Part shown: piece by piece, positions 1 to 64,000 of the stretch
Layout: each line of letters begins with the position of its first letter
Position numbering within the stretch: the stretch's first letter is position 1
Origin: Alicycliphilus denitrificans K601
Lineage (GTDB): Bacteria > Pseudomonadota > Gammaproteobacteria > Burkholderiales > Burkholderiaceae_C
Reading direction: 5' to 3'
NCBI RefSeq assembly: GCF_000204645.1
Contig: NC_015422.1
Location: 2,249,001 to 2,313,000, forward strand
Length of the DNA stretch: 64,000 nucleotides
Made by a program: the position numbers and the translations under genes
Notes under the pieces: model-generated
The model's database searches: none
Seen by the model: only the letters and a program-made list of their open reading frames with translations
What the model was told of the DNA's origin: nothing

Positions 1-63
1 CCCGTCCACCAGGGCATGCAGTTCGGCGCCATTCGGGGGGAGGGGCGGGCGAGGGGAGTTCAT
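1..63 (-). CDS. Anti-sigma factor, N-terminal fragment (partial)
   Basis: The first 21 codons of a gene running off the left edge read MNSPRPPLPP followed by NGAELHALVDG. The E-L-H-A-L-V-D-G pattern is typical of the N-terminal cytoplasmic anchor of RsiW/ChrR-type anti-sigma factors, which hold an ECF sigma factor at the membrane. It starts 24 bases after the stop of the ECF sigma gene on the same strand, the usual sigma/anti-sigma order. Only the first 21 residues are visible, so zinc ligands and the membrane segment cannot be checked. The call rests on this short motif plus position. Confidence 0.6.
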   Translation of the reverse strand, partial: MNSPRPPLPPNGAELHALVDG

Positions 64-87
64 GGCAGGTGTTGGCGCGGTGGCGCT

Positions 88-612
88 TCATTTCATGCGG
101 CGCAAAGGGGTGGACGGGTCGCGTGGGAAGGCGGGCGCATGGGCCGGGGCCTGTTCCAGCAGCTCGCGCATGCGGCTGCGTGCGCGCGACAGGCGCGACA
201 TCACGGTGCCCACGGGAATGTCCAGCACGCGCGCCACGTCGGCGTAGGCCATGTCCTCCAGCGTCACCAGCAGGAGCACGGCGCGCTGCTCCGCCGGCAG
301 GCGCTGCAGGCAGCGGTCGAGGTCGATGGCGACGTCGCTCGCCGCGCCGTCCGCGCCCGGCAGCGCGGCAAGGCTCTCCGCGTCCAGCGCCTGCACCGCC
401 AACAGGCCGCGGCGCTGGTTCAGGTACAGGTTGTGCATCAGCGTGAACAGCCAGGCGCGCAGATCGCTGCCGCTGCGCCACAGCAGCCACTTGCGGCAGG
501 CGCGCTCCAGCGTGTCCTGCACCAGATCGTCGGCCGCCCAGGCGTCGCCGGTGAGAGCGCGCGCATAGCGGCGCAGCCCGGGCAGCTGTTCCACGATCTG
601 GGCGCGGTTCAT
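88..612 (-). CDS. ECF-type RNA polymerase sigma factor
   Basis: A 174-residue sigma-70 family factor of the extracytoplasmic-function class. Region 2 spans about residues 12-75 and contains DDLVQDT at 28-34, the core-polymerase and -10 binding part. Region 4 spans about 103-153, with the helix-turn-helix DIPVGTVMSRLSRARSRM at 131-148 that would read the -35 element. There is no region 1.1 or 3, as expected for ECF factors. It would redirect RNA polymerase to stress-response promoters when released by the anti-sigma protein encoded just downstream. Which stress it senses is not shown by the sequence. The divergent-free spacing to the secreted protein gene upstream (629-994) suggests that protein may belong to its regulon, an inference. 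Confidence 0.9.
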   Translation of the reverse strand: MNRAQIVEQLPGLRRYARALTGDAWAADDLVQDTLERACRKWLLWRSGSDLRAWLFTLMHNLYLNQRRGLLAVQALDAESLAALPGADGAASDVAIDLDRCLQRLPAEQRAVLLLVTLEDMAYADVARVLDIPVGTVMSRLSRARSRMRELLEQAPAHAPAFPRDPSTPLRRMK

Positions 613-628
613 GGGCGCATTGCCGTGC

Positions 629-994
629 TCATGGCGTGGCGGTGTGCCAGACGTTGTTCACACCGTCGCCCGTCTTGTCCCCGGGCTTGCTGTCCTTGCT
701 CCAGTAGTACAGCGGCTTGCCCTTGTAGGCCACCTGCTTGGTGCCGTCGTCGCGCTGAATCAGGCTATAGCCGTCCCCGCTGGGTGCCGCCGTGGCGGCC
801 AGGGGCGGCCAGTTGGTGGCACAGGGGCCATTGCAGACGGATTTGCCGCTGCCGGCCATGTCCTTGTCGAAGACATAGAGCGTCATGCCATTGGGCCCGA
901 CGAGGACGCCATCCTGGGCGCTCACCTGCGCATGGGACATGGAATAGCCGCCGGCCAGGGCCAGCGCGACGAGCAAGGAACCGAGTTTGGTCAT
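629..994 (-). CDS. Secreted Lipoprotein_15-repeat protein (COG4315-like)
   Basis: A 121-residue exported protein. Residues 1 to about 22 form a signal peptide ending in SHA. Two copies of the secreted repeat of unknown function (Pfam Lipoprotein_15 type) follow: GPNGMTLYVFDKD with its CNGPCATNWPP extension, and a second one containing YKGKPLYYWSKD. The CxxxC pair in the first repeat may form a disulfide. There is no lipobox cysteine, so it is probably a soluble periplasmic protein. These proteins often sit beside ECF sigma/anti-sigma pairs, as here, with a 16-base gap to the sigma gene on the same strand. The biochemical role is unknown. Confidence 0.85.
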   Translation of the reverse strand: MTKLGSLLVALALAGGYSMSHAQVSAQDGVLVGPNGMTLYVFDKDMAGSGKSVCNGPCATNWPPLAATAAPSGDGYSLIQRDDGTKQVAYKGKPLYYWSKDSKPGDKTGDGVNNVWHTATP

Positions 995-1093
995 GGTGTT
1001 CTCCGTTGGGGTGCCGGCCGGGCGAAATTGCGGCCTGACGCAGGGATGAACACCGCCGGATGGACATTTATTCCATGCCCGCGCAAAAAATGT

Positions 1094-1567
1094 TCAGCGG
1101 TGGCGGCTCTTCATGGCGCGCTCCACCTCGCGCTTGCCCTCGCGTTCCTTGATGGTGTCGCGCTTGTCGTGTTCTGCCTTGCCCTTGGCCAGGGCGATGT
1201 CGCACTTGGCACGACCGTCCTTCCAGTGCAGGTTCAGCGGCACCAGGGTGTAGCCCTTCTGTTCCACCTTGCCGATGAGGCGGCGGATCTCGTCCTTGTG
1301 CAGCAGCAGCTTCTTGATACGTGTGGCGTCGGGATTGACGTGGGTGGACGCGGTCTTCAGCGGATTGATCTGGCAGCCGATCAGGAAGAGCTCGCCATCC
1401 TTGATGACCACGTAGCCGTCGGTGAGCTGCACCTTGCCCTCGCGCAGCGCCTTGACCTCCCAGCCGTGCAGCACCATGCCGGCCTCGTGGCGCTCTTCGA
1501 AGAAGTAGTTGTATGCCGCTTTCTTGTTGTCGGCGATGCGTGACGATGTTTCGGGTTTCTTGGCCAT
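1094..1567 (-). CDS. smpB: SsrA-binding protein SmpB
   Basis: A 157-residue protein of full family length. It binds tmRNA and brings it to stalled ribosomes for trans-translation. The core has the OB-fold pattern [20 protein letters not shown], the [11 protein letters not shown] segment and the [25 protein letters not shown] segment. The C-terminal tail is basic and rich in K/R/E ([14 protein letters not shown] onward), the part that folds into the mRNA channel. It is divergent from ratA across a 146-base intergenic region, an arrangement common in beta- and gammaproteobacteria. Confidence 0.97.
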
Positions 1568-1713
1568 GGTGAATAAATGCGGCGCAAACCGGAAGATCCA
1601 AGCTCTCCCTACAATTGTTGTCGTCTCGCCCCACGATTCTAGGGCGCATCCACGGCATCCCTACCTGGAGGGGTGACGGCCGGCACGGCCCGAGCCCGGT
1701 TCCCGCAGTCTTC

Positions 1714-4571
<2,858 letters not shown>

Positions 4572-4585
4572 AATCCGCGCGCCCC

Positions 4586-4625
4586 AGGCCCGAACCCGAG
4601 CAGGCGTTCGGGCCTTTGTCTTTTC
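4586..4625 (+). terminator. Rho-independent terminator between guaB and guaA
   Basis: The arms aggcccgaac (4586-4595) and gttcgggcct (4606-4615) pair perfectly around a 10-base loop and are followed by the T-rich ttgtctttt. It lies 14 bases after the guaB stop and only 20-30 bases before the guaA ATG. guaA therefore either depends on read-through or has a promoter inside this short gap. Confidence 0.8.
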
Positions 4626-4644
4626 CCGACCCTGTCGCTCCACT

Positions 4645-6261
4645 ATGCAACACGACAAGATCCTCATCCTCGACTTCGGCTCCCAGGTCACACAGCTCAT
4701 CGCGCGGCGCGTGCGCGAGGCCCATGTGTACTGCGAGGTTCATCCGTGCGATGTCAGCAGCGAATGGGTGCGCTCTTTTGCGGCAGATGGCAGGCTCAAG
4801 GGCGTGATTCTCTCGGGCAGCCACGCCAGCGTGTACGAGGTGGACGACAAGGCGCCGGAGGCGGTGTTCGAGCTGGGCGTCCCGGTACTCGGCATCTGCT
4901 ACGGCATGCAGACCATGGCCAACCAGCTCGGCGGCAAAGTCGAGGGCTCGCACACGCGCGAATTCGGCTACGCCGAAGTGCGCGCCCATGGCCATACCGA
5001 ACTGCTCAAGGGCATCGAGGACTTCGCTACGCCCGAGGGCTACGGCATGCTGAAGGTCTGGATGAGCCACGGCGACAAGGTCACCGGGCTGCCGCCGGGG
5101 TTCAAGCTCATGGCATCCACACCGTCCTGCCCCATTGCGGGCATGGCGGACGAGGCACGGCGCTTTTACGCCGTGCAGTTCCACCCCGAGGTCACGCACA
5201 CGGTGCAGGGCCGGGCGCTGCTGGAGCGCTTCGTTCTCGGCATTTGCGCAGCCAGGCCTGATTGGGTCATGAAGGACCATATCGCCGAGGCCGTCGAGGC
5301 CATCCGCGCCCAGGTGGGCGACGAGGAGGTAATCCTGGGCCTGTCCGGCGGCGTGGATTCGAGCGTGGCTGCCGCGCTGATCCACCGTGCCATCGGCGAT
5401 CAGCTGACCTGCGTGTTCGTCGACCACGGTCTGCTACGCCTCAACGAGGGCGACATGGTCATGGACATGTTCGAAGGCAAGCTGCATGCGAAGGTGATTC
5501 GCGTGGATGCGAGCGAGCTGTTCCTCTCCAAGCTCGCGGGCGTCTCCGAACCCGAGCAAAAGCGCAAGATCATCGGCGGCCTGTTCGTGGATGTTTTCAA
5601 GGCCGAGGCCGCCAAGCTCAAGGCTGCAGGAGGCGGCCACAAGGGCGCGACCTTCCTGGCACAGGGCACCATCTATCCGGACGTGATCGAGTCGGGTGGC
5701 GCCAAGAGCAAAAAGGCCGTCACCATCAAGAGCCACCACAACGTCGGCGGCTTGCCTGAGCAACTGGGCTTGAAGCTGCTCGAACCCCTGCGCGACCTGT
5801 TCAAGGACGAGGTGCGCGAACTGGGCGTGGCGCTAGGCCTGCCGCGCGAGATGGTTTATCGCCACCCCTTCCCCGGCCCAGGTCTTGGCGTGCGCATCCT
5901 GGGCGAGGTGAAGAAGGAATACGCCGACCTGCTGCGCCGTGCCGACGCGATCTTCATCGCAGAACTGCGTGCCTGCATCGATCCAGCCAGCGGCAAGAGC
6001 TGGTACGACCTGACCAGCCAGGCCTTCACCGTCTTCCTGCCCGTGAAGAGCGTGGGCGTGATGGGCGACGGCCGCACCTACGACTACGTGGTCGCGCTGC
6101 GCGCCGTGCAGACCTCGGATTTCATGACGGCGGACTGGGCTGAGCTGCCCTACGAGCTGCTGAAGAAGGTCTCTGGGCGCATCATCAACGAGGTGCGTGG
6201 TATCAATCGCGTGACCTATGACGTAAGCAGCAAGCCGCCGGCGACGATCGAGTGGGAGTGA
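4645..6261 (+). CDS. guaA: GMP synthase (glutamine-hydrolysing)
   Basis: 538 residues; converts XMP to GMP using ATP and glutamine. The N-terminal class I amidotransferase has GICYGMQ (nucleophile Cys) and FHPEVTHT (His-Glu of the triad). The synthetase domain begins with the PP-loop [15 protein letters not shown], and the C-terminal dimerisation domain ends PPATIEWE. The start [25 protein letters not shown] is the family start. The last codons and stop (6246-6262) double as the attachment core of the integrated island; the protein end stays intact because the core restores IEWE and the stop. Confidence 0.98.
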
Positions 6262-6262
6262 A
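6246..6262 (+). other. Attachment core in guaA 3' end (left junction)
   Basis: The 17-base sequence gatcgagtgggagtgaa contains the last guaA codons and stop. It recurs exactly at 55506-55522, immediately ahead of an integrase leader. Site-specific islands that use the 3' end of guaA are known, and the integrase leader resemblance on the right side of both copies supports att identity. Strand-exchange position within the core is not determinable here. Confidence 0.8.
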
Positions 6263-6541
6263 TTTACGTCCTTCGAGGACTATCGCCAGCTATCGAGAAT
6301 CCGACGTAACGTGTTGATATTGAAAGAGATACGTCACGGCAGCTATCGGTAGCTATCGCCGGCCAGCAGAAAAAGTTGACGGTAGAGCTGACGGTAAAAA
6401 TCGAAGCCGGATTAAGACACTCTCGTTCACTATTCAGACTTTTACCGTCTTTGACGGTAAAAGCCTTCTCGGGAAAGCTTGTTTCATGGGGCTTTCCGGG
6501 CATCAGCAGGTCTCCAGGTCCCTGACGGTAAAACCTGACGG
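6263..6541 (+). other. Integrase-leader remnant of the left element (no gene)
   Basis: No coding sequence is seen. The stretch resembles 55523-55822, the leader of the right-hand integrase, along its length with many mismatches. Shared blocks include ggactatcgccag, the paired ctatcgg.ggctatcgccggccagca repeats, tttgacggtaaaa and the ggctttccgggcatc.. segment. It should have led into an integrase gene, but the IS21-family copy begins at 6542. Repeated tgacggta motifs (for example near 6375, 6389, 6456, 6522 and 6535) look like arm-type recombinase or excisionase sites, an inference. Confidence 0.65.
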
Positions 6542-6649
6542 TGTTGATTTCCACGCAGAAGTGACCCACTAACCCCCGGGATTTCCATCCAAACCTGACC
6601 CACGTACTAACCCTAACCTGCTGCTTTGCTGAGCAGCAGGAGACCAGGA

Positions 6650-8176
6650 GTGATAGACGTGGCAACACTGAGTGTCATCAGGCGCTGGGCCCTGCGAGAG
6701 CAGCTGTCCATCCGGGAGATAGCCCGCCGCACGGGCCTCTCGCGCAACACCATCCGCAAGTACCTGCGCGTAGGCGAGGCCGAGCCGCACTATGCCAAGC
6801 GGGTCAGTCCATCCAAGCTCGATCCCTTCGCCTTGAAGCTCGCTGGCTGGCTCAAGACGGAAGCTGGCCGATCCCGCAAGCAGCGCCGCACCGTCAAGCA
6901 GATGTACGTGGATCTGCAGGCGCTCGGTTATGGCGGCTCCTACAACCGCGTAGCGGCCTTTGCCCGCCTCTGGCACGAGCAGCGCCTTGTGGCCCAGCAG
7001 ACCACTGGCCGCGGCACCTTCGTTCCCCTGGCCTTCGGTCCGGGTGAGGCCTTCCAGTTCGACTGGAGCGAGGACTGGGCTGTTCTCGCCGGCGTGCGCA
7101 CCAAGCTGCAGGTAGCCCACTTCAAGCTCAGCCACAGCCGAGCGTTCTACCTGCGCGCCTATCCGCTGCAAACGCACGAGATGCTGTTCGATGCCCACAA
7201 CCATGCATTCGCAGTCCTGGGCGGTGTGCCCCGCCGTGGCATCTACGACAACATGCGCACCGCCGTAGACCGGGTGCGCCGTGGCAAGGAGCGCGACGTC
7301 AATGCGCGCTTTGCGGCCATGGTCAGCCACTTCCTGTTCGAGGCCGAGTTCTGCAATCCTGCTTCGGGCTGGGAGAAGGGCCAGGTGGAGAAGAACGTGC
7401 GCGATGCCCGCCATCGCCTGTGGCAGGTAGTGCCGCCATTCCCAAGCCTGCCCGATCTCAATGCATGGCTTGAAGAGCGCTGCGTGGCGCTGTGGCACGA
7501 GATCGAGCACGGCAAGCTGCCGGGCACCGTCGCGGACATCTGGACCGAGGAGAAGAACGACTTGATGCCAATGCCCCGGCCCTTCGATGGCTTTGTGGAG
7601 CACACCAAACGCGTCTCACCCACCTGCCTCGTCCACTTCGAGCGCAACCGCTACAGCGTGCCGGCGCCTTATGCCAATCGGCCGGTGAGCCTGCGGGTCT
7701 ACGCCGATCGCCTGGTGGTCGCCGCCGAAGGCCAGATCGTGTGCGAGCATCAGCGCCTGATCGAGCGTAACCACCATGGTGCGGGACAGACCGTGTACGA
7801 CTGGCGCCACTACCTGGCAGTGCTGCAGCGCAAGCCCGGGGCCTTGCGCAATGGTGCTCCATTCCTGGAACTGCCAGCAGCCTTCAAGCGCCTGCAGGCC
7901 GCCCTCTTGAAGCAGCCAGGCGGCGACCGAGAGATGGTGGAGGTTCTGGCTCTGGTGCTGCACCACGATGAACAAGCTGTGCTCGCTGCAGTGGAGTTGG
8001 CACTGGAGTCAGGGGCTGCCAGCAAGACCCACATCCTGAACGTGCTGCACCGCCTGCTGGACGGTAAGCCCGCCCCAGCACCGGTCACCTCGCCCCAGGC
8101 CCTCAAGCTGTCTGTGGAACCCCAGGCCAACGTGCTGCGCTATGACCAATTGAGGGAGGTGCGCTATGCGTCATGA
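6650..8176 (+). CDS. istA: IS21-family transposase IstA (copy 1)
   Basis: About 508 residues from the GTG at 6650, which follows AGGAG; a TTG further upstream (6626) is the longest in-frame alternative. The N-terminus carries a resolvase-like helix-turn-helix ([21 protein letters not shown]). The DDE core is seen in [12 protein letters not shown] (first Asp), [12 protein letters not shown] (second Asp) and [15 protein letters not shown] (Glu). The C-terminal part includes [15 protein letters not shown], typical of the Mu-type beta-barrel domain. The stop overlaps the istB start by 11 bases, so the two are translationally coupled. Confidence 0.95.
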
Positions 8177-8969
8177 CCCTGCCATCGCTTCCATCGTGAT
8201 CATGCTGCGCGAGCTCAAGATGCACGGCATGGCCCAGGCGGTTGCGGAACTGGCTGAGCAAGGTGCGCCGGCCTTCGACGCAGCGCAGCCCATCCTGTCC
8301 CAACTGCTCAAGGCCGAGACCGCCGAGCGGGAGGTGCGCTCTGTGGCCTACCAACTCAAGGTGGCCAGGTTCCCTGCGTACCGGGACCTGGCTGGGTTTG
8401 ACTTCAGCCACAGCGAGGTGAACGAGGCATTGGTACGCCAGTTGCACCGCTGCGAATTCTTGGAGAACGCCAACAACGTGGTGCTGGTGGGTGGACCGGG
8501 TACGGGCAAGACCCACATCGCCACAGCCCTCGGGGTGCAAGCCATTGAGCACCATCACCGCAGGGTGCGGTTCTTCTCCACGGTGGAGCTGGTCAATGCA
8601 CTGGAAGAGGAGAAGGCCCAGGGCAAGCCGGGGCAGATCGCGCACCGCCTAGCCTATGCCGATCTGGTGATCCTGGATGAACTGGGCTACCTGCCATTCA
8701 GCACGTCAGGAGGAGCCTTGCTGTTCCACCTGCTGTCCAAGCTGTACGAGCGCACGAGCGTCGTGATCACCACCAACCTGAGCTTTAGCGAGTGGGCCAA
8801 TGTGTTCGGAGATGCCAAGATGACCACGGCGCTGCTGGACCGGCTCACGCATCACTGCCATATTCTTGAGACCGGCAATGACAGCTACCGGTTCAAGAAT
8901 AGCTCCGCACAGCAACCACCACAGACCACCAAGAAGGAGAAGGCGACCAAGAACTTATCCACAACGTGA
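8166..8969 (+). CDS. istB: IS21-family helper ATPase IstB (copy 1)
   Basis: 267 residues of the DnaC-like AAA+ family. Walker A is [15 protein letters not shown] and Walker B is [13 protein letters not shown]; a sensor-1-like [12 protein letters not shown] follows. It assembles on DNA and licenses IstA transposition. The start ATGCGTCATGAC overlaps the end of istA. The short Lys-rich tail ([10 protein letters not shown]) runs to the right end of the element. Confidence 0.95.
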
Positions 8970-9042
8970 GCGTGAAGCTCACGAACCAGGGTGGGTCAAG
9001 ATTCGATGGAAATGGTGGGTCAGCTTTGCGTGGAAATCAACA

Positions 9043-9808
9043 GACCAAAGACACCGGGCGGGGTCACCAGGGCGAGCTGAGGCAGCAAGTCATCGCGGAA
9101 GGTGTTGCGGATGCTGTTCGTGCTGATCGGCGTGCGGCCGTTCCAGGAAAACAGGTAGTGGGCGCCCGCGCAGGCGTAGCCTCGTTGCTCGCGTTGGGCT
9201 TGGTAGCCACGCAGCCTGGCCGCCAGCTTGGGGCCAAAGGGCACCAGCCGATCCTTGCCGAACTTGGTGTTGCGGATCTCCAGCACTTCTCGCACCAGGT
9301 CCACGTCACCCCATTGGAGGCGAGCGACTTCACCCACCCGCAGGCCAAGACCCGCGAGCAGTGCAAGGATCATCTCGTAGCTGGCACCCCGCAGTTGAGC
9401 GCGTGAGTTGTCTGGCAACGCTCTGGCCGAGATCAGCAAGCGCCGGATGGTGTCGTCTGAAAACAGGAAGGGAAGCCGGCGAGCTGTCTGAGGTTGAGCC
9501 CTGGCCGTCAACGGGGAGCCCACCAGAACCTGCTGACCGACCATCCACTCGAACAGCCGTCGGACATCTCCGAGCAGGTTGTTGTAGCTGCGAGGGTTGG
9601 TGCGATGGCGGGAATCCAGAAATGCCTGCAAGCACTCTCCATCGATCGCCTCGATGCATTCGACACCGCGGTCATCGAGAAATCGGTCGAGCAGTCGCAA
9701 TTGACGATCCTCGCAGGCGAACTTGCATCCCATGGCGCGCTTGGCGCGCAGGTACTGTTCGATGTGAGGAGCCAAGGCGCTGTGAAAGCCGTTCCAGAGG
9801 GCGGTCAT
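9043..9808 (-). pseudogene. Second tandem tyrosine recombinase, cut by IS21
   Basis: Starts MTALWNGFHSALAPHIEQYL at 9808. About 255 residues remain before the sequence enters the IS21 copy. The N-terminal SAM-like core-binding domain and the first catalytic Arg (GLGLRVGEVARL, R157) are present. The HxxR box and the Tyr nucleophile are missing, so it cannot be active. Its ATG overlaps the stop of the upstream recombinase (ATGA), the coupling seen in recombinase-in-trio (RIT) elements; a third recombinase would have followed and is absent. Confidence 0.85.
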
Positions 9809-11073
9809 AGCACGTCCTCCCCGTGGCCAATGACCATCTCTCGCAGTTTGTGCACCGCCACCTTGCCATAGACCAGTGTGGATGCAGGATGGCGATGGCC
9901 AACGTAGTCGCCAATGACCTTGAATGGCAAGTCGGCTTCCACCAAGTGCTGAACGCAGGAGTGACGCAAGGTGTGGGAACCGGCGCGTGCTACCTGAATG
10001 CCGATGCTGCGCAGATGGCCAGCCACCATGGATGAAACCGTCCAGTGGTTCATCGGGGTATAGGGCGAGCGGACCGTGAGAAAGATTCGGCGGTCGTCTA
10101 TATCGGTTCTTCGGACATGCAAATAGGCGATGATCGCTTCGCCCACCGCCGCCGAAAGCGGATAACGGGTCGAATGGCCGCCTTTGCGCATGGGAATGCC
10201 GATCTGCCCATGGGCCCAATCCAGATCGTCCAGACACAAGGCTACGATCTCCCTGGCACGCAATCCGTAGCTGGTCAGCAACGTCAGGATGGCATAGTCG
10301 CGTTTACCCAGGTCGCTGCGGCGGTCGATGCTGGCCAGCAATCGCTCGACGTCCGCCCAGCCGATGGCGCGCGGAATGGATGCCTGGCGGTAGACACGGC
10401 CGCGCGGCACACTGCGAACCAGATCGTTGGCGATGATGCCTTCACGGTGCAGATAGCGAAGGAAGACACGCAAGGCCTCCGCCGTATTGAGCATGCCGGA
10501 CTTGTGCAACGTCTTCGCCCGGTCATTGATGAACTCGGTGATGCAGGCTGGAGTCAGCTTGTCCAGGGAAATACCTGCTTGTGCCAAATATGAATCGAAT
10601 GGACGCAACGTGAAGGTGTAGTTGTGTATCGAGGTCTGGCGCAGACCCTTCTCCTTGAGAAGGAAGGGAAAGAAGCCAGGAACGCTGGTGGAGAACGGCA
10701 TGGCCGGCCGGTTGCTTGGCCGCGTGTAGCCAGGCACGGCCAGGCTGAGCATCCGTTCCACTGGGACACGGCTTTGTGCAACGACGGCGGCCCGATCTTG
10801 CGCGCTCTTGCACCAGCGTCCGTGCCCGGCCTGCCAGTGCTCCACGAAGGCATCCACATGGTCGGGTAGATCGTCCAGACAGGTGGCACCTCGGCCAATC
10901 ACGAAGTCGTTGAAGTGCCCGAGAGCGCGAACATGCTGCCGAACCGTGGAGTTGCTCGTGTGCAACTCGTCCAGAAACTGTGCATAGCGCTCAATCTGCG
11001 GCCCCAGCCACTGGGCCTTGATGCGGTCGATCGCCTTGAGCGACCGGAAATGACGTTCCAACATGACAATCAC
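9805..11073 (-). CDS. Tyrosine recombinase, first gene of a RIT-like set
   Basis: 422 residues with a complete tyrosine-recombinase active site: R272 in SYGLRAREIV, K297 in MRKGGHS, H367-x-x-R370 in GSHTLRHS, H393/H395 in GHRHPAS and the nucleophile Y402 in LVYGKV. The N-terminal 230 residues hold two helical core-binding segments. It overlaps the next recombinase by ATGA. The tandem, overlapping, same-strand layout fits the first gene of a RIT element rather than a lone XerC/D. It is intact but probably non-functional without its partners. The gene lies inside the 3' part of a radC gene. Confidence 0.88.
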   Translation of the reverse strand: MIVMLERHFRSLKAIDRIKAQWLGPQIERYAQFLDELHTSNSTVRQHVRALGHFNDFVIGRGATCLDDLPDHVDAFVEHWQAGHGRWCKSAQDRAAVVAQSRVPVERMLSLAVPGYTRPSNRPAMPFSTSVPGFFPFLLKEKGLRQTSIHNYTFTLRPFDSYLAQAGISLDKLTPACITEFINDRAKTLHKSGMLNTAEALRVFLRYLHREGIIANDLVRSVPRGRVYRQASIPRAIGWADVERLLASIDRRSDLGKRDYAILTLLTSYGLRAREIVALCLDDLDWAHGQIGIPMRKGGHSTRYPLSAAVGEAIIAYLHVRRTDIDDRRIFLTVRSPYTPMNHWTVSSMVAGHLRSIGIQVARAGSHTLRHSCVQHLVEADLPFKVIGDYVGHRHPASTLVYGKVAVHKLREMVIGHGEDVL

Positions 11074-11120
11074 CTCTCCGAGAAAATGAAGGGGACGTCA
11101 TGTTGCGCTGCGGCTGCTGT

Positions 11121-11184
11121 TATGTGCCCCGATTCTGACCAGAGGCCCAGGAGGTGCGCTCCTGGCCTCCAAGCACGGCACATA
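11121..11184. repeat. Nested inverted repeat beside the recombinase gene
   Basis: Outer arms tatgtgcc (11121-11128) and ggcacata (11177-11184) enclose inner arms aggcccaggag (11143-11153) and ctcctggcct (11159-11168) around a short loop. It sits between the recombinase start and the radC fragment. It could be the terminal recognition structure of the RIT-like element or the recombinase promoter/operator. No further evidence separates the two. Confidence 0.6.
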
Positions 11185-11206
11185 AGAAAACAGGGCACAA
11201 AATTCG

Positions 11207-11365
11207 CACAACCATCCGAGCGGCAATCCAGAGCCTAGCAGGGCCGACGAGGTACTGACCCAGCGGCTCAAGGAGGCGCTGGCGCTGGTGGATGTTCGCA
11301 CGTTGGATCACATCATCGTGGCGGGCAGCAGCATCACATCGTTTGCCGAACGCGGCCTGGTTTGA
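11207..11365 (+). pseudogene. radC: RadC family protein, C-terminal fragment
   Basis: Reads [16 protein letters not shown], then [20 protein letters not shown] and [16 protein letters not shown], then a stop. HNHPSG with the downstream Asp is the JAMM metalloprotease-like motif of RadC/YkfG proteins, which are regular genes of this kind of integrative element. Everything upstream of the motif is replaced by the recombinase element, so the gene is broken at about 11205. Confidence 0.85.
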
Positions 11366-11367
11366 CC

Positions 11368-11390
11368 GAGGGGGCTTCGGCTCCCTTTTT
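11368..11390 (+). terminator. Terminator after radC fragment
   Basis: A GC hairpin (aggggg-c-ttcg-g-ctccct type) followed by a run of T (ccctttttg) lies 3 bases after the radC stop. The remaining bases up to 11647 contain no gene that I can support; they are GC-rich leader ahead of the DUF2958 gene. Confidence 0.6.
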
Positions 11391-11647
11391 GCTGCGCCCG
11401 GTGGTGCAACTCCGGCCCGCGCGGGCCTGCGCGTGTTGCGCACTTGCCAGGAAGCCGGGGTGCGTTGAGGTGCGAGGGAGGCGGTCTTGCTGTTCCTTTC
11501 ATCGTGCCACGGCGTTCTCGCCGTCAAGGGCGGCGCGTGCTTGCACGCTTGCGGCCTGGCGGCCGTCGCTGACCCCTGACTGCTTGCGCTGCGCCGTGCC
11601 CCGGAAGGGGCGGGCAATTCCGCCCGGCAACCTTTCGGGAGTTCACC

Positions 11648-11998
11648 ATGAACAACGCACTCATCACCGACGAGCAGCGCATCGTGCTGCTGGCCAATGG
11701 CCGCGAATCCTTGGACAACCCGGACTTCGATCCGGCGCCCGTAATCAAGCTGTTCACGCCGGACGCCGGCGCGACCTGGCTGCTGACCGAGATTGATCCC
11801 GATGACCACGACCATGCCTTCGGTCTTTGCGACCTGGGCCTGGGGATGCCGGAAATCGGCTGGGTCAGCCTGGGCGAGCTGGCGACTGTGCGCGGCGGGC
11901 TGGGCCTGCCGATCGAGCGCGACCTGTCGTTTCGCGCCGAGAAGCGGTTGAGCGCCTATGCGCGCGATGCGCGGCTGGCCGGGCGGGTTGACGTCTGA
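11648..11998 (+). CDS. DUF2958 protein (copy 1)
   Basis: 116 residues beginning MNNALITDEQRIVLLANGRESL, preceded by GGGAG. The core PVIKLFTPDAGATWLLTEIDPDD, then HAFGLCDLGLGMPEIGWVSLGELATV, is the DUF2958 signature. These small proteins are standard cargo of conjugative plasmids and ICEs of Proteobacteria; their role is unknown. A second, divergent member lies at 20710-21057. No membrane segments or metal motifs are visible. Confidence 0.88.
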   Translation: MNNALITDEQRIVLLANGRESLDNPDFDPAPVIKLFTPDAGATWLLTEIDPDDHDHAFGLCDLGLGMPEIGWVSLGELATVRGGLGLPIERDLSFRAEKRLSAYARDARLAGRVDV

Positions 11999-12746
11999 CC
12001 CGGCCTTGGGGCGTCGCGGGACGCCCTTCGCATCGCGCCCACGCGGCGCGATGCCTGCGCGCCTTCGGCTTGTTCTCCAGGGGAAAGCCCTGCGGGCTAT
12101 CCCCGCCGCGCAGGCTTGGCGCCCCTGAGCACCGCCGACCCGGCTACGCCGGATCGGTCAGACCGCATTTGCAGCAGATCCACAATGCCTTGGGTGTGCT
12201 CGCCCTGATCTTGCTGTTTCTTCGGCATTGAAGGCTGGGCGTCCCCGGCCCCCTGGGAGATGGCCGGTCGCGCTGTCGTGCTGCGCATCGAGCCGCCTGC
12301 GGGGTTTCGCCCCTGACGGGCTTCCATCGTTCCCTCGCTCCGCTCGGCTGACGCCTTCGGCCCGGCTTCCAGCTTCGGGCCTGCGCGCTTCGCTTGCCGT
12401 GCGGTCGGCGTGTGGGATGGCCATTGCCATGTCCAGCCGTCTCCCCTGAATTCATCACCTTGTCCGCGACTGTAGCCCGCGCCCGTGTGCCGTCAAGGCG
12501 CGCAGGGCCGTGTCCTCGGCTGCGCCTGCGGGCCGCACCAACCCTGCGCTTGTCTCCTTGACGGCGCCCGTTCGCGCGCTCCTGACCGTCGCGGGCGATG
12601 AACTCAGGAAAGACGGTGAGAACCAGGCCAAGAGGGCCAACCGGGTTCCTCGTGCCGACCGCACCGAACAGCCGAAAGGCTGGGCTCCGAATCTAGGAAT
12701 CCGGTGTGCGGTTTTCTTCAACAGCCTTTTTGTTCAGGAGAAAGAC
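11999..12746 (+). other. Gene-free 748-base interval
   Basis: No coding sequence is supported; the short open frames here on both strands have no family resemblance and no start signals. It contains hairpin repeat copy A (12099-12157) and a long GC-rich leader in front of the DUF932 gene. The leader length is unusual and may hold a regulatory RNA or promoter region, which cannot be shown from sequence alone. Confidence 0.6.
12099..12157 (+). repeat. Intergenic hairpin repeat, copy A
   Basis: Shares atccccgccgcgcaggcttg and the following ggcgc with copies C and D, followed by a hairpin CCGacCCGGC-tac-GCCGGatCGG at 12135-12157. Two stacked stems (CCG/CGG and CCGGC/GCCGG) are separated by 2-base bulges. 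It lies about 100 bases after the stop of the first DUF2958 gene. Confidence 0.75.
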
Positions 12747-13577
12747 ATGCAAATCGCATCCCGTTTCGCTTCCCGCTCCCCGTCGCTGCGCAGCGACTAC
12801 CCGCTGTCCGATGACCAGATTCGCAGGGTGGCCCCGTCCATTTTCGCGGACGCCCCGCATGAGAGCCGTTCCGAACGATACAGCTACATCCCCACCGCCG
12901 CCGTTCTGACCGAGCTTCGCAAAGAAGGCTTCCAGCCCTTCATGGTGACGCAGACCCGTGTGCGCGATGAAGGCAAGCGCGAGCACACGAAACACATGCT
13001 GCGCCTGCGCCACGCCAGCCAGATCAACGGCGAGGAGGCTAACGAAATCGTGCTGCTGAACTCGCACGACGGCACCAGCAGCTATCAGATGCTGGCCGGA
13101 ATGTTCCGCTTCGTTTGCAGCAATGGCCTTGTCTGCGGCGACACCGTGGCCGATGTGCGCGTGCCCCACAAAGGCGATGTTTCCGGGCATGTCATCGAAG
13201 GCGCTTACGAAGTCTTGCGCGGCTTCAACCGGGTGAAGGAATCCCGCGATGCCATGCGCGCGATCACGCTGGATGAAAGCGAAGCCGAAGTGTTCGCCCG
13301 TTCCGCGCTGGCCCTCAAGTACGACCCCACCGACAACAAGCCCGCGCCCATCACCGAATCGCAAATCCTGATGCCGCGCCGGTTCGACGACCGCCGCCCC
13401 GACCTGTGGAGTGTGTTCAACCGCACGCAGGAGAACTTGACCAAGGGCGGATTGCATGGCCGCAGCGCCAACGGACGCCGCCAGCAAACCCGACCTGTGC
13501 AGGGCATTGATTCCGATGTGCGCCTGAACCGCGCCCTCTGGATGCTGGCCGATGGCCTGCGCCAGTTGAAAGCCTGA
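12747..13577 (+). CDS. DUF932 protein
   Basis: 276 residues from the ATG at 12747, preceded by CAGGAGAAAGAC. It matches the plasmid-borne DUF932 family: SERYSYIPTAAVLTELRKEG near residue 35, FMVTQTRVRDEGKREHTKHM, and EIVLLNSHDGTSSYQMLAGM, then FRFVCSNGLVCGD, the most conserved block. It is a usual neighbour of ParB-like and DUF2958 genes on broad-host-range elements. The molecular role is unknown. ParB-like gene follows after 80 bases on the same strand. Confidence 0.9.
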   Translation: MQIASRFASRSPSLRSDYPLSDDQIRRVAPSIFADAPHESRSERYSYIPTAAVLTELRKEGFQPFMVTQTRVRDEGKREHTKHMLRLRHASQINGEEANEIVLLNSHDGTSSYQMLAGMFRFVCSNGLVCGDTVADVRVPHKGDVSGHVIEGAYEVLRGFNRVKESRDAMRAITLDESEAEVFARSALALKYDPTDNKPAPITESQILMPRRFDDRRPDLWSVFNRTQENLTKGGLHGRSANGRRQQTRPVQGIDSDVRLNRALWMLADGLRQLKA

Positions 13578-13657
13578 ATCCCCACGCGGCGGGGGCAGGC
13601 AGCAGCCCTTGCCGCTTTCTTCTCTGCTGCATTCCCTAACCGCAAGGAGTTATCACC

Positions 13658-15724
13658 ATGAACGCCATCACCCAAACCGAAGCCCGCGCCATCCAAGCCC
13701 CCGAGCTGGAAGCTGCCGACCCCACGAAAAACCTGATTCTGGTTCCGCTGTCGCGGCTGGTGCTGCGCCCCACGGGCCGCAACGTGCGCAAAACCCCGCG
13801 CATGTCCATCTCCGAGCTGGCCGCGAGTATTCAGCGCGTGGGCCTGCTGCAAAACCTAATCGTGATTGCATCCGCCGATGGCGAGCATTACGAAGTCGTG
13901 GCCGGTGGCCGCAGGCTGGCCGCGTTGAAGCTGCTGGCGAAGAAGCACCGCATCGGCAAGGAATGGGAGGTGCCTTGCCTGCTGGTGGCCGATGGCACCG
14001 CCCGCACGGCCAGCCTCACCGAGAACGTGCAGCGCGAAGCCATGCACCCGGCAGACCAGTTTGAAGCCTTCGCGGCACTGGTGGCCGAAGGGCGACCCAT
14101 CGAGGACATTGCGGCAGATTTCAGCGTCACGCCGCTGGTGGTGCAGCGCCGCTTGAAGCTGGCGAACGTGTCGCCGCGATTGATGGCCGACTATCGGGCC
14201 GATGCCGTGAGCCTTGACCAGTTGATGGCGCTTGCCATCACCGATGACCACACCATGCAGGAAGCCGCGTTCTACCACGCGCCGCAGTGGCAGCGGCATC
14301 CCTCGCACTTGCGCGAACGCCTGACCGAAAGGGAAGTCGACGCCTACCGGCATCCGCTGGTGCGCTTCGTCGGGCTGGACACCTACGAAGCCGCAGGCGG
14401 CGGCATCCGCCGTGACCTGTTCGCGGAAGATGACGCGGGCGTGTATCTGACCGATGCCGCGCTGCTGGAGCGGCTGGCGCAAGACAAGCTGGCAGGCATC
14501 GCCGCCACTGTCCGCGCCGAGGGCTGGGCGTGGGTGGATGCCACGCCGGGCGTGACCCATGCGGACCTGCACGCCTTCCAGCCTGCGCCGAGGGAACGGC
14601 GCGAGCCGAACAAGCGCGAAGCCGCACGCATCGAGAAGCTGCAAACCAAGATGCACGAACTGGCCGAAGCCGTGGACGCCGCGATGGACGCCGACGACGA
14701 GGACAAGGCCGACGCCTTGCAGGAGGAAGGCGAAACCCTGGGTGAACAGTTGCAGGCGCTGGAAGATGGCTTGCAGGACTACGGCGCGAACGTGAAGGCC
14801 GCAGCCGGTGCCATCGTCACCATCGACCGCAACGGTGAAGCCGTGATTCATCGCGGGCTGCTGCGCGAAGCCGAGGCCAAGGCGCTGCGCACGCTGGAAC
14901 GGCTGCGCCAAGGTTTCAGCAGCGAAAGCGAAGCCGAGAACGACGACGAAGGCGAGGACGGAGACGACGAAAGGCAGCCCAAGATCGCTGCCATGTCCGA
15001 CCGGCTGGCGCAGCGCCTAAGCGCGCACCGCACCGCCGCGCTGCAAATCGAAGTCGCCCGGCACCCGCAAGCGGCGCTGGCCGCCGTGGTGCATAGCATG
15101 GTGCAGACCGTCTTGCAGGAAAGCCGCTATGGCTTCAAGCGCGATTCCTTGCCGCTGGGCGTGAGCCTGAAAGTGCAAGACCGGCTGGAAGGCATGGCCC
15201 CGGACTGGCCTCACTCCACCGCCGCCGTGGCACTGCGCGAACTGCAACAGGTAGCCGGCGAAGCCTTGCCGGAGGACAGCGCCGAACTGTTCGCCGCGCT
15301 GCTGGCGAAGCCGCAAGACGAACTGGTGCGGCTGCTGGCCGTGTGCGTGGCTTCCACGGTGGACGTGGTGACGCCTCGCGCCACGCCGCGCCAACCCGGC
15401 GTGGAACTGGCGCAGGCCGTGGGCCTCGACATGACCGCATGGTGGCAGCCGACCGCCGAGGGGTATTTCAAGCACGTTCCGAAGGCGGCAGTTCTGCAAG
15501 CCGTGGGCGAGTACGCGCCCGATCAGGTTTCCCGGCTGGCGAAGTTGAAGAAGGCCGACATTGCCAGCGAGGCCGAACGGCTGGCCGATGGCACGGGCTG
15601 GATGCCTGCCATCTTCAAGGCCGAAGGCCCGCAGGATGCCGCGCAGGAGGCAGGCCCGGAGCAGGACGCCCCGGAGGATGCCGAGGCAATGGCGGATGAA
15701 CCCACCGAGGCGCTGGCCGCTTGA
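13658..15724 (+). CDS. Long ParB/RepB/Spo0J-type partition protein
   Basis: 688 residues, about twice the length of chromosomal ParB. Residues about 28-130 are the ParB N-terminal nuclease-like domain, with VPLSRLVLRPTGRNVRK, ELAASIQRVGLLQNLIV, and the CTP-binding-like VVAGGRRLAALK and TENVQREAMHPADQ boxes. A helix-turn-helix follows (IEDIAADFSVTPLVVQRRLKLANV). Residues about 310-430 are Glu/Asp-rich and coiled-coil-like (EKLQTKMHELAEAVDAAMDA; SESEAENDDEGEDGDDE). The last 250 residues are an uncharacterised helical domain common to ICE-borne ParB-like proteins. The start is preceded by AAGGAG. Confidence 0.92.
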   Translation: MNAITQTEARAIQAPELEAADPTKNLILVPLSRLVLRPTGRNVRKTPRMSISELAASIQRVGLLQNLIVIASADGEHYEVVAGGRRLAALKLLAKKHRIGKEWEVPCLLVADGTARTASLTENVQREAMHPADQFEAFAALVAEGRPIEDIAADFSVTPLVVQRRLKLANVSPRLMADYRADAVSLDQLMALAITDDHTMQEAAFYHAPQWQRHPSHLRERLTEREVDAYRHPLVRFVGLDTYEAAGGGIRRDLFAEDDAGVYLTDAALLERLAQDKLAGIAATVRAEGWAWVDATPGVTHADLHAFQPAPRERREPNKREAARIEKLQTKMHELAEAVDAAMDADDEDKADALQEEGETLGEQLQALEDGLQDYGANVKAAAGAIVTIDRNGEAVIHRGLLREAEAKALRTLERLRQGFSSESEAENDDEGEDGDDERQPKIAAMSDRLAQRLSAHRTAALQIEVARHPQAALAAVVHSMVQTVLQESRYGFKRDSLPLGVSLKVQDRLEGMAPDWPHSTAAVALRELQQVAGEALPEDSAELFAALLAKPQDELVRLLAVCVASTVDVVTPRATPRQPGVELAQAVGLDMTAWWQPTAEGYFKHVPKAAVLQAVGEYAPDQVSRLAKLKKADIASEAERLADGTGWMPAIFKAEGPQDAAQEAGPEQDAPEDAEAMADEPTEALAA

Positions 15725-15786
15725 CCCGTGCAGAAGGCGAGCGCCCCGGCTTCGACCGGGGCGCTTCGCTGGAAGGAGAAGCCCCC

Positions 15787-15996
15787 ATGACCCGCACCAC
15801 TACCAGCCGCCCGCGCATGGCGGCGAGCTACGCGCCCGGCACGGTACGTGCCCGCCGCTGGCACGGCGATGGCGATGTGCGCGGCTACCGCCCGCCCTCG
15901 GGCTGGACGGCTCGCGCAGACCTCACCGACATTCATCCCATCACGGGCCACGCCTTGCCGCGAGCCGTGTGGTGGATCATCGAGACGAAGGAATAA
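15787..15996 (+). CDS. Small conserved ICE protein, unknown function
   Basis: 69 residues from the ATG at 15787, preceded by GGAAGGAG 16 bases ahead: MTRTTTSRPRMAASYAPGTV and onward. It is basic with many Arg and Trp, has no membrane segment, and ends PRAVWWIIETKE. It is placed right after the ParB-like gene and ahead of a double hairpin, as the last gene of that unit. An upstream in-frame start at 15721 overlaps the parB stop but gives a non-conserved-looking extension. I do not recognise a named family. Confidence 0.6.
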   Translation: MTRTTTSRPRMAASYAPGTVRARRWHGDGDVRGYRPPSGWTARADLTDIHPITGHALPRAVWWIIETKE

Positions 15997-16006
15997 CCGC
16001 GTTCAG

Positions 16007-16079
16007 CACCGCGCCCAGGCCGTTCCGCCCTGGGCGCGGTGAACTTCAAAAATCCGGGCGCGGCAGTGGCCGCGCCCGG
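16007..16079 (+). terminator. Paired strong hairpins after the parB unit
   Basis: First hairpin: caccgcgcccagg (16007-16019) pairs with cctgggcgcggtg (16029-16041). Second: ccgggcgcgg (16054-16063) pairs with ccgcgcccgg (16070-16079), with a short A-rich spacer tcaaaaa between them. Together they probably end transcription of the backbone unit before the convergent mer genes. Confidence 0.7.
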
Positions 16080-16200
16080 TGTTCAAGGCCAACAACCAAA
16101 TCAGAACGCCGCCGCTTTCGTAGAGGTTCAAGCTGCGGCGTCGAAAGCGCGAGCCTCCTGCCCACGCAGCGCGTCAGTCAGATTGCAGCCGTGGCGTCCA

Positions 16201-16428
16201 TCACGTGCTGCAACTTGAGCAACTCTGCTGCATTTGCATGGGCGGGCACTTGACCGATCCGTAGGAGCAGAAAACGCAGCAGTCGCCCGCCTTCGGCAGC
16301 AGCAACGTCTTGCACCGTTCGCACTCGTAGAAGAACTGGCAGGCATCGGTCGGCATGGTCTCACGCCTGACATGCCCGCAGTGCGGGCAGGTCAGCACCG
16401 ACTCCAGTGTGGGCGTGCCTGCTATCAT
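16201..16428 (-). CDS. GDCCVFCSYGS-motif cysteine-rich protein of the mer cluster
   Basis: 75 residues, 12 cysteines: CPHCG near the start, CERCKTLLLP in the middle, then the motif GDCCVFCSYGSVKCPP and a terminal CSSCST. It is recognised as the small GDCCVFCSYG protein that often closes short mer operons. The paired CxxC sets suggest zinc or mercury binding. Its ATG overlaps the merP stop (ATGA), so it is translated with merP. Function has not been established as far as I know. Confidence 0.8.
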   Translation of the reverse strand: MIAGTPTLESVLTCPHCGHVRRETMPTDACQFFYECERCKTLLLPKAGDCCVFCSYGSVKCPPMQMQQSCSSCST

Positions 16429-16703
16429 TTGTGCACCGTCGTAGGGTAGCCCGCGTCGGTGGTCGCCTTCACGAGCGTCGAGACTTGGGCCTGTTCTGCA
16501 TCGAACGTGACGGTCGCCGTCTTCTTGGCGAAGTCGATCCTGACCTGGCTAACGCCAGGCACCTTCTCCAGAGACTTCTTCACCGTGACCGGGCACAGCT
16601 CGCAGGTCATGTTCTGTACATTGAGCGTCGCCGTCTGGGGCGTTGCGGCCAGGGCAGCGAACGGCGACAGCGCGACGAGCAGCGATACGACTGATTTGCG
16701 CAT
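16425..16703 (-). CDS. merP: Periplasmic mercury-binding protein MerP
   Basis: 92 residues. Signal peptide MRKSVVSLLVALSPFAALAA, then one heavy-metal-associated (HMA) ferredoxin-like domain with the Hg-binding motif NMTCELCPVTVKKSLEKV. It scavenges Hg(II) in the periplasm and hands it to MerT. It is 10 bases downstream of merT and translationally coupled to the next cysteine-rich gene. The family length and motif are intact. Confidence 0.95.
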   Translation of the reverse strand: MRKSVVSLLVALSPFAALAATPQTATLNVQNMTCELCPVTVKKSLEKVPGVSQVRIDFAKKTATVTFDAEQAQVSTLVKATTDAGYPTTVHK

Positions 16704-16713
16704 GAAAGCTCCT

Positions 16714-17061
16714 TCAGAAAAACAAGGGTGCCAGCCAGGGCACCGACAACAAGGCGAGAAGCACCAGCGCAACGGCCCAGAAGATCAGCCGCTGGCGCTT
16801 GAGGACGCTCGATTGGGCGCAGGCGGCGCCGGGCTCGCAGGCCGGCTGTTGAAAGTACAGACGCTGAAACGCCAAACCCACGAACAGAAACGTTGCTGCA
16901 ATGAACCAAGGCCGCAGCGGCTCCAGCGCGGTGAGACTGGCGATCCAGGCACCACCGATGCCCATCATCAGCAGCACCAGCGGCACCACACAGCACACCG
17001 AGGCGCCGATGGCAGCCAGCGTCCCGGCGACGAGCGAGTTCTTGAAGTTGAAGGTGGACAT
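16714..17061 (-). CDS. merT: Mercuric transport protein MerT
   Basis: 115 residues with three membrane spans. The first has the vicinal Cys pair ASVCCVVPLVLLMMG that accepts Hg(II) from MerP; the loop after span two has ACEPGAACAQ, the second Cys pair on the cytoplasmic side. It imports Hg(II). In complete operons the ion is then reduced by MerA, which is absent from this window. It is transcribed divergently from merR through the operator at 17099-17120. Confidence 0.95.
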   Translation of the reverse strand: MSTFNFKNSLVAGTLAAIGASVCCVVPLVLLMMGIGGAWIASLTALEPLRPWFIAATFLFVGLAFQRLYFQQPACEPGAACAQSSVLKRQRLIFWAVALVLLALLSVPWLAPLFF

Positions 17062-17092
17062 GAGCGTGCGTGAACGTCTTCGACACGTGCCA

Positions 17093-17123
17093 CTCTAAAC
17101 TCCGTACCATGCTACGGAGTCAA
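17093..17123 (-). promoter_or_regulatory. merT promoter with MerR operator
   Basis: On the minus strand TTGACT (-35, 17118-17123) and TTAGAG (-10-like, 17093-17098) are separated by 19 bases. The spacer contains the dyad ACTCCGTA...TACGGAGT (17099-17120). The overlong 19-base spacer and central dyad are the hallmark of MerR-family control, where Hg-bound MerR twists the DNA to align the two boxes. Confidence 0.88.
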
Positions 17124-17134
17124 GGGGGCGACCA

Positions 17135-17530
17135 GTGAGCGCGCTGACGATAGGGGGTCTGGCTGACGAGGCTGGCGTAAACGTCGAGACCATCCGCTAC
17201 TACCAGCGGCGCGGGCTGATGCCGGAGCCGGACAAGCCGGCTCACGGGTATCGCCGCTACGACGCCACCACGGTCAAGCGCGTGCGCTTCATCAAGCGGG
17301 CACAGGCACTCGGCTTCACGCTGGAAGAGATCGGCGGCTTGCTCGAACTCGACGAGGCCCATGCCTGTGCCGAAACGCGCGAACTGGCCTCGCACAAGCT
17401 GGAGGCTATCGAAACCAAGCTGGCCGACTTGGCGGCGATGCGCAGGGCGCTCATGACTCTGCTGCGCCAGTGCGATGCGGGCGCGATGAAGGGTAACTGC
17501 CCCATCATCCACGCCCTGGGTGCGGACTGA
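17135..17530 (+). CDS. merR: Mercury-responsive regulator MerR
   Basis: 131 residues from a GTG start. The winged helix-turn-helix is at residues 4-40 (TIGGLADEAGVNVETIRYYQ then RRGLMPEP), followed by the dimer helix. The three Hg(II) ligands are C78, C113 and C122; their spacing (35 and 9) equals that of C82/C117/C126 in the classic Tn501 MerR, which marks Hg rather than Cu, Zn or Pb sensing. It represses and activates the divergent merTP genes. Confidence 0.94.
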   Translation: MSALTIGGLADEAGVNVETIRYYQRRGLMPEPDKPAHGYRRYDATTVKRVRFIKRAQALGFTLEEIGGLLELDEAHACAETRELASHKLEAIETKLADLAAMRRALMTLLRQCDAGAMKGNCPIIHALGAD

Positions 17531-17619
17531 TGCCCGCGAAGCTTCGATTTCCACACCCTTACTTCTGCCGTCACCCTGCATCCGGGTTTTTGCTGAGTGC
17601 AGACTGACTGGAGCGTGTC

Positions 17620-17771
17620 GGCGCGATGCGCCGCCGGGCTTTGCGGGCTGCGCCCCATGCCGACTTCGCCGTCACGGCCATTCGGCCTCAATCCCGCGCC
17701 TTCGCGCCTGCGGCACTGCGCGCTCTACTTGGCGCCCCTCGAATATCGCCGAACCGGCTATGCCGGCTCGG
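17620..17771 (+). repeat. Intergenic hairpin repeat, copy B (extended)
   Basis: The hairpin CCGaaCCGGC-tat-GCCGGctCGG is at 17749-17771. Upstream, the blocks gcgccgccgggct, gggctgcgcccc and gtcacggccattcgg are shared in the same order with copy C (18962-19018). Copies B and C therefore flank the DMT permease gene as direct repeats. Confidence 0.7.
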
Positions 17772-17791
17772 TCAAGCGCACGTCACATGCG

Positions 17792-18841
17792 CTAATGGCT
17801 GTGCTGGTGATGCACGTCCGGGAAATGCGGATGGCTGTGCAAGAGGGGCTCATGCCGATGCGGGTGGGCGTGCGGCTCGACGCCATCCCACGGGAAATCA
17901 TGGGTGTGGCGGTGGTGTTGGTCATGCACATGCCGATGGGCATGGGCCATCGGTTTATGCGTGTGTTCGTGCTCGTGCCGCTCGGTCAGGTGCAGCCAGA
18001 CACCTATTCCCATCAGCGCCGCCGCCAGCCAGAACACCCCCGAGGTCGGCTCACCCAGGGACACGATGGCGATGGCAGCGCCGATGAAGGGGGCTGTCGA
18101 GAAATACGCGCCCGCGCGCGCCGAACCGAGGCCGCGCAAGGCCAGCACGAACAGCACCAGGCTGACGCCGTAGCCGGCCAACCCGACGCTCATGGCCTGC
18201 GCCACGCGCGGCCACGCCGGCAGCGTGGCGCCGAGCGCCAGGGCCAGCGCGAGGTTCGTGACGCCCGCCACCAGCCCTTTGGTGCCGGCGATGAATACGG
18301 CATCGGAGGCCGACACCTTGCGTGTCAGGTTGTTGTCCACCGCCCAGCACAGGCAGGCGCCGACCACGGCCAGACTGCCCAGCGTGCTGCTGTGTCCCAT
18401 GCCATCGTGTTGTGGCCAGGCCAGCAGCAGGCCGCCCGCCACGATGAAGGCCATGCCCAGCACGATACGCCGGTCGGCGTTTTCGTGGAAGACGACCCAT
18501 GCCAGCACGGCCGTCAGCACCGCTTCCATGTTGAGCATTAGCGAGGCATCGGCGGCCGTGGTGTGCGTCAGCCCGATCATCAACAGCAAAGGGCCAAGCA
18601 CGCCGCCGCTGGCGATGGCGCCGAGCAGCCAGGGCCATTCCCATGCGGGCAGGCTGGGCGCGGCAAAGCCGCGATCCCTGATGAGGCGAACTGTCCACAG
18701 GCCGATGCCGCTGCCCAGGTACAGCAGTCCGGCCAGCATGATGGGTGAAACGTCACCGACCATCTGCTTGGCAAAGGGCGTGCTGGCGCCGAACAGCAGT
18801 GCGGCCGCCAGGGCGGCGAGGATGGACGAGCGTCCGGTCAT
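17792..18841 (-). CDS. DMT/EamA-family permease with His-rich C-terminus
   Basis: 349 residues from the ATG at 18841. Two EamA repeats give about ten membrane spans (residues about 5-285), with SMTGRSSILAALAAALLFGA at the start and a central ENADRRIVLGMAFIVAGGLL. The final 60 or so residues are a cytosolic or periplasmic tail with about 23 histidines in His-x-His runs (for example HEHEHTHKPMAHAHRHVHD). Such tails bind Ni, Zn, Co or Cu. It probably exports a metal or a metal-chelating metabolite, an inference from the tail and the neighbouring mer genes. An upstream in-frame ATG (18961) lacks support. It is flanked by hairpin repeats B and C. Confidence 0.82.
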   Translation of the reverse strand: MTGRSSILAALAAALLFGASTPFAKQMVGDVSPIMLAGLLYLGSGIGLWTVRLIRDRGFAAPSLPAWEWPWLLGAIASGGVLGPLLLMIGLTHTTAADASLMLNMEAVLTAVLAWVVFHENADRRIVLGMAFIVAGGLLLAWPQHDGMGHSSTLGSLAVVGACLCWAVDNNLTRKVSASDAVFIAGTKGLVAGVTNLALALALGATLPAWPRVAQAMSVGLAGYGVSLVLFVLALRGLGSARAGAYFSTAPFIGAAIAIVSLGEPTSGVFWLAAALMGIGVWLHLTERHEHEHTHKPMAHAHRHVHDQHHRHTHDFPWDGVEPHAHPHRHEPLLHSHPHFPDVHHQHSH

Positions 18842-19720
18842 AGAGCGAGAACCTGCGAATCGAGGGGCACCTATCACCTTACACCGATTCCGTAACTCGT
18901 CGGTGATACGGGGCGCTTCGGTTGATTGGAGCTTTTGATGCGGCATGGCGTGTCGACGCAAAGCGCCGCCGGGCTATTGGGCTGCGCCCCGTGCCTCGTT
19001 CCGAGTCACGGCCATTCGGGCGTCTATCCCTCACGCCTACGCGCCTGCGGCGCTGCGCGCCACGCTTGCCTCCGGGGGATCGGCGCAAGGCCCATCCCCG
19101 CCGCGCAGGCTTGGCGCTCCTGCGATACCGCCGAACCGGCGACGCCGGATCGGCCAGGGCCAGCGCCCCGCCGTATGGGCGGTGCTCGGTGGGTGCGCCG
19201 TGGCTTGCTGCGGCGGGTTGTGCGAATGCGTGCCGTCCCCGACGCTTTGGCAGTTCGTTGCCTATGTGTCACGAATGACGGTTAACAGATATGCCACCCG
19301 GCCCTCCTTGGGGCTCCACACCGCACTGCAAGCATGGCTGCCTGCGTGGGAAGGGACGTGTTCCTGCTGGTCGTTGGGGAATGGCCTTGCCGAGTCAGGG
19401 GGCGTGCCGCTGAAACCGTCGTGTGGGGATGCCGAGCTGGCGATGTCTCCTTTCGGGGTATGGGTTCGGCCCAAGGCGTCCTTGTGTTGTTGTGAATCCT
19501 GGCGGGGGCACGGCTGCGCCTCGGACTTCATGGCTGCAACCGTCCGGCGAAAACAATTTCCCCTGCGCTGCGCGCATTCCTCGCGGGCCAAATTCTTTTC
19601 GCCTCCCGGTGCTCCACTGCGTTGCGCCCACAAGCGGTGCAGCCAGCCCGTCCCCCGCCGGTCGGATCACAACAAGGACGCGATGGGCGCGAACCTTGTT
19701 CAACCGTAAGGAGATTCATC
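18842..19720 (+). other. Gene-free 879-base interval
   Basis: No gene is supported here. The first part is the leader of the DMT permease (minus strand) and repeat copy C. The second part (about 19200-19720) is a GC-rich leader in front of the DUF736 gene. A 123-codon open frame on the minus strand in this part has no recognisable family and no start signal, so I do not call it. Confidence 0.55.
19094..19153 (+). repeat. Intergenic hairpin repeat, copy C
   Basis: Contains atccccgccgcgcaggcttg, then ggcgc, and the hairpin CCGaaCCGGC-gac-GCCGGatCGG at 19131-19153. The block extends upstream to about 18962, where it matches copy B. Confidence 0.75.
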
Positions 19721-20035
19721 ATGGCAACCATCGGCACCTTCACCGCGGACAAAGACGGTTTCACTGGCACGCTGCGTACCCTGACCCTCAACGTCAAGGC
19801 CAAGCTGGTTCCCAACGACAAGGGGGACAACGAACACGCCCCCGACTTCCGCGTGCAGGCGGCTGGCTATGACATCGGCGCGGCGTGGCGCAAGGTCAGC
19901 AAGGCCGAGCGGCTCTACATCTCCGTGACCCTGGATGATCCTTCGTTCCCGGCAACGGTCTATGCCCGGCTGATCGAGGAGGAAGGCGGCACGCACAACC
20001 TGATCTGGTCGCGCAGCAAGCCCCAGGTGGCCTGA
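19721..20035 (+). CDS. DUF736 protein
   Basis: 104 residues from the ATG at 19721, preceded by [26 protein letters not shown] is the standard DUF736 start; [20 protein letters not shown], then [19 protein letters not shown], follows. The family is almost confined to plasmids and ICEs of Proteobacteria, upstream of replication and transfer genes as here. It is predicted to be a small all-beta cytosolic protein. Function is unknown. Confidence 0.92.
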
Positions 20036-20108
20036 CGGCCGCCAGCGCCCCGCCCACGCGGCGGGGCGCTGCGCGTTTCGCTTTTCTCCCGGGGAAAGCC
20101 TTGCGGCT

Positions 20109-20169
20109 ATCCCCGCCGCGCGGCGCTTGGCACCCCACGATACTGTCGAACCGGCTCGCGCCGGATCGG
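20109..20169 (+). repeat. Intergenic hairpin repeat, copy D
   Basis: Contains atccccgccgcgcggcgcttgg and the hairpin tCGaaCCGGC-tcgc-GCCGGatCGG at 20146-20169, starting about 75 bases after the DUF736 stop. The outer base pair is lost but the inner stem is intact. Confidence 0.7.
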
Positions 20170-20190
20170 CTAGGCCAACGCCAATGCAGA

Positions 20191-20484
20191 CTACCGCGCA
20201 TCGTCTTTCTTCAGCACGGCGTCCATTTCCTGCCGCACTTGTGCCAGAAGCTGCTCAGCCCGCTGCGCGTCGTCGCCGGCATAGGCCAGCGTCAGCAGCG
20301 TGAGCGGGTGAACCTCCATGACCTCACACAGCTCGGCCAGCTTGTTCAGGGTGGGACTTTTCAGGTCGCGCTCCAGCGAACTCATGTAGGTGCGGCTGGA
20401 CACATCCGAGAAGGCTTCCTGGCTCAGTCCACGGGCCTTCCTGATGGTTTTCAACGCCTCCGACAATGTGTGTTTCGCTGCCAA
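20191..20484 (-). CDS. XRE-family helix-turn-helix regulator
   Basis: 97 residues. An HTH_3 domain fills residues about 8-62: SEALKTIRKARGLSQEAFSD with the recognition part SSRTYMSSLERDLKSPTLNK. The C-terminal third is helical and charged. It probably represses ICE genes, including its own promoter in the 20485-20709 gap shared with the divergent DUF2958 gene. The effector is unknown. Confidence 0.88.
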   Translation of the reverse strand: MAAKHTLSEALKTIRKARGLSQEAFSDVSSRTYMSSLERDLKSPTLNKLAELCEVMEVHPLTLLTLAYAGDDAQRAEQLLAQVRQEMDAVLKKDDAR

Positions 20485-20709
20485 CCTTGGATCTCCCCGA
20501 AATCCAAGATGACAGTCGATTGCGCCTTATAGAGCTACAATCTATAGTGTTCATTACTAGCGAATTGCCGCTCTTGTACTTTTACGGCAATCCGTGTCGA
20601 CGGCTTTCGACGCAAGCGCAAAACCGCATCCGTGGTTTTCCTCAAACCCGTCGATCCGGTTCCACGCTTCCACGCTTTGGCGGATTCGTGCAGCAAGAAG
20701 GGGATCGCC

Positions 20710-21057
20710 ATGAACCCACTTATCACCGAAGACGAGCGCAGGCAGTTGCTGGCCCACGGTCAGGCTCGGTCCGCTGGTCAGGCCATCGACCCGCTGCCCG
20801 TGGTGCGGCTGTTCACGCCGGATGCCCATGCCACCTGGTTGCTGGCTGCGCTTGACCCGGCCGATGGCGATACGGCCCAAGGCCTGATCGACCTCGGGAT
20901 CAGCATGCCCGAGCTGGGGACGGTGAAGCTCTCCGACCTCGCTGCCATCGTCGGGCCCCGCCAGCAGCCGGTGATGAGGGATCGGTATTTCCAGGCGGTG
21001 CGGCCTCTGTCGGAATACCTGCGGCTGGCGCAGGAGAACGGTTCCGTCGTCGATTGA
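20710..21057 (+). CDS. DUF2958 protein (copy 2)
   Basis: 115 residues from the ATG at 20710 (MNPLITEDERRQLLAHGQAR). It shares with copy 1 the LIT(D/E)(D/E)(Q/E)R start, P-V-(I/V)-(K/R)-LFTPDA-x-ATWLL, and the DLG(L/I)xMPE(I/L)G block. The two are clear paralogues but differ at many positions, so this is not a recent duplication. It is divergent from the XRE regulator and lies before the IS3-family insertion. Function is unknown. Confidence 0.88.
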   Translation: MNPLITEDERRQLLAHGQARSAGQAIDPLPVVRLFTPDAHATWLLAALDPADGDTAQGLIDLGISMPELGTVKLSDLAAIVGPRQQPVMRDRYFQAVRPLSEYLRLAQENGSVVD

Positions 21058-21313
21058 AACGTTCGCGCCTCAGCCAAGTGGGGCGCATTCAGACTATTTC
21101 AGTCTGGCTCCAGACTCACCAAGTCTCAATTGGCACTCTTGCGCGCGGGCCCTGTACTTGTGCTGGAAACAGTCACGATCTTTCATGCGGCTCGCGGCAC
21201 GGTGTCTGATACCGCGTGATGTTTTGGAATTGCGTGGTCGTCGTATTCGGACGAATTTCGCAATGAACAGCCCCGGATTTCGAGGAGGCACCAACTCTTG
21301 AGAAGATGGAGCC

Positions 21314-21637
21314 ATGAACAAGTCACCGAAGTTCTCCCCGGAAGTCCGCGAGCGCGCCGTTCGCATGGTGCAGGAGCACCGAGCCGACTACCCGTCGCTG
21401 TGGGCAGCCATTGAATCGATTGCGCCCAAGATTGGCTGCGTGCCGCAGACCTTGAATGACTGGGTCAAGAAGGCCGAGGTCGACAGCGGCCAGCGCCCCG
21501 GCACCACCACGGCAGACGCCCAGCGCATCAAGGAACTGGAGCGTGAGGTCAAAGAGCTGCGCCGGGCCAACGACATCCTGAAGACGGCCAGCGCGTTTTT
21601 CGCGCAGGCGGAGCTCGACCGCCGATTGAAGTCTTGA
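21314..21637 (+). CDS. IS3-family OrfA
   Basis: 107 residues. An N-terminal helix-turn-helix ([18 protein letters not shown] to [18 protein letters not shown]) is followed by a leucine-zipper-like coiled coil, [20 protein letters not shown], and [17 protein letters not shown]. It binds the IS ends. The reading frame overlaps OrfB by 4 bases; a -1 frameshift is expected to make the OrfAB transposase, as in other IS3 elements. Confidence 0.93.
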
Positions 21638-22548
21638 AGAACTACATCGACCGCCACCGTGATGACTACGGGGTCGAGCCCATCTGCCGGGTGCTGCAGA
21701 TGGCCCCGTCGTGTTACTGGCGCCACGCAGCCCGGCAACGCAACCCGCAACTGCGCAGTCAACGCGTCCAGCGTGACGAGGGTTTGAAAGCCGACATCCA
21801 GCGCGTGTGGCACGCCAACTGGCAGGTCTACGGGGCCGATAAGGTCTGGCTGCAGATGAACCGCGAGGGCATCGCAGTGGCGCGCTGCACGGTCGAGCGC
21901 CTGATGCGTGCCATGGGCTTGCAAGGAGCACGCCGTGGCAAGACAGTGCGCACCACCACGCCGGACACATCGGCACCGTGCCCGCTGGACCACGTCAACC
22001 GGCAATTCAAGGCCAGCCGGCCCAACGAGCTGTGGGTGTCGGACTTCACCTACGTCTCCACCTGGCAGGGCTGGTTGTACGTGGCCTTCGTGGTGGACGT
22101 GTACGCCCGGCGCATCGTGGGCTGGCGGGTCAGCCGCAGCATGCAAACGGACTTCGTGCTGGATGCGCTGGAGCAGGCGCTGTATGACCGCCAGCCAGCA
22201 GCCCATGCCTTGACGCACCATTCCGACAGGGGCAGTCAATACGTTTCCATACGCTACACCGAACGCTTGGACCAGGCGGGTATCCAGCCATCAGTGGGCA
22301 GCCGGGGTGACAGCTACGACAACGCACTGGCCGAGACCATCAACGGGCTGTACAAGGCCGAGCTGATTCACCGCCGGGGACCCTGGAAGACCAGGGAATC
22401 CGTGGAGCTGGCCACCCTGCAGTGGGTGCACTGGTTCAATCACGTCCGACTGCTCACGCCGATTGGGGGCATCCCTCCGGCAGAAGCTGAGGCAAACTAC
22501 TGGAGGCAACTCGCCGTCAGCGACACCTCGACAGAGGTGTCAACTTAA
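21634..22548 (+). CDS. IS3-family OrfB transposase (DDE)
   Basis: 304 residues. The rve integrase core has DDE residues in [12 protein letters not shown] (Asp), [12 protein letters not shown] (Asp) and [17 protein letters not shown] (Glu, 35 residues on). The N-terminal HTH_21 segment [20 protein letters not shown] is typical of the family. The nominal TTG start overlaps OrfA; it is normally made as the C-terminal part of an OrfAB frameshift product. Confidence 0.95.
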
Positions 22549-22719
22549 ACCAATCGGCCTCCTTGAAAGCCGGGGCGGTTCACAATGCATCTGAGTCGAT
22601 CGGTCTTGACATTCAATGTTACAGCCCAACCCAATTGTGATGGCCGCTGACCGTCGGCGATAGCCCTGTGTTGAACGCCCGTGACGACGTTCCTGATCTT
22701 CGACAGGAGCTTGGCGTTC

Positions 22720-23472
22720 ATGGGCAACCCTCACCATCTCGCGCACTGGTATCCGACCGCTGCCTACCTCTACATCCTGGGCCTGGATGCACTCGCGCTG
22801 GCCTGGGAGTACCTGCGCAGGCATCCCGATTACCGGCTCGACTGGCGGCGCCGTGCGCGCCGCCCCGATGCTGCGCAGCGCTGGGGCTTGCGCCTGCTGG
22901 AAGACCCAGCCCTGGATGCGCGTGACGCGCAACCGGCCTGGCAGCCGGGGCATGCTGCCGTGGTGCAGCTCTACCCGGACGCCGATCCGCCCGTGGATGC
23001 AGAGCTTTTTTCCTTCTGGCGCATCCCTGGCCACAAGCAACTGCTGCACGACGGCAAGGGACTGGTGCTGATCGCACGAAGCGCCGGCCATTGGCAGCGC
23101 TTCGTGCTGGCGTCCGGCTTGGAAGACGGCATGGCCGTGGCCTATGCCTATCACGGTCGTGGCGGCGTCATGCATGCACCCGACACGCCGGCGCCAATGG
23201 CCCGGTCCAGGCCGCCCCCCGCCGCACTGCTCGAACTGCACACCTTGCAGGCACTCGACGCGACCCTGGCGGGTGCGTCGTTGCGCGAGGTCGGCGAAGG
23301 GCTGTTCGGTGTCGACGCCGTGGCCGATTGGTACAGCGACGGAGGTCTGCGCTCCAAGGTGCGCCGCCTGGTGCGGCGCGGCGATGCGCTGATGCGCAGC
23401 GGCTATCGCCGCCTAGCACAGCTTGCGCCACTTGAGAAGGGTCGTTTTGAATCCAACGCAAAACGACCCTGA
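22720..23472 (+). CDS. DUF2285-domain protein
   Basis: 250 residues from the ATG at 22720 (MGNPHHLAHWYPTAAYLYIL), with CAGGAG 11 bases ahead; an earlier in-frame start at 22681 is possible. The N-terminal region has FLRRHP-like REYLRRHPDYRLDWRRRA, and the C-terminal half is the DUF2285 domain (LHTLQALDATLAGASLREVG ... SKVRRLVRRGDALMRSGYRR). Family members are ICE/plasmid proteins thought to be transcriptional regulators because the C-terminal part resembles a helix-turn-helix. It is the first gene of the unit leading to repA. Confidence 0.85.
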   Translation: MGNPHHLAHWYPTAAYLYILGLDALALAWEYLRRHPDYRLDWRRRARRPDAAQRWGLRLLEDPALDARDAQPAWQPGHAAVVQLYPDADPPVDAELFSFWRIPGHKQLLHDGKGLVLIARSAGHWQRFVLASGLEDGMAVAYAYHGRGGVMHAPDTPAPMARSRPPPAALLELHTLQALDATLAGASLREVGEGLFGVDAVADWYSDGGLRSKVRRLVRRGDALMRSGYRRLAQLAPLEKGRFESNAKRP

Positions 23473-23555
23473 GCAGAAGGGCATCGTTTTCTGAGACTGC
23501 CTCCATCCGGTTGCGCTGTGTGGCCGGGCGTTTTCAGCCGATGGAGGTTCACACC

Positions 23556-23837
23556 ATGCGTCCCGCTCCCTTGCGGCCTGCCGCCGCTGTCTCGACCGCT
23601 GCCGCGCAGCCCCAACGCTATCTCACCAACGATGAAGCCGCCGACTACCTGCGCCTGTCGCCGCGCACGCTGGAAAAGCAGCGCGTGATCGGTGGTGGCC
23701 CGCGCTTTCGCAAGTTCGGCCGCCGTGTCATGTACGCCGTGGCCGACCTCGATGCCTGGGCCACCGACCGCAGCTTCGAGACGACTTCCGATCCCGAATA
23801 CGCCGAGCACCACTCGGCCGACAGCCGTGCGCGCTGA
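23556..23837 (+). CDS. Excisionase-like helix-turn-helix protein
   Basis: 93 residues from the ATG at 23556, with GGAGG eight bases ahead. Residues about 25-75 are a MerR/excisionase-type winged helix (YLTNDEAADYLRLSPRTLEK, then VIGGGPRFRKFGRRVMYAVADLDAW). In this class of element the gene just upstream of repA has this form. It could be an excisionase or a regulator of repA; with the integrase lost, excision cannot be inferred. Confidence 0.85.
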   Translation: MRPAPLRPAAAVSTAAAQPQRYLTNDEAADYLRLSPRTLEKQRVIGGGPRFRKFGRRVMYAVADLDAWATDRSFETTSDPEYAEHHSADSRAR

Positions 23838-23851
23838 TCGGCGGCGCGCGG

Positions 23852-24697
23852 GTGGCCTCCGCCGTGTCCAAACCGTCGCAGGAGCGCGAACAGCTCGACC
23901 TGTTCCGCGCCTTGCCGGGCGACATGGCGCCGCGCGACAGCCAGGACTTGATGGCCTATCCGTTCTTCTCGCTCGGCAAGTCCAAGCGAGTCAAGCCTAT
24001 CGACTTCCGGGCAGGCAACGTAGCGATCCGCGTCGAAGGCACGGCCGAGCACGGCATCGCCACGATTTGGGATGCGGACGTGCTGATATGGGCGGCCTCG
24101 CAAATCGTGGAAGCGAAGGACGCGGGCCTGCGCCCGTCGCGGCTGATGCGTGCGACGCCCTACGAGATCCTGCGCTTCATCGGGCGCGGCAAGTCGCTGC
24201 GCGACTACCAGCGCCTCAAGGCGGCCTTGGATCGCCTGCAATCCACCACGGTGGCCACGTCGATCCGCGAGACCACGGGAAGACGGCTGCATCGCTTCTC
24301 GTGGATCAACGAGTGGAAGGAACTGGCCGATGCCAAGGGCACGCCCTTGGGTCTGGAGCTGATCCTGCCGGACTGGTTCTATGCGGGCGTGCTCGACGCC
24401 GCCCTGGTGCTGACCATCGACCCGGCGTATTTCCGGCTCACGGGCGGCATCGAGCGGTGGCTGTACCGCCTGGTGCGCAAGCACGGCGGGCGGCAGCAAC
24501 ACGGCTGGCAATTCGATTTCCGACACCTGTATCGGAAATCGGGCAGTGCCACGCGCTTCTCGGACTTCGCCTACGACCTGCGCGTGCTGGTCGCGCGGCA
24601 GTCGCTGCCGGGCTACGTACTGGGCATCGAGCGGATGCCCGACAACGGCATGGAGCTGCTGACGTTCCGGCCCGTGCCGCAGACGGCACGGGAATAA
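23852..24697 (+). CDS. repA: Plasmid/ICE replication initiator protein A
   Basis: 281 residues from a GTG start 14 bases after the HTH gene. It belongs to the RepA family (Pfam RPA) of broad-host-range plasmids and Tn4371-like or related ICEs: LMAYPFFSLGKSKRVKPIDF, IWAASQIVEAKDAG, TPYEILRFIGRGKSLRDYQR, TIDPAYFRLTGGIERWLYRL and the LPGYVLGIERMPD segment. It should bind the iterons just downstream (24721-24789) and allow transient plasmid-like replication of the excised element. Confidence 0.92.
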   Translation: MASAVSKPSQEREQLDLFRALPGDMAPRDSQDLMAYPFFSLGKSKRVKPIDFRAGNVAIRVEGTAEHGIATIWDADVLIWAASQIVEAKDAGLRPSRLMRATPYEILRFIGRGKSLRDYQRLKAALDRLQSTTVATSIRETTGRRLHRFSWINEWKELADAKGTPLGLELILPDWFYAGVLDAALVLTIDPAYFRLTGGIERWLYRLVRKHGGRQQHGWQFDFRHLYRKSGSATRFSDFAYDLRVLVARQSLPGYVLGIERMPDNGMELLTFRPVPQTARE

Positions 24698-24720
24698 CTC
24701 CGGGACAGCCTGTGAATGGT

Positions 24721-24789
24721 GTCGTGCTATCAGGCGTGCCAGGTATCGTGCTATCGGGAGTACGGCTATCGTGCTATCAGGAGTACGAA
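24721..24789 (+). repeat. Three iterons downstream of repA (candidate origin)
   Basis: Three direct repeats of tcgtgctatc followed by (a/g)gg(a/c)gt start at 24722, 24746 and 24769, with periods of 24 and 23 bases. Two helical turns between repeats is typical of RepA-binding iterons. The following 70 bases hold three ctctaact/ccctaact repeats (24828-24858), an AT-richer patch that could be the melting region. A fourth iteron copy is isolated at 27022. Confidence 0.75.
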
Positions 24790-24950
24790 TCGGCCGCAAA
24801 GCCAATAACGGCGCGGGTTTGCGGCCCCTCTAACTTCCCTAACTTAAAACCTCTAACTGGTAGTAGAAGCGCCGCGCCACGGTGGACAACCGCCACGCGG
24901 CACGAAGCGCAGCGGCAACAGCCCGGCTTTCCAACACGGAGGGCCGCGCC

Positions 24951-25589
24951 ATGATCGTTGCTCTGCTCAACCAGAAAGGCGGCGTGGGCAAGACCACGCT
25001 CGCCACGCACATCGCTGGAGAGTTGGCGATGCGCGGCCAGCACGTCGTGCTGCTGGATGCCGACCCGCAAGGCTCATCGCTGGACTGGACGCAGCGCAGA
25101 AGCCAGCTGAGCTTGCCACGGCTGTTCAGCGCGGCGGGCCTCGCCCGCGAAACGCTGCACCAGGAGGCGCCAGAACTCGCCAGGCGGGCCGATCACGTCG
25201 TCATCGATGGCCCGCCGCGCATCGCCGCCTTGGCGCGCTCCGCGCTGCTGGCGGCCGAGCGCGTGCTGATCCCCGTGCAGCCCAGCCCCTACGATCTCTG
25301 GGCCAGCGCCGAGATGGTGGCGCTGATCCGCGAGGCGCAGGTGTTTCGGCCTGCGCTGCGCGCGGCCTTCGTCATCAACCGGCGCGTCAGTACCACCGTG
25401 ATCGGGCGCGAAGCGCGCCAGGCGCTCGCTCACCAGCCGCTTCCTGCGCTACGCGCGGAAGTGCATCAACGCATCGTATTCGCCGACAGCGTGGCCACTG
25501 GCCGGCTCGCACGCGAGACGGCACCGGACAGCGCCGCCGCACGCGAAATCACTGCGCTGGTGGACGAACTGCTGCGGTGGCCGACATGA
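24951..25589 (+). CDS. parA: ParA-family partition ATPase
   Basis: 212 residues. The deviant Walker A is ALLNQKGGVGKTTLATHIAG, the Walker A' DADPQGSSLDW, and Walker B-like HVVIDGPPRIAALAR. This is the short ParA/MinD form without an N-terminal DNA-binding domain. It would segregate the element with the small protein encoded next, whose start overlaps its stop. It lies downstream of repA and the iterons, the usual order. Confidence 0.95.
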   Translation: MIVALLNQKGGVGKTTLATHIAGELAMRGQHVVLLDADPQGSSLDWTQRRSQLSLPRLFSAAGLARETLHQEAPELARRADHVVIDGPPRIAALARSALLAAERVLIPVQPSPYDLWASAEMVALIREAQVFRPALRAAFVINRRVSTTVIGREARQALAHQPLPALRAEVHQRIVFADSVATGRLARETAPDSAAAREITALVDELLRWPT

Positions 25590-25870
25590 CCGAGAAACCG
25601 CTGCCGAACAGCAAACGCACGGCAAAGCGCGTCGGCATCGGCGCGCGTCCGCCCGTGAATCCGCACGCCGAGGCGTGGATTCGCCAAGGCGATGCCGATG
25701 CGCTGGGCAAGGGCGACCTCTACACGGCTCGGCTGACCCTCGACATCACGCCCGCCATGCGGGCGCGCATCAAGGTGTCAGCCTTCACGCAGGGCGTGAC
25801 CGTGGCCGACCTGCTGCGCGGCCTGTTGGAGCGGGAGTTTCCAGAACACCGCAGGGAGAACACCCCATGA
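25586..25870 (+). CDS. Small ParA-partner-like protein (putative RHH)
   Basis: 94 residues from the ATG that overlaps the parA stop (ATGA). The N-terminal half is basic and flexible; the C-terminal half, ARLTLDITPAMRARIKVSAF, then TQGVTVADLLRGLLEREFPE, has the strand-helix-helix pattern of ribbon-helix-helix DNA-binding proteins such as ParG. It is probably the centromere-binding partner of ParA. This is inferred from position and pattern, not from a named family. Confidence 0.75.
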   Translation: MTEKPLPNSKRTAKRVGIGARPPVNPHAEAWIRQGDADALGKGDLYTARLTLDITPAMRARIKVSAFTQGVTVADLLRGLLEREFPEHRRENTP

Positions 25871-26412
25871 CCGCATCCGCTTCTCTTGCCCCCGCGCCTG
25901 TTGCCTTCGCGGCCACGGCAGCGCTCGCAGCGCCTTCCGCACAGCCTGCCAGCGCGCCGCTGACGCGCGTGGCGTTGGCCTACATCGAACCGCGTTTCAA
26001 TCTCTACCTGCGCTTTGGCGAACCCGCGCGCACGCACCAGCTCGACCGTTGGCGGCGCTGCGCGGTGTTTCTGCCGGGCGCCATGTTCTGCCGCATCCGC
26101 TGGCAGGCCAACGACTACGGCACGATCCGCTGGCAGCTCATGGTGATGCAGACTTGCACGCCGCTCGATGCGGCGCAGCGCATTCCCGGCGTGCAGCCGG
26201 GCGCGCGCCTGCTGCTGCACGCCGAGGGCGAGAACCAGGTTCGCACCGTGCTGGAGCGCATCGACGCCATCGAGGTGCTGCGCATCGCGCCCGCCGCTGT
26301 CTCGCCTGCGTACTGGCGCACGCTCGCCAACCGGCTCGCTGCGCGCCTGCCGCTGCCCGAATACACTGCCGAGCGGCATGCCGCCTGGCTGGCCGGGAGG
26401 GCGCTGCCATGA
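25867..26412 (+). CDS. DUF2840 protein
   Basis: 181 residues, with ATGA overlap to the preceding gene and to traF after it. After an Ala-rich start, RVALAYIEPRFNLYLRFGEP, QLDRWRRCAVFLPGAMFCRI and RWQANDYGTIRWQLMVMQTC match the DUF2840 family, found in ICE transfer/partition operons. No catalytic motif or membrane segment is visible. Function is unknown. Confidence 0.88.
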   Translation: MTASASLAPAPVAFAATAALAAPSAQPASAPLTRVALAYIEPRFNLYLRFGEPARTHQLDRWRRCAVFLPGAMFCRIRWQANDYGTIRWQLMVMQTCTPLDAAQRIPGVQPGARLLLHAEGENQVRTVLERIDAIEVLRIAPAAVSPAYWRTLANRLAARLPLPEYTAERHAAWLAGRALP

Positions 26413-26996
26413 CCGCCGTTTCCAATTCCGGCACCGCACCGCGTTCTCGATCGCGCCTGCGCGCTCGTTTGGTGCTGGCGAGCCTGTCCGCCTGCGGCCT
26501 CGCTGCGCTGGCCTGGGCGTCCTTCGTGCAGCCGCTGCCGCGCCTGATCTACAACCCGTCCGTCAGCGTGGCGGTCGGCTGGTATCGTGTCGAAACGCTG
26601 GGCCGCGGCACCAGCTCGCCGCCACGCCCGTTGTCCGTGGGCAGCATCGTGCTGACCACGCTGCCGCCAGACGCTTCCGCGCTGGCCGCGCAGCGCGGCT
26701 ACTTGCCGACGCGCGTGCCGCTGCTCAAGCGCGTGGGCGCCGTCGCACCGCAGGAGGTGTGCATCACTGGCCGCATCGTCCGCATCGACGGCGTGCCTTC
26801 GGCCGCCGCGCTGCCTGCCGACCGTTGGGGCCGGCCGCTGCCATCCTGGCAGCAGTGCCGTCGCCTAGAACCCGGTGAACTGTTCCTGCTCAGTGTGACC
26901 AATTCGGCGTCGTTCGACAGCCGGTATTTCGGGCCGGTCAGCGCATCCTCCGTGATCGGCGTTGCACGTCCGGTCTGGCTGGAGTCACGCCCATGA
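26409..26996 (+). CDS. traF: TraF-type S26 signal peptidase
   Basis: 195 residues. One N-terminal membrane anchor (LVLASLSACGLAALAWASFV) is followed by the S26 box PRLIYNPSVSVAVGWYRVE, whose Ser is the likely nucleophile, and VPLLKRVGAVAPQEVC with the general-base Lys. FDSRYFGPV closes the domain. TraF proteases of the RP4/Tn4371 type mature the conjugative pilin TrbC. No pilin gene is in the window, so it lacks its substrate here. It overlaps its neighbours by ATGA at both ends. Confidence 0.9.
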   Translation: MTAVSNSGTAPRSRSRLRARLVLASLSACGLAALAWASFVQPLPRLIYNPSVSVAVGWYRVETLGRGTSSPPRPLSVGSIVLTTLPPDASALAAQRGYLPTRVPLLKRVGAVAPQEVCITGRIVRIDGVPSAAALPADRWGRPLPSWQQCRRLEPGELFLLSVTNSASFDSRYFGPVSASSVIGVARPVWLESRP

Positions 26997-27448
26997 TCTC
27001 CGCCGATTCGCTGCGCATCATCGTGCTATCGGGCGTGTCGTTCTGCTGGCCGTCGCCGTGTCGTCGCGCGTGCAGTGCGGGTGCCAATACTTCGCATTGG
27101 GCACCGCACTTCGCGCTGCCTCCGGCGCAGCCGTTCCATGTGCAGGCGTCTTGCCTCGAACGCGCCTGGCCTGCGGCCGTGTCCGCGTTCGCCGGCGCGC
27201 TGGCTGCTCGCGCAGCAGCGCCGCCGGGCCGCCGCTGCCCGGAGCGCCAGCGAGGGGCAAAGGCGGAAGGCAAGACAAAAGGACGCGGCACCGGGCCGCG
27301 TCGAAAGCCAGTCTGCACGTGTGGGTGGCGCGGCACGCAGCGGCTTCGCCGTCGTGCCGCGCAGGAAGCGAGGCCCGCGCCGATGCAGGCATGTCCGCGT
27401 GCTTCGCACGACCGGACACGCCATAGCTTGCAGGGAGAGCGGCCATGA
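26993..27448 (+). CDS. Hypothetical protein bridging traF and the relaxase
   Basis: 151 residues. Its ATG overlaps the traF stop and its stop overlaps the relaxase start, both by ATGA, so it is built into the operon by translational coupling. The protein itself is odd: no family is recognised, it is rich in Arg, Ala, Pro and Cys, and hydrophobic cores are scarce. It may be a real, poorly conserved protein or the degenerate remains of a longer gene such as a lytic transglycosylase. Its first codons contain an isolated copy of the repA iteron at 27022-27037. Confidence 0.45.
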   Translation: MISADSLRIIVLSGVSFCWPSPCRRACSAGANTSHWAPHFALPPAQPFHVQASCLERAWPAAVSAFAGALAARAAAPPGRRCPERQRGAKAEGKTKGRGTGPRRKPVCTCGWRGTQRLRRRAAQEARPAPMQACPRASHDRTRHSLQGERP

Positions 27449-29442
27449 CCGACCGCCGCGACGACGATTTCCGCATCCGCCCCAGCGCCCCGAAGAACCG
27501 GGGCAAAGGCCAGGGCCAGAGCTTCGTGTCGAAGGTGCTCAAGCAGACCGGCAAGGCCAGCGGCGGCAAGTCTTCGATGCGCCATTCCACCGCGTCCGGC
27601 GGCCAGGGCCAGCGAGCAGGCCAACGCCCCGGCTCGCGCCTGGGGCGCGGTCATACAGCGGCCCGCTTCGCAGGCGCAAAGCTCACGCCCATGTCGCGGC
27701 GCGTGACCATCAAGACGCTGCTGGTCAACCAGCAACGGGTCAGCCCGCAGTCGCTCGCCAAGCACCTGCGCTACATCGAGCGCGATGGCGTGGGCCGCGA
27801 TGGCGAGCCGGGCCAAGCCTACGGGCCGCAGACCGATGCCGTCGACCTCGACGCCTTCAAGGAACGCTGCGCCGATGACCGGCACCATTTCCGCTTCATC
27901 CTCTCGCCGGAGGACGGCGCCGAGCTGGAAGACCTGCGCACCTATACCCGGCACCTCATGGGCCGCATGGAGGCCGACCTGGGTACGGGCCTCGATTGGG
28001 TGGCCGTCAACCACTGGAACACCGACAACCCGCACACTCACATCGTCGTGCGCGGGCGCGACGATACCGGCAAAGACCTCATCATCGCGGGCGACTACAT
28101 CGCCGATGGATTCCGCCACTGCGCCGCCGAGCTGGCGACCGAATGGCTGGGGCCGCGCACCGAGCTGGAGATCCAGCAGGCCTTGCAGCGCGAGGTTGAG
28201 CAGGAGCGGTGGACGAGCCTGGATCGCATCCTGCAACGCGAGGTCGGCGAGGGTGGCCGAGTGCAGATCGAACGCTTCAACGAACCGCGGCTGCAACGCC
28301 AGCGGCTGCTGCTGATCGACCGCCTGCAACATTTGCAGCGCCTGGGCCTGGCCGATGAAGTGCAGCCGGGCACGTGGGCTGTCCATGCCGATGCGGAGAA
28401 GACGCTGCGCGCCCTGGGCGAGCGCGGCGACATCATCCGCACCATGCAGCGGGCCATGCGCGGCCAGCCGCGCGAGCTGGCGGTGTTCGAGCCGAGCGAC
28501 GATGGCCGAACCATTCTCGGCCGCGTGGCCGCCAAGGGGCTGGCGGACGAGTTGCGCGACCGGGGCTATCTGGTCATCGACGGGGTGGACGGCAAGGCCC
28601 ACTACGTCGCGCTCAACGCCCGCGACGAGCTGGCGAACTATCCGGCCGGCGCCGTGGTGGAAGTGAAGGGGTCGGCCGACGTGCGTGCGGCCGACCGCAA
28701 CATCGCCGCGCTGGCGAGCGGTGGCCTGTACCGCGCCGACCATCACCTTGCCATCGCCCAGGGCCAGGCCGTGCCCGGCCGCGATCCGCAAGAGGTGGTA
28801 GCAACCCACGTCCGCCGGCTGGAGGCCTTGCGCCGGGCCGGTATCGTGGAGCGTGTGGCCGAAGGTTTATGGAAGGTGCCTGGCGATCTGCCCGAACAGG
28901 GCCGCCGCTACGACGCGCAGCGCCTGGGCGGCGTGGCCGTGGAGCTGAAATCGCATCTGCCCATCGAGCGGCAGGCCCGTGTCATCGGCGCCACCTGGCT
29001 GGATCAGCAATTGATCGGCGGCGGCCGAGGATTGGGCGACCTGGGCTTTGGCGGCGAAGCCAAGGAGGCACTCCAGAAGCGCGCCGACTTCTTGGCAGAA
29101 CAGGGACTGGCCGAGAAACGCGGCCAGCGCGTGATCCTGGCGCGCAACCTGCTGGGTACGCTGCGCAGCCGGGAAGTGGCGCAGGCCGGCAAGGACATCG
29201 CCGCCGATACCGGCCTGGAGCATCGGCCCGTGGCTGACGGGCAGCGCGTGGCGGGCATCTACCGGCGCTCGGTCATGCTCGCCAGCGGACCCTATGCGAT
29301 GATTGATGACAGCTTGAGTTTCTGCTTGGTGCCGTGGCGGCCGGTGATTGAGCAGCGACTGGGGCAGCAGATCGCCGCGACGGTGCGCGGCGGCGGGGTG
29401 TCATGGGAAATTGGACGGCGGCCTGGGCTGTCCCGAGGTTAG
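27445..29442 (+). CDS. DUF3363 / VirD2-like relaxase
   Basis: 665 residues. A basic N-terminal tail (residues 1-90) precedes the relaxase fold. It contains the Tyr-bearing SLAKHLRYIERDG and the metal-binding HxH motif in WNTDNPHTHIVVRGRDD. The C-terminal half is the DUF3363 region (VIDGVDGKAHYVALNARDEL and onward). It would nick oriT and lead single-strand transfer. Coupling protein traG and the trb mating-pair genes that should follow are absent: 160 bases after its stop the sequence enters an IS fragment and then the copper island. Confidence 0.92.
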   Translation: MTDRRDDDFRIRPSAPKNRGKGQGQSFVSKVLKQTGKASGGKSSMRHSTASGGQGQRAGQRPGSRLGRGHTAARFAGAKLTPMSRRVTIKTLLVNQQRVSPQSLAKHLRYIERDGVGRDGEPGQAYGPQTDAVDLDAFKERCADDRHHFRFILSPEDGAELEDLRTYTRHLMGRMEADLGTGLDWVAVNHWNTDNPHTHIVVRGRDDTGKDLIIAGDYIADGFRHCAAELATEWLGPRTELEIQQALQREVEQERWTSLDRILQREVGEGGRVQIERFNEPRLQRQRLLLIDRLQHLQRLGLADEVQPGTWAVHADAEKTLRALGERGDIIRTMQRAMRGQPRELAVFEPSDDGRTILGRVAAKGLADELRDRGYLVIDGVDGKAHYVALNARDELANYPAGAVVEVKGSADVRAADRNIAALASGGLYRADHHLAIAQGQAVPGRDPQEVVATHVRRLEALRRAGIVERVAEGLWKVPGDLPEQGRRYDAQRLGGVAVELKSHLPIERQARVIGATWLDQQLIGGGRGLGDLGFGGEAKEALQKRADFLAEQGLAEKRGQRVILARNLLGTLRSREVAQAGKDIAADTGLEHRPVADGQRVAGIYRRSVMLASGPYAMIDDSLSFCLVPWRPVIEQRLGQQIAATVRGGGVSWEIGRRPGLSRG

Positions 29443-29599
29443 CCAGGCCAACGTCAACGATCCTACAGAATGGATTCAACGTAGTCCTCTGCAACCTCAT
29501 CTGGAATAGCAGGTGGTGCTGGAAATCTGCACACGGCGATGAGTGAAAGTTCTGTCCCACGACCGAGCCCGCGGAGCGGGCTTGAGAGGAGAACAGACC

Positions 29600-29640
29600 A
29601 TGAGCAGAAGATCGCGCCGGAACCATTTGCCGGCGTTCAA
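29600..29640 (+). pseudogene. IS3-family OrfA start, truncated
   Basis: A possible initiation region reads MSRRSRRNHLPAFK, preceded by AGAGGAG. This is the N-terminus of an IS3-family OrfA. It runs into the copper-oxidase gene, whose stop codon (29637-29639) lies in the fragment. The remains mark the junction between transfer module and copper island. The rest of 29443-29599 holds no gene. Confidence 0.6.
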
Positions 29641-31316
29641 GCCTCGATGCGGTAATTGCGCATCAGGCCCAGATCCTCATGCTCCAGCATGTGGCAGTGG
29701 TAGAGATAGAGCCCTGGATAGTCGGCGAAACGCATCAAGAGTTTCACGCGATCACCCGGCATCACCAGCACGGTGTCTTTCCAGCCTTGATCGACGTAGC
29801 CATCGCGCACTCTGTTGTTGCCCATGCCGTGACGTCGCTCCGGCACCTGAAATTGCTGATCGTGCACATGGATCGCATGGGCCATCGTCATCATGCCGCT
29901 GTCGTTGGCGAACTCCCAAACCTCCGTGGTTCTCAGCTTCACGACTTCATTGGGCGCCACGGCCGTCATCTCGAAGCTGCGGCCGTTGAAGCCCCATTGC
30001 ATCTGCGCCATCGTGATGCGGAACGTTCTTGGCTTGGCACGGTTGACGGCATCCTGCAGGCGCGGCCAGGAGATCGCAGACAGCCGGTCGGGCAGTTCGA
30101 GCGACCCGTTCGCCTTGCGCGCAACCTTGACCGTGAATATCGGAAACCGTACACCAGCGGCCAGCGACGAGCCGCCCATCGCGCCCCCCATGAAGCTGCC
30201 ACCCATCATGTCCATCATGCGCCCCATGGCGCCTTCAAACGCAAGACTCATCATCGTGAGCTGCGTGCCCAGATCGTCCTTGCTGAAGTCGGCCCACAGT
30301 TCAACGCGCTCGGCGGGGGCCAGCATCACGTAGTCCTTGTGCACCGGCCGCTCCAGCAGCCCGCCATCGGTGCCGATCACGGTGAGTGGCCGGCCGTCCT
30401 GCCACGCCAGCTTGTAGATGCGCGAGTTGGAGCCGTTCAGGATACGCAGCCGATAGGGGTGCGTGGCGACCTCGATCAATGACTCCGGGCGGCCGTTGAC
30501 CAGAATGGTGTCGCCAAGGAATCCCATCATGCGCGTCATCATGTCGCCCATGCCGCCCGACATCATGGCCCCGCGGCTCATCATGCCGCCCATCATTCCC
30601 CGACCACCCATCGTGTTGCCCGGTGCAGACGGCGCGCCGGATGCGTCGCCGCGCGCAGTCGGCCCGGTGCCGCTGAGGTAGCGGAGCTGGTTGCCGTCGT
30701 CGAAGCTGCGATCCTGAATGACGATCGGCAGATCGTATTGGCCGCGTGGCAGCGGCAGCGCCTGCTCCTCCTCATCGCTCACCAGGAGCAGGCCGGCAAG
30801 GCCGAAATACACCTGCTCGCCCGTATGGCCGTGGGGGTGGGGGTGATACCAGTAGGTGCCGGCGCGGTTGCGCACTTCGAACTCGTAGCGGTAGAGCTCG
30901 CCCGGCCCGATCGCAAAGCGCGGATGCCCATCCATGGTGTCGGGGACGTGCAGGCCGTGCCAGTGCACGGTGCTCGGCTGGTCCAGCCGGTTGATGAAAT
31001 CGATGCGGACTTTTTGGCCGCGCCGCAGGCGCAGGATCGGCCCCAGATAGCTGTCGGGCAGCGCCTGCACGCTTGCCGGATCCCCTTTCAGCACGCGCGA
31101 CTGGTAGGACCACAAGGATGTCGCTCGCCCCGGTCGCAGCGAAACACTGCGCGGTAGGGCGATCAACTCCAGAGCAACGTCCGGTTCAAAGGTATCGCTT
31201 GCGCTTTGCATTGCGGGCGCGGCTTCGGCTTGCGGTAATCCAGCCAGCAGTGCCGCAGTGCCCATGCCGACGCCGTTCATGAAGTCGCGGCGGGTGAGGG
31301 ATTCGTGGTTCGTCAT
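29637..31316 (-). CDS. Periplasmic multicopper oxidase
   Basis: 559 residues from the ATG at 31316. The start is Tat-like (LTRRDFMNGVGMGTAALLAG). Three cupredoxin domains carry the copper motifs HWHGLHV, HPHPHGHTG, HAIHVHDQQF and YHCHMLEHEDLGLM (type 1 Cys-His-Met and trinuclear His ligands). Two Met-rich loops (MMGGMMSRGAMMSGG near residue 250, and a second near 380) resemble the CueO Met-rich insert that binds Cu(I). It probably oxidises Cu(I) in the periplasm. It lies at the left edge of the copper island, and its stop codon abuts the IS fragment. Confidence 0.93.
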   Translation of the reverse strand: MTNHESLTRRDFMNGVGMGTAALLAGLPQAEAAPAMQSASDTFEPDVALELIALPRSVSLRPGRATSLWSYQSRVLKGDPASVQALPDSYLGPILRLRRGQKVRIDFINRLDQPSTVHWHGLHVPDTMDGHPRFAIGPGELYRYEFEVRNRAGTYWYHPHPHGHTGEQVYFGLAGLLLVSDEEEQALPLPRGQYDLPIVIQDRSFDDGNQLRYLSGTGPTARGDASGAPSAPGNTMGGRGMMGGMMSRGAMMSGGMGDMMTRMMGFLGDTILVNGRPESLIEVATHPYRLRILNGSNSRIYKLAWQDGRPLTVIGTDGGLLERPVHKDYVMLAPAERVELWADFSKDDLGTQLTMMSLAFEGAMGRMMDMMGGSFMGGAMGGSSLAAGVRFPIFTVKVARKANGSLELPDRLSAISWPRLQDAVNRAKPRTFRITMAQMQWGFNGRSFEMTAVAPNEVVKLRTTEVWEFANDSGMMTMAHAIHVHDQQFQVPERRHGMGNNRVRDGYVDQGWKDTVLVMPGDRVKLLMRFADYPGLYLYHCHMLEHEDLGLMRNYRIEA

Positions 31317-31759
31317 GTGACGGTCTCTAGAGTTCAATGGTGATTTCTCGCGGGTGCATGCACACAATCTGGGCGCGCCCCAAGAATCGACCGTCATCCT
31401 GTTCCAACCGAGACGGTTCGCTGCGGTCTGTGCCTGATTCGTTTGGAACCGCCGTCAGCCGCGACGCCAGCCGGCCCGTCGATTCGACCATCATATGCCC
31501 GGGCTGCTTTGATCCATCAGCACCCGCAGTGCGCCGTTGGGTGCGCGCCGGCAGCTATCGGCGAAGGCGTCCATGCCAGGCGAACCAACGGGTATGCAGG
31601 GCATGGCAAGGCTCCTGCTTTACGGTTTCTGGCGCAGGTGGCGCTTGAGGTCGCTTGCCGGGCATGGTCACAAGCAGCACTGTTTCAAGAGACATCGGAT
31701 ATCGTCCTCGCATGTCCCTTGAATGGCCGCCCAATGATGCCGACGTAGCAGCAGGAGAA
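31317..31759. other. Gene-free interval between oxidase and DUF4148
   Basis: 443 bases with no supported gene. Short open frames on both strands lack recognisable families. The half nearest the oxidase should hold its promoter. Lower-quality codon patterns and scattered copper-operon-like His/Met codons suggest decayed coding sequence, but I cannot assign it. Confidence 0.5.
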
Positions 31760-32107
31760 TCAACCTGCGGAGTAAAGGCGCAGACGCGCGTCGCGTTCGG
31801 CAGGCGACTCGCTGCGCAGTTCGTTGATCACTTGCTCACGCGTCTTGCCAGGACCTGCATCGGGCGTGCGGATCGGGTAGTTGCTCTCGCCGTAGGAAAG
31901 ACGGCCTTGCTGCATAGCAGCCTTGGTCTCCGCGATGACCTGCTCTCGCGTTTTCTCGCTCTTGAAGTGTTCTGGATGAACGATGACGCCCTGTTCGTTG
32001 TTAGCGGGATGCTCGTACGCTGCCGAGGCCATCCCTGGAAGGCCCAGGGCAGCCACTGCGGCCGCGGCGGCGATCATCGAAGAAAGGGAGAGGCGTTGTT
32101 GGGTCAT
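31760..32107 (-). CDS. DUF4148 exported protein
   Basis: 115 residues. Signal peptide up to about residue 29 (SMIAAAAAVAALGLPGMASA). The mature part contains two KTREQV-(I/x) repeats: KTREQVIAETKAAMQQGRLS followed by YGESNYP, and KTREQVINELRSESPAERD. This is the DUF4148 pattern of Burkholderiales periplasmic proteins. Such genes often sit in copper or other metal clusters, but no function is established. It is on the same strand as copSR, 125 bases beyond the end of copS. Confidence 0.85.
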   Translation of the reverse strand: MTQQRLSLSSMIAAAAAVAALGLPGMASAAYEHPANNEQGVIVHPEHFKSEKTREQVIAETKAAMQQGRLSYGESNYPIRTPDAGPGKTREQVINELRSESPAERDARLRLYSAG

Positions 32108-32232
32108 GGTTGAAGCTCCTAACGAGGGTGGATGAAACTTGCATCTCCCATGCCTTGGTTAGGCGCTGAGGAGATGTGTTCATCGTAGGGAGCGCACCCC
32201 AACAGAATCTGGACAGCCCGATGAGTTTGTTG

Positions 32233-33642
32233 TCAGCTTGAAGGCTTTGCAATGTGATGTGGAAACACCAGGGTGAAACAGGTGCGTCCCTGATCCGAGC
32301 TTGCCGTGACGCCGCCGCCGTGAGCCTCGGCGATGGCGCGCGTGATGGCCAGGCCCAAGCCCGATCCGTCGGTGTCCAGATGGGTCCTGGAGGCATCGGC
32401 GCGGTAGAAGCGGTCGAACAGCCGGGGCAGAATCTTTGCGTCGATGTCGGCGCCGGTGTTCTCCACGGTCACCGTCGTGGCCTGTACGGTGGTGGCGATG
32501 CGGATGGTGACGTCGCCGGCCTCGGGTGTGTAACGCAAGGCATTGGACAACAAGTTGCTCACAGCGCGGCGGAACATCAGGCGGTCGCCTTCGATTTCTC
32601 CATCGCCTTCCACCCGCAGCCGGATGCGCTTTTCCTCGGCCACGGCCTCGTAGAAGTCGAGCAACGCCAGCCCGTCCTGGCGGGCGGAAAACCGCTCCTT
32701 GTGCGGCAGATCCACGCCCCGCTCGGTCTTGGCCAGGAACAGCATGTCGGACACCATGCGCGCCAGCCGCTGAAATTCCTCGGCATTGGAAGCCAGGATG
32801 TCACGGTAGCTTGCTGCATCGCGCTTGGTCGCCAGCGCCACCTGGGTTTGCGTCAACAGATTGCTGATGGGGGTGCGCAGCTCATGCGCCAGGTCGGACG
32901 CGAAATCGGTCAGGCGCTGGAAATCCTCCTGCAGCCGATCCAGCATGCGGTTCAGCTCTTGCGCAAGGTCGGCCATTTCCACCGGCACGGCCTGCACGGG
33001 CATGCGCTCGCCGAGCTTCTGGCCCGTTACCTTGGCAGCCCGTGACTTCATGTCGCGCAAGGGCGCCAGCCCCTGGCGCGCGGCGAACCACGAGAGCAGG
33101 CCGCAGATGGCGATGGCGGCGAACACATACAGGGCCAAGCTGCGCCGCAGGCCGTCGAGAAACTGCGTGTGGTGATCCGTATCCGCCGCGATCCAGACCG
33201 TCAGGGGGGTGCTGGAGTAGGCAGGGGCGGCCTTGAAGACCAGTGTATGGAACCGGGTATCGCCGTGCCGCAACACCCCAAACACGTGGTTTTCACCGAC
33301 CTGCGGGGTCTTATCGCCGCGCATGGTGGGGATGAACCCGCGGGATTGAAAGATCAGCGCTCCTTGTCCATCCTGGACCTGGGCGTGGAGATCATGGTGA
33401 TAGCTCAGCGCCTCGCCCAGTCGCCGGCGAGCGTCGTCCGCCGAGTTGGTATTGCGCAGAATTTCCTCGATCAGGTGTTGCTTGTCTTGCAGCGCCATCC
33501 GATCAAGCTCGACGAAATGCCGCTCAGTCTCGACTAGAAACAAAGCGCCCAGCCCCAGCACCACCGAGGCCGCCACCGCAGTGAAGAGCAGGGTCAAGCG
33601 CTGCGTCAGCGGCAACCGACCCCAACGAATCCGAAACAACAC
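32233..33642 (-). CDS. copS: Heavy-metal sensor histidine kinase
   Basis: 469 residues from a GTG start that directly abuts the copR stop; the ribosome site AGGAGG is inside the end of copR. Two membrane spans (LTLLFTAVAASVVLGLGALF; LYVFAAIAICGLLSWFAA) enclose a periplasmic sensor. HAMP, then the phospho-acceptor SDLAHELRTPISNLLTQ, the N box RAVSNLLSNALRYTPE and the G box GSGLGLAITRAIAEAHGG follow. It is the CusS/IrlS/CopS type, sensing periplasmic copper or silver. Confidence 0.94.
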   Translation of the reverse strand: MLFRIRWGRLPLTQRLTLLFTAVAASVVLGLGALFLVETERHFVELDRMALQDKQHLIEEILRNTNSADDARRRLGEALSYHHDLHAQVQDGQGALIFQSRGFIPTMRGDKTPQVGENHVFGVLRHGDTRFHTLVFKAAPAYSSTPLTVWIAADTDHHTQFLDGLRRSLALYVFAAIAICGLLSWFAARQGLAPLRDMKSRAAKVTGQKLGERMPVQAVPVEMADLAQELNRMLDRLQEDFQRLTDFASDLAHELRTPISNLLTQTQVALATKRDAASYRDILASNAEEFQRLARMVSDMLFLAKTERGVDLPHKERFSARQDGLALLDFYEAVAEEKRIRLRVEGDGEIEGDRLMFRRAVSNLLSNALRYTPEAGDVTIRIATTVQATTVTVENTGADIDAKILPRLFDRFYRADASRTHLDTDGSGLGLAITRAIAEAHGGGVTASSDQGRTCFTLVFPHHIAKPSS

Positions 33643-34326
33643 CTATTCCTCCTGCGGTACGTCGAGCACATAACCCATGCCGCGCACGGTCTGGATGAGC
33701 TTGATCGGGTGGCCCTCGTCGATCTTCATGCGCAGTCGTCGCATCGCCACTTCGATGACGTTGGTGTCGCTGTCGAAATTCATGTCCCACACTTGCGATG
33801 CGATCAGGGAACGTGGCAAGACCTCGCCGTGGCGACGCATCAGCAGTTCCAGCAGGCCGAACTCCTTGGCCGTCAGGTCCACGCGCCGGCCATTGCGCGA
33901 GACCCGGCGGCGCAGCAGGTCCAGTTCCAGGTCGGCCACGCGCAACACCATGGCCTCGTTGCCGGCAGGCGCGCGGCGCAAGATGATGCGCACGCGGGCC
34001 AGCAGTTCCGCAAACGAGAACGGCTTGACCAAATAGTCGTCGGCGCCAAGCTCCAGCCCCTTGACGCGGTCTTCGACCTGGTCGCGGGCGGTCAGGAACA
34101 GCACGGGCATTTGCAGGCCGCGCTCGCGCAGCGATTGCAGCACCTGCCAGCCGTTCAGCCCGGGCAGCATGACATCCAGGATCACGAGGTCGTAGGCACC
34201 GTGCAAGGCCATGTGCAGCCCATCGGTGCCATGGGGCACCAGGTCCGCGACATACCCGGCCTCGCTCAAGCCTTGGCGCAAATATTCGCCAGTCTTGGGC
34301 TCGTCTTCGACGATCAATATCTTCAC
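33643..34326 (-). CDS. copR: Heavy-metal response regulator
   Basis: 227 residues from the GTG in GTGAAGATATTGATC, preceded by GGAGCC; longer in-frame readings lack the receiver start. The receiver domain has [10 protein letters not shown], the phospho-Asp in [14 protein letters not shown] and [12 protein letters not shown]. The OmpR-type winged helix has [20 protein letters not shown], and [20 protein letters not shown]. It would activate the divergent copA operon and probably its own. It forms a two-gene unit with copS. Confidence 0.95.
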
Positions 34327-34450
34327 CGGTTCGGCTCCTTTGCGGTTCTGGCGCAAGTGTGCCCCGTGTAAGGCCTGCCGACATGAAGCTAACAGGAATG
34401 TAATGTTGCGACCATCTTGCTGAAAGGGCGGGCTCTTCAGAATCCGCGAC
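34327..34450. promoter_or_regulatory. Divergent copR/copA promoter region
   Basis: 124 bases between the GTG of copR and the ATG of copA. gacatgaa and ttacatt-type half sites (complement of aatgtaatg at 34399-34407) occur and could be CopR binding sites, but I cannot assign a box with confidence. Both promoters must be located here. Confidence 0.45.
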
Positions 34451-36271
34451 ATGCGATTCAAAACCCCTTCCTTTTCCGTCTCCCCAGGCCAGGCAATCCA
34501 GCGCCGGCGCTTTCTGAGGGCGCTGGCGGCGGGTACCGCATTGGGCACGCTCGATGCCGCACTGCCCGCCTGGGCCCGGCAAGACCTGCCGGTAGCCCAT
34601 ACGGGAACACCGCCCGAGTTGCGTGGGCCCGTTTTCGACCTGACGTTGACCGAGACCCGCGTCGATTTCGACGGCCGAACGGGCATCGCCACCACCGTCA
34701 ACGGCAGTCTGCCCGCCCCGACGCTGCGCATGCGTGAAGGCGAGACGGTGACGATTCGCGTCACCAACCGCCTGCGCGAGACGGCTTCGATCCACTGGCA
34801 CGGCATCATCCTGCCATTCCAGATGGACGGCGTGCCGGGCGTCAGCTTTGCCGGCATCGCCCCGGGCGAGACCTTCACCTACCGCTTCACGCTGGAGCAA
34901 AGCGGCACCTACTGGTACCACTCGCACAGCGGCATGCAGGAGGTGACCGGCCTGTATGGCGCGCTCATCGTCGAGCCGCGCGGGGGCGAAGCCATACGCG
35001 CCGAGCGCGAACATGTGGTGCTGCTGTCGGACTGGACCGGCAGCGACCCGATGCGCGCCCTGGCCAAACTCAAGGCCCAGGGCGACGTGTTCAATCAGCA
35101 TCGTCCGACCTTCGTCAAATTCATGCAGGACGTGCGCGCCAAGGGCATGCATGCGGCCATGGCGGAGCGCGACATGTGGAACGCCATGCGCATGAGCCCG
35201 AGTGACCTGGCCGACCTGTCATCCACCGTGCTCAGCTACCTGGTCAACGGCCGCACGCCGGGCGCCAACTGGACGGCCCTGTTCAATCCCGGCGAGCGCG
35301 TGCGCCTGCGCTGCATCAACGGCAGCGGCAATACGTTCTATGACGTGCGCATTCCGGGCCTCAAGCTCACCGTGGTGCAGGCCGACGGGCAAGACGTGGA
35401 GCCAGTGACGGTGGATGAGTTCCGCTTCGGCCCCGGCCAGACCTACGACGTGATCGTGCAGCCCAAGGACGATGCCTACACGCTCTTTGCGCAATCGATG
35501 GATCGCACCGGCTACGCGCGCGCCACACTGGCGGTACGCCCGGGCCTGAGCGCGCCGGTGCCCGCGCTGGATGCGGTGCAGTGGCTCACCATGGCCGACA
35601 TGATGGGCGGCATGGCGCAAGGCGGTGGCCACGACATGGCGGCGATGGGCCACGGCTCCATGGTCGGGATGAACCATGCTGGTATGGCCAGCATGCAGGG
35701 CATGGGCGGCATGCCCGGCATGGCGTCCAATCCGTTGCAAAAGCCCGGCACCACCGTGCGCCACGCTCGCACCGAGTGGGGCCCCGGCGCCGACATGCGC
35801 GTGGACATGCCGCGCACCAACCTGGATGACCCCGGCGTCGGTCTGCGCGACAACGGCCGGCGCGTGCTCACGCTGGCCGATCTCAAGACCGTCGGCGGAT
35901 CGCTCTATGCCGGCGGGCCCGAGCGCGAAATCGAGTTGCATCTGACGGGCAACATGGAGCGCTACACCTGGTCGTTCGACGGCCTGGACTTCACCGACAG
36001 CCGCCCCGTGCATTTCCGCTACGGCGAGCGCCTGCGCGTAATCCTGCAAAACGACACCATGATGACCCACCCCATGCACCTGCACGGCATGTGGCAGGAG
36101 CTGGAAAACGCCTCGGGCGAATTCGTCGCGCGGCTGCACACCATCCCCGTGCAATCGGCGCAGCGCGTGAGCTTTCTCGTCAGTGCCGACGCACTCGGCC
36201 GCTGGGTCTGGCACTGCCACCTGATGTTCCACATGGAAATGGGCATGTTCCGCGAAGTGGTGGTGGCATGA
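34451..36271 (+). CDS. copA: CopA-family copper resistance multicopper oxidase
   Basis: 606 residues. Tat signal [19 protein letters not shown]. Copper motifs: [35 protein letters not shown] and [18 protein letters not shown] Met/His-rich insert of about 45 residues (near 385-430; [20 protein letters not shown] and more) is the PcoA/CopA copper store. It binds and oxidises copper in the periplasm. It is the first gene of the right-facing copper operon. Its stop overlaps the copB start. Confidence 0.96.
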
Positions 36272-37476
36272 AAAAGAACCTGAAAATGAACCGACTCGCC
36301 CCGCACACTGTGGCCCTGCGGCTGGTGCCGGTGGCCACGGCCCTGATCCTCACGGCCACTGCCACGTCCGCCCTGGCTCAGGATCACGATGCGCATGGCG
36401 CACACGATGCTGCGGCACAGTCCAGCACCGCGCCTGCGGCCGGGTCCATGGCTGGCATGAATCATGAGGGCATGCCGATGCCGGCGGGCAGTGCGCCGAC
36501 AGCGGATGAAGCGTCTGCCATGAATCACGGCAGCATGCCCATGCGAGGCAGCGTCCCGGCTGCAAATCCTGGAGCGCCAACCATGGATCATGGCGTCATG
36601 CCGGGCATGGATCACGGCCCCGCGCCATCCCAAGGTGCCGACAGCGGCCCCGCTTCCGCGATGGAGCACGGCGCGGCGCCGGCGTCCGGCGGCTCGATGG
36701 CGGGCATGGACGACGGTGCCATGCAAATGCAAGGCGGCAGCCCGCCCGCCGATGCGCGCGACCCCAACGGCTATTCCGACGGCTTCGAGCGCGGCAGCGG
36801 CAAGTATTCGCTCACGGGCGTGCCGCGCCTGCAACTGGGCGACCAAATGAGTTTTGCCACCCTGAAGGTCAACCGCTTGGAGCGCGCCTGGGCGCGCCAC
36901 GGCGATAACGCCACGACGTATGACCTGCAAGCGCGCATAGGCCGCGACTTCAATCACCTGGTCATCAAGGCCGAGGGCGACGTCGCCCAGGGCAAGCTAC
37001 AGGATTCGCGCACCGAACTGCTCTGGGGCCACGCCATCGCCGCCTTCTGGGACAGTCAGCTCGGCGTGCGCTTCGACCACGGCACAGGCAAGGATCGCCA
37101 GTGGCTCGCGGCTGGCGTGCAGGGCCTCGCGCCCTACTGGTTTGAGCTCGATGCCACGGCCTATCTGGGCAGTGGCGGCCGCACCGCGCTGCGGCTCGAA
37201 GGGAGCTATGACTGGCTTCTCACGCAAAAGCTAATTCTGCAACCGCGCACCGAATGGAATTTCTACGGCAAGAGCGATCCGGCCAACGCCATCGGCAGCG
37301 GCCTTGCCAACGCCAGTGCGGGTTTGCGCATGCGCTACGAAATCACGCGCCAGATCGCACCCTACATCGGCGTCGAATGGCAACACAGCTTTGGCCGCAC
37401 GGGAGACTTCGTGCGCGCCTCGGGTGGCAGTGCCACCCAGACGCGCTGGTTGGCGGGCTTGAGTTTCTGGTTCTGA
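36268..37476 (+). CDS. copB: Outer-membrane copper resistance protein CopB
   Basis: 402 residues from the ATG overlapping the copA stop. A signal peptide is followed by a long Met/His/Gly-rich segment (residues about 40-165, with MNHEGMPMPAG, MDHGVMPGMDHGP and MAGMDDGAMQMQG). The C-terminal 230 residues are the CopB beta-barrel, starting NGYSDGFERGSGKYSLTGVP and ending in the aromatic WLAGLSFWF outer-membrane signature. Predicted to sequester copper at, or move it across, the outer membrane together with CopA. Confidence 0.95.
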   Translation: MKKNLKMNRLAPHTVALRLVPVATALILTATATSALAQDHDAHGAHDAAAQSSTAPAAGSMAGMNHEGMPMPAGSAPTADEASAMNHGSMPMRGSVPAANPGAPTMDHGVMPGMDHGPAPSQGADSGPASAMEHGAAPASGGSMAGMDDGAMQMQGGSPPADARDPNGYSDGFERGSGKYSLTGVPRLQLGDQMSFATLKVNRLERAWARHGDNATTYDLQARIGRDFNHLVIKAEGDVAQGKLQDSRTELLWGHAIAAFWDSQLGVRFDHGTGKDRQWLAAGVQGLAPYWFELDATAYLGSGGRTALRLEGSYDWLLTQKLILQPRTEWNFYGKSDPANAIGSGLANASAGLRMRYEITRQIAPYIGVEWQHSFGRTGDFVRASGGSATQTRWLAGLSFWF

Positions 37477-37498
37477 TCTTTCCCAAGGAGTCGTTTGA

Positions 37499-38005
37499 AT
37501 GAAGAAAAGCATCCTCATTTCCCTGTTTGCCGCTGCGGCGTTTCCGCTCGCTGCGCTGGCTGCCGGCACGCACGCGGGTGGCCACGACATGCCCGCCTCG
37601 CACGGCAACATGAGCATGTCGGAGCACAGTGCCATGTTCGGCCAGCCCGGCGATCCGGCCAAGGTCACGCGCACGATCGACGTGGTGATGAACGACAACA
37701 TGCGCTTTGAGCCCTCCACGATCGACGTGAAAGAAGGCGAGACCGTGCGCTTCATGGTGCGCAATGCTGGCAAGACAAGGCACGAAATGGTGCTCGGCTC
37801 GCTGGACGAATTGAAGGAGCACGCCAAGAAAATGCGCGCCAATCCCGGCATGGTGCACAGCGAGCCTAACCAGGTGAACCTCAAACCCGGCCAGCGCGGC
37901 ACGATGGTGTGGCAGTTCACCCAGCCGGGCAAGGTCGATTTTGCTTGCACCGAACCGGGACACCTTGAAGCCGGCATGGCCGGGCAAGTCGAGGTTGCTC
38001 ACTGA
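37499..38005 (+). CDS. copI: Cupredoxin (CopI-like) copper resistance protein
   Basis: 168 residues. Signal peptide MKKSILISLFAAAAFPLAALA, a His/Met-rich linker (HAGGHDMPASHGNMSMSEHS), then a plastocyanin-like fold. Type 1 ligands can be placed as the His in TRHEMVL, Cys in VDFACTEPGHLEAGM with its His, and the Met. It resembles CopI/CopC-type periplasmic cupredoxins that help Cu tolerance. Located 22 bases after copB, in the same operon. Confidence 0.9.
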   Translation: MKKSILISLFAAAAFPLAALAAGTHAGGHDMPASHGNMSMSEHSAMFGQPGDPAKVTRTIDVVMNDNMRFEPSTIDVKEGETVRFMVRNAGKTRHEMVLGSLDELKEHAKKMRANPGMVHSEPNQVNLKPGQRGTMVWQFTQPGKVDFACTEPGHLEAGMAGQVEVAH

Positions 38006-38059
38006 ACTGATCTTGCAAGTCTTTTTGAACCCTCATCGATTATTCCTTCAGAGATCATC

Positions 38060-38401
38060 GTGACCACCATCCAACGTCTGCTCACCATCTCCGCCCTGGC
38101 CATGGGCCTTGCCCTGCCGATGGCGGGCCATGCCCAAGTCAGCCCCAGTCCAGGTCAGGTGGCGGCGCCTGCGTCGGACTCCATGACCGATGGCGAGGTC
38201 AAGAAGATCGATCCGGACAACGGCAAGGTCACCCTCAAGCATGGAGACATCAAGAATCTGGACATGCCCGGAATGACCATGGTCTTCACCGTTCGTGACA
38301 AGGGCCAGCTCACCAAGCTCAAGCTCGGCGACAAGGTGCAATTCATGGTCGTCCAGGAAGGCGGAAAGATGGTTGTCACCGACATCCAACCTGCGCGCTG
38401 A
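38060..38401 (+). CDS. cusF: CusF-like periplasmic copper chaperone
   Basis: 113 residues from a GTG start. Signal peptide ends near GHA-Q. The OB-fold CusF domain has LKHGDIKNLDMPGMTMVFTV. E. coli CusF binds Cu(I) with His36, Met47, Met49 and a capping Trp44 (WPAMTM); here the Trp position is Met (MPGMTM), giving a possible third sulfur ligand. It would deliver Cu(I) to the CusCBA pump encoded downstream. The CusB protein of this island carries its own C-terminal CusF-like domain with the Trp form. Confidence 0.9.
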   Translation: MTTIQRLLTISALAMGLALPMAGHAQVSPSPGQVAAPASDSMTDGEVKKIDPDNGKVTLKHGDIKNLDMPGMTMVFTVRDKGQLTKLKLGDKVQFMVVQEGGKMVVTDIQPAR

Positions 38402-38475
38402 GCAGAGTCACAACCGCGCCGTGCCGCCGGGCGCGGCAGCCCTAGCCAACCCCTCCACCGTAAGAAGGAAGCATC

Positions 38476-38955
38476 ATGGTTCACATTCGTCATGCTCTGA
38501 TCGGTCTCTGTGTCGCTGCCGCCTCCGTGGGCGTGCTGGCGCAAGGCTCCGACGAGCACAAGGGCCACCACCCGGTGGAAACGACCGCCCCTGCGGCGGC
38601 AGCTCCGGCGTCGGCTGCAGCACCGCCATCGCAGGCCATGAGCCCGGACATGATGGCCGCGATGGAACAACGCATGCGGGCCATGCACGAAAAGATGGCT
38701 GCCGCCAAGACGCCCCAGGAGCGCCAGGCGTTGATGGCGGAACACATGAAGACCATGCAGGACGGCATGCGCATGATGGAGTCGATGCACAGCCAAATGG
38801 CATCGCGCAACCCGCGTGCCGGTATGGCTGGCATGCAGCACGACCCGCAAATGATGGAACGGCGCATGGCCATGATGGAGTCGATGATGCAGATGATGAT
38901 GGATCGAATGTCCACGCCACCGGCTTCCACTCCTTCCATGCCATCAGCAAAGTGA
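38476..38955 (+). CDS. Met-rich exported protein
   Basis: 159 residues. Signal peptide up to about VLAQG, a short His segment (SDEHKGHHP), a Pro/Ala linker, then an Met-rich helical region with about 30 methionines (MMAAMEQRMRAMHEKMAAAK; MQDGMRMMESMHSQMASRNP; MMESMMQMMMDRM). The Met and His content and position between cusF and DUF2933 indicate a periplasmic Cu(I) sponge. No named family is recognised. AAGGAAG precedes the start. Confidence 0.8.
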   Translation: MVHIRHALIGLCVAAASVGVLAQGSDEHKGHHPVETTAPAAAAPASAAAPPSQAMSPDMMAAMEQRMRAMHEKMAAAKTPQERQALMAEHMKTMQDGMRMMESMHSQMASRNPRAGMAGMQHDPQMMERRMAMMESMMQMMMDRMSTPPASTPSMPSAK

Positions 38956-38965
38956 GGAGTCCATC

Positions 38966-39244
38966 ATGACCCATGACCATGCATCCCATCCGCAGAGCGT
39001 GCAGTCCGGCGGGTTCTGGCGCTCGCGCTACGCCCTGGGTCTGCTCGTGTTCGGCGCCGTCGCCGGGTACTTCCTATGGACCGAGCACCGTGCCCACTTG
39101 GCGCAATGGTGGCCCTATGCCTTCCTGCTGGCCTGCCCGCTGATGCATGTCTTCATGCACAAGGGCCATGGTGATCATGGCGGCCACGGTGGTGGCTCCG
39201 GAGCCACTGGCCAGGGCACTGGACAAAACTCCGACAGGAGCTGA
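38966..39244 (+). CDS. DUF2933 membrane protein
   Basis: 92 residues starting 10 bases after the Met-rich gene. One or two membrane spans (YALGLLVFGAVAGYFLWTEH; WWPYAFLLACPLMHVFMH) lie between a His-rich start and the tail HKGHGDHGGHGGG. The CPLMHVFMHKGHGDHGGH pattern is the DUF2933 signature of small proteins in copper clusters. It may bind copper at the inner membrane. Function is unproven. Confidence 0.88.
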   Translation: MTHDHASHPQSVQSGGFWRSRYALGLLVFGAVAGYFLWTEHRAHLAQWWPYAFLLACPLMHVFMHKGHGDHGGHGGGSGATGQGTGQNSDRS

Positions 39245-39248
39245 GGCC

Positions 39249-39890
39249 ATGGAGCACACGGGATCGTCGTATGGTCTCTGGACCCTGGTGGTGCTCAACG
39301 TGGCGATCTTCGTCATGTTCGCCTTCAGCTTCTTCAAGCCGGCCAGTGCGCGCGACTGGCGCAGTTTCGGGGCGTTCACGGCCTTCATCGTTGCGTTGTT
39401 CGTGGAGATGTACGGTTTCCCGCTGACCATCTACTTCCTGTCGGGCTGGCTGGGCCAGAAGGTGCCGGGCGTGGATCTGCTGAACCACAACGCCGGCCAC
39501 CTGCTGGAACTGTTGTTCGGCTGGGGCGGCGACCCGCACCTTGGGCCCTTCCACATTCTCAGCTACCTGTTCATTGGCGGCGGCTTCTGGCTGCTGGCCG
39601 CGGCCTGGCCCGTACTCTATGAAGCCCAGAGGCAGAAGCGGCTGGCGCACACGGGTGTCTACGCCCGGGTGCGGCATCCGCAGTACATCGCCTTTGTGCT
39701 GATCATGTTCGGCTTTCTCCTGCAGTGGCCGACCCTGTTAACGCTGCTGATGTTCCCGGTGCTGGTACTGATGTATGCCCGGCTGGCACGCAGCGAGGAG
39801 CAGGAAAGCGCACGCCGTTTTGGCCAGGCCTGGCTGGACTATGCGTGCCGTGTGCCGCGTTTCATCCCGCGCTTGGGTGGCGGGGCATGA
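39249..39890 (+). CDS. Isoprenylcysteine methyltransferase-like membrane protein
   Basis: 213 residues from the ATG four bases after the DUF2933 stop. Four or five membrane spans. The C-terminal part has TGVYARVRHPQYIAFVLIMF and EEQESARRFGQAWLDYACRV, the RHP..(L) and E-E motifs of the ICMT/PEMT (SAM-dependent) fold. Bacteria lack prenylated CAAX proteins, so the substrate is something else, perhaps a lipid or a small thiol. It is often next to DUF2933 in metal operons, which suggests a linked but unknown role. Confidence 0.87.
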   Translation: MEHTGSSYGLWTLVVLNVAIFVMFAFSFFKPASARDWRSFGAFTAFIVALFVEMYGFPLTIYFLSGWLGQKVPGVDLLNHNAGHLLELLFGWGGDPHLGPFHILSYLFIGGGFWLLAAAWPVLYEAQRQKRLAHTGVYARVRHPQYIAFVLIMFGFLLQWPTLLTLLMFPVLVLMYARLARSEEQESARRFGQAWLDYACRVPRFIPRLGGGA

Positions 39891-39946
39891 GCCATGCATA
39901 TCCGGTGACCCGAAGGTGGCTGCAATGCTGAAAACAGGGAGATGTA

Positions 39947-40045
39947 ATGGATGACATCCCGCAGTACGTGGCCGACAGCCTGCGCGAGCAAGTGCAGCGT
40001 ACCAAGCAATTGGGTGCGGACATCAAGGCTATCGAAGTTCGATGA
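39947..40045 (+). CDS. Small open frame, unknown
   Basis: 32 codons reading MDDIPQYVADSLREQVQRTK and then QLGADIKAIEVR, preceded by GGGAG. Soluble, charged, helix-like. It may be a short protein or the decayed start of a longer gene. Nothing is recognised. The rest of the 39891-40145 gap has no other gene. Confidence 0.35.
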   Translation: MDDIPQYVADSLREQVQRTKQLGADIKAIEVR

Positions 40046-40145
40046 GGACGATTCGCCCGGGCGCCGATCAGACGAAGATCGAAACCGATCAACATCAAGC
40101 TGAGGCTAATCGGGGCACCACCATCAAGACTCACGGAGAGACACC

Positions 40146-40424
40146 ATGGAAACCATAGAACTCAAGGTCGCCGGCATGACCTGCGCTTCCTGCGCGATTT
40201 CGGTCAGCAAGGCGCTCAAGCGCGTGCCTGGCGTGGATGACGTGCATGTCGATCTGGCTCGCGGCACTGCGAGTGTCACCGGCGGCCAGACGTCACAGAG
40301 CACGCCAGCGCTGATCACTGCGTTATCTGTTGCGGGCTACGAGGCATCCGCCTCTTCGCCGCCGGCCAGCGCATCCGGTCACGGTGCCGGCCCGAAGGGA
40401 CACGGCGGCGGCTGCTGCCGCTGA
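40146..40424 (+). CDS. HMA-domain copper chaperone (CopZ-like)
   Basis: 92 residues. An HMA fold with the metal motif AGMTCASCAISVSKALKRV (GMTCxxC, the Cu(I) form), followed by a Gly/His/Cys tail ending GHGAGPKGHGGGCCR that adds a second metal site. It has no signal peptide, so it is cytoplasmic and would hand Cu(I) to the P-type ATPase at 42728-45196. The preceding gene gap contains CACGGAGAGACACC as ribosome site. Confidence 0.9.
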   Translation: METIELKVAGMTCASCAISVSKALKRVPGVDDVHVDLARGTASVTGGQTSQSTPALITALSVAGYEASASSPPASASGHGAGPKGHGGGCCR

Positions 40425-40433
40425 GGCTCAGCG

Positions 40434-42098
40434 ATGGACACAACGACAGACTCGCAGCGTATCGCTGCACCAGCTGCGCTGTTCGCTGCGTACTGGGGTG
40501 ACATGCTGTGGCGCGCCGTCGCGACCGGCGAAGTGCTGAGACAGCGGGCGAACAACATGACCGAACACGAAGCGGCAGGGATGCCGGTGCTGCTTCACTT
40601 CGAGTCAGAGCAGGTGGTCGACGGCCACGACATGCAGCCGGCGAGCAACTACCGGCTGCTTCGGGTTACGCGCTGCGGCACTGACGCCTTGGAGAAGCAC
40701 GTACGCAAGGGGGCGTCACCAGTGCTGGTGGTCGATCCGCGCGCCGGCCACGGCCCAGGCATCGGCGGCTTCAAGCGCGATTCCGAAGTCGGCATGGCCC
40801 TGCTCGAAGGCCATCCGGTGTACTTCGTGGTCTTCGATCCAGAGCCGGTCGAGGGACAGACGATGGGTGCGGTCGTGCAGACGCTGGCCGCATTCATTGA
40901 CATCGTGGCCAAGCGCCACCGAGGCAAGGCCCCGATCGTTTATGGCAACTGCCAAGGCGGTTGGGCGATCACGCTTGCGCTTTCGCATTGCGAGCATCGC
41001 GCCGCTTTGGCGGTGCTGAACGGTTCACCGTTGTCGTACTGGGCCGGTGAGAGGGGCATCAACCCGATGCGTCTCCTGGGCGGGTTCACTGGTGGCATCT
41101 GGCCGGCGCACTGGGTCTCCGACCTCGGTGCCGGACGCTTCGACGGCGCCTGGCTTGTCCAGAACTTCGAGGCATTGCGGCCGGAAGGCGTATTTAAGAA
41201 GTACGACACCTTGTTCGCGCAACCGGAGAGCGAGCGCGACCGTTTCCTGGAGTTCGAACGCTGGTGGAACGGCTTCTATCAGATCGCCCGCGAGGAAATG
41301 CTGTCGATTGCGGGTGATCTGTTTGTCGGCAACCATCTGGAGGACGGCGAGGTCGTCGTTGACGACCACTGCCGAGCGGACCTCAGACGCGTTGGCGCGC
41401 CCCTGATGATCTTCTGCTCCAACGGCGACAACATCACGCCGCCCCACCAGGCGCTCGGCTGGCTCAAGGCGGTATACCCGACGACCGCGGACCTGGTCGC
41501 CGCAGGTCAGCGCGTCGTCTACCTGATGCACCAGCACGTGGGCCACCTCGGGATATTCGTTTCCGCTGGAGTGGCGCGACGGGAGCACCGTGCCATCTTG
41601 CATCATGCCGAATCGATCCAGGCGCTCGATCCTGGTCTCTACGAGATGGTTCTGGACGACAGTACCTCTGCGGACTTGGCCGCAGGCGCGCGGTTCGAGC
41701 CGCGGCGACTGGAAGACCTGCCCTTCGATGCCAATCCAGCCGGGTTCGACAAGGTCGAGGTGCTTTCGGAGGCTACTGAGCGGTTCTATGCGCAGTGGGT
41801 GTCACCGTGGGTCCGCTTCGCCGTCACCCTCGAATCGGCTCGTGAGCTTCGGGCGCTGCACCCAATGCGCGTCAGCCGCAAGGTCTGGTCCGAGCAGGTG
41901 ACGCCCACCCTCGCGCTGTTGCCATGGATGCAGCGATGGCTTGAGCAATGCGGTGCACAGGGCCCTCATCGGGTCGTCAATCCGTGGTACCAGCTGGAGC
42001 GTGCCGGCGCAGACGCGGTTGAACAGGCGATGGAATCGTGGCGCAAGGGCCGCGATTTGTGGGCTGAGCTTGTGTTCGAGCAGGCCTATGCCAGCTAG
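40434..42098 (+). CDS. DUF3141 alpha/beta-hydrolase-like protein
   Basis: 554 residues. It matches the DUF3141 family, related to polyhydroxyalkanoate synthases: VLVVDPRAGHGPGIGGFKRD, VYFVVFDPEPVEGQTM, VYGNCQGGWAITLALSHCEH with the nucleophile-elbow GNCQGGW (Cys), LNGSPLSYWAGERGINPMRL, IFCSNGDNITPPHQALGWL (acid) and MHQHVGHLGIFVSAGVARRE (His). No membrane segment. Family members I recall are often about 750-800 residues with an extra C-terminal region; this one ends at the usual internal point VFEQAYAS, so that region is missing. It is tightly packed between a Cu chaperone (9 bases) and cytochrome c (8 bases), so it is part of the copper operon. Substrate unknown. Confidence 0.88.
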   Translation: MDTTTDSQRIAAPAALFAAYWGDMLWRAVATGEVLRQRANNMTEHEAAGMPVLLHFESEQVVDGHDMQPASNYRLLRVTRCGTDALEKHVRKGASPVLVVDPRAGHGPGIGGFKRDSEVGMALLEGHPVYFVVFDPEPVEGQTMGAVVQTLAAFIDIVAKRHRGKAPIVYGNCQGGWAITLALSHCEHRAALAVLNGSPLSYWAGERGINPMRLLGGFTGGIWPAHWVSDLGAGRFDGAWLVQNFEALRPEGVFKKYDTLFAQPESERDRFLEFERWWNGFYQIAREEMLSIAGDLFVGNHLEDGEVVVDDHCRADLRRVGAPLMIFCSNGDNITPPHQALGWLKAVYPTTADLVAAGQRVVYLMHQHVGHLGIFVSAGVARREHRAILHHAESIQALDPGLYEMVLDDSTSADLAAGARFEPRRLEDLPFDANPAGFDKVEVLSEATERFYAQWVSPWVRFAVTLESARELRALHPMRVSRKVWSEQVTPTLALLPWMQRWLEQCGAQGPHRVVNPWYQLERAGADAVEQAMESWRKGRDLWAELVFEQAYAS

Positions 42099-42106
42099 GA
42101 GATGTC

Positions 42107-42610
42107 ATGGCATTGAGAAACTTGCACCTGGGAGCCGCAGGTCTGCTGACCCTGCTGCTGGTGACTGGGGCGGGCTATTTCTCCCTGCGTGCCGGCGGCT
42201 GGCAGGCGCCGCCGCTGCTGCACAGCCTGCGCCCCGACGATCCCCAGGTGCTGCGCACCGGCGCCCGCATCTATGCGCAGCAATGTACAGCCTGCCATGG
42301 TGCCAAGGGCGAAGGGCAGCCGAACTGGCGCGAGCGCGGGCCCGATGGCCTGCTGCCTGCGCCGCCGCACGACGCGAGCGGCCACACCTGGCACCACCCG
42401 GACGAGCAACTGTTCGCCATCACCAAGTACGGACTGGCCAAGCTGATCAAACAACCCGACTACCGCACGGCCATGCCCATCTACGACGGAATGTTGAGCG
42501 ACGACGAGATCGTGACCACGCTGTCATGGATCAAGGCGCAATGGCCGCCAGAGGTAAGGCGTCGCCATGACGAAATCAACAATGAGTATCGAAAGTCGTT
42601 GGCCAGATAG
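42107..42610 (+). CDS. Membrane-anchored c-type cytochrome
   Basis: 167 residues. An uncleaved or cleaved N-terminal span (LGAAGLLTLLLVTGAGYFSL) precedes a class I cytochrome c domain. Haem motif CTACH in IYAQQCTACHGAKGEGQPNW; the sixth ligand is probably the Met of TAMPIYDGMLSDDEI. It follows the DUF3141 gene by 8 bases. In copper operons such a cytochrome could accept electrons from periplasmic Cu(I) oxidation; this is an inference. Confidence 0.9.
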   Translation: MALRNLHLGAAGLLTLLLVTGAGYFSLRAGGWQAPPLLHSLRPDDPQVLRTGARIYAQQCTACHGAKGEGQPNWRERGPDGLLPAPPHDASGHTWHHPDEQLFAITKYGLAKLIKQPDYRTAMPIYDGMLSDDEIVTTLSWIKAQWPPEVRRRHDEINNEYRKSLAR

Positions 42611-42727
42611 CGGCTCACAACGCCCGCGCCCGGGTACACGCGACGTACCCGCGCGGCAGAAGAACGACGCTTGACCTTGCCATGATGGCAAGCCTGAGAA
42701 TCGCAGCAAACCTACCAAGGATCTGGC

Positions 42728-45196
42728 ATGAACGACCACAACCATCCGCACGGCAAGACGGACAGGGCCGCCTTGAACGCGATCCCAACGGCGCCAGGCG
42801 CTGCCCATGCCATCGATGGCGCTAAGCCCGGGGCGCCAGATGCCGCCATTTCCTATGTCTGCCCCATGCACCCCGAGGTGCGGCAGGACCGCCCGGGGCG
42901 CTGTCCAAAGTGTCAGATGCTGCTGGTACCCGATGGTGAGGCGGCGCAGAGTCACCCCCACGCCCATCACCATCACCATCACCATCACCATCACCATCAA
43001 CACGGCCACCCCGCAGCCGGGCAGGCCCCGGCGGCTTCTGGCGCGGCGCCCCAGGAGACCCCGACCGGCACCATCTACACCTGCCCCATGCACCCCGAGA
43101 TCCGGCAGGACCACCCCGGCAACTGCCCGATCTGCGGCATGACGTTGGAGCCCTTGATTCCGTTGGACGAGGAAGACAACAGTGAACTCGTCGATTTCCA
43201 GCGCCGCTTCTGGTGGACGCTGCCGCTCTCAGTGAGCGTCACCGTCCTGGCCATGTTCGGCCATCGCCTGGGTTGGTTCGCCATGGCAACGCAGAGCTGG
43301 ATCGAGCTGGTGCTCTCGCTGCCCGTGGTGCTGTGGACCGGTTGGCCCTTCTTCGTACGCGGCTGGCAGTCTGTCATGAAACGCAGCCCGAATATGTGGA
43401 CGCTGATCGGCCTGGGCACGGCGGCGGCCTTTGTCTACAGCGTCGTCGCCACCATCGCGCCGGGCGTGTTCCCCGAGTCGTTTGTCGCCATGGGCCGCGT
43501 GGCCGTGTACTTCGAGGCGGCCGTGGTCATCATCTCCCTGACCATGCTGGGCCAGATCCTGGAGCTGAAGGCGCGCTCGCAGACCTCGGCGGCCATCAAG
43601 TCCCTGCTGGGCCTGGCGCCGAAAACCGCACGGCGTATCAACGCCGACGGCAGCGAGGAAGATGTGCCGCTTAGCCATGTCCATGTCGGCGATGTACTGC
43701 GCGTGCGCCCCGGCGAGAAGGTGCCCGTCGATGGCCTGGTGACCGAAGGTCACAGCGCGGTGGATGAATCCATGCTCACCGGAGAACCCATTCCCGTGAC
43801 CAAGCGCGCGGGCGACAAGCTGATCGGCGCCACGCTCAACACCAGCGGTGCACTGGTCATGCGCGCCGAGAAGGTCGGTGCGGCCACCATGCTGTCACAG
43901 ATTGTGCAGATGGTGGCCAATGCCCAGCGCTCCAAGGCGCCGATGCAGCGCATGGCCGACGTGGTGGCTGGCAAGTTCGTGCTGGTCGTCGTAGCGATCG
44001 CCGTCGCCACTTTCTTCGTCTGGGGCCTGTTCGGGCCCGAGCCCAGTTGGGTGTTCGGCCTGATCAACGCGGTGGCGGTGCTGATCATTGCCTGCCCCTG
44101 CGCACTGGGGCTGGCCACGCCGATGTCGGTGATGGTGGCCACGGGCCGCGCGGCCACGCAGGGCGTGCTGTTCCGCGATGCCGGCGCGATTGAGAAGCTG
44201 CGCGAGGTGAACACGCTGATCGTCGATAAGACCGGCACGCTCACGGAAGGCCGGCCTGCCTTTGACACGGTCATTGCCGCCCCGGGCTTCGCGTCGGACG
44301 AAGTGCTGCGGCTGGCCGCCAGCCTAGACCAGGGCAGCGAGCACCCGCTGGCCGATGCCATCGTCTCCGCGGCGCGCGCCAAGGGCCTGGATCTTGCCAA
44401 GCCGACCGACTTCGAATCGGGCAGCGGCATCGGCGTGCGCGGCACGGTCGAGGGCCGGCGCCTGGCGCTGGGCAATAGCGCGCTCATGGAGCAGGAGGGC
44501 GTCGACGTGGCGCCCCTGAAGCTTGACGCCGAGCGGCTGCGCGGCGAGGGCGCGAGCGTCATGCACCTGGCCGTCGATGGGCACCTGGCCGGCCTGCTGG
44601 CCGTGACCGATCCCGTCAAGCCGAGCACGCCCGAGGCCATCCGCACGCTGCACGCCAGTGGCCTGCGCATCGTCATGGCCACGGGCGACGGCCTGACCAC
44701 CGCGCGCGCCGTGGGCACCCGCCTGGGCATCGACGAGGTGCATGGCGAAGTCAAGCCGGCCGACAAGCTGGCCCTGGTCGAGCGGCTGCAGCACGACGGC
44801 CATGTGGTGGCCATGGCCGGCGATGGCATCAACGACGCACCGGCGCTGGCCCGGGCCGACGTGGGCGTGGCCATGGGCACCGGTACCGACGTGGCGATGA
44901 ACAGCGGCCAGGTGACGCTCGTCAAGGGCGACCTGCGCGGCATCGCGGCGGCGCGCGAGATCTCCACGAGCACGGTGCGCAACATGCGCCAGAACCTGCT
45001 GTTTGCCTTCGTCTACAACGGCATCGGCGTGCCGATCGCCGCCGGCGTGCTTTATCCCATCACGGGCTGGTTGCTGTCCCCATTGATTGCAGCCCTGGCC
45101 ATGAGTCTGAGCTCGGCCTCGGTGATCTTCAACGCACTGCGGCTACGGGGCGAGCCGCAGACAGCAAAAATTCCAAGCAAGGAGGACGCATCATGA
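42728..45196 (+). CDS. copF: Copper-exporting P1B-type ATPase with His-rich N-terminus
   Basis: 822 residues. Two heavy-metal-binding (CPMHPE...C..CxM type) domains at about 38-66 and 115-142 ([40 protein letters not shown]) flank a His tract at about 76-97. No GMxCxxC HMA domain is present. Eight membrane spans follow with the IACPCALG metal site (C456, C458), the DKTGTLTEG phosphorylation Asp at residue 500, [16 protein letters not shown] with the HP motif, and [10 protein letters not shown]. It exports cytoplasmic Cu(I) or Ag(I). The small membrane gene downstream overlaps its stop by ATGA. Confidence 0.95.
42964..43008 (+). repeat. CAT/CAC trinucleotide tract coding for poly-His
   Basis: Within the ATPase gene, alternating cat and cac codons form a short tandem tract that encodes about eleven consecutive histidines plus neighbours. 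Slippage here would change the number of metal-binding His residues in whole-codon steps, without frameshift if in units of three. Confidence 0.7.
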
Positions 45197-45432
45197 TGTA
45201 CGGAATCGAATGGAACGGGTGGTTTGGCCTGCATTGGCTGACGATGCTGCTGGGCGCGGTGCTGATTGTGCTGCCGTTCTGGAAGATCTTCGCCAAGGCC
45301 GGATTTCCGGGCTGGTTCGGCCTGCTCATGGTCGTGCCCCTGGTCAACCTGATCGCGTTGTACGTGCTGGCGTTCTCGGAGTGGCCGGGGTCCAGGCGCG
45401 CTGCCGCCGAAACGCTGCCGGGCCCTCGGTAA
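45193..45432 (+). CDS. Small membrane protein, copper operon
   Basis: 79 residues, starting in the last codons of the ATPase gene (ATGATG overlapping TGA). Two membrane spans: [20 protein letters not shown] and [20 protein letters not shown]. The pattern [20 protein letters not shown] is familiar from short uncharacterised inner-membrane proteins. It is translationally coupled to the ATPase and may be a subunit or assembly helper. No named family is assigned. Confidence 0.7.
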
Positions 45433-45451
45433 GAGCAGCGCACATCCGACC

Positions 45452-45910
45452 ATGGCTTGCATCCGAAGTATCGTCACGCACTGGGGCCGCCGGATCGTCG
45501 GCGGCTTGGTCGCGGCCCTGCTGTTCTCGCAGATGGCGCTGGCGATGTATGCCTGCCCCACGCCGGATGCGGACGCGCACGCGGCATCGATGCAGATGGC
45601 GGGCATGGCCATGGACGAAGCCGCCGGCATGTCCGCCATGCCGGGTTGTCATGCCATGCCAGGGACGATGGACGACGAGTCCCCGCAGTTGTGCCGTGTC
45701 CATTGCAGCGGTGACGCCAAGCCCGCACCGTCTCCGCAAGGACTGGACGTCCCATCTACTGCGGCGGCCCATGCGGTCTGGATTGCCTACCTGCTTCCCG
45801 GGGTGTTCGACCCGCAGTCCTCGACCGGCGCCAGGGCTGACCCAGCGTGGCTCGACCACCGAACGGGTTCTCTTCCCCTCTATCTCACTTTCCAAGTCCT
45901 GCGCAATTGA
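45452..45910 (+). CDS. Exported Met/Cys/His-rich protein (CopL-like)
   Basis: 152 residues. One N-terminal hydrophobic segment (IVGGLVAALLFSQMALAMYA), then a Met-rich run (MQMAGMAMDEAAGMSAMPGC, HAMPGTM) and a Cys-His pair pattern SPQLCRVHCSGD. This resembles CopL/DUF2946-type proteins next to copper operons, which bind Cu and may regulate. It lies 19 bases after the small membrane gene and before cusC. The family name is tentative. Confidence 0.65.
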   Translation: MACIRSIVTHWGRRIVGGLVAALLFSQMALAMYACPTPDADAHAASMQMAGMAMDEAAGMSAMPGCHAMPGTMDDESPQLCRVHCSGDAKPAPSPQGLDVPSTAAAHAVWIAYLLPGVFDPQSSTGARADPAWLDHRTGSLPLYLTFQVLRN

Positions 45911-45985
45911 CACCCCAGGTCGTGCCCGCCGTGCATTGACACGGCAGCACACGTGACTTCGTGGCTATCAATTTCGAGGACCATC

Positions 45986-47302
45986 ATGCTTGTTTTTTCC
46001 TCTGGCGCTCCCGGCGAGCGTCGCCCCGCGCTTGGCCGTGTCGTTGTGCGTGCGATCTCGTACCGCGCATGGATACATCGGCTGAGCATCTTGAGCATCG
46101 CCGTTACTGGCAGCATGCTCGCCTCCAGCGGGGCCTACGCGCTCAGCTTTGCCGAAGCGAGGGAAATCGCCGAGCAGCAAAGCCCGCGCGTTTCCGCGCA
46201 GCGATTGCAGATCGATGCGGCCGCGTCGGCGGAGAAGGCCGCCGGCACGCTGCCGGACCCCAAGCTTTCAGTCGGCCTCGAAAACTTCCCCGTCAGCGGC
46301 ATGGACCGCTGGAGCCTGACGCGGGAATCCATGACCGGGCAGCGCCTGGCCCTCATGCAGGAAGTTCCGAACCAGGCCAAACGCGAGGCCAAGGTCGCCA
46401 GCGCCCAGGCCCGCGTGGAGCGCGAGCGCGCGGCGTTGGTCTTGCAGCGCCTGCAGATACGCCAGGAACTCGGCCTGGCCTGGATTGCCGCGCAGGCCGT
46501 GGAGCAGCGTGACCGGCTGCTCGTGGAACTGCTGGCGGAAAACCAGCGCCTGCAGGACAGTCTCCCCGCGCGGGTGGCGGGCGGGTCGGCCCAGGCGGGC
46601 GACCTGCTCGCCGCGCAGCAGGAGGCGCTGGCGCTGTCGGATCGGCGCGACGACTTGCAACGGGACCGTGCCAAGGCCCGGGCCATGTTGCGGCGCTGGG
46701 TGGGTCCGCGTGCCGACGAGACACTGCGGGGCGATACCGGCCCGCTCATCCGTCCCGTGGCGCAGCTGCGCACCGATCTTTCCAGCCACGCCGAGCTGGC
46801 GCTGTACCCGGCGATGCAAAGCATGGCGCGGGCGGAGTCCCATGAGGCGCAATCGGAATCGCGCGGTGATTGGTCCTGGGAGGTCGCCTACACCCGACGT
46901 GATCGACGCTGGGGCGACATGGTGTCCTTCCAGGTGACCTTCGATCTGCCATGGCAGAAGGAACGGCGCCAGACGCCGATGATCCAGGCCAAACAGCGCG
47001 AGCTGGAGCGCCTGGAAGCCGAGCAGGAAGACGTGGCGCGCAAGCATCTGCAGGAGCTCGACGACAGCGCAGCCGAACTGCAGGCCCTGGACAGCCAGAT
47101 CGAGCGCCTCAAGTCCACCGGCTTGCAATTGGCGCAGGGGCGAGCGGACCTTGCGCTGAGCAACTACCGGGCCGCCAAGGGCGACCTGGGCGCCGTGCTC
47201 AGTGCACGTGTCCAGGTGCTGGAGGCGCGCCTGCGCCTGATCGACCTGCAAGCCCAGCGCGATGGCGTGACCACGCGCCTGAACAGCCTGATCGCCGACT
47301 AG
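45986..47302 (+). CDS. cusC: Outer-membrane efflux protein (TolC family, CusC/CzcC type)
   Basis: 438 residues from the ATG at 45986 with GAGGA ahead; a GTG 33 bases earlier is possible. Signal-like segment up to about YALSFAEA. Two TolC repeats with long helices: ALVLQRLQIRQELGLAWIAA, and KQRELERLEAEQEDVARKHL and so on. It forms the outer-membrane channel of the efflux pump with the adaptor and RND protein that follow 14 bases later. The pair of short repeats and Gln/Ala-rich helices are normal for the family. Confidence 0.92.
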   Translation: MLVFSSGAPGERRPALGRVVVRAISYRAWIHRLSILSIAVTGSMLASSGAYALSFAEAREIAEQQSPRVSAQRLQIDAAASAEKAAGTLPDPKLSVGLENFPVSGMDRWSLTRESMTGQRLALMQEVPNQAKREAKVASAQARVERERAALVLQRLQIRQELGLAWIAAQAVEQRDRLLVELLAENQRLQDSLPARVAGGSAQAGDLLAAQQEALALSDRRDDLQRDRAKARAMLRRWVGPRADETLRGDTGPLIRPVAQLRTDLSSHAELALYPAMQSMARAESHEAQSESRGDWSWEVAYTRRDRRWGDMVSFQVTFDLPWQKERRQTPMIQAKQRELERLEAEQEDVARKHLQELDDSAAELQALDSQIERLKSTGLQLAQGRADLALSNYRAAKGDLGAVLSARVQVLEARLRLIDLQAQRDGVTTRLNSLIAD

Positions 47303-47316
47303 CGGAGACCAACACC

Positions 47317-48831
47317 ATGCATACCTCTTTGAAGAAATCCGTCGCGGGCCTGACTCTGATCGCCCTGGGCGTGGCCGCGGGCTGGGGCTTGTCCCAATGG
47401 CGTGCCGGCACCACGCATGCCGCGGATGGCGCGGATTCCCACGCCGCAGCGACCACCGAGCGCAAGGTGCTGTACTGGTACGACCCCATGTCGCCGACGC
47501 AGAAGTTCGACAAGGCCGGCAAGTCCCCCTTCATGGACATGGACCTGGTGCCCAAGTACGCGGACGAGGACGATAAGGACGGCAAGGGTCTGAGCGTCTC
47601 CTCCCAGACCGTGCAGGCGCTGGGCCTGCGCACGGCCGAGGTGGTGCGGCGCGCCATCGCCGCCGACGTGGACGTGGTGGGCACGGTACTGCTCAACGAC
47701 CGCGATGTGAGCATCGTGCAGGCCCGCTCCGCGGGATTCGTGGAGCGGGTCTATGCGCGGGCGCCGGGCGACGTGATCGCCGCCGGCGCGCCGCTGGCGG
47801 ACCTGCTGCTGCCCGAATGGGTGGCGGCGCAGCGCGAATTCCTGGCCGTGCGCGGACTCAGGGACGAGTCGCTGACCATGGCGGCCCGGCAAAGGCTGCT
47901 GCTGCTGGGCATGCCACAGGCCCTGGTGGTCCAGGTGGAGCGCACGGGCGAACCCAGGGGCATCTATACCGTGACCACGCCCCGGGGTGGCCTGTTGGCC
48001 GAACTCATGGTACGCCAGGGCATGACCGTTTCCGCGGGCGCAAGCCTGGCGCGCGTGAATGGCCTGGCCACCGTCTGGATCGAAGCCGCCGTACCCGAGG
48101 CGCAAAGCGGCCCGCTGCAACTGGGTCATGAGGCCCAGGTGCGCCTGGCGGCGTTTCCCGGCGAAGTCCTGAAGGCGCGCATCGTGAGCATCCTGCCGCA
48201 GGCCAACAGCGACACCCGCACGGTGCGTGTCCGGTTGGAGCTGGGCAATCCCGGCCAGCGCCTGAAGGCCGGCATGTCCGGCCAGATCACGCTCAAGGGC
48301 CGCGAGCAGCCCGCACTGCTGGTTCCCAGCGAGGCCGTCATCCGCACCGGCAGGCGCGCCCTGGCCTATGTGGTCCATGGCCCGGGTAAGTTCCACCCCG
48401 TGGACGTGCAGCTGGGTGCAGAGATCGGTGACCAACTCGTGGTGCAAGGCGGGCTGGAGGCGGGGCAGCAAGTGGTGGCTTCGGCGCAGTTCCTGATCGA
48501 CTCGGAGGCCAGCCTGCGCGGGGTGCTGCCTGCACAGCCGAGCGCCTCCACACCAGTACAGGGACACGGCGAGCATGGCGTCTCCGCACCCCCGGCCGCG
48601 GCGGCCAACGCCTTCACGGTGCGCGGCGTGATAGAGGAGGTTTCCGCCACCGAGCTGACGCTGGCCCACGACGCCGTGCCGGCCCTCAAGTGGCCGGCCA
48701 TGACCATGGGCTTCAGGCTGGCCGATCCGAAACTGGCTGTGGGCCTGGCACCCAAGCAGGCCGTGCGCTTCACCTTCGCCAAGCAGGGCGAGGACTACGT
48801 GATCACCGCCATCGAAAGGGCCAAGCCATGA
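47317..48831 (+). CDS. cusB: RND periplasmic adaptor with C-terminal CusF domain
   Basis: 504 residues. Anchor [17 protein letters not shown]; an N-terminal heavy-metal-binding box [20 protein letters not shown], then [12 protein letters not shown] (Met ligands); then barrel-sandwich hybrid, beta-barrel and hairpin regions of the membrane fusion family. The last 75 residues repeat a CusF fold with [20 protein letters not shown] (His, Trp, Met, Met). It links CusA to CusC, and the fused chaperone would pass Cu(I) in cis. Its stop overlaps the cusA start. Confidence 0.94.
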
Positions 48832-51800
48832 TCGCCAAGCTGATCCGCTGGTCGGTGGCGAACCGCTTTCTGGTGCTGCTGGCTACCGCCATGCTCGCGG
48901 CCTGGGGCATGTGGGGCGTGCGCAGCACGCCCGTGGACGCCCTGCCGGACCTGTCCGACGTGCAGGTCATCATCCGCACCAGCTACCCCGGCCAGGCGCC
49001 GCAGATCGTCGAGAACCAGGTCACCTATCCATTGGCCACCACCATGCTGTCGGTGCCGGGAGCCAAGACGGTGCGCGGTTTCTCGTTCTTCGGGGACTCA
49101 TTCGTCTATGTGCTGTTCGAGGACGGCACCGACCTGTACTGGGCGCGCTCGCGCGTGCTCGAGTACCTGAACCAGGTTCAGGGACGCCTGCCGGCCACGG
49201 CCAAGCCGGCCCTGGGGCCCGATGCCACGGGGGTGGGCTGGATCTTCCAGTACGCGTTGCTGGACCGCACGGGCAAGAACGATCTGGCGCAGCTGCGCGC
49301 GCTGCAGGACTGGTTCCTGAAGTTCGAGCTCAAGAGCCTGCCGAACGTGGCGGAGGTGGCCTCGGTGGGCGGCATGGTCCGGCAGTACCAGGTCGTGCTC
49401 GATCCGATCAGGCTGGCATCCCATGGGCTCAGCCAAGGGCAGGTGCGTGATGCCCTGGTGAACGCCAACCAGGAAACCGGCGGCTCCGTGCTGGAGCTGT
49501 CGGGCGCCGAATACATGGTGCGCGCCAGCGGCTACCTGAAAAGCCTGGACGATTTCCGCGCTGTGCCGCTGGTGGCGCGTGGCGGCGTGCCGATACGCCT
49601 GGGCGACGTGGCCACGCTGCAGGTCGGGCCGGAAATGCGCCGCGGCATCGCCGAGCTCGATGGCGAGGGCGAGGTCGCTGGGGGCGTGGTCATCCTGCGC
49701 TCGGGCAAGAACGCCCAGGAAACGATCGCTGCCGTCAAGGCCAAGTTGGCGCAATTGCAGGCCAGCCTGCCCCAGGGGGTGGAGATCGTCACCACCTACG
49801 ACCGCAGCGCGCTGATCGAGCGCGCCATCCGCAACCTCACGACCAAGCTGGGCGAGGAGTTCCTGGTCGTGGCCCTGGTCTGCGCGCTATTCCTGTGGCA
49901 TCTGCGCTCGGCGCTGGTGGCCATCATTTCCCTGCCGCTGGGCGTGATGACGGCCTTCCTCGTCATGCGCTACCAGGGCATCAACGCCAACATCATGTCG
50001 CTGGGCGGCATTGCCATCGCCGTGGGTGCGATGGTGGATGCGGCCGTGGTCATGATAGAAAACGCGCACAAGAAGCTGGAGGCTTGGCAGCACGCGCATC
50101 CGGACAAGCGGCTGCAGGGCAAGGAGCGCTGGGAGGTCATCACGCACGCCGCCCAGGAAGTCGGCCCAGCGCTGTTCTTCTCGCTGCTCATCATCACGCT
50201 GTCGTTCATTCCCGTGTTCACCCTCGAAGCCCAGGAGGGCCGCCTGTTCGGGCCGCTGGCGTTCACCAAGACCTACGCCATGGCGGCGGCGGCGGGCCTG
50301 TCGGTGACGCTGATCCCGGTGCTCATGGGCTACTGGATTCGCGGTCGTATTCCGGATGAGCAGAAGAACCCCATCACCCGCATGCTGATCGCGGTGTACC
50401 GGCCCGTCCTGGAATGGGTGCTGCGCCGGCCCAGGGCCACGCTGCTGATCGCGGTGTTGGCGCTGGCGACCACGGCCTGGCCGCTGGCCCGGCTAGGCGG
50501 CGAATTCCTACCCCGGCTCGACGAGGGCGACCTGCTCTACATGCCCTCGGCCCTGCCGGGGCTGTCGGCGCAGCGGGCCACGGAGCTGCTGCAGCTCAGC
50601 AACCGCATGATCAAGACCGTGCCCGAGGTCGAACGCGTGTTCGGCAAGGCCGGGCGCGCGGAAACGGCCACCGACCCGGCGCCGCTGGAGATGTTCGAGA
50701 CCACGGTGAAGCTCAAGCCCCGGGAACAATGGCGTGCCGGCATGACGCCCGAGAAGCTGGTCGAGGAACTGGACCACGCGGTGAAGATCCCGGGCCTGTC
50801 CAACATCTGGATTCCGCCCATCCGTAACCGCATCGACATGCTGGCCACCGGCATTAAGAGCCCGATCGGCGTCAAGGTGACGGGTAACGACCTGCATGTG
50901 ATCGACCGCATCGCGGCCGAAGTGGAACAGGTCGCCAAGAATGTTCCAGGCGTGACTTCGTCCCTGGCGGAGCGGCTGACCGGCGGTCGCTATGTGGACG
51001 TGCAGATCGACCGAGTGGCGGCGGGGCGCTATGGGCTGAACGTGGCCGATGTCCAGGCCGTCGTAGCAGGCGCCATCGGTGGGGAAACCGTCTCGGAAAC
51101 CGTAGAGGGCCTGGCGCGCTTCCCGATCAATCTGCGCTATCCGCGCGAATGGCGGGATTCGCCGCAGCGTTTGGCCCAACTGCCCATCTCCACCCCCATG
51201 GGGCAGCAGATCACGCTGGGCACGGTCGCGCACATCGCCATCACCGATGGCCCGCCCATGCTCAAGAGCGAGAACGCCCGCCCTTCCGGCTGGGTGTACG
51301 TGGATGTGCGCGGGCGCGATCTGGCCTCGGTGGCCAACGAGCTTCGCGATGCGATCGGCCGTCAGGTCAAGCTGGAGCCGGGAGTGAGCATTGCGTACTC
51401 GGGACAGTTCGAGTACATGGAGCGGGCCAATGCACGCCTGAAGGTCGTGGTGCCGGCCACCTTGTTGATCATCTTCGTCCTGCTGTACCTGACCTTTGGG
51501 CGCGTCGATGAGGCCGGCTTGATCATGGCCACCTTGCCGTTCGCCCTCACGGGGGGCATTTGGTTCCTGTACCTGATGAACTACAACCTCTCCATCGCCA
51601 CGGGCGTCGGCTTCATCGCCCTGGCGGGCGTTGCAGCAGAGTTCGGCGTGGTCATGCTCATCTATTTGAAGCACGCTTTGGATGAGCGTTGCCCCGACGG
51701 CCGACGGCCAACGCAGGAAGAACTGCTGGATGCGATCCGGGAAGGCGCCGTGCTGCGCGTGCGGCCCAAGGCGATGACTGTAGCGGTCATCCTGGCAGGC

Positions 51801-51947
51801 CTGGTGCCGATCGTCTGGGGCAGTGGCACGGGTTCGGAGGTCATGAGCCGTATTGCGGCGCCGATGCTGGGGGGGATGGTGACTGCGCCGTTGCTGTCGC
51901 TGTTCGTGATTCCTGCGGCTTTCGTCTTGATGCGCAGGCCGCGCTAG
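48828..51947 (+). CDS. cusA: Copper/silver RND efflux pump CusA
   Basis: 1039 residues, 12 membrane spans, HME-RND class. Recognisable segments: [58 protein letters not shown] (TM4 charged motif) and [20 protein letters not shown]. The three Met of CusA that carry Cu(I) through the periplasmic cleft can be seen in [26 protein letters not shown] and [14 protein letters not shown]. This assigns monovalent Cu/Ag rather than Zn/Co/Cd. Uses the proton gradient. Third gene of the cusCBA unit. Confidence 0.95.
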
Positions 51948-51972
51948 CTTGGAATACCAGCCGGGTTGACTC

Positions 51973-52517
51973 ATGGAACTACGCCACCTTCGCTACTTTA
52001 TCGCAGTCGCAGAGGAACTTCACTTTGCTCGCGCAGCCGAGAAATTGCATATCGAGCAATCGCCGTTGTCGCGCGCGATCAAAGAGCTGGAAGAAGAACT
52101 GGGCGTGATGCTGTTCGCCCGCACCACGCGCAGCACCCGGCTGACTCGCGCCGGTAAGTTGTTCCTGGAGCATGTGCAGCGTGTCTTCACGGCTTTGGAG
52201 CAGGCGCGCGACAGTGTGCAAGCCGCAGCCAACGGGTTCGACGGTCAGTTGCGTATCGCCTTGTCCGACGGCATCACTCCCTCACGTCTTCCGGCCTTGC
52301 TCGCGCGCAGCCGCGAAGAAGACCCAGAAGTTGAAGTTCGGCTGTTCGAGGTTCCGCTGGCCCAGCAGATCAAGGGGCTGCATGACGATCTGTACGACGC
52401 CGGATTCTCGATGGCCGAGGACGCGGGCGATGGCATCCTTGTAGAACCAGCCTGGGACGATCAGCTGATGGTGGCGGTGCCGGCACGCCACCCCGTATTG
52501 GCCTTCAAACGCATTCC
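51973..52517 (+). pseudogene. LysR-family regulator, cut by IS21 copy 2
   Basis: About 181 residues remain. The N-terminal helix-turn-helix is complete (MELRHLRYFIAVAEELHFAR, HIEQSPLSRAIKELEEELGV) and the effector domain begins (DGQLRIALSDGITPSRLPAL) but stops at AFKRIP where the IS starts. It begins 25 bases after cusA, on the same strand. It probably came from another locus or was the last gene of the copper island. It is unlikely to be active because most of the second effector subdomain is missing. Confidence 0.88.
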
Positions 52518-52590
52518 TGTTGATTTCCACGCAAAGCTGACCCACCATTTCCATCGAATCTTGACCCACCCTGGTTCGTGAGCTTCACGC

Positions 52591-53394
52591 TCACGTTGTG
52601 GATAAGTTCTTGGTCGCCTTCTCCTTCTTGGTGGTCTGTGGTGGTTGCTGTGCGGAGCTATTCTTGAACCGGTAGCTGTCATTGCCGGTCTCAAGAATAT
52701 GGCAGTGATGCGTGAGCCGGTCCAGCAGCGCCGTGGTCATCTTGGCATCTCCGAACACATTGGCCCACTCGCTAAAGCTCAGGTTGGTGGTGATCACGAC
52801 GCTCGTGCGCTCGTACAGCTTGGACAGCAGGTGGAACAGCAAGGCTCCTCCTGACGTGCTGAATGGCAGGTAGCCCAGTTCATCCAGGATCACCAGATCG
52901 GCATAGGCTAGGCGGTGCGCGATCTGCCCCGGCTTGCCCTGGGCCTTCTCCTCTTCCAGTGCATTGACCAGCTCCACCGTGGAGAAGAACCGCACCCTGC
53001 GGTGATGGTGCTCAATGGCTTGCACCCCGAGGGCTGTGGCGATGTGGGTCTTGCCCGTACCCGGTCCACCCACCAGCACCACGTTGTTGGCGTTCTCCAA
53101 GAATTCGCAGCGGTGCAACTGGCGTACCAATGCCTCGTTCACCTCGCTGTGGCTGAAGTCAAACCCAGCCAGGTCCCGGTACGCAGGGAACCTGGCCACC
53201 TTGAGTTGGTAGGCCACAGAGCGCACCTCCCGCTCGGCGGTCTCGGCCTTGAGCAGTTGGGACAGGATGGGCTGCGCTGCGTCGAAGGCCGGCGCACCTT
53301 GCTCAGCCAGTTCCGCAACCGCCTGGGCCATGCCGTGCATCTTGAGCTCGCGCAGCATGATCACGATGGAAGCGATGGCAGGGTCATGACGCAT
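52591..53394 (-). CDS. istB: IS21-family helper ATPase IstB (copy 2)
   Basis: 267 residues, same sequence as the copy 1 protein, with Walker [16 protein letters not shown] and Walker [14 protein letters not shown]. It overlaps istA by 11 bases on the minus strand. Confidence 0.95.
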
Positions 53395-54910
53395 AGCGCA
53401 CCTCCCTCAATTGGTCATAGCGCAGCACGTTGGCCTGGGGTTCCACAGACAGCTTGAGGGCCTGGGGCGAGGTGACCGGTGCTGGGGCGGGCTTACCGTC
53501 CAGCAGGCGGTGCAGCACGTTCAGGATGTGGGTCTTGCTGGCAGCCCCTGACTCCAGTGCCAACTCCACTGCAGCGAGCACAGCTTGTTCATCGTGGTGC
53601 AGCACCAGAGCCAGAACCTCCACCATCTCTCGGTCGCCGCCTGGCTGCTTCAAGAGGGCGGCCTGCAGGCGCTTGAAGGCTGCTGGCAGTTCCAGGAATG
53701 GAGCACCATTGCGCAAGGCCCCGGGCTTGCGCTGCAGCACTGCCAGGTAGTGGCGCCAGTCGTACACGGTCTGTCCCGCACCATGGTGGTTACGCTCGAT
53801 CAGGCGCTGATGCTCGCACACGATCTGGCCTTCGGCGGCGACCACCAGGCGATCGGCGTAGACCCGCAGGCTCACCGGCCGATTGGCATAAGGCGCCGGC
53901 ACGCTGTAGCGGTTGCGCTCGAAGTGGACGAGGCAGGTGGGTGAGACGCGTTTGGTGTGCTCCACAAAGCCATCGAAGGGCCGGGGCATTGGCATCAAGT
54001 CGTTCTTCTCCTCGGTCCAGATGTCCGCGACGGTGCCCGGCAGCTTGCCGTGCTCGATCTCGTGCCACAGCGCCACGCAGCGCTCTTCAAGCCATGCATT
54101 GAGATCGGGCAGGCTTGGGAATGGCGGCACTACCTGCCACAGGCGATGGCGGGCATCGCGCACGTTCTTCTCCACCTGGCCCTTCTCCCAGCCCGAAGCA
54201 GGATTGCAGAACTCGGCCTCGAACAGGAAGTGGCTGACCATGGCCGCAAAGCGCGCATTGACGTCGCGCTCCTTGCCACGGCGCACCCGGTCTACGGCGG
54301 TGCGCATGTTGTCGTAGATGCCACGGCGGGGCACACCGCCCAGGACTGCGAATGCATGGTTGTGGGCATCGAACAGCATCTCGTGCGTTTGCAGCGGATA
54401 GGCGCGCAGGTAGAACGCTCGGCTGTGGCTGAGCTTGAAGTGGGCTACCTGCAGCTTGGTGCGCACGCCGGCGAGAACAGCCCAGTCCTCGCTCCAGTCG
54501 AACTGGAAGGCCTCACCCGGACCGAAGGCCAGGGGAACGAAGGTGCCGCGGCCAGTGGTCTGCTGGGCCACAAGGCGCTGCTCGTGCCAGAGGCGGGCAA
54601 AGGCCGCTACGCGGTTGTAGGAGCCGCCATAACCGAGCGCCTGCAGATCCACGTACATCTGCTTGACGGTGCGGCGCTGCTTGCGGGATCGGCCAGCTTC
54701 CGTCTTGAGCCAGCCAGCGAGCTTCAAGGCGAAGGGATCGAGCTTGGATGGACTGACCCGCTTGGCATAGTGCGGCTCGGCCTCGCCTACGCGCAGGTAC
54801 TTGCGGATGGTGTTGCGCGAGAGGCCCGTGCGGCGGGCTATCTCCCGGATGGACAGCTGCTCTCGCAGGGCCCAGCGCCTGATGACACTCAGTGTTGCCA
54901 CGTCTATCAC
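53384..54910 (-). CDS. istA: IS21-family transposase IstA (copy 2)
   Basis: About 508 residues, from the GTG at 54910, same sequence as copy 1. HTH at the N-terminus and DDE residues in [18 protein letters not shown] and [10 protein letters not shown] are intact, so this copy should be able to transpose. Confidence 0.95.
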
Positions 54911-55018
54911 TCCTGGTCTCCTGCTGCTCAGCAAAGCAGCAGGTTAGGGTTAGTACGTGGGTCAGGTTTGGATGGAAATCCCGGGGGTTAGTGGGTCACT
55001 TCTGCGTGGAAATCAACA

Positions 55019-55365
55019 AGCCGATCCATGAAGTGCTGTTCACGACGCTGCGGGACATCCGGCACGACTACGAGCACAACTTCCAAGGCATGACGACCGA
55101 GCCGGTGCCGCTTGATGCGCTGCTCGCCGCGCGAGAACGCATGGTGCGCGAAATCCAGCAGGGTTTGGATAGCGATGAGCGGCGCTTCCTGCTGTCGCTG
55201 GCCGTTGGCACGCCGGAGTGGTCATTGCTGGACATCGCGCACCTCGAACACCTGCCGGGCATCCGCTGGAAGCTGCACAACCTGGCGCGGTTGCGGAAGA
55301 CCGATGCGAAGAAGTTTGCCGAGCAGGCCGACTTGCTCGCCACGCGACTGGCTGCGGTATCCTGA
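55019..55365 (+). pseudogene. AbiEii/AbiGii-type toxin, C-terminal fragment
   Basis: About 115 residues in frame from the IS end: KPIHEVLFTTLRDIRHDYEH and on to GTPEWSLLDIAHLEHLPGIR, then WKLHNLARLRKTDAKKFAEQ and a stop. This is the C-terminal part of the nucleotidyltransferase AbiEii/AbiGii toxin family. The catalytic N-terminal half (GSxxxxD) is lost to the IS21 side. The antitoxin partner is not seen. The fragment should be inactive. Confidence 0.8.
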
Positions 55366-55822
55366 GCGCTGATTGATGATGAGCCGATGCCGCGTAAACC
55401 CGCGCCAGCAAAGGACCTGTTTTTCTGACGGTAAAAGCGACGGTAACGGCCTATGTCGATCAAAGCAAATCCCTTTAACCACGCGGACTTGCGTGAGCTG
55501 TTGATGATCGAGTGGGAGTGAAATCAGGTCCTTCGGGGACTATCGCCAGTTATCGAAAAATCGCCGTAAGTAGTTGATTTATAAGAATTTTCTTCTCGGT
55601 GGCTATCGGTGGCTATCGCCGGCCAGCAAAAACGGTTGTCGGTAGAACTGGCGGTAAGCGTCGAAGGCTTGATTAAGACCCTCCCGTTTACTATTGAGAC
55701 CAAATCGGTCTTTGACGGTAAAACGCTCCCCTGGAAAGCTTATTTCATGCGGCTTTCCGGGCATCGACGGGTCTCCTGGCCCCTGACGGTAAAAGCCGTC
55801 GCGAACAGGAGCAAAAACCTCG
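55366..55822 (+). other. Right end of left element, second attachment core and integrase leader
   Basis: No long gene is seen. A short frame at 55453-55521 (MSIKANPFNHADLRELLMIE, then WE and stop) ends in the att core and so in the same IEWE codons as guaA. The core is followed by the integrase leader, with repeats of tgacggtaa and ctatcg like those after guaA. The integrase start at 55823 ends this stretch. Confidence 0.65.
55506..55522 (+). other. Second attachment core (internal att)
   Basis: gatcgagtgggagtgaa, identical to 6246-6262 in guaA. It separates two elements: to its left, the end of the 49-kb element; to its right, an integrase leader and integrase. A further copy expected at the far right end is absent, because the right element is cut short before gltA. 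Confidence 0.8.
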
Positions 55823-56665
55823 ATGTTGACCGACACAGCACTGCGCAATCTGAAGCCTAAGTCGTTGACTTATAAGGTTTCTGACCGGGATGGGATGTAC
55901 GTGACGGTATCGCCCGCCGGTACCATCACCTTCCGCTACGATTACCGTCTCCACGGGCGTCGCGAGACCCTGACCATTGGCCGCTATGGCGCTCTGGGCA
56001 TTTCGCTGGCGCTGGCCCGTGAAAAGCTGCTCGACGCCAAGAAGGCCGTCATGGCCGGCCGCTCCCCCGCGCTGGAGAAACAGCGCGAAAAGCGCCGGCT
56101 GACTGCGGCCAAGAATTTCGGCGACCTGGCCCTCAAATGGCTGGCGGACGCCAAGATGGCCGACAGCACGCGTGCGATGCGCAAGCACGTCGTTGATCGC
56201 GACATCCTGCCGGTGTTCCAGAACCGGCTGCTCAACGAAATCACCGCAGATGACCTGCGGGCCTTGTGCAACAGGGTGAAGGCGCGAGGGGCACCTGCGA
56301 CGGCGGTGCATGTCCGCGACATCGTGAAGCAGATCTATGCCTTCGCCATCCTGCATGGCGAGAAGGTGGACAACCCGGCCAACGATGTGGCTGCGGCTTC
56401 GATCGCGACCTTTGTCCCGAAAGACCGGGCGCTTTCGCCGACCGAGATCCGGCTGGCATTCCATCAACTGGAGTCCATCGCGACCTATCCGACGATCCGC
56501 CTGGCGCTGCGCATGGTCTTGCTGACCCTGGTGCGCAAGAGCGAACTGATCGAGGCCACCTGGAGCGAGATCGACTTCGAGAATGCCACCTGGACGATTC
56601 CGAAGCAGCGCATGAAGGGGCGCAACCCGCACGTGGTCTATCTGTCGCGGCAGGCCCTGGACATG
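55823..56665 (+). pseudogene. P4-type integrase for the guaA site, 3' truncated
   Basis: About 281 residues with integrase similarity, against roughly 400 for the family. The N-terminal DUF4102 arm-binding domain (MLTDTALRNLKPKSLTYKVS, DRDGMYVTVSPAGTITFRYD), the core-binding domain, R238 in LTLVRKSELIEATW and K265 in RMKGRNPHVVYLSRQAL are present. HxxR and the Tyr nucleophile are missing. After about residue 281 the frame continues through the gltA terminator into gltA antisense, which is not integrase. It cannot recombine. Confidence 0.9.
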
Positions 56666-56725
56666 CACAACTGCGCCGGCCCTGCTGGGCTGCAGCACTT
56701 GCCGATCCACGTTGTGACGCAGACG

Positions 56726-56759
56726 AAAAAGCCCGCAGGCAACTGGTGCTTGCGGGCTT
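56726..56759 (-). terminator. gltA terminator
   Basis: On the minus strand aagcccgca (56759-56751) and tgcgggctt (56737-56729) pair around a 13-base loop, followed by TTTT. It is 55 bases after the gltA stop, and past it begins the island remnant. Confidence 0.85.
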
Positions 56760-56813
56760 GTAAGCGCCTAAATCCTCTCCAAGCGGCCTGCGCGAAGGCA
56801 GGCGCTGGCAGGA

Positions 56814-58109
56814 TCAGGGCACGTCGCGGCGCGGCGAGCCGGTGAAGAGCTGGCGCGGGCGGCCGATCTTGTACTCGGGGTCGCCGATCATCTCGTTGAG
56901 CTGGGCGATCCAGCCCACGGTGCGGGCCAGTGCGAAGATGCCGGTGAACAGGTTCACCGGGATGCCGATGGCGCGCTGTACGATGCCGGAGTAGAAGTCC
57001 ACGTTCGGGTAGAGCTTGCGCTGCACAAAGTAGTCGTCTTCCAGCGCGATCTTCTCGAGCTGCTTGGCCAGCGCGAACAGCGGGTCCTTCTCCAGGCCCA
57101 GCTCGGCCAGTACCTCGTTGCAGGTCTCTTGCATGAGCTTGGCACGCGGGTCGTAGTTTTTGTACACGCGGTGGCCGAAGCCCATGAGCTTGACGCCGGA
57201 GTTCTTGTCCTTGACCTGTTCCATGAACTCGCCCACCTTTGCCACGCCGCCGTTGGCCTGCAGGTGCTCGAGCATGTTCAGGCAGGCCTCGTTGGCGCCG
57301 CCGTGTGCCGGGCCCCACAGGCAGGCCACGCCGGCGGCAATGGCGGCAAACGGGTTCGTGCCCGAGGAGCCGCACAGGCGCACGGTGGAGGTGGAGGCGT
57401 TCTGCTCGTGGTCGGCATGTAGGATGAAGATGCGATCCATTGCACGCTCGATCACCGGGTTGACCTTGTAGTCCTCGCAAGGCGTGCCGAACATCATGCG
57501 CAGGAAGTTGCCGGCGTAGGACAGCTCGTTGCGCGGGTACATGAAGGGTTGGCCGACGCCGTACTTGTAGGCCATGGCCACCAGCGTGGGCAACTTGGAG
57601 ATCAGGCGGATGGCCGAGATGTGGCGGTGCTCGGGGTTGTTGATGTCGGTGCTGTCGTGATAGAAGGCCGACAGCGCGCCGATCAGGCCCGTGAGCACGG
57701 CCATCGGGTGAGCATCACGACGGAAGCCGCGCAGGAAGAACTGCATCTGCTCGTGCACCATGGTGTGCTTGAGCACCAGCTTGTGGAAGTCGTCGCGCTG
57801 GCCGGCGTTGGGCAGCTCGCCGTTGAGCAACAGGTAGCACGTGTCCAGGTAGTCGCACTTGGTGGCCAACTGCTCGATGGGGTAGCCGCGGTACAGCAGC
57901 TCGCCCTTGTCGCCGTCGATGTACGTGATGGCCGACTGGCAGGAGGCGGTGGACAGAAAGCCCGGGTCATAGGTGAACATGCCCGTCTGGCCGTACAGCT
58001 TGCGGATGTCGATCACATCCGGGCCGATGCTGCCCTGGTACACGGGAAGCTCGACGCTCGGGCTGCCGTTGCTGAACGAGAGCGTCGCTTTGTTGTCTGC
58101 CAGTTTCAT
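56814..58109 (-). CDS. gltA: Citrate synthase
   Basis: 431 residues from the ATG at 58109 ([20 protein letters not shown]); an earlier in-frame start exists 54 bases upstream but has no family match. Condenses oxaloacetate and acetyl-CoA. Catalytic regions: [15 protein letters not shown] (His), [15 protein letters not shown] (His) and NVDFYSGIV (Asp). The type II (Gram-negative hexameric) N-terminal domain is present. Last gene of the sdhCDAB-sdhE-gltA unit, 46 bases after sdhE. Confidence 0.98.
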
Positions 58110-58155
58110 TTCCAGTTTCCTTGGGTTGGTTGCTCGGTGGGAGGGAGGGTCTGCC

Positions 58156-58428
58156 TCATGCACGCTGGCGCATTTGCTCCAATACGGCCCTGACCTGGTC
58201 GGTGTCGATTTCGCCTTCCGGTTCCTTGCGCCGCAGCAGCAGGTCCAGCAGATCGTTGTCGGGCAGATTCATCAGCATCGTTACCGCACGCCCCTGGCCG
58301 ACTGTCAGGTTCGCGCCATGGCGCTCAAAAAAGCGCTCGATGAACAGATCGTTCTCGACCAGGCCGCGCCGGCTGCGCCAGCGCAGAACGGCAACATCGC
58401 GTGCATCGAGCAGTGCGTCGTCGGTCAT
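58156..58428 (-). CDS. sdhE: Succinate dehydrogenase assembly factor SdhE
   Basis: 90 residues from the ATG at 58428, with GGAAAG ahead; an alternative ATG lies five codons upstream (58443). The RGxxE motif is in [20 protein letters not shown], followed by the acidic [20 protein letters not shown] typical of the family. It helps attach FAD to SdhA. Location between sdhB and gltA is usual in betaproteobacteria. Confidence 0.93.
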
Positions 58429-58448
58429 GCTGGCGCTTTCCATGGTGA

Positions 58449-59153
58449 TCAGATGGCGCGGCGCACCATCAGTTCCTTGATCTTGCTGATCGCGGCCGCA
58501 GGCTTGAGACCCTTGGGGCATACATCCACACAGTTCATGATGGTGTGGCAGCGGAACAGCCGGTAGGGGTCCTCCAGGTTGTCCAGGCGCTCGCCGGTGA
58601 CCTTGTCGCGGCTGTCGGCGATGAAGCGGTAGGCTTGCAGGAGGCCTGCCGGGCCGACGAACTTGTCCGGATTCCACCAGAAGCTGGGGCAGGAGGTGGA
58701 GCAGCTCGCGCACAGAATGCACTCGTACAGGCCGTCGAGTTCCTCGCGCTCCTCAGGCGACTGCAGGCGCTCCTTGGAGGGCGACGTCGGCTCGTCGTTC
58801 TGCAGATAGGGCTTGATCGAGTGGTACTGGTTAAAGAACTGCGTCATGTCCACGATCAGGTCGCGGATCACGGGCAGGCCGGGCAGGGGCTTGAGGACGA
58901 TGTCGCCCTGCAGCGTCTTCATGTTGGTGAGGCACGCCAGGCCGTTCTTGCCGTTGATGTTCATTGCGTCCGAACCGCACACGCCCTCGCGGCAGGAGCG
59001 GCGGAACGACAGCGAAGGGTCCTGCTTCTTGAGCTTGAGCAGCGCGTCCAGCAGCATGCGCTCATGGCCGTCGAGCTCCACCTGCAGCGTCTGCATGTAG
59101 GGCTTGGCGTCCTTGTCCGGGTCGTAGCGATAGATCTTGAAAGTGCGTTGCAT
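58449..59153 (-). CDS. sdhB: Succinate dehydrogenase iron-sulfur subunit
   Basis: 234 residues. The [2Fe-2S] ligands are in [20 protein letters not shown] and the following AC; the [4Fe-4S] and [3Fe-4S] clusters in [20 protein letters not shown] and [18 protein letters not shown]. It carries electrons from FAD in SdhA to ubiquinone at SdhCD. 28 bases separate it from sdhA. Confidence 0.98.
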
Positions 59154-59181
59154 GGTATTTCTTTCGTGGGACTGCGCAGGC

Positions 59182-60987
59182 TTAGAACGTGCGAACCTTC
59201 GGAGGGATGCTGTCCACTGTCAGCGGCTTCATGTTCACCGGCTTGTAGGTCAGGCTGTTGGTCTGGCTGTGCCACAGCGTGTGCTTGAGCCAGTTGACGT
59301 CGTCGCGGCCCAGCGGCGCGGTGGGGTGGTCGGCGGGGTGTTCGTAATCGTCCACCGTGTGGGCGCCGCGGCATTCCTTGCGCGCAGCGGCCGAGACCAT
59401 GGTGGCCTGCGCCACCTCGATCAGGTTGTCTACCTCCAGCGCTTCCATGCGGGCGGTGTTCCAGACCTTGGACTTGTCCTTGAGCCCGATCGAGGAGACG
59501 CGCTCGCGGATGGCGGCGATCTTCTCCACGCCTTCGTCCATGCCCTTTTGCGTGCGGAACACGCCGGCGTGGGACTGCATGGTCTGGCGGATATCGTTGG
59601 CCAGATCCTGTGCGTAGACACCGTCCTTGGAGTCTTCCAACTGGTTCAGGCGCGCCAGCGTGCGGTCGCTGGCATCGGCCGGAACGGCATGGTGGTCGCC
59701 AAAGCCCTTCACGAATTCGACGATGTGCTTGCCTGCGGATTTGCCGAACACCAGCAGGTCCAGCAGCGAGTTGGTGCCCAGGCGGTTGGCGCCATGCACC
59801 GACACTGCGGCACATTCGCCCACGGCGTACAGGCCATTGACGACGTTGTTCTTCTCGCCGTCCCACACCACGACCTGGCCGTGGACGTTGGTCGGGATGC
59901 CGCCCATCTGGTAGTGAATGGTGGGCACCACGGGGATCGGCTCCTTGGTGATGTCCACGTTGGCGAAGTTGTGGCCGATCTCCTCCACCGAGGGCAGGCG
60001 CTTCCTGATGGTGTCCGCGCCCAGGTGGTCGAGCTTCATCAGGATGTAGTCCTTGTTCGGGCCGCAGCCGCGGCCTTCCTTGATCTCCTGGTCCATGGAG
60101 CGCGAGACGAAGTCGCGCGGGGCCAGGTCCTTCAAGGTGGGGGCGTAGCGCTCCATGAAGCGCTCGCCGTTGCTGTTGAGCAGGATGGCGCCTTCGCCGC
60201 GGCAGCCCTCGGTCAGCAGTACGCCCGCGCCGGCCACGCCGGTGGGATGGAACTGCCAGAACTCCAGGTCCTGCAGCGGAATGCCTGCGCGTGCGGCCAT
60301 GCCGAGGCCGTCGCCGGTGTTGATGAAGGCGTTGGTCGATGCGGCGAAGATGCGGCCCGCGCCGCCCGTGGCCAGCAGCACGGCCTTGGCGTGCAGCTCG
60401 TACAGGTCGCCGGTTTCCAGTTCCAGCGCGGTCACGCCGACCACGTCGCCGGCGCTGTTGCGGATCAGGTCCAGTGCCATCCATTCCACGAAGAAGTTGG
60501 TCTTGGACTCGACGTTCTTCTGGTACAGCGTGTGCAGCATGGCGTGGCCGGTGCGGTCGGCGGCGGCGCAGGCGCGCTGCACGGGCTTCTCGCCGTAGTT
60601 GGCGGTGTGGCCGCCGAAGGGGCGCTGGTAGATGGTGCCGTCGGGGTTGCGGTCGAACGGCATGCCGAAGTGTTCCAGCTCGATCACCACGTTGGGTGCC
60701 TCGCGGCACATGAATTCCACCGCGTCCTGGTCGGACAGCCAGTCACCGCCCTTGATGGTGTCGTAGAAGTGGTAGTGCCAGTTGTCCTCGCTCATATTGC
60801 CGAGCGATGCGGATACGCCGCCCTGGGCGGCTACGGTGTGCGAGCGGGTGGGGAAGACCTTGGACAGGCAGGCCACGGAGAGGCCGGCGCGCGAGAGTTC
60901 GAGCGAGGCGCGCATGCCGGAGCCGCCGGCGCCGACGATGACGACATCGAATTTGCGAACGGCAATGTCTTTTTTGGTGTAACTCAT
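59182..60987 (-). CDS. sdhA: Succinate dehydrogenase flavoprotein subunit
   Basis: 601 residues. FAD-binding [20 protein letters not shown] near the start; the covalently flavinylated His in [18 protein letters not shown]; the substrate site [20 protein letters not shown] with active Arg; C-terminal helical domain and [20 protein letters not shown]. It oxidises succinate to fumarate in the TCA cycle. Follows sdhD by 50 bases. Confidence 0.98.
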
Positions 60988-61037
60988 GGTCGTGGGGAAT
61001 GGGGGCTAAAGGGGGATGCAATGGGCGGTGCTATGGT

Positions 61038-61403
61038 TCACAGGCGCCACAGCACCTGCACGGCCCAGCCGCCGCAGCTGACCAGCCAGATGATCGACAG
61101 GGCTTGCAGCACGAGGCGCAGACCGGCCGGCTTGGCGTAGTCGTACCAGACGCTGCACACGCCCACCCAGGCATGCCAGATCACCGCGACGATGACGGAG
61201 AACGTGAGCGCCTTCATCCACTGCGGCGCGAAGATGCCGGCCCAGGTGTCGTAGCCGATGGGGCCCGAGGTGAACAGCAGCTTGCACAGCACCAGCAGGG
61301 TGAACACGCCGATCAGCACGGCGGTGATGCGTTGCACCAGGAAGTCGCGCCAACCGTAATGGGCGCCGACGACGGTGCGCTTGTAGCCGTAGGTTGCAGA
61401 CAT
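61038..61403 (-). CDS. sdhD: Succinate dehydrogenase membrane anchor subunit
   Basis: 121 residues, three membrane spans: LVQRITAVLIGVFTLLVLCK, LTFSVIVAVIWHAWVGVCSV, and ALSIIWLVSCGGWAVQVLW. The HAWVGVCSVWYDYAKP segment carries the quinone-site Asp-Tyr and a His near haem b. Located between sdhC and sdhA in the operon. Confidence 0.95.
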   Translation of the reverse strand: MSATYGYKRTVVGAHYGWRDFLVQRITAVLIGVFTLLVLCKLLFTSGPIGYDTWAGIFAPQWMKALTFSVIVAVIWHAWVGVCSVWYDYAKPAGLRLVLQALSIIWLVSCGGWAVQVLWRL

Positions 61404-61427
61404 TGTTTTTCTCCTTGGTTTCTCGAG

Positions 61428-61859
61428 TCAGTACAGGCCAAACAGCTTGGCGCCCAGAATCACAGTCAGCATGATGCTGAAGACCAGCGTGGCCGCGGCG
61501 GAGTGGCGGCCAAAGTCCTTGGTCGTCTTGTGTGTCACGTCCAGTACCAGGTGGCGCACGCCTGCGGCCAGGTGGTGCAGGTAGGACCAGATCAGCGCCA
61601 GCACGACCAGCTTGACGAACCAGGCGGGCACGAAGCCGATCCCGGTGGTGAAAGCAGCGGTGAAGCTGCCGAACGAAATTTCGGAAGACACCGATTTGTC
61701 GAACAGCCAGATGATGAAAGGCAGCAACAGGAACAGGATCAGGCCGCTGATGCGGTGCATGCCGGAGACGAGCGCGGCCAGTGGCCAACGGTAGCTCGGC
61801 AGGTCCTTGAAGGCGTGGATGTTGCGGAATTCAGGCCTTTTTTTGGCTAGCTGGGTCAT
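61428..61859 (-). CDS. sdhC: Succinate dehydrogenase cytochrome b556 subunit
   Basis: 143 residues from the ATG at 61859. SGMHRISGLILFLLLPFIIW carries the quinone-site Ser and Arg; YLHHLAAGVRHLVLD carries the haem His. Three membrane spans. First structural gene of the operon; its promoter must lie in the 150 bases up to the regulator gene (61860-62009). Confidence 0.95.
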   Translation of the reverse strand: MTQLAKKRPEFRNIHAFKDLPSYRWPLAALVSGMHRISGLILFLLLPFIIWLFDKSVSSEISFGSFTAAFTTGIGFVPAWFVKLVVLALIWSYLHHLAAGVRHLVLDVTHKTTKDFGRHSAAATLVFSIMLTVILGAKLFGLY

Positions 61860-62009
61860 GGCAAGTGCTTTCGTGGATGTAACTGCGTTGTAATCGTGTC
61901 GGTGCGGACAACCCAAAATTCTATTGCAATGCACCATGGTGCTGTTGCGGCAACTGCGTATTCTGGCCCGCATTGCGCCGCGATGCGGCTGCGCTGGATC
62001 AGTAAGGAG

Positions 62010-62834
62010 TCAACTCAATTCGTTGTAATAGTGGTGTGTATCGGTTCGGTACAGGCCCCGGCGCAGTTCCATGGGGGCGTCGTTGTAGGTGTATGCCAGC
62101 CGCTCCACGCTCAGCAGCGGCGTGCTGCAGGTCACATTCAACCACTGCGCCTGGGTCTCGTCCGGTAGCACGGCGCGTATCTTTTCTTCGGCGCGCACCA
62201 TGCGAACGCCGAAGTCGATCTCGAACATGGCATAGGTGGGGCCCTGGTAATGGGCCATCTGCTCGGCTGTCAGCCCCTTGAACGCCTGGCCGGGCAGCCA
62301 GATGTCCTCAAGGATGGTGGGCACGCCCGTGAACGAGAGGATGCGCTTGATCTGGATCACCGGATCACCGGCGCGCAAGGCGAGTATGCGCGCAACCTCC
62401 ACGCTGGCGCGTGCCCGGCGGCATTCCAGGATGGTGCGCTGAGCAGGGCCTTCGACGCTGGCGTCCCCCTCGTCGGGCAGCAGCTTGAGGAAACGGTACT
62501 GTACCTGGCGTTCGGTATGGGTGGACACGAAGGTGCCCTTGCCCTGACGGCGGGTGACGAGGTTTTCGGCGGCAAGCTCGTCGATGGCCTTTCGCACGGT
62601 CCCCTGGCTCACGCGAAAGCGTGCCGCCAGTTCGATTTCGCTCGGGATGGCCTCGCCGGGCTTCCATTCGCCATGCTGCAGGCTGTGCAGGATGAGGCCC
62701 TTGATCTGCTGATACAGCGGGCTGAAGGCCGGCGTGACGGACCCCACGCTGCCGCTCATGGAGGGCGGGTCTTCGGTGCTGGGCGGGGGAGGGGGCGGCA
62801 TGGCGGTGCGGGCGGTACTATGGAGGCTGATCAT
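62010..62834 (-). CDS. GntR/HutC-family regulator upstream of sdh
   Basis: 274 residues. N-terminal winged helix (PLYQQIKGLILHSLQHGEWK, then AIPSEIELAARFRVSQGTVRKAI) and C-terminal UTRA ligand domain (VIQIKRILSFTGVPTILEDI; LLSVERLAYTYNDAPMELRR). It is in the place where Burkholderiales have a TCA-cycle regulator, between sdhC and the divergent mdh. The start is uncertain: the ATG at 62834 touches the palindrome at 62836-62847; the ATG at 62759 (MSGSVGSVTPAFSPLYQQ) would leave the whole operator in the leader. The effector is unknown, perhaps a TCA acid. Confidence 0.9.
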   Translation of the reverse strand: MISLHSTARTAMPPPPPPSTEDPPSMSGSVGSVTPAFSPLYQQIKGLILHSLQHGEWKPGEAIPSEIELAARFRVSQGTVRKAIDELAAENLVTRRQGKGTFVSTHTERQVQYRFLKLLPDEGDASVEGPAQRTILECRRARASVEVARILALRAGDPVIQIKRILSFTGVPTILEDIWLPGQAFKGLTAEQMAHYQGPTYAMFEIDFGVRMVRAEEKIRAVLPDETQAQWLNVTCSTPLLSVERLAYTYNDAPMELRRGLYRTDTHHYYNELS

Positions 62835-62835
62835 A

Positions 62836-62847
62836 TCTTATATAAGA
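62836..62847. promoter_or_regulatory. Palindromic operator candidate, gntR/mdh
   Basis: tcttatataaga is a perfect 12-base palindrome, and a second half site ataagac follows at 62850-62856, giving overlapping gtcttat/ataagac units. It lies in the gap between the divergent gntR and mdh genes. GntR-type repressors bind short palindromes of this type, so autoregulation and mdh control are likely. Confidence 0.65.
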
Positions 62848-62983
62848 CATAAGACAAATTGACCCTCTGCATGAATCAGCAGTAAACTTGCCCCTTGTTT
62901 TGCGGGGCACGGGCTGCTGATGACTGGCGCTGGTGCCACCTTGCACCAACACCTTTTTTGTCACTTCCTTCTGGAGTCTTTTC

Positions 62984-63970
62984 ATGAGCAAGAAGCCCGT
63001 TCGCGTCGCAGTTACCGGCGCCGCCGGCCAAATCGGCTACGCCCTGCTGTTTCGCATCGCCTCCGGCGAAATGCTGGGCAAGGACCAACCCGTCATCCTG
63101 CAGTTGCTGGAAATCCCCGACGAGAAGGCACAGAACGCCCTCAAGGGCGTGATCATGGAGCTCGAAGACTGCGCCTTCCCGCTGCTGGCCGGCATCGAGG
63201 CCCACAGCGACCCCATGACTGCGTTCAAGGACACCGACTACGCCCTGCTGGTCGGCGCCCGTCCGCGTGGCCCCGGCATGGAGCGCGCCGACCTGCTGGC
63301 AGCCAACGCGCAGATCTTCACGGCCCAGGGCAAGGCGCTGAACGCCGTGGCCTCGCGCAACGTCAAGGTGCTGGTCGTGGGCAACCCCGCCAACACCAAC
63401 GCCTACATCGCCATGAAGTCGGCCCCCGATCTGCCGCGCGAGAACTTTACCGCCATGCTGCGCCTGGACCACAACCGCGCCGCCAGCCAGATCGCCGCCA
63501 AGATCGGCTGCTCCGTGGGCGACATCGAGAAGCTATGCGTCTGGGGCAACCACTCGCCCACCATGTACGCCGACTACCGCTTCGCCACGGTGGATGGCAA
63601 GTCCGTCAAGGACGCCATCAACGACCATGACTGGAACGCCAACGTGTTCCTGCCCACCGTGGGCAAGCGCGGCGCGGCCATCATCGCCGCGCGCGGCTTG
63701 TCGTCGGCCGCCTCGGCCGCCAACGCCGCCATCGACCACATGCGCGACTGGGCTCTGGGCACCAACGGCAAGTGGGTCACCATGGGCATCCCGTCCAATG
63801 GCGAATACGGCATTCCCAAGGATGTCATGTTCGGCTACCCCGTTACCACCGAGGGCGGCAAGTACAAGATCGTCGAAGGCCTGCCCATCGACGCCTTCTC
63901 GCAAGAGTGCATCAACAAGACCCTGGCCGAGCTGCAGGGCGAGCAGGACGGCGTCAAGCACCTGCTGTAA
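62984..63970 (+). CDS. mdh: Malate dehydrogenase
   Basis: 328 residues from the ATG at 62984, with CTGGAG ahead. Oxidises malate to oxaloacetate with NAD+. The Rossmann motif [20 protein letters not shown], the substrate Arg loop [50 protein letters not shown] (Asp) and the catalytic His in [14 protein letters not shown] are all present. Divergent from the GntR regulator; together with gltA and sdhCDAB it makes a TCA-cycle locus. Confidence 0.98.
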
Positions 63971-63982
63971 TCCGGCGCTTCC

Positions 63983-64000
63983 ATGCTCGACTGGAACCCC
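63983..64000 (+). CDS. Start of a further gene at the right edge (partial)
   Basis: ATG followed by codons for L-D-W-N-P at 63983-64000, 12 bases after the mdh stop. The MxDWNP start is like trans-aconitate methyltransferase (Tam), but six codons are too few for a firm call. Confidence 0.3.

Follow-up and report, generated by a model that had tools for sequence, protein, structure and literature searches.

What lies between guaA and gltA in Alicycliphilus denitrificans K601, one genomic island or two, and can it still move? From the sequence, a first-pass annotation had read the locus as two related elements integrated in tandem at the end of guaA, apparently immobile and bordered by chromosome at gltA. 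Our analysis of the window, the whole 64,000-nucleotide stretch (NC_015422.1, positions 2,249,001 to 2,313,000), leads us to give a probability of about 92% to two guaA islands in tandem, element 1 disabled by integrase loss and element 2 cut at a rearrangement joint. Both are best read as guaA-targeting islands of the GIsul2/P4-integrase type. The features are as follows.

4528..6261, plus strand: guaA (GMP synthase), 3' end the integration site; Pfam GMP_synt_C 3e-42, GATase 7e-37
6246..6262, plus strand: attL, 17-bp core at the guaA end, containing GAGTGGGA; exact copy at 55506-55522
6263..6541, plus strand: leader 1, left end of element 1, with four GACGGTAA sites
6542..9042, plus strand: IS21-family copy A (istA 6626-8176, istB 8166-8969); NF033546 and NF038214 above cut-off
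9808..11073, minus strand: XerD-like tyrosine recombinase of another family; Phage_integrase 4e-25, XerD model 1e-37, under its cut-off
11203..29442, plus strand: element 1 backbone (Pfam: DUF2958, DUF932, ParB, DUF736, RPA-type replication initiator, ParA, DUF2840, DUF3363 relaxase)
29637..52516, no strand assigned: copper cargo (Pfam: multicopper oxidases, CusS-type kinase and response regulator, CopB, P-type ATPase)
52518..55018, minus strand: IS21-family copy B, 100% identical and inverted relative to copy A (self-BLAST, ends)
55019..55365, plus strand: AbiEii-like toxin gene, C-terminal part, cut by IS21 copy B
55399..55505, plus strand: right end of element 1, with two GACGGTAA sites (55427, 55439)
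55506..55522, plus strand: attLR, inner core, right core of element 1 and left core of element 2
55523..55822, plus strand: leader 2, left end of element 2, 88-89% identical to L025 and G018
55823..56665, plus strand: integrase 2, first 281 codons, 94% (residues 1-281) to L017/L018
56665..56721, no strand assigned: stretch with the rearrangement joint; gap-free integrase homology ends at 56664, and the match to the same-genus gltA region begins at 56722 at the earliest
56814..58163, minus strand: gltA (name from the first-pass annotation), a non-native neighbour of guaA

The 17-bp core GATCGAGTGGGAGTGAA is present in exactly two copies in the window, at 6246-6262 and 55506-55522, with none on the other strand; the exact recurrence had been reported correctly. 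Each copy is followed by an integrase leader, and the two leaders (core included) have 230 identities over 289 positions (80%), with one gap and an E value of 1e-71 in a two-sequence comparison; in the control, a comparison of leader 1 with the window after masking its own position, IS21 copy A and leader 2, the best match was 19 bp long (E 0.17). The claim of related but diverged leaders, which had been made to depend on this alignment, thus stands far above the control. Eight GACGGTAA sites fall across the two leaders and the right tail of element 1 and none in 9044-52516; the whole window holds 11, and of the remaining three each IS21 copy carries one and integrase 2 the third. Those in leader 1 (at 6390, 6442, 6453 and 6524) are putative arm-type sites.

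The two leaders have different relatives. Leader 1 is 95% identical to the leader of G016 (locus L181), where an integrase homologue lies next to it, and in trees built on the leaders, which at ~300 bp make weak evidence, it groups with G012 and G016 (support 100/100), while leader 2 groups with L025 and G018 (support 100/97) in a clade apart. The 107 bp before the inner core are 82% identical to L051 and 79% to L086, both right ends of single guaA elements, in which the stretch ends at the core and is followed by other DNA, not by a second leader. These right ends (a comparison set beforehand as a test), the separate leader clades and the gene order of a related array in G012 uphold the tandem reading, and the sequence strongly supports an array in which neither element would have a working guaA-type integrase.

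In element 2 the remaining integrase codons give a product 59% identical in amino acids (167/281) to the integrase of Acinetobacter baumannii plasmid NZ_CP033109. Homologues in L018 and G012 are 418 aa long, and the K601 piece is without the C-terminal HDLRR and YNKAEY motifs of these relatives, which we take to have a catalytic role. Gap-free integrase homology ends at 56664 in the four relatives checked; beyond it, L017 can be aligned for ~22 bp more after a 16-bp gap, to 56702, and L025 has a gapped piece to 56685, end points (56664-56702) that put the end given earlier right to within ~40 bp. Element 2 does consist, as had been described, of a leader and 281 codons of integrase, with uncertain gapped pieces to 56702. 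The open frame continues 59 codons past 56665; the missing C-terminal half of the integrase was not found elsewhere in the genome, and the window holds no third 17-bp core at the far end of element 2, which is cut at 56665-56721. Compared with plasmids, the tail together with integrase 2 matches 83 records, of which 2 fall in the 80-90% band and the other 81 between 60 and 80% (for the 15 of these 83 that were listed, identity is 65-71% across roughly half the query); leader 1 has a single weak match, and many records share parts of the backbone and cargo, none covering 80% of either query.

The integrase of element 1 is gone altogether. Leader 1 ends at an IS21 terminal repeat at 6542, ~30 bp before the integrase start codon kept in L181, and IS21 copy A (2501 bp, terminal repeats TGTTGATTTC) occupies the expected start of the gene; when a complete integrase relative was used to search the genome, the known fragment (93%) was recovered and, apart from it, just 12 matches at 24-36% identity, which bears out the loss. 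The IS element has the IstA, IstB and terminal repeats of the IS21 family and is present in 8 full copies in the genome. Removal by IS21, as proposed in the first-pass annotation, agrees with the position of copy A in place of integrase 1, but that account had missed the second of two identical, inverted copies (52518-55018). No target-site duplication was seen at any of the 7 full copies that could be read (the eighth, L010, was unreadable), and the case for deletions beside the copies therefore rests on relatives, which show IS21 copies standing in for integrase 1 and for the middle of the segment from the LysR gene to the AbiEii-like gene; the copies probably caused these adjoining deletions. 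An inversion between the two copies was considered and is not supported, the backbone orientation being that of G012, G125 and 16 of 18 guaA loci (among the matches listed); swapping the IS21 flanks as that model demands gives no target-site duplication. In L042, L083 and G018 the backbone runs the opposite way relative to the integrase, and thus orientation alone does not decide against a flip.

Element 1, from 6246 to 55522, has a left end, backbone, cargo and right end of its own. The backbone is colinear and on the same strand as in G012 (~85%) and G125 (~82%), with MerR/MerT and rve transposase genes (Pfam) nested within it; the stretch 9044-11202, which holds the XerD-like gene, has no DNA match among the listed matches to the guaA relatives compared. 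The copper cargo also includes outer-membrane, CusB and RND efflux genes, and a LysR gene cut at the IS. On the far side of copy B, the product of 55019..55365 shares 40% identity with the C-terminal portion of an AbiEii-domain protein from L018; Pfam and NCBIfam models find no match in this K601 piece, and the G012 frame is longer. Measured against a CIME, element 1 has kept both att sites and lost its integration genes (the other-family recombinase at 9808-11073 aside), but transfer genes have not been lost: the DUF3363 relaxase gene is still open over 665 codons (RlxS model 653 bits, under the cut-off of 850). Because it retains this gene, element 1 is not a strict CIME.

The chromosome had been thought to resume at gltA, which proves not to be the ancestral site. 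The two genes are 50.5 kb apart here, whereas in all 17 other genomes with guaA and gltA on one contig the distance is 0.29-1.43 Mb, which places a rearrangement joint at 56665-56721; a gene found behind gltA in three genomes of the genus is 354 kb away from gltA in K601. Since element 2 ends at the joint, the locus has neither the attR of that element nor the native guaA flank. A single inversion as the source of the joint is not supported: homologues of the guaA flank common to G002 and G265 lie at 2.49 and 2.97 Mb in K601, and the usual downstream dehydrogenase gene of gltA at 2.66 Mb (a locus with no match to the window among those listed), scattered positions that need several rearrangement events. 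Any native guaA flank proposed from these comparisons is tentative: among 8 post-island flanks compared, clear agreement is confined to G012 with G194, and G265 with G002 and G006. The gene behind guaA in G002, presumably RidA-like, was rejected as the native flank, its K601 relatives being only 49-50% identical.

Less decayed-looking arrays occur in other genomes. In G012, which belongs to another genus, the order is the same: an int1 frame of 418 aa, AbiEi/AbiEii-like frames (recognized by eye), attLR and leader 2, and then ~110 codons of int2 and a third core, which closes a second stub shorter than that in K601. G125 has an array with a complete int1 frame and a leader 2 broken after ~206 bp; the inner-core junction is of the attLR kind in both genomes. 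A leader-derived stub (~40 bp to 1.1 kb) follows the core in 6 of the 30 family genomes with this right end, and also in L037, an array in Burkholderia outside that sample; in the stretches of DNA compared at these seven loci, no complete second integrase was found.

Could such an array have arrived in K601 ready-made, as one unit of element 1, attLR, element 2 or its stub, and attR, and then decayed here? The common order in G012 speaks for this, as do ends more similar than the host gene (leader 1 95%, tail 94% and int2 fragment 92%, vs 84.5% for guaA), and with three cores and a single integrase the whole could be transferred by attL x attR, a recombination whose circle was seen for GIsul2 (PMC9376610). 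However, the second leaders of K601 and G012 are only 88% identical and are not sisters in the tree, falling in different clades, and so the shared order may be parallel; that of G125 belongs to yet another clade, which favours repeated accretion. We regard arrival as one unit as possible, if rather doubtful. A single island that had acquired a duplicate of its left end at its right end, with never a second element, would also give similar leaders at both ends, but near-identical leaders would then be expected; 80% identity and separate supported clades point to two elements rather than a duplicated end, and with leader 2 continuing into 281 integrase codons and preceded by DNA that is a right end as in L051 and L086, this is very improbable. 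Equally slim is the chance of an assembly error, in which the identical 2.5-kb IS21 copies that flank the cargo (the genome has 8 in full) led to unrelated pieces being joined, since the outer joints (guaA-leader 1, tail-attLR-leader 2-int2) are independent of the IS copies and what lies between them is a guaA-island backbone.

For the preferred reading of two stacked islands, we propose that each element was inserted by its own tyrosine integrase, attP recombining with the guaA core or with the core of the resident, which would leave the order core-element-core-element. The IS21 copies would have removed integrase 1 and the middle of the LysR-to-AbiEii-like segment, and a chromosomal rearrangement brought gltA beside element 2 at about codon 281 of its integrase. 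Element 1 would now be a passive, CIME-like passenger. Tandems built by CIME accretion were reportedly described by Pavlovic in 2004. In such tandems, as in K601, a decayed element and another are stacked at one att site with att sites retained (PMC5704250, portion available); in K601, by contrast, the distal att site was lost at a chromosomal rearrangement.

According to the available text of PMC9376610, GIsul2 resembles the K601 array in its location at the guaA 3' end, its GAGTGGGA core and its inner att site (attL/attLR/attR), and plasmid NZ_CP033109, whose integrase is the 59% relative of the 281 residues left in K601, is named as a GIsul2 carrier. The inner site of GIsul2 joins the island to a CR2-sul2 unit, whereas that of K601 joins two islands, and the K601 array differs further in having no working integrase and in its cargo of copper and mercury genes. 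ICERspD18B of Rheinheimera likewise has the guaA 3' end, the GAGTGGGA core, a relaxase and replication/partition genes, but is an intact, transferable, single element (PMC7775301, portion available). Among the papers that literature searches listed, none gives a published account of this K601 island, and the main text of the K601 genome paper, in the portion available, holds no occurrence of guaA or copper.

Element 1, which had seemed fixed in place, may or may not be so: the cognate integrase is missing, yet the element has kept both cores. A guaA island newly arrived in the cell might supply a related integrase able to recombine 6246 with 55506, which would excise element 1 in trans as a 49,260-bp circle. 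Counting against this, PCR on GIsul2 detected two circles, attL x attR and attLR x attR, whereas attL x attLR, the kind needed here, went undetected (PMC9376610, portion available). That failure would fit a further, quite unlikely idea, namely that the left-end stub of a displaced element is retained because it is useful: the right att site of the newcomer would gain a second set of repeat sites from the stub, and the hybrid attLR may therefore resist excision, stabilize the newcomer and select for stubs.

The K601 array exemplifies a known route by which islands stack and decay. The twist lies beyond the stub, where the chromosome does not resemble the original neighbour. Together with G012, G125 and L037, it shows guaA islands stacking, losing their integrases and becoming passengers. 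The cut of integrase 2 at a rearrangement joint shows further that an island may be followed by a gene other than its native flank; with gltA non-native, simple reasoning from left gene, island and right gene would give the wrong empty site.

The first-pass annotation had proposed that two related elements stand in tandem behind guaA, and this reading is borne out by leaders that fall in separate supported clades, by an element right end directly before the inner core, and by a counterpart array in a genome of another genus.

Features of the array in Alicycliphilus denitrificans K601 (window coordinates)
6246-6262, left core (attL)
6263-6541, leader 1
6542-9042, IS21 copy A
9808-11073, minus strand, XerD-like recombinase gene
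11203-29442, backbone of element 1
29637-52516, copper cargo
52518-55018, IS21 copy B, inverted
55506-55522, inner core (attLR)
55523-55822, leader 2
55823-56665, integrase 2, 281 codons

The window covers 2,249,001-2,313,000 of a 4,995,263-bp contig in a genome of 5,070,751 bp. As first proposed, the core at the guaA end, GATCGAGTGGGAGTGAA, recurs as an exact 17-bp copy at 55506-55522, these being the only two copies in the window, and related leaders follow both: core plus leader align with 230 identities in 289 columns and one gap, versus no match longer than 20 bp when leader 1 was compared with the rest of the window, with masks over its own sequence, leader 2 and IS21 copy A. The 8-mer GACGGTAA, which we take by analogy as a putative arm-type binding site of the integrase, has four copies in leader 1 and two each in leader 2 and in the tail before the inner core, with none in 9044-52516; the remaining three of its 11 occurrences in the window lie in the two IS21 copies and integrase 2.

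We compared the leaders of K601 with those of the best 80 of 560 confirmed loci (query, the integrase fragment) and of family genomes. In the resulting 84-leader tree, leader 1 falls with the leaders from genomes G012 and G016 (support 100/100), and leader 2 with locus L025 and genome G018 (100/97). Among these best 80 loci the integrase lies directly behind guaA in 68, three end at a contig edge, and nine failed a strict guaA-adjacency test, including two (L057 and L070) with guaA just upstream and an altered leader. L042 and L043 share 500 bp of non-guaA sequence ahead of the integrase core; we read this sequence as the right end of another element. At 6396 in L042 (Alcaligenaceae bacterium CAII-56), 3.3 kb before a guaA-type integrase core, a core is followed by GACGGGCACTGGC, part of the CR2 end given in PMC9376610; this would be a CR2-like unit adjoining a guaA-type island. 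L096 (Luteimonas sp. XNQY3; positions 4448 and 7204) has a complete guaA and a second, partial guaA 3' end with its own core preceding the integrase; the element apparently brings a guaA end with it.

The 107 bp immediately ahead of the inner core match L051 at 82% and L086 at 79%. Both matching stretches are found some 6 kb downstream of a guaA integrase and run into a core (GAGTGGG then G or C), with DNA unlike the leaders behind it. At G194:C1:3038915-3039614, left-end and right-end matches are only about 0.6 kb apart, suggesting an island reduced almost to its two ends.

A probe across the inner core (55399-55700) was run against 398 family genomes with at most two candidates scored per genome, so that the counts are minima: at least 46 have any match and at least 30 the right end, which in at least six of the 30 (G000, G012, G125, G356, G321, G080) continues past the core into leader sequence; at least three (G000, G012, G125) span all or nearly all of the junction. 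In G012, of a different genus in the same family, guaA is followed by leader 1 at 94-95%, a 418-codon integrase frame and a backbone colinear with that of element 1; a further 1135 bp match K601 55020-56154 (tail, inner core, leader 2 and some 110 integrase 2 codons) at 92%, and a third core lies 685 bp beyond the second. The second leader of G125 ends after about 206 bp. In L037 (Burkholderia sp. SRS-46) a right end leads into a second core, and what follows that core is a decayed second leader (75% over 178 columns).

Element 1 retains its two cores with no cognate integrase, and the next-closest hit in the genome has 33% identity. The cargo of element 1 is flanked by two identical, inverted IS21-family copies (2502 aligned bases; element proper 2501 bp), the left starting about 30 bp ahead of the expected integrase 1 start codon (reference L181) and the right with a truncated LysR gene on one side and a truncated AbiEii-like gene on the other. 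About 14.6 kb separate the points in G012 that match the borders of the right copy, and G012 has, between its backbone and the 1135-bp match, frames that appear AbiEi- and AbiEii-like. Seven full IS21 copies read (L003-L009) showed no direct target-site duplication; this could mean that recombination has affected many copies or that the IS generates deletions. A net inversion between the IS21 copies is not required, since K601, G012, G125 and 16 of 18 guaA loci among the matches listed share one backbone orientation; L042, L083 and G018 have the opposite one, so orientation is not fixed in the family. The frame at 9808-11073 (minus strand), placed after IS21 copy A and ahead of the backbone, looks complete and codes for a XerD-like recombinase of a different family; it has no counterpart in G012. 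In the backbone, 12033-12161, 17613-17723, 18948-19167 and 20051-20182 are related repeats about 110-135 bp long with 76-82% identity. Just behind guaA in G009, of another genus (L163 and L224), DNA resembling an IS21-type terminus lies about 8 bp inside the leader, followed by 162 bp at 80% to the K601 IS21, perhaps a second guaA island with IS21 at its left end.

The proposal that the chromosome resumes at gltA did not hold. Within a family sample of 60 genomes including K601, guaA and gltA share a contig in 16 of the 59 others (the remaining 43 fall outside the count) and lie 0.29-1.43 Mb apart; with G002 added they are non-adjacent in 17 of 17 comparable genomes, the two complete same-genus genomes giving 0.90 Mb (G002) and 1.43 Mb (G003, one of the 16). 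Behind gltA, G003 and G006 carry genes for ABC transporters and for a zinc dehydrogenase. In G002 the same dehydrogenase gene is reached after about 4.7 kb of different DNA, and in K601 it sits at 2,659.6 kb, 354 kb away from gltA. The region about 13-19 kb downstream of guaA in G002 is also present behind the guaA island of G265, and its K601 counterparts are at 2.49 and 2.97 Mb. From the guaA-gltA distances, the displaced dehydrogenase and this dispersed flank, we place the end of integrase 2 at a joint within 56665-56721, of uncertain exact position, that belongs to a larger rearrangement; this rearrangement could not be reduced to one event. The native guaA flank is likewise uncertain because the post-island flanks of six other genomes differ from that of G002 and G265.

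An integrase on A. baumannii ATCC 17978 plasmid NZ_CP033109 (a 148,955-bp record, which we take to be pAB3) matches the 281 residues left of integrase 2 at 59%. PMC9376610 names pAB3 of this strain as a carrier of GIsul2 and reports for GIsul2, by PCR, attL x attR and attLR x attR circles and no attL x attLR circle. An incoming guaA integrase might act in trans to excise element 1, but that negative counts against this. PMC5704250 describes how decayed and new elements accumulate at a single att site. The tandem of two guaA islands in K601, without a working cognate integrase, is well supported as real and of a known kind; what is new is the corrected right border and the counterpart in G012.
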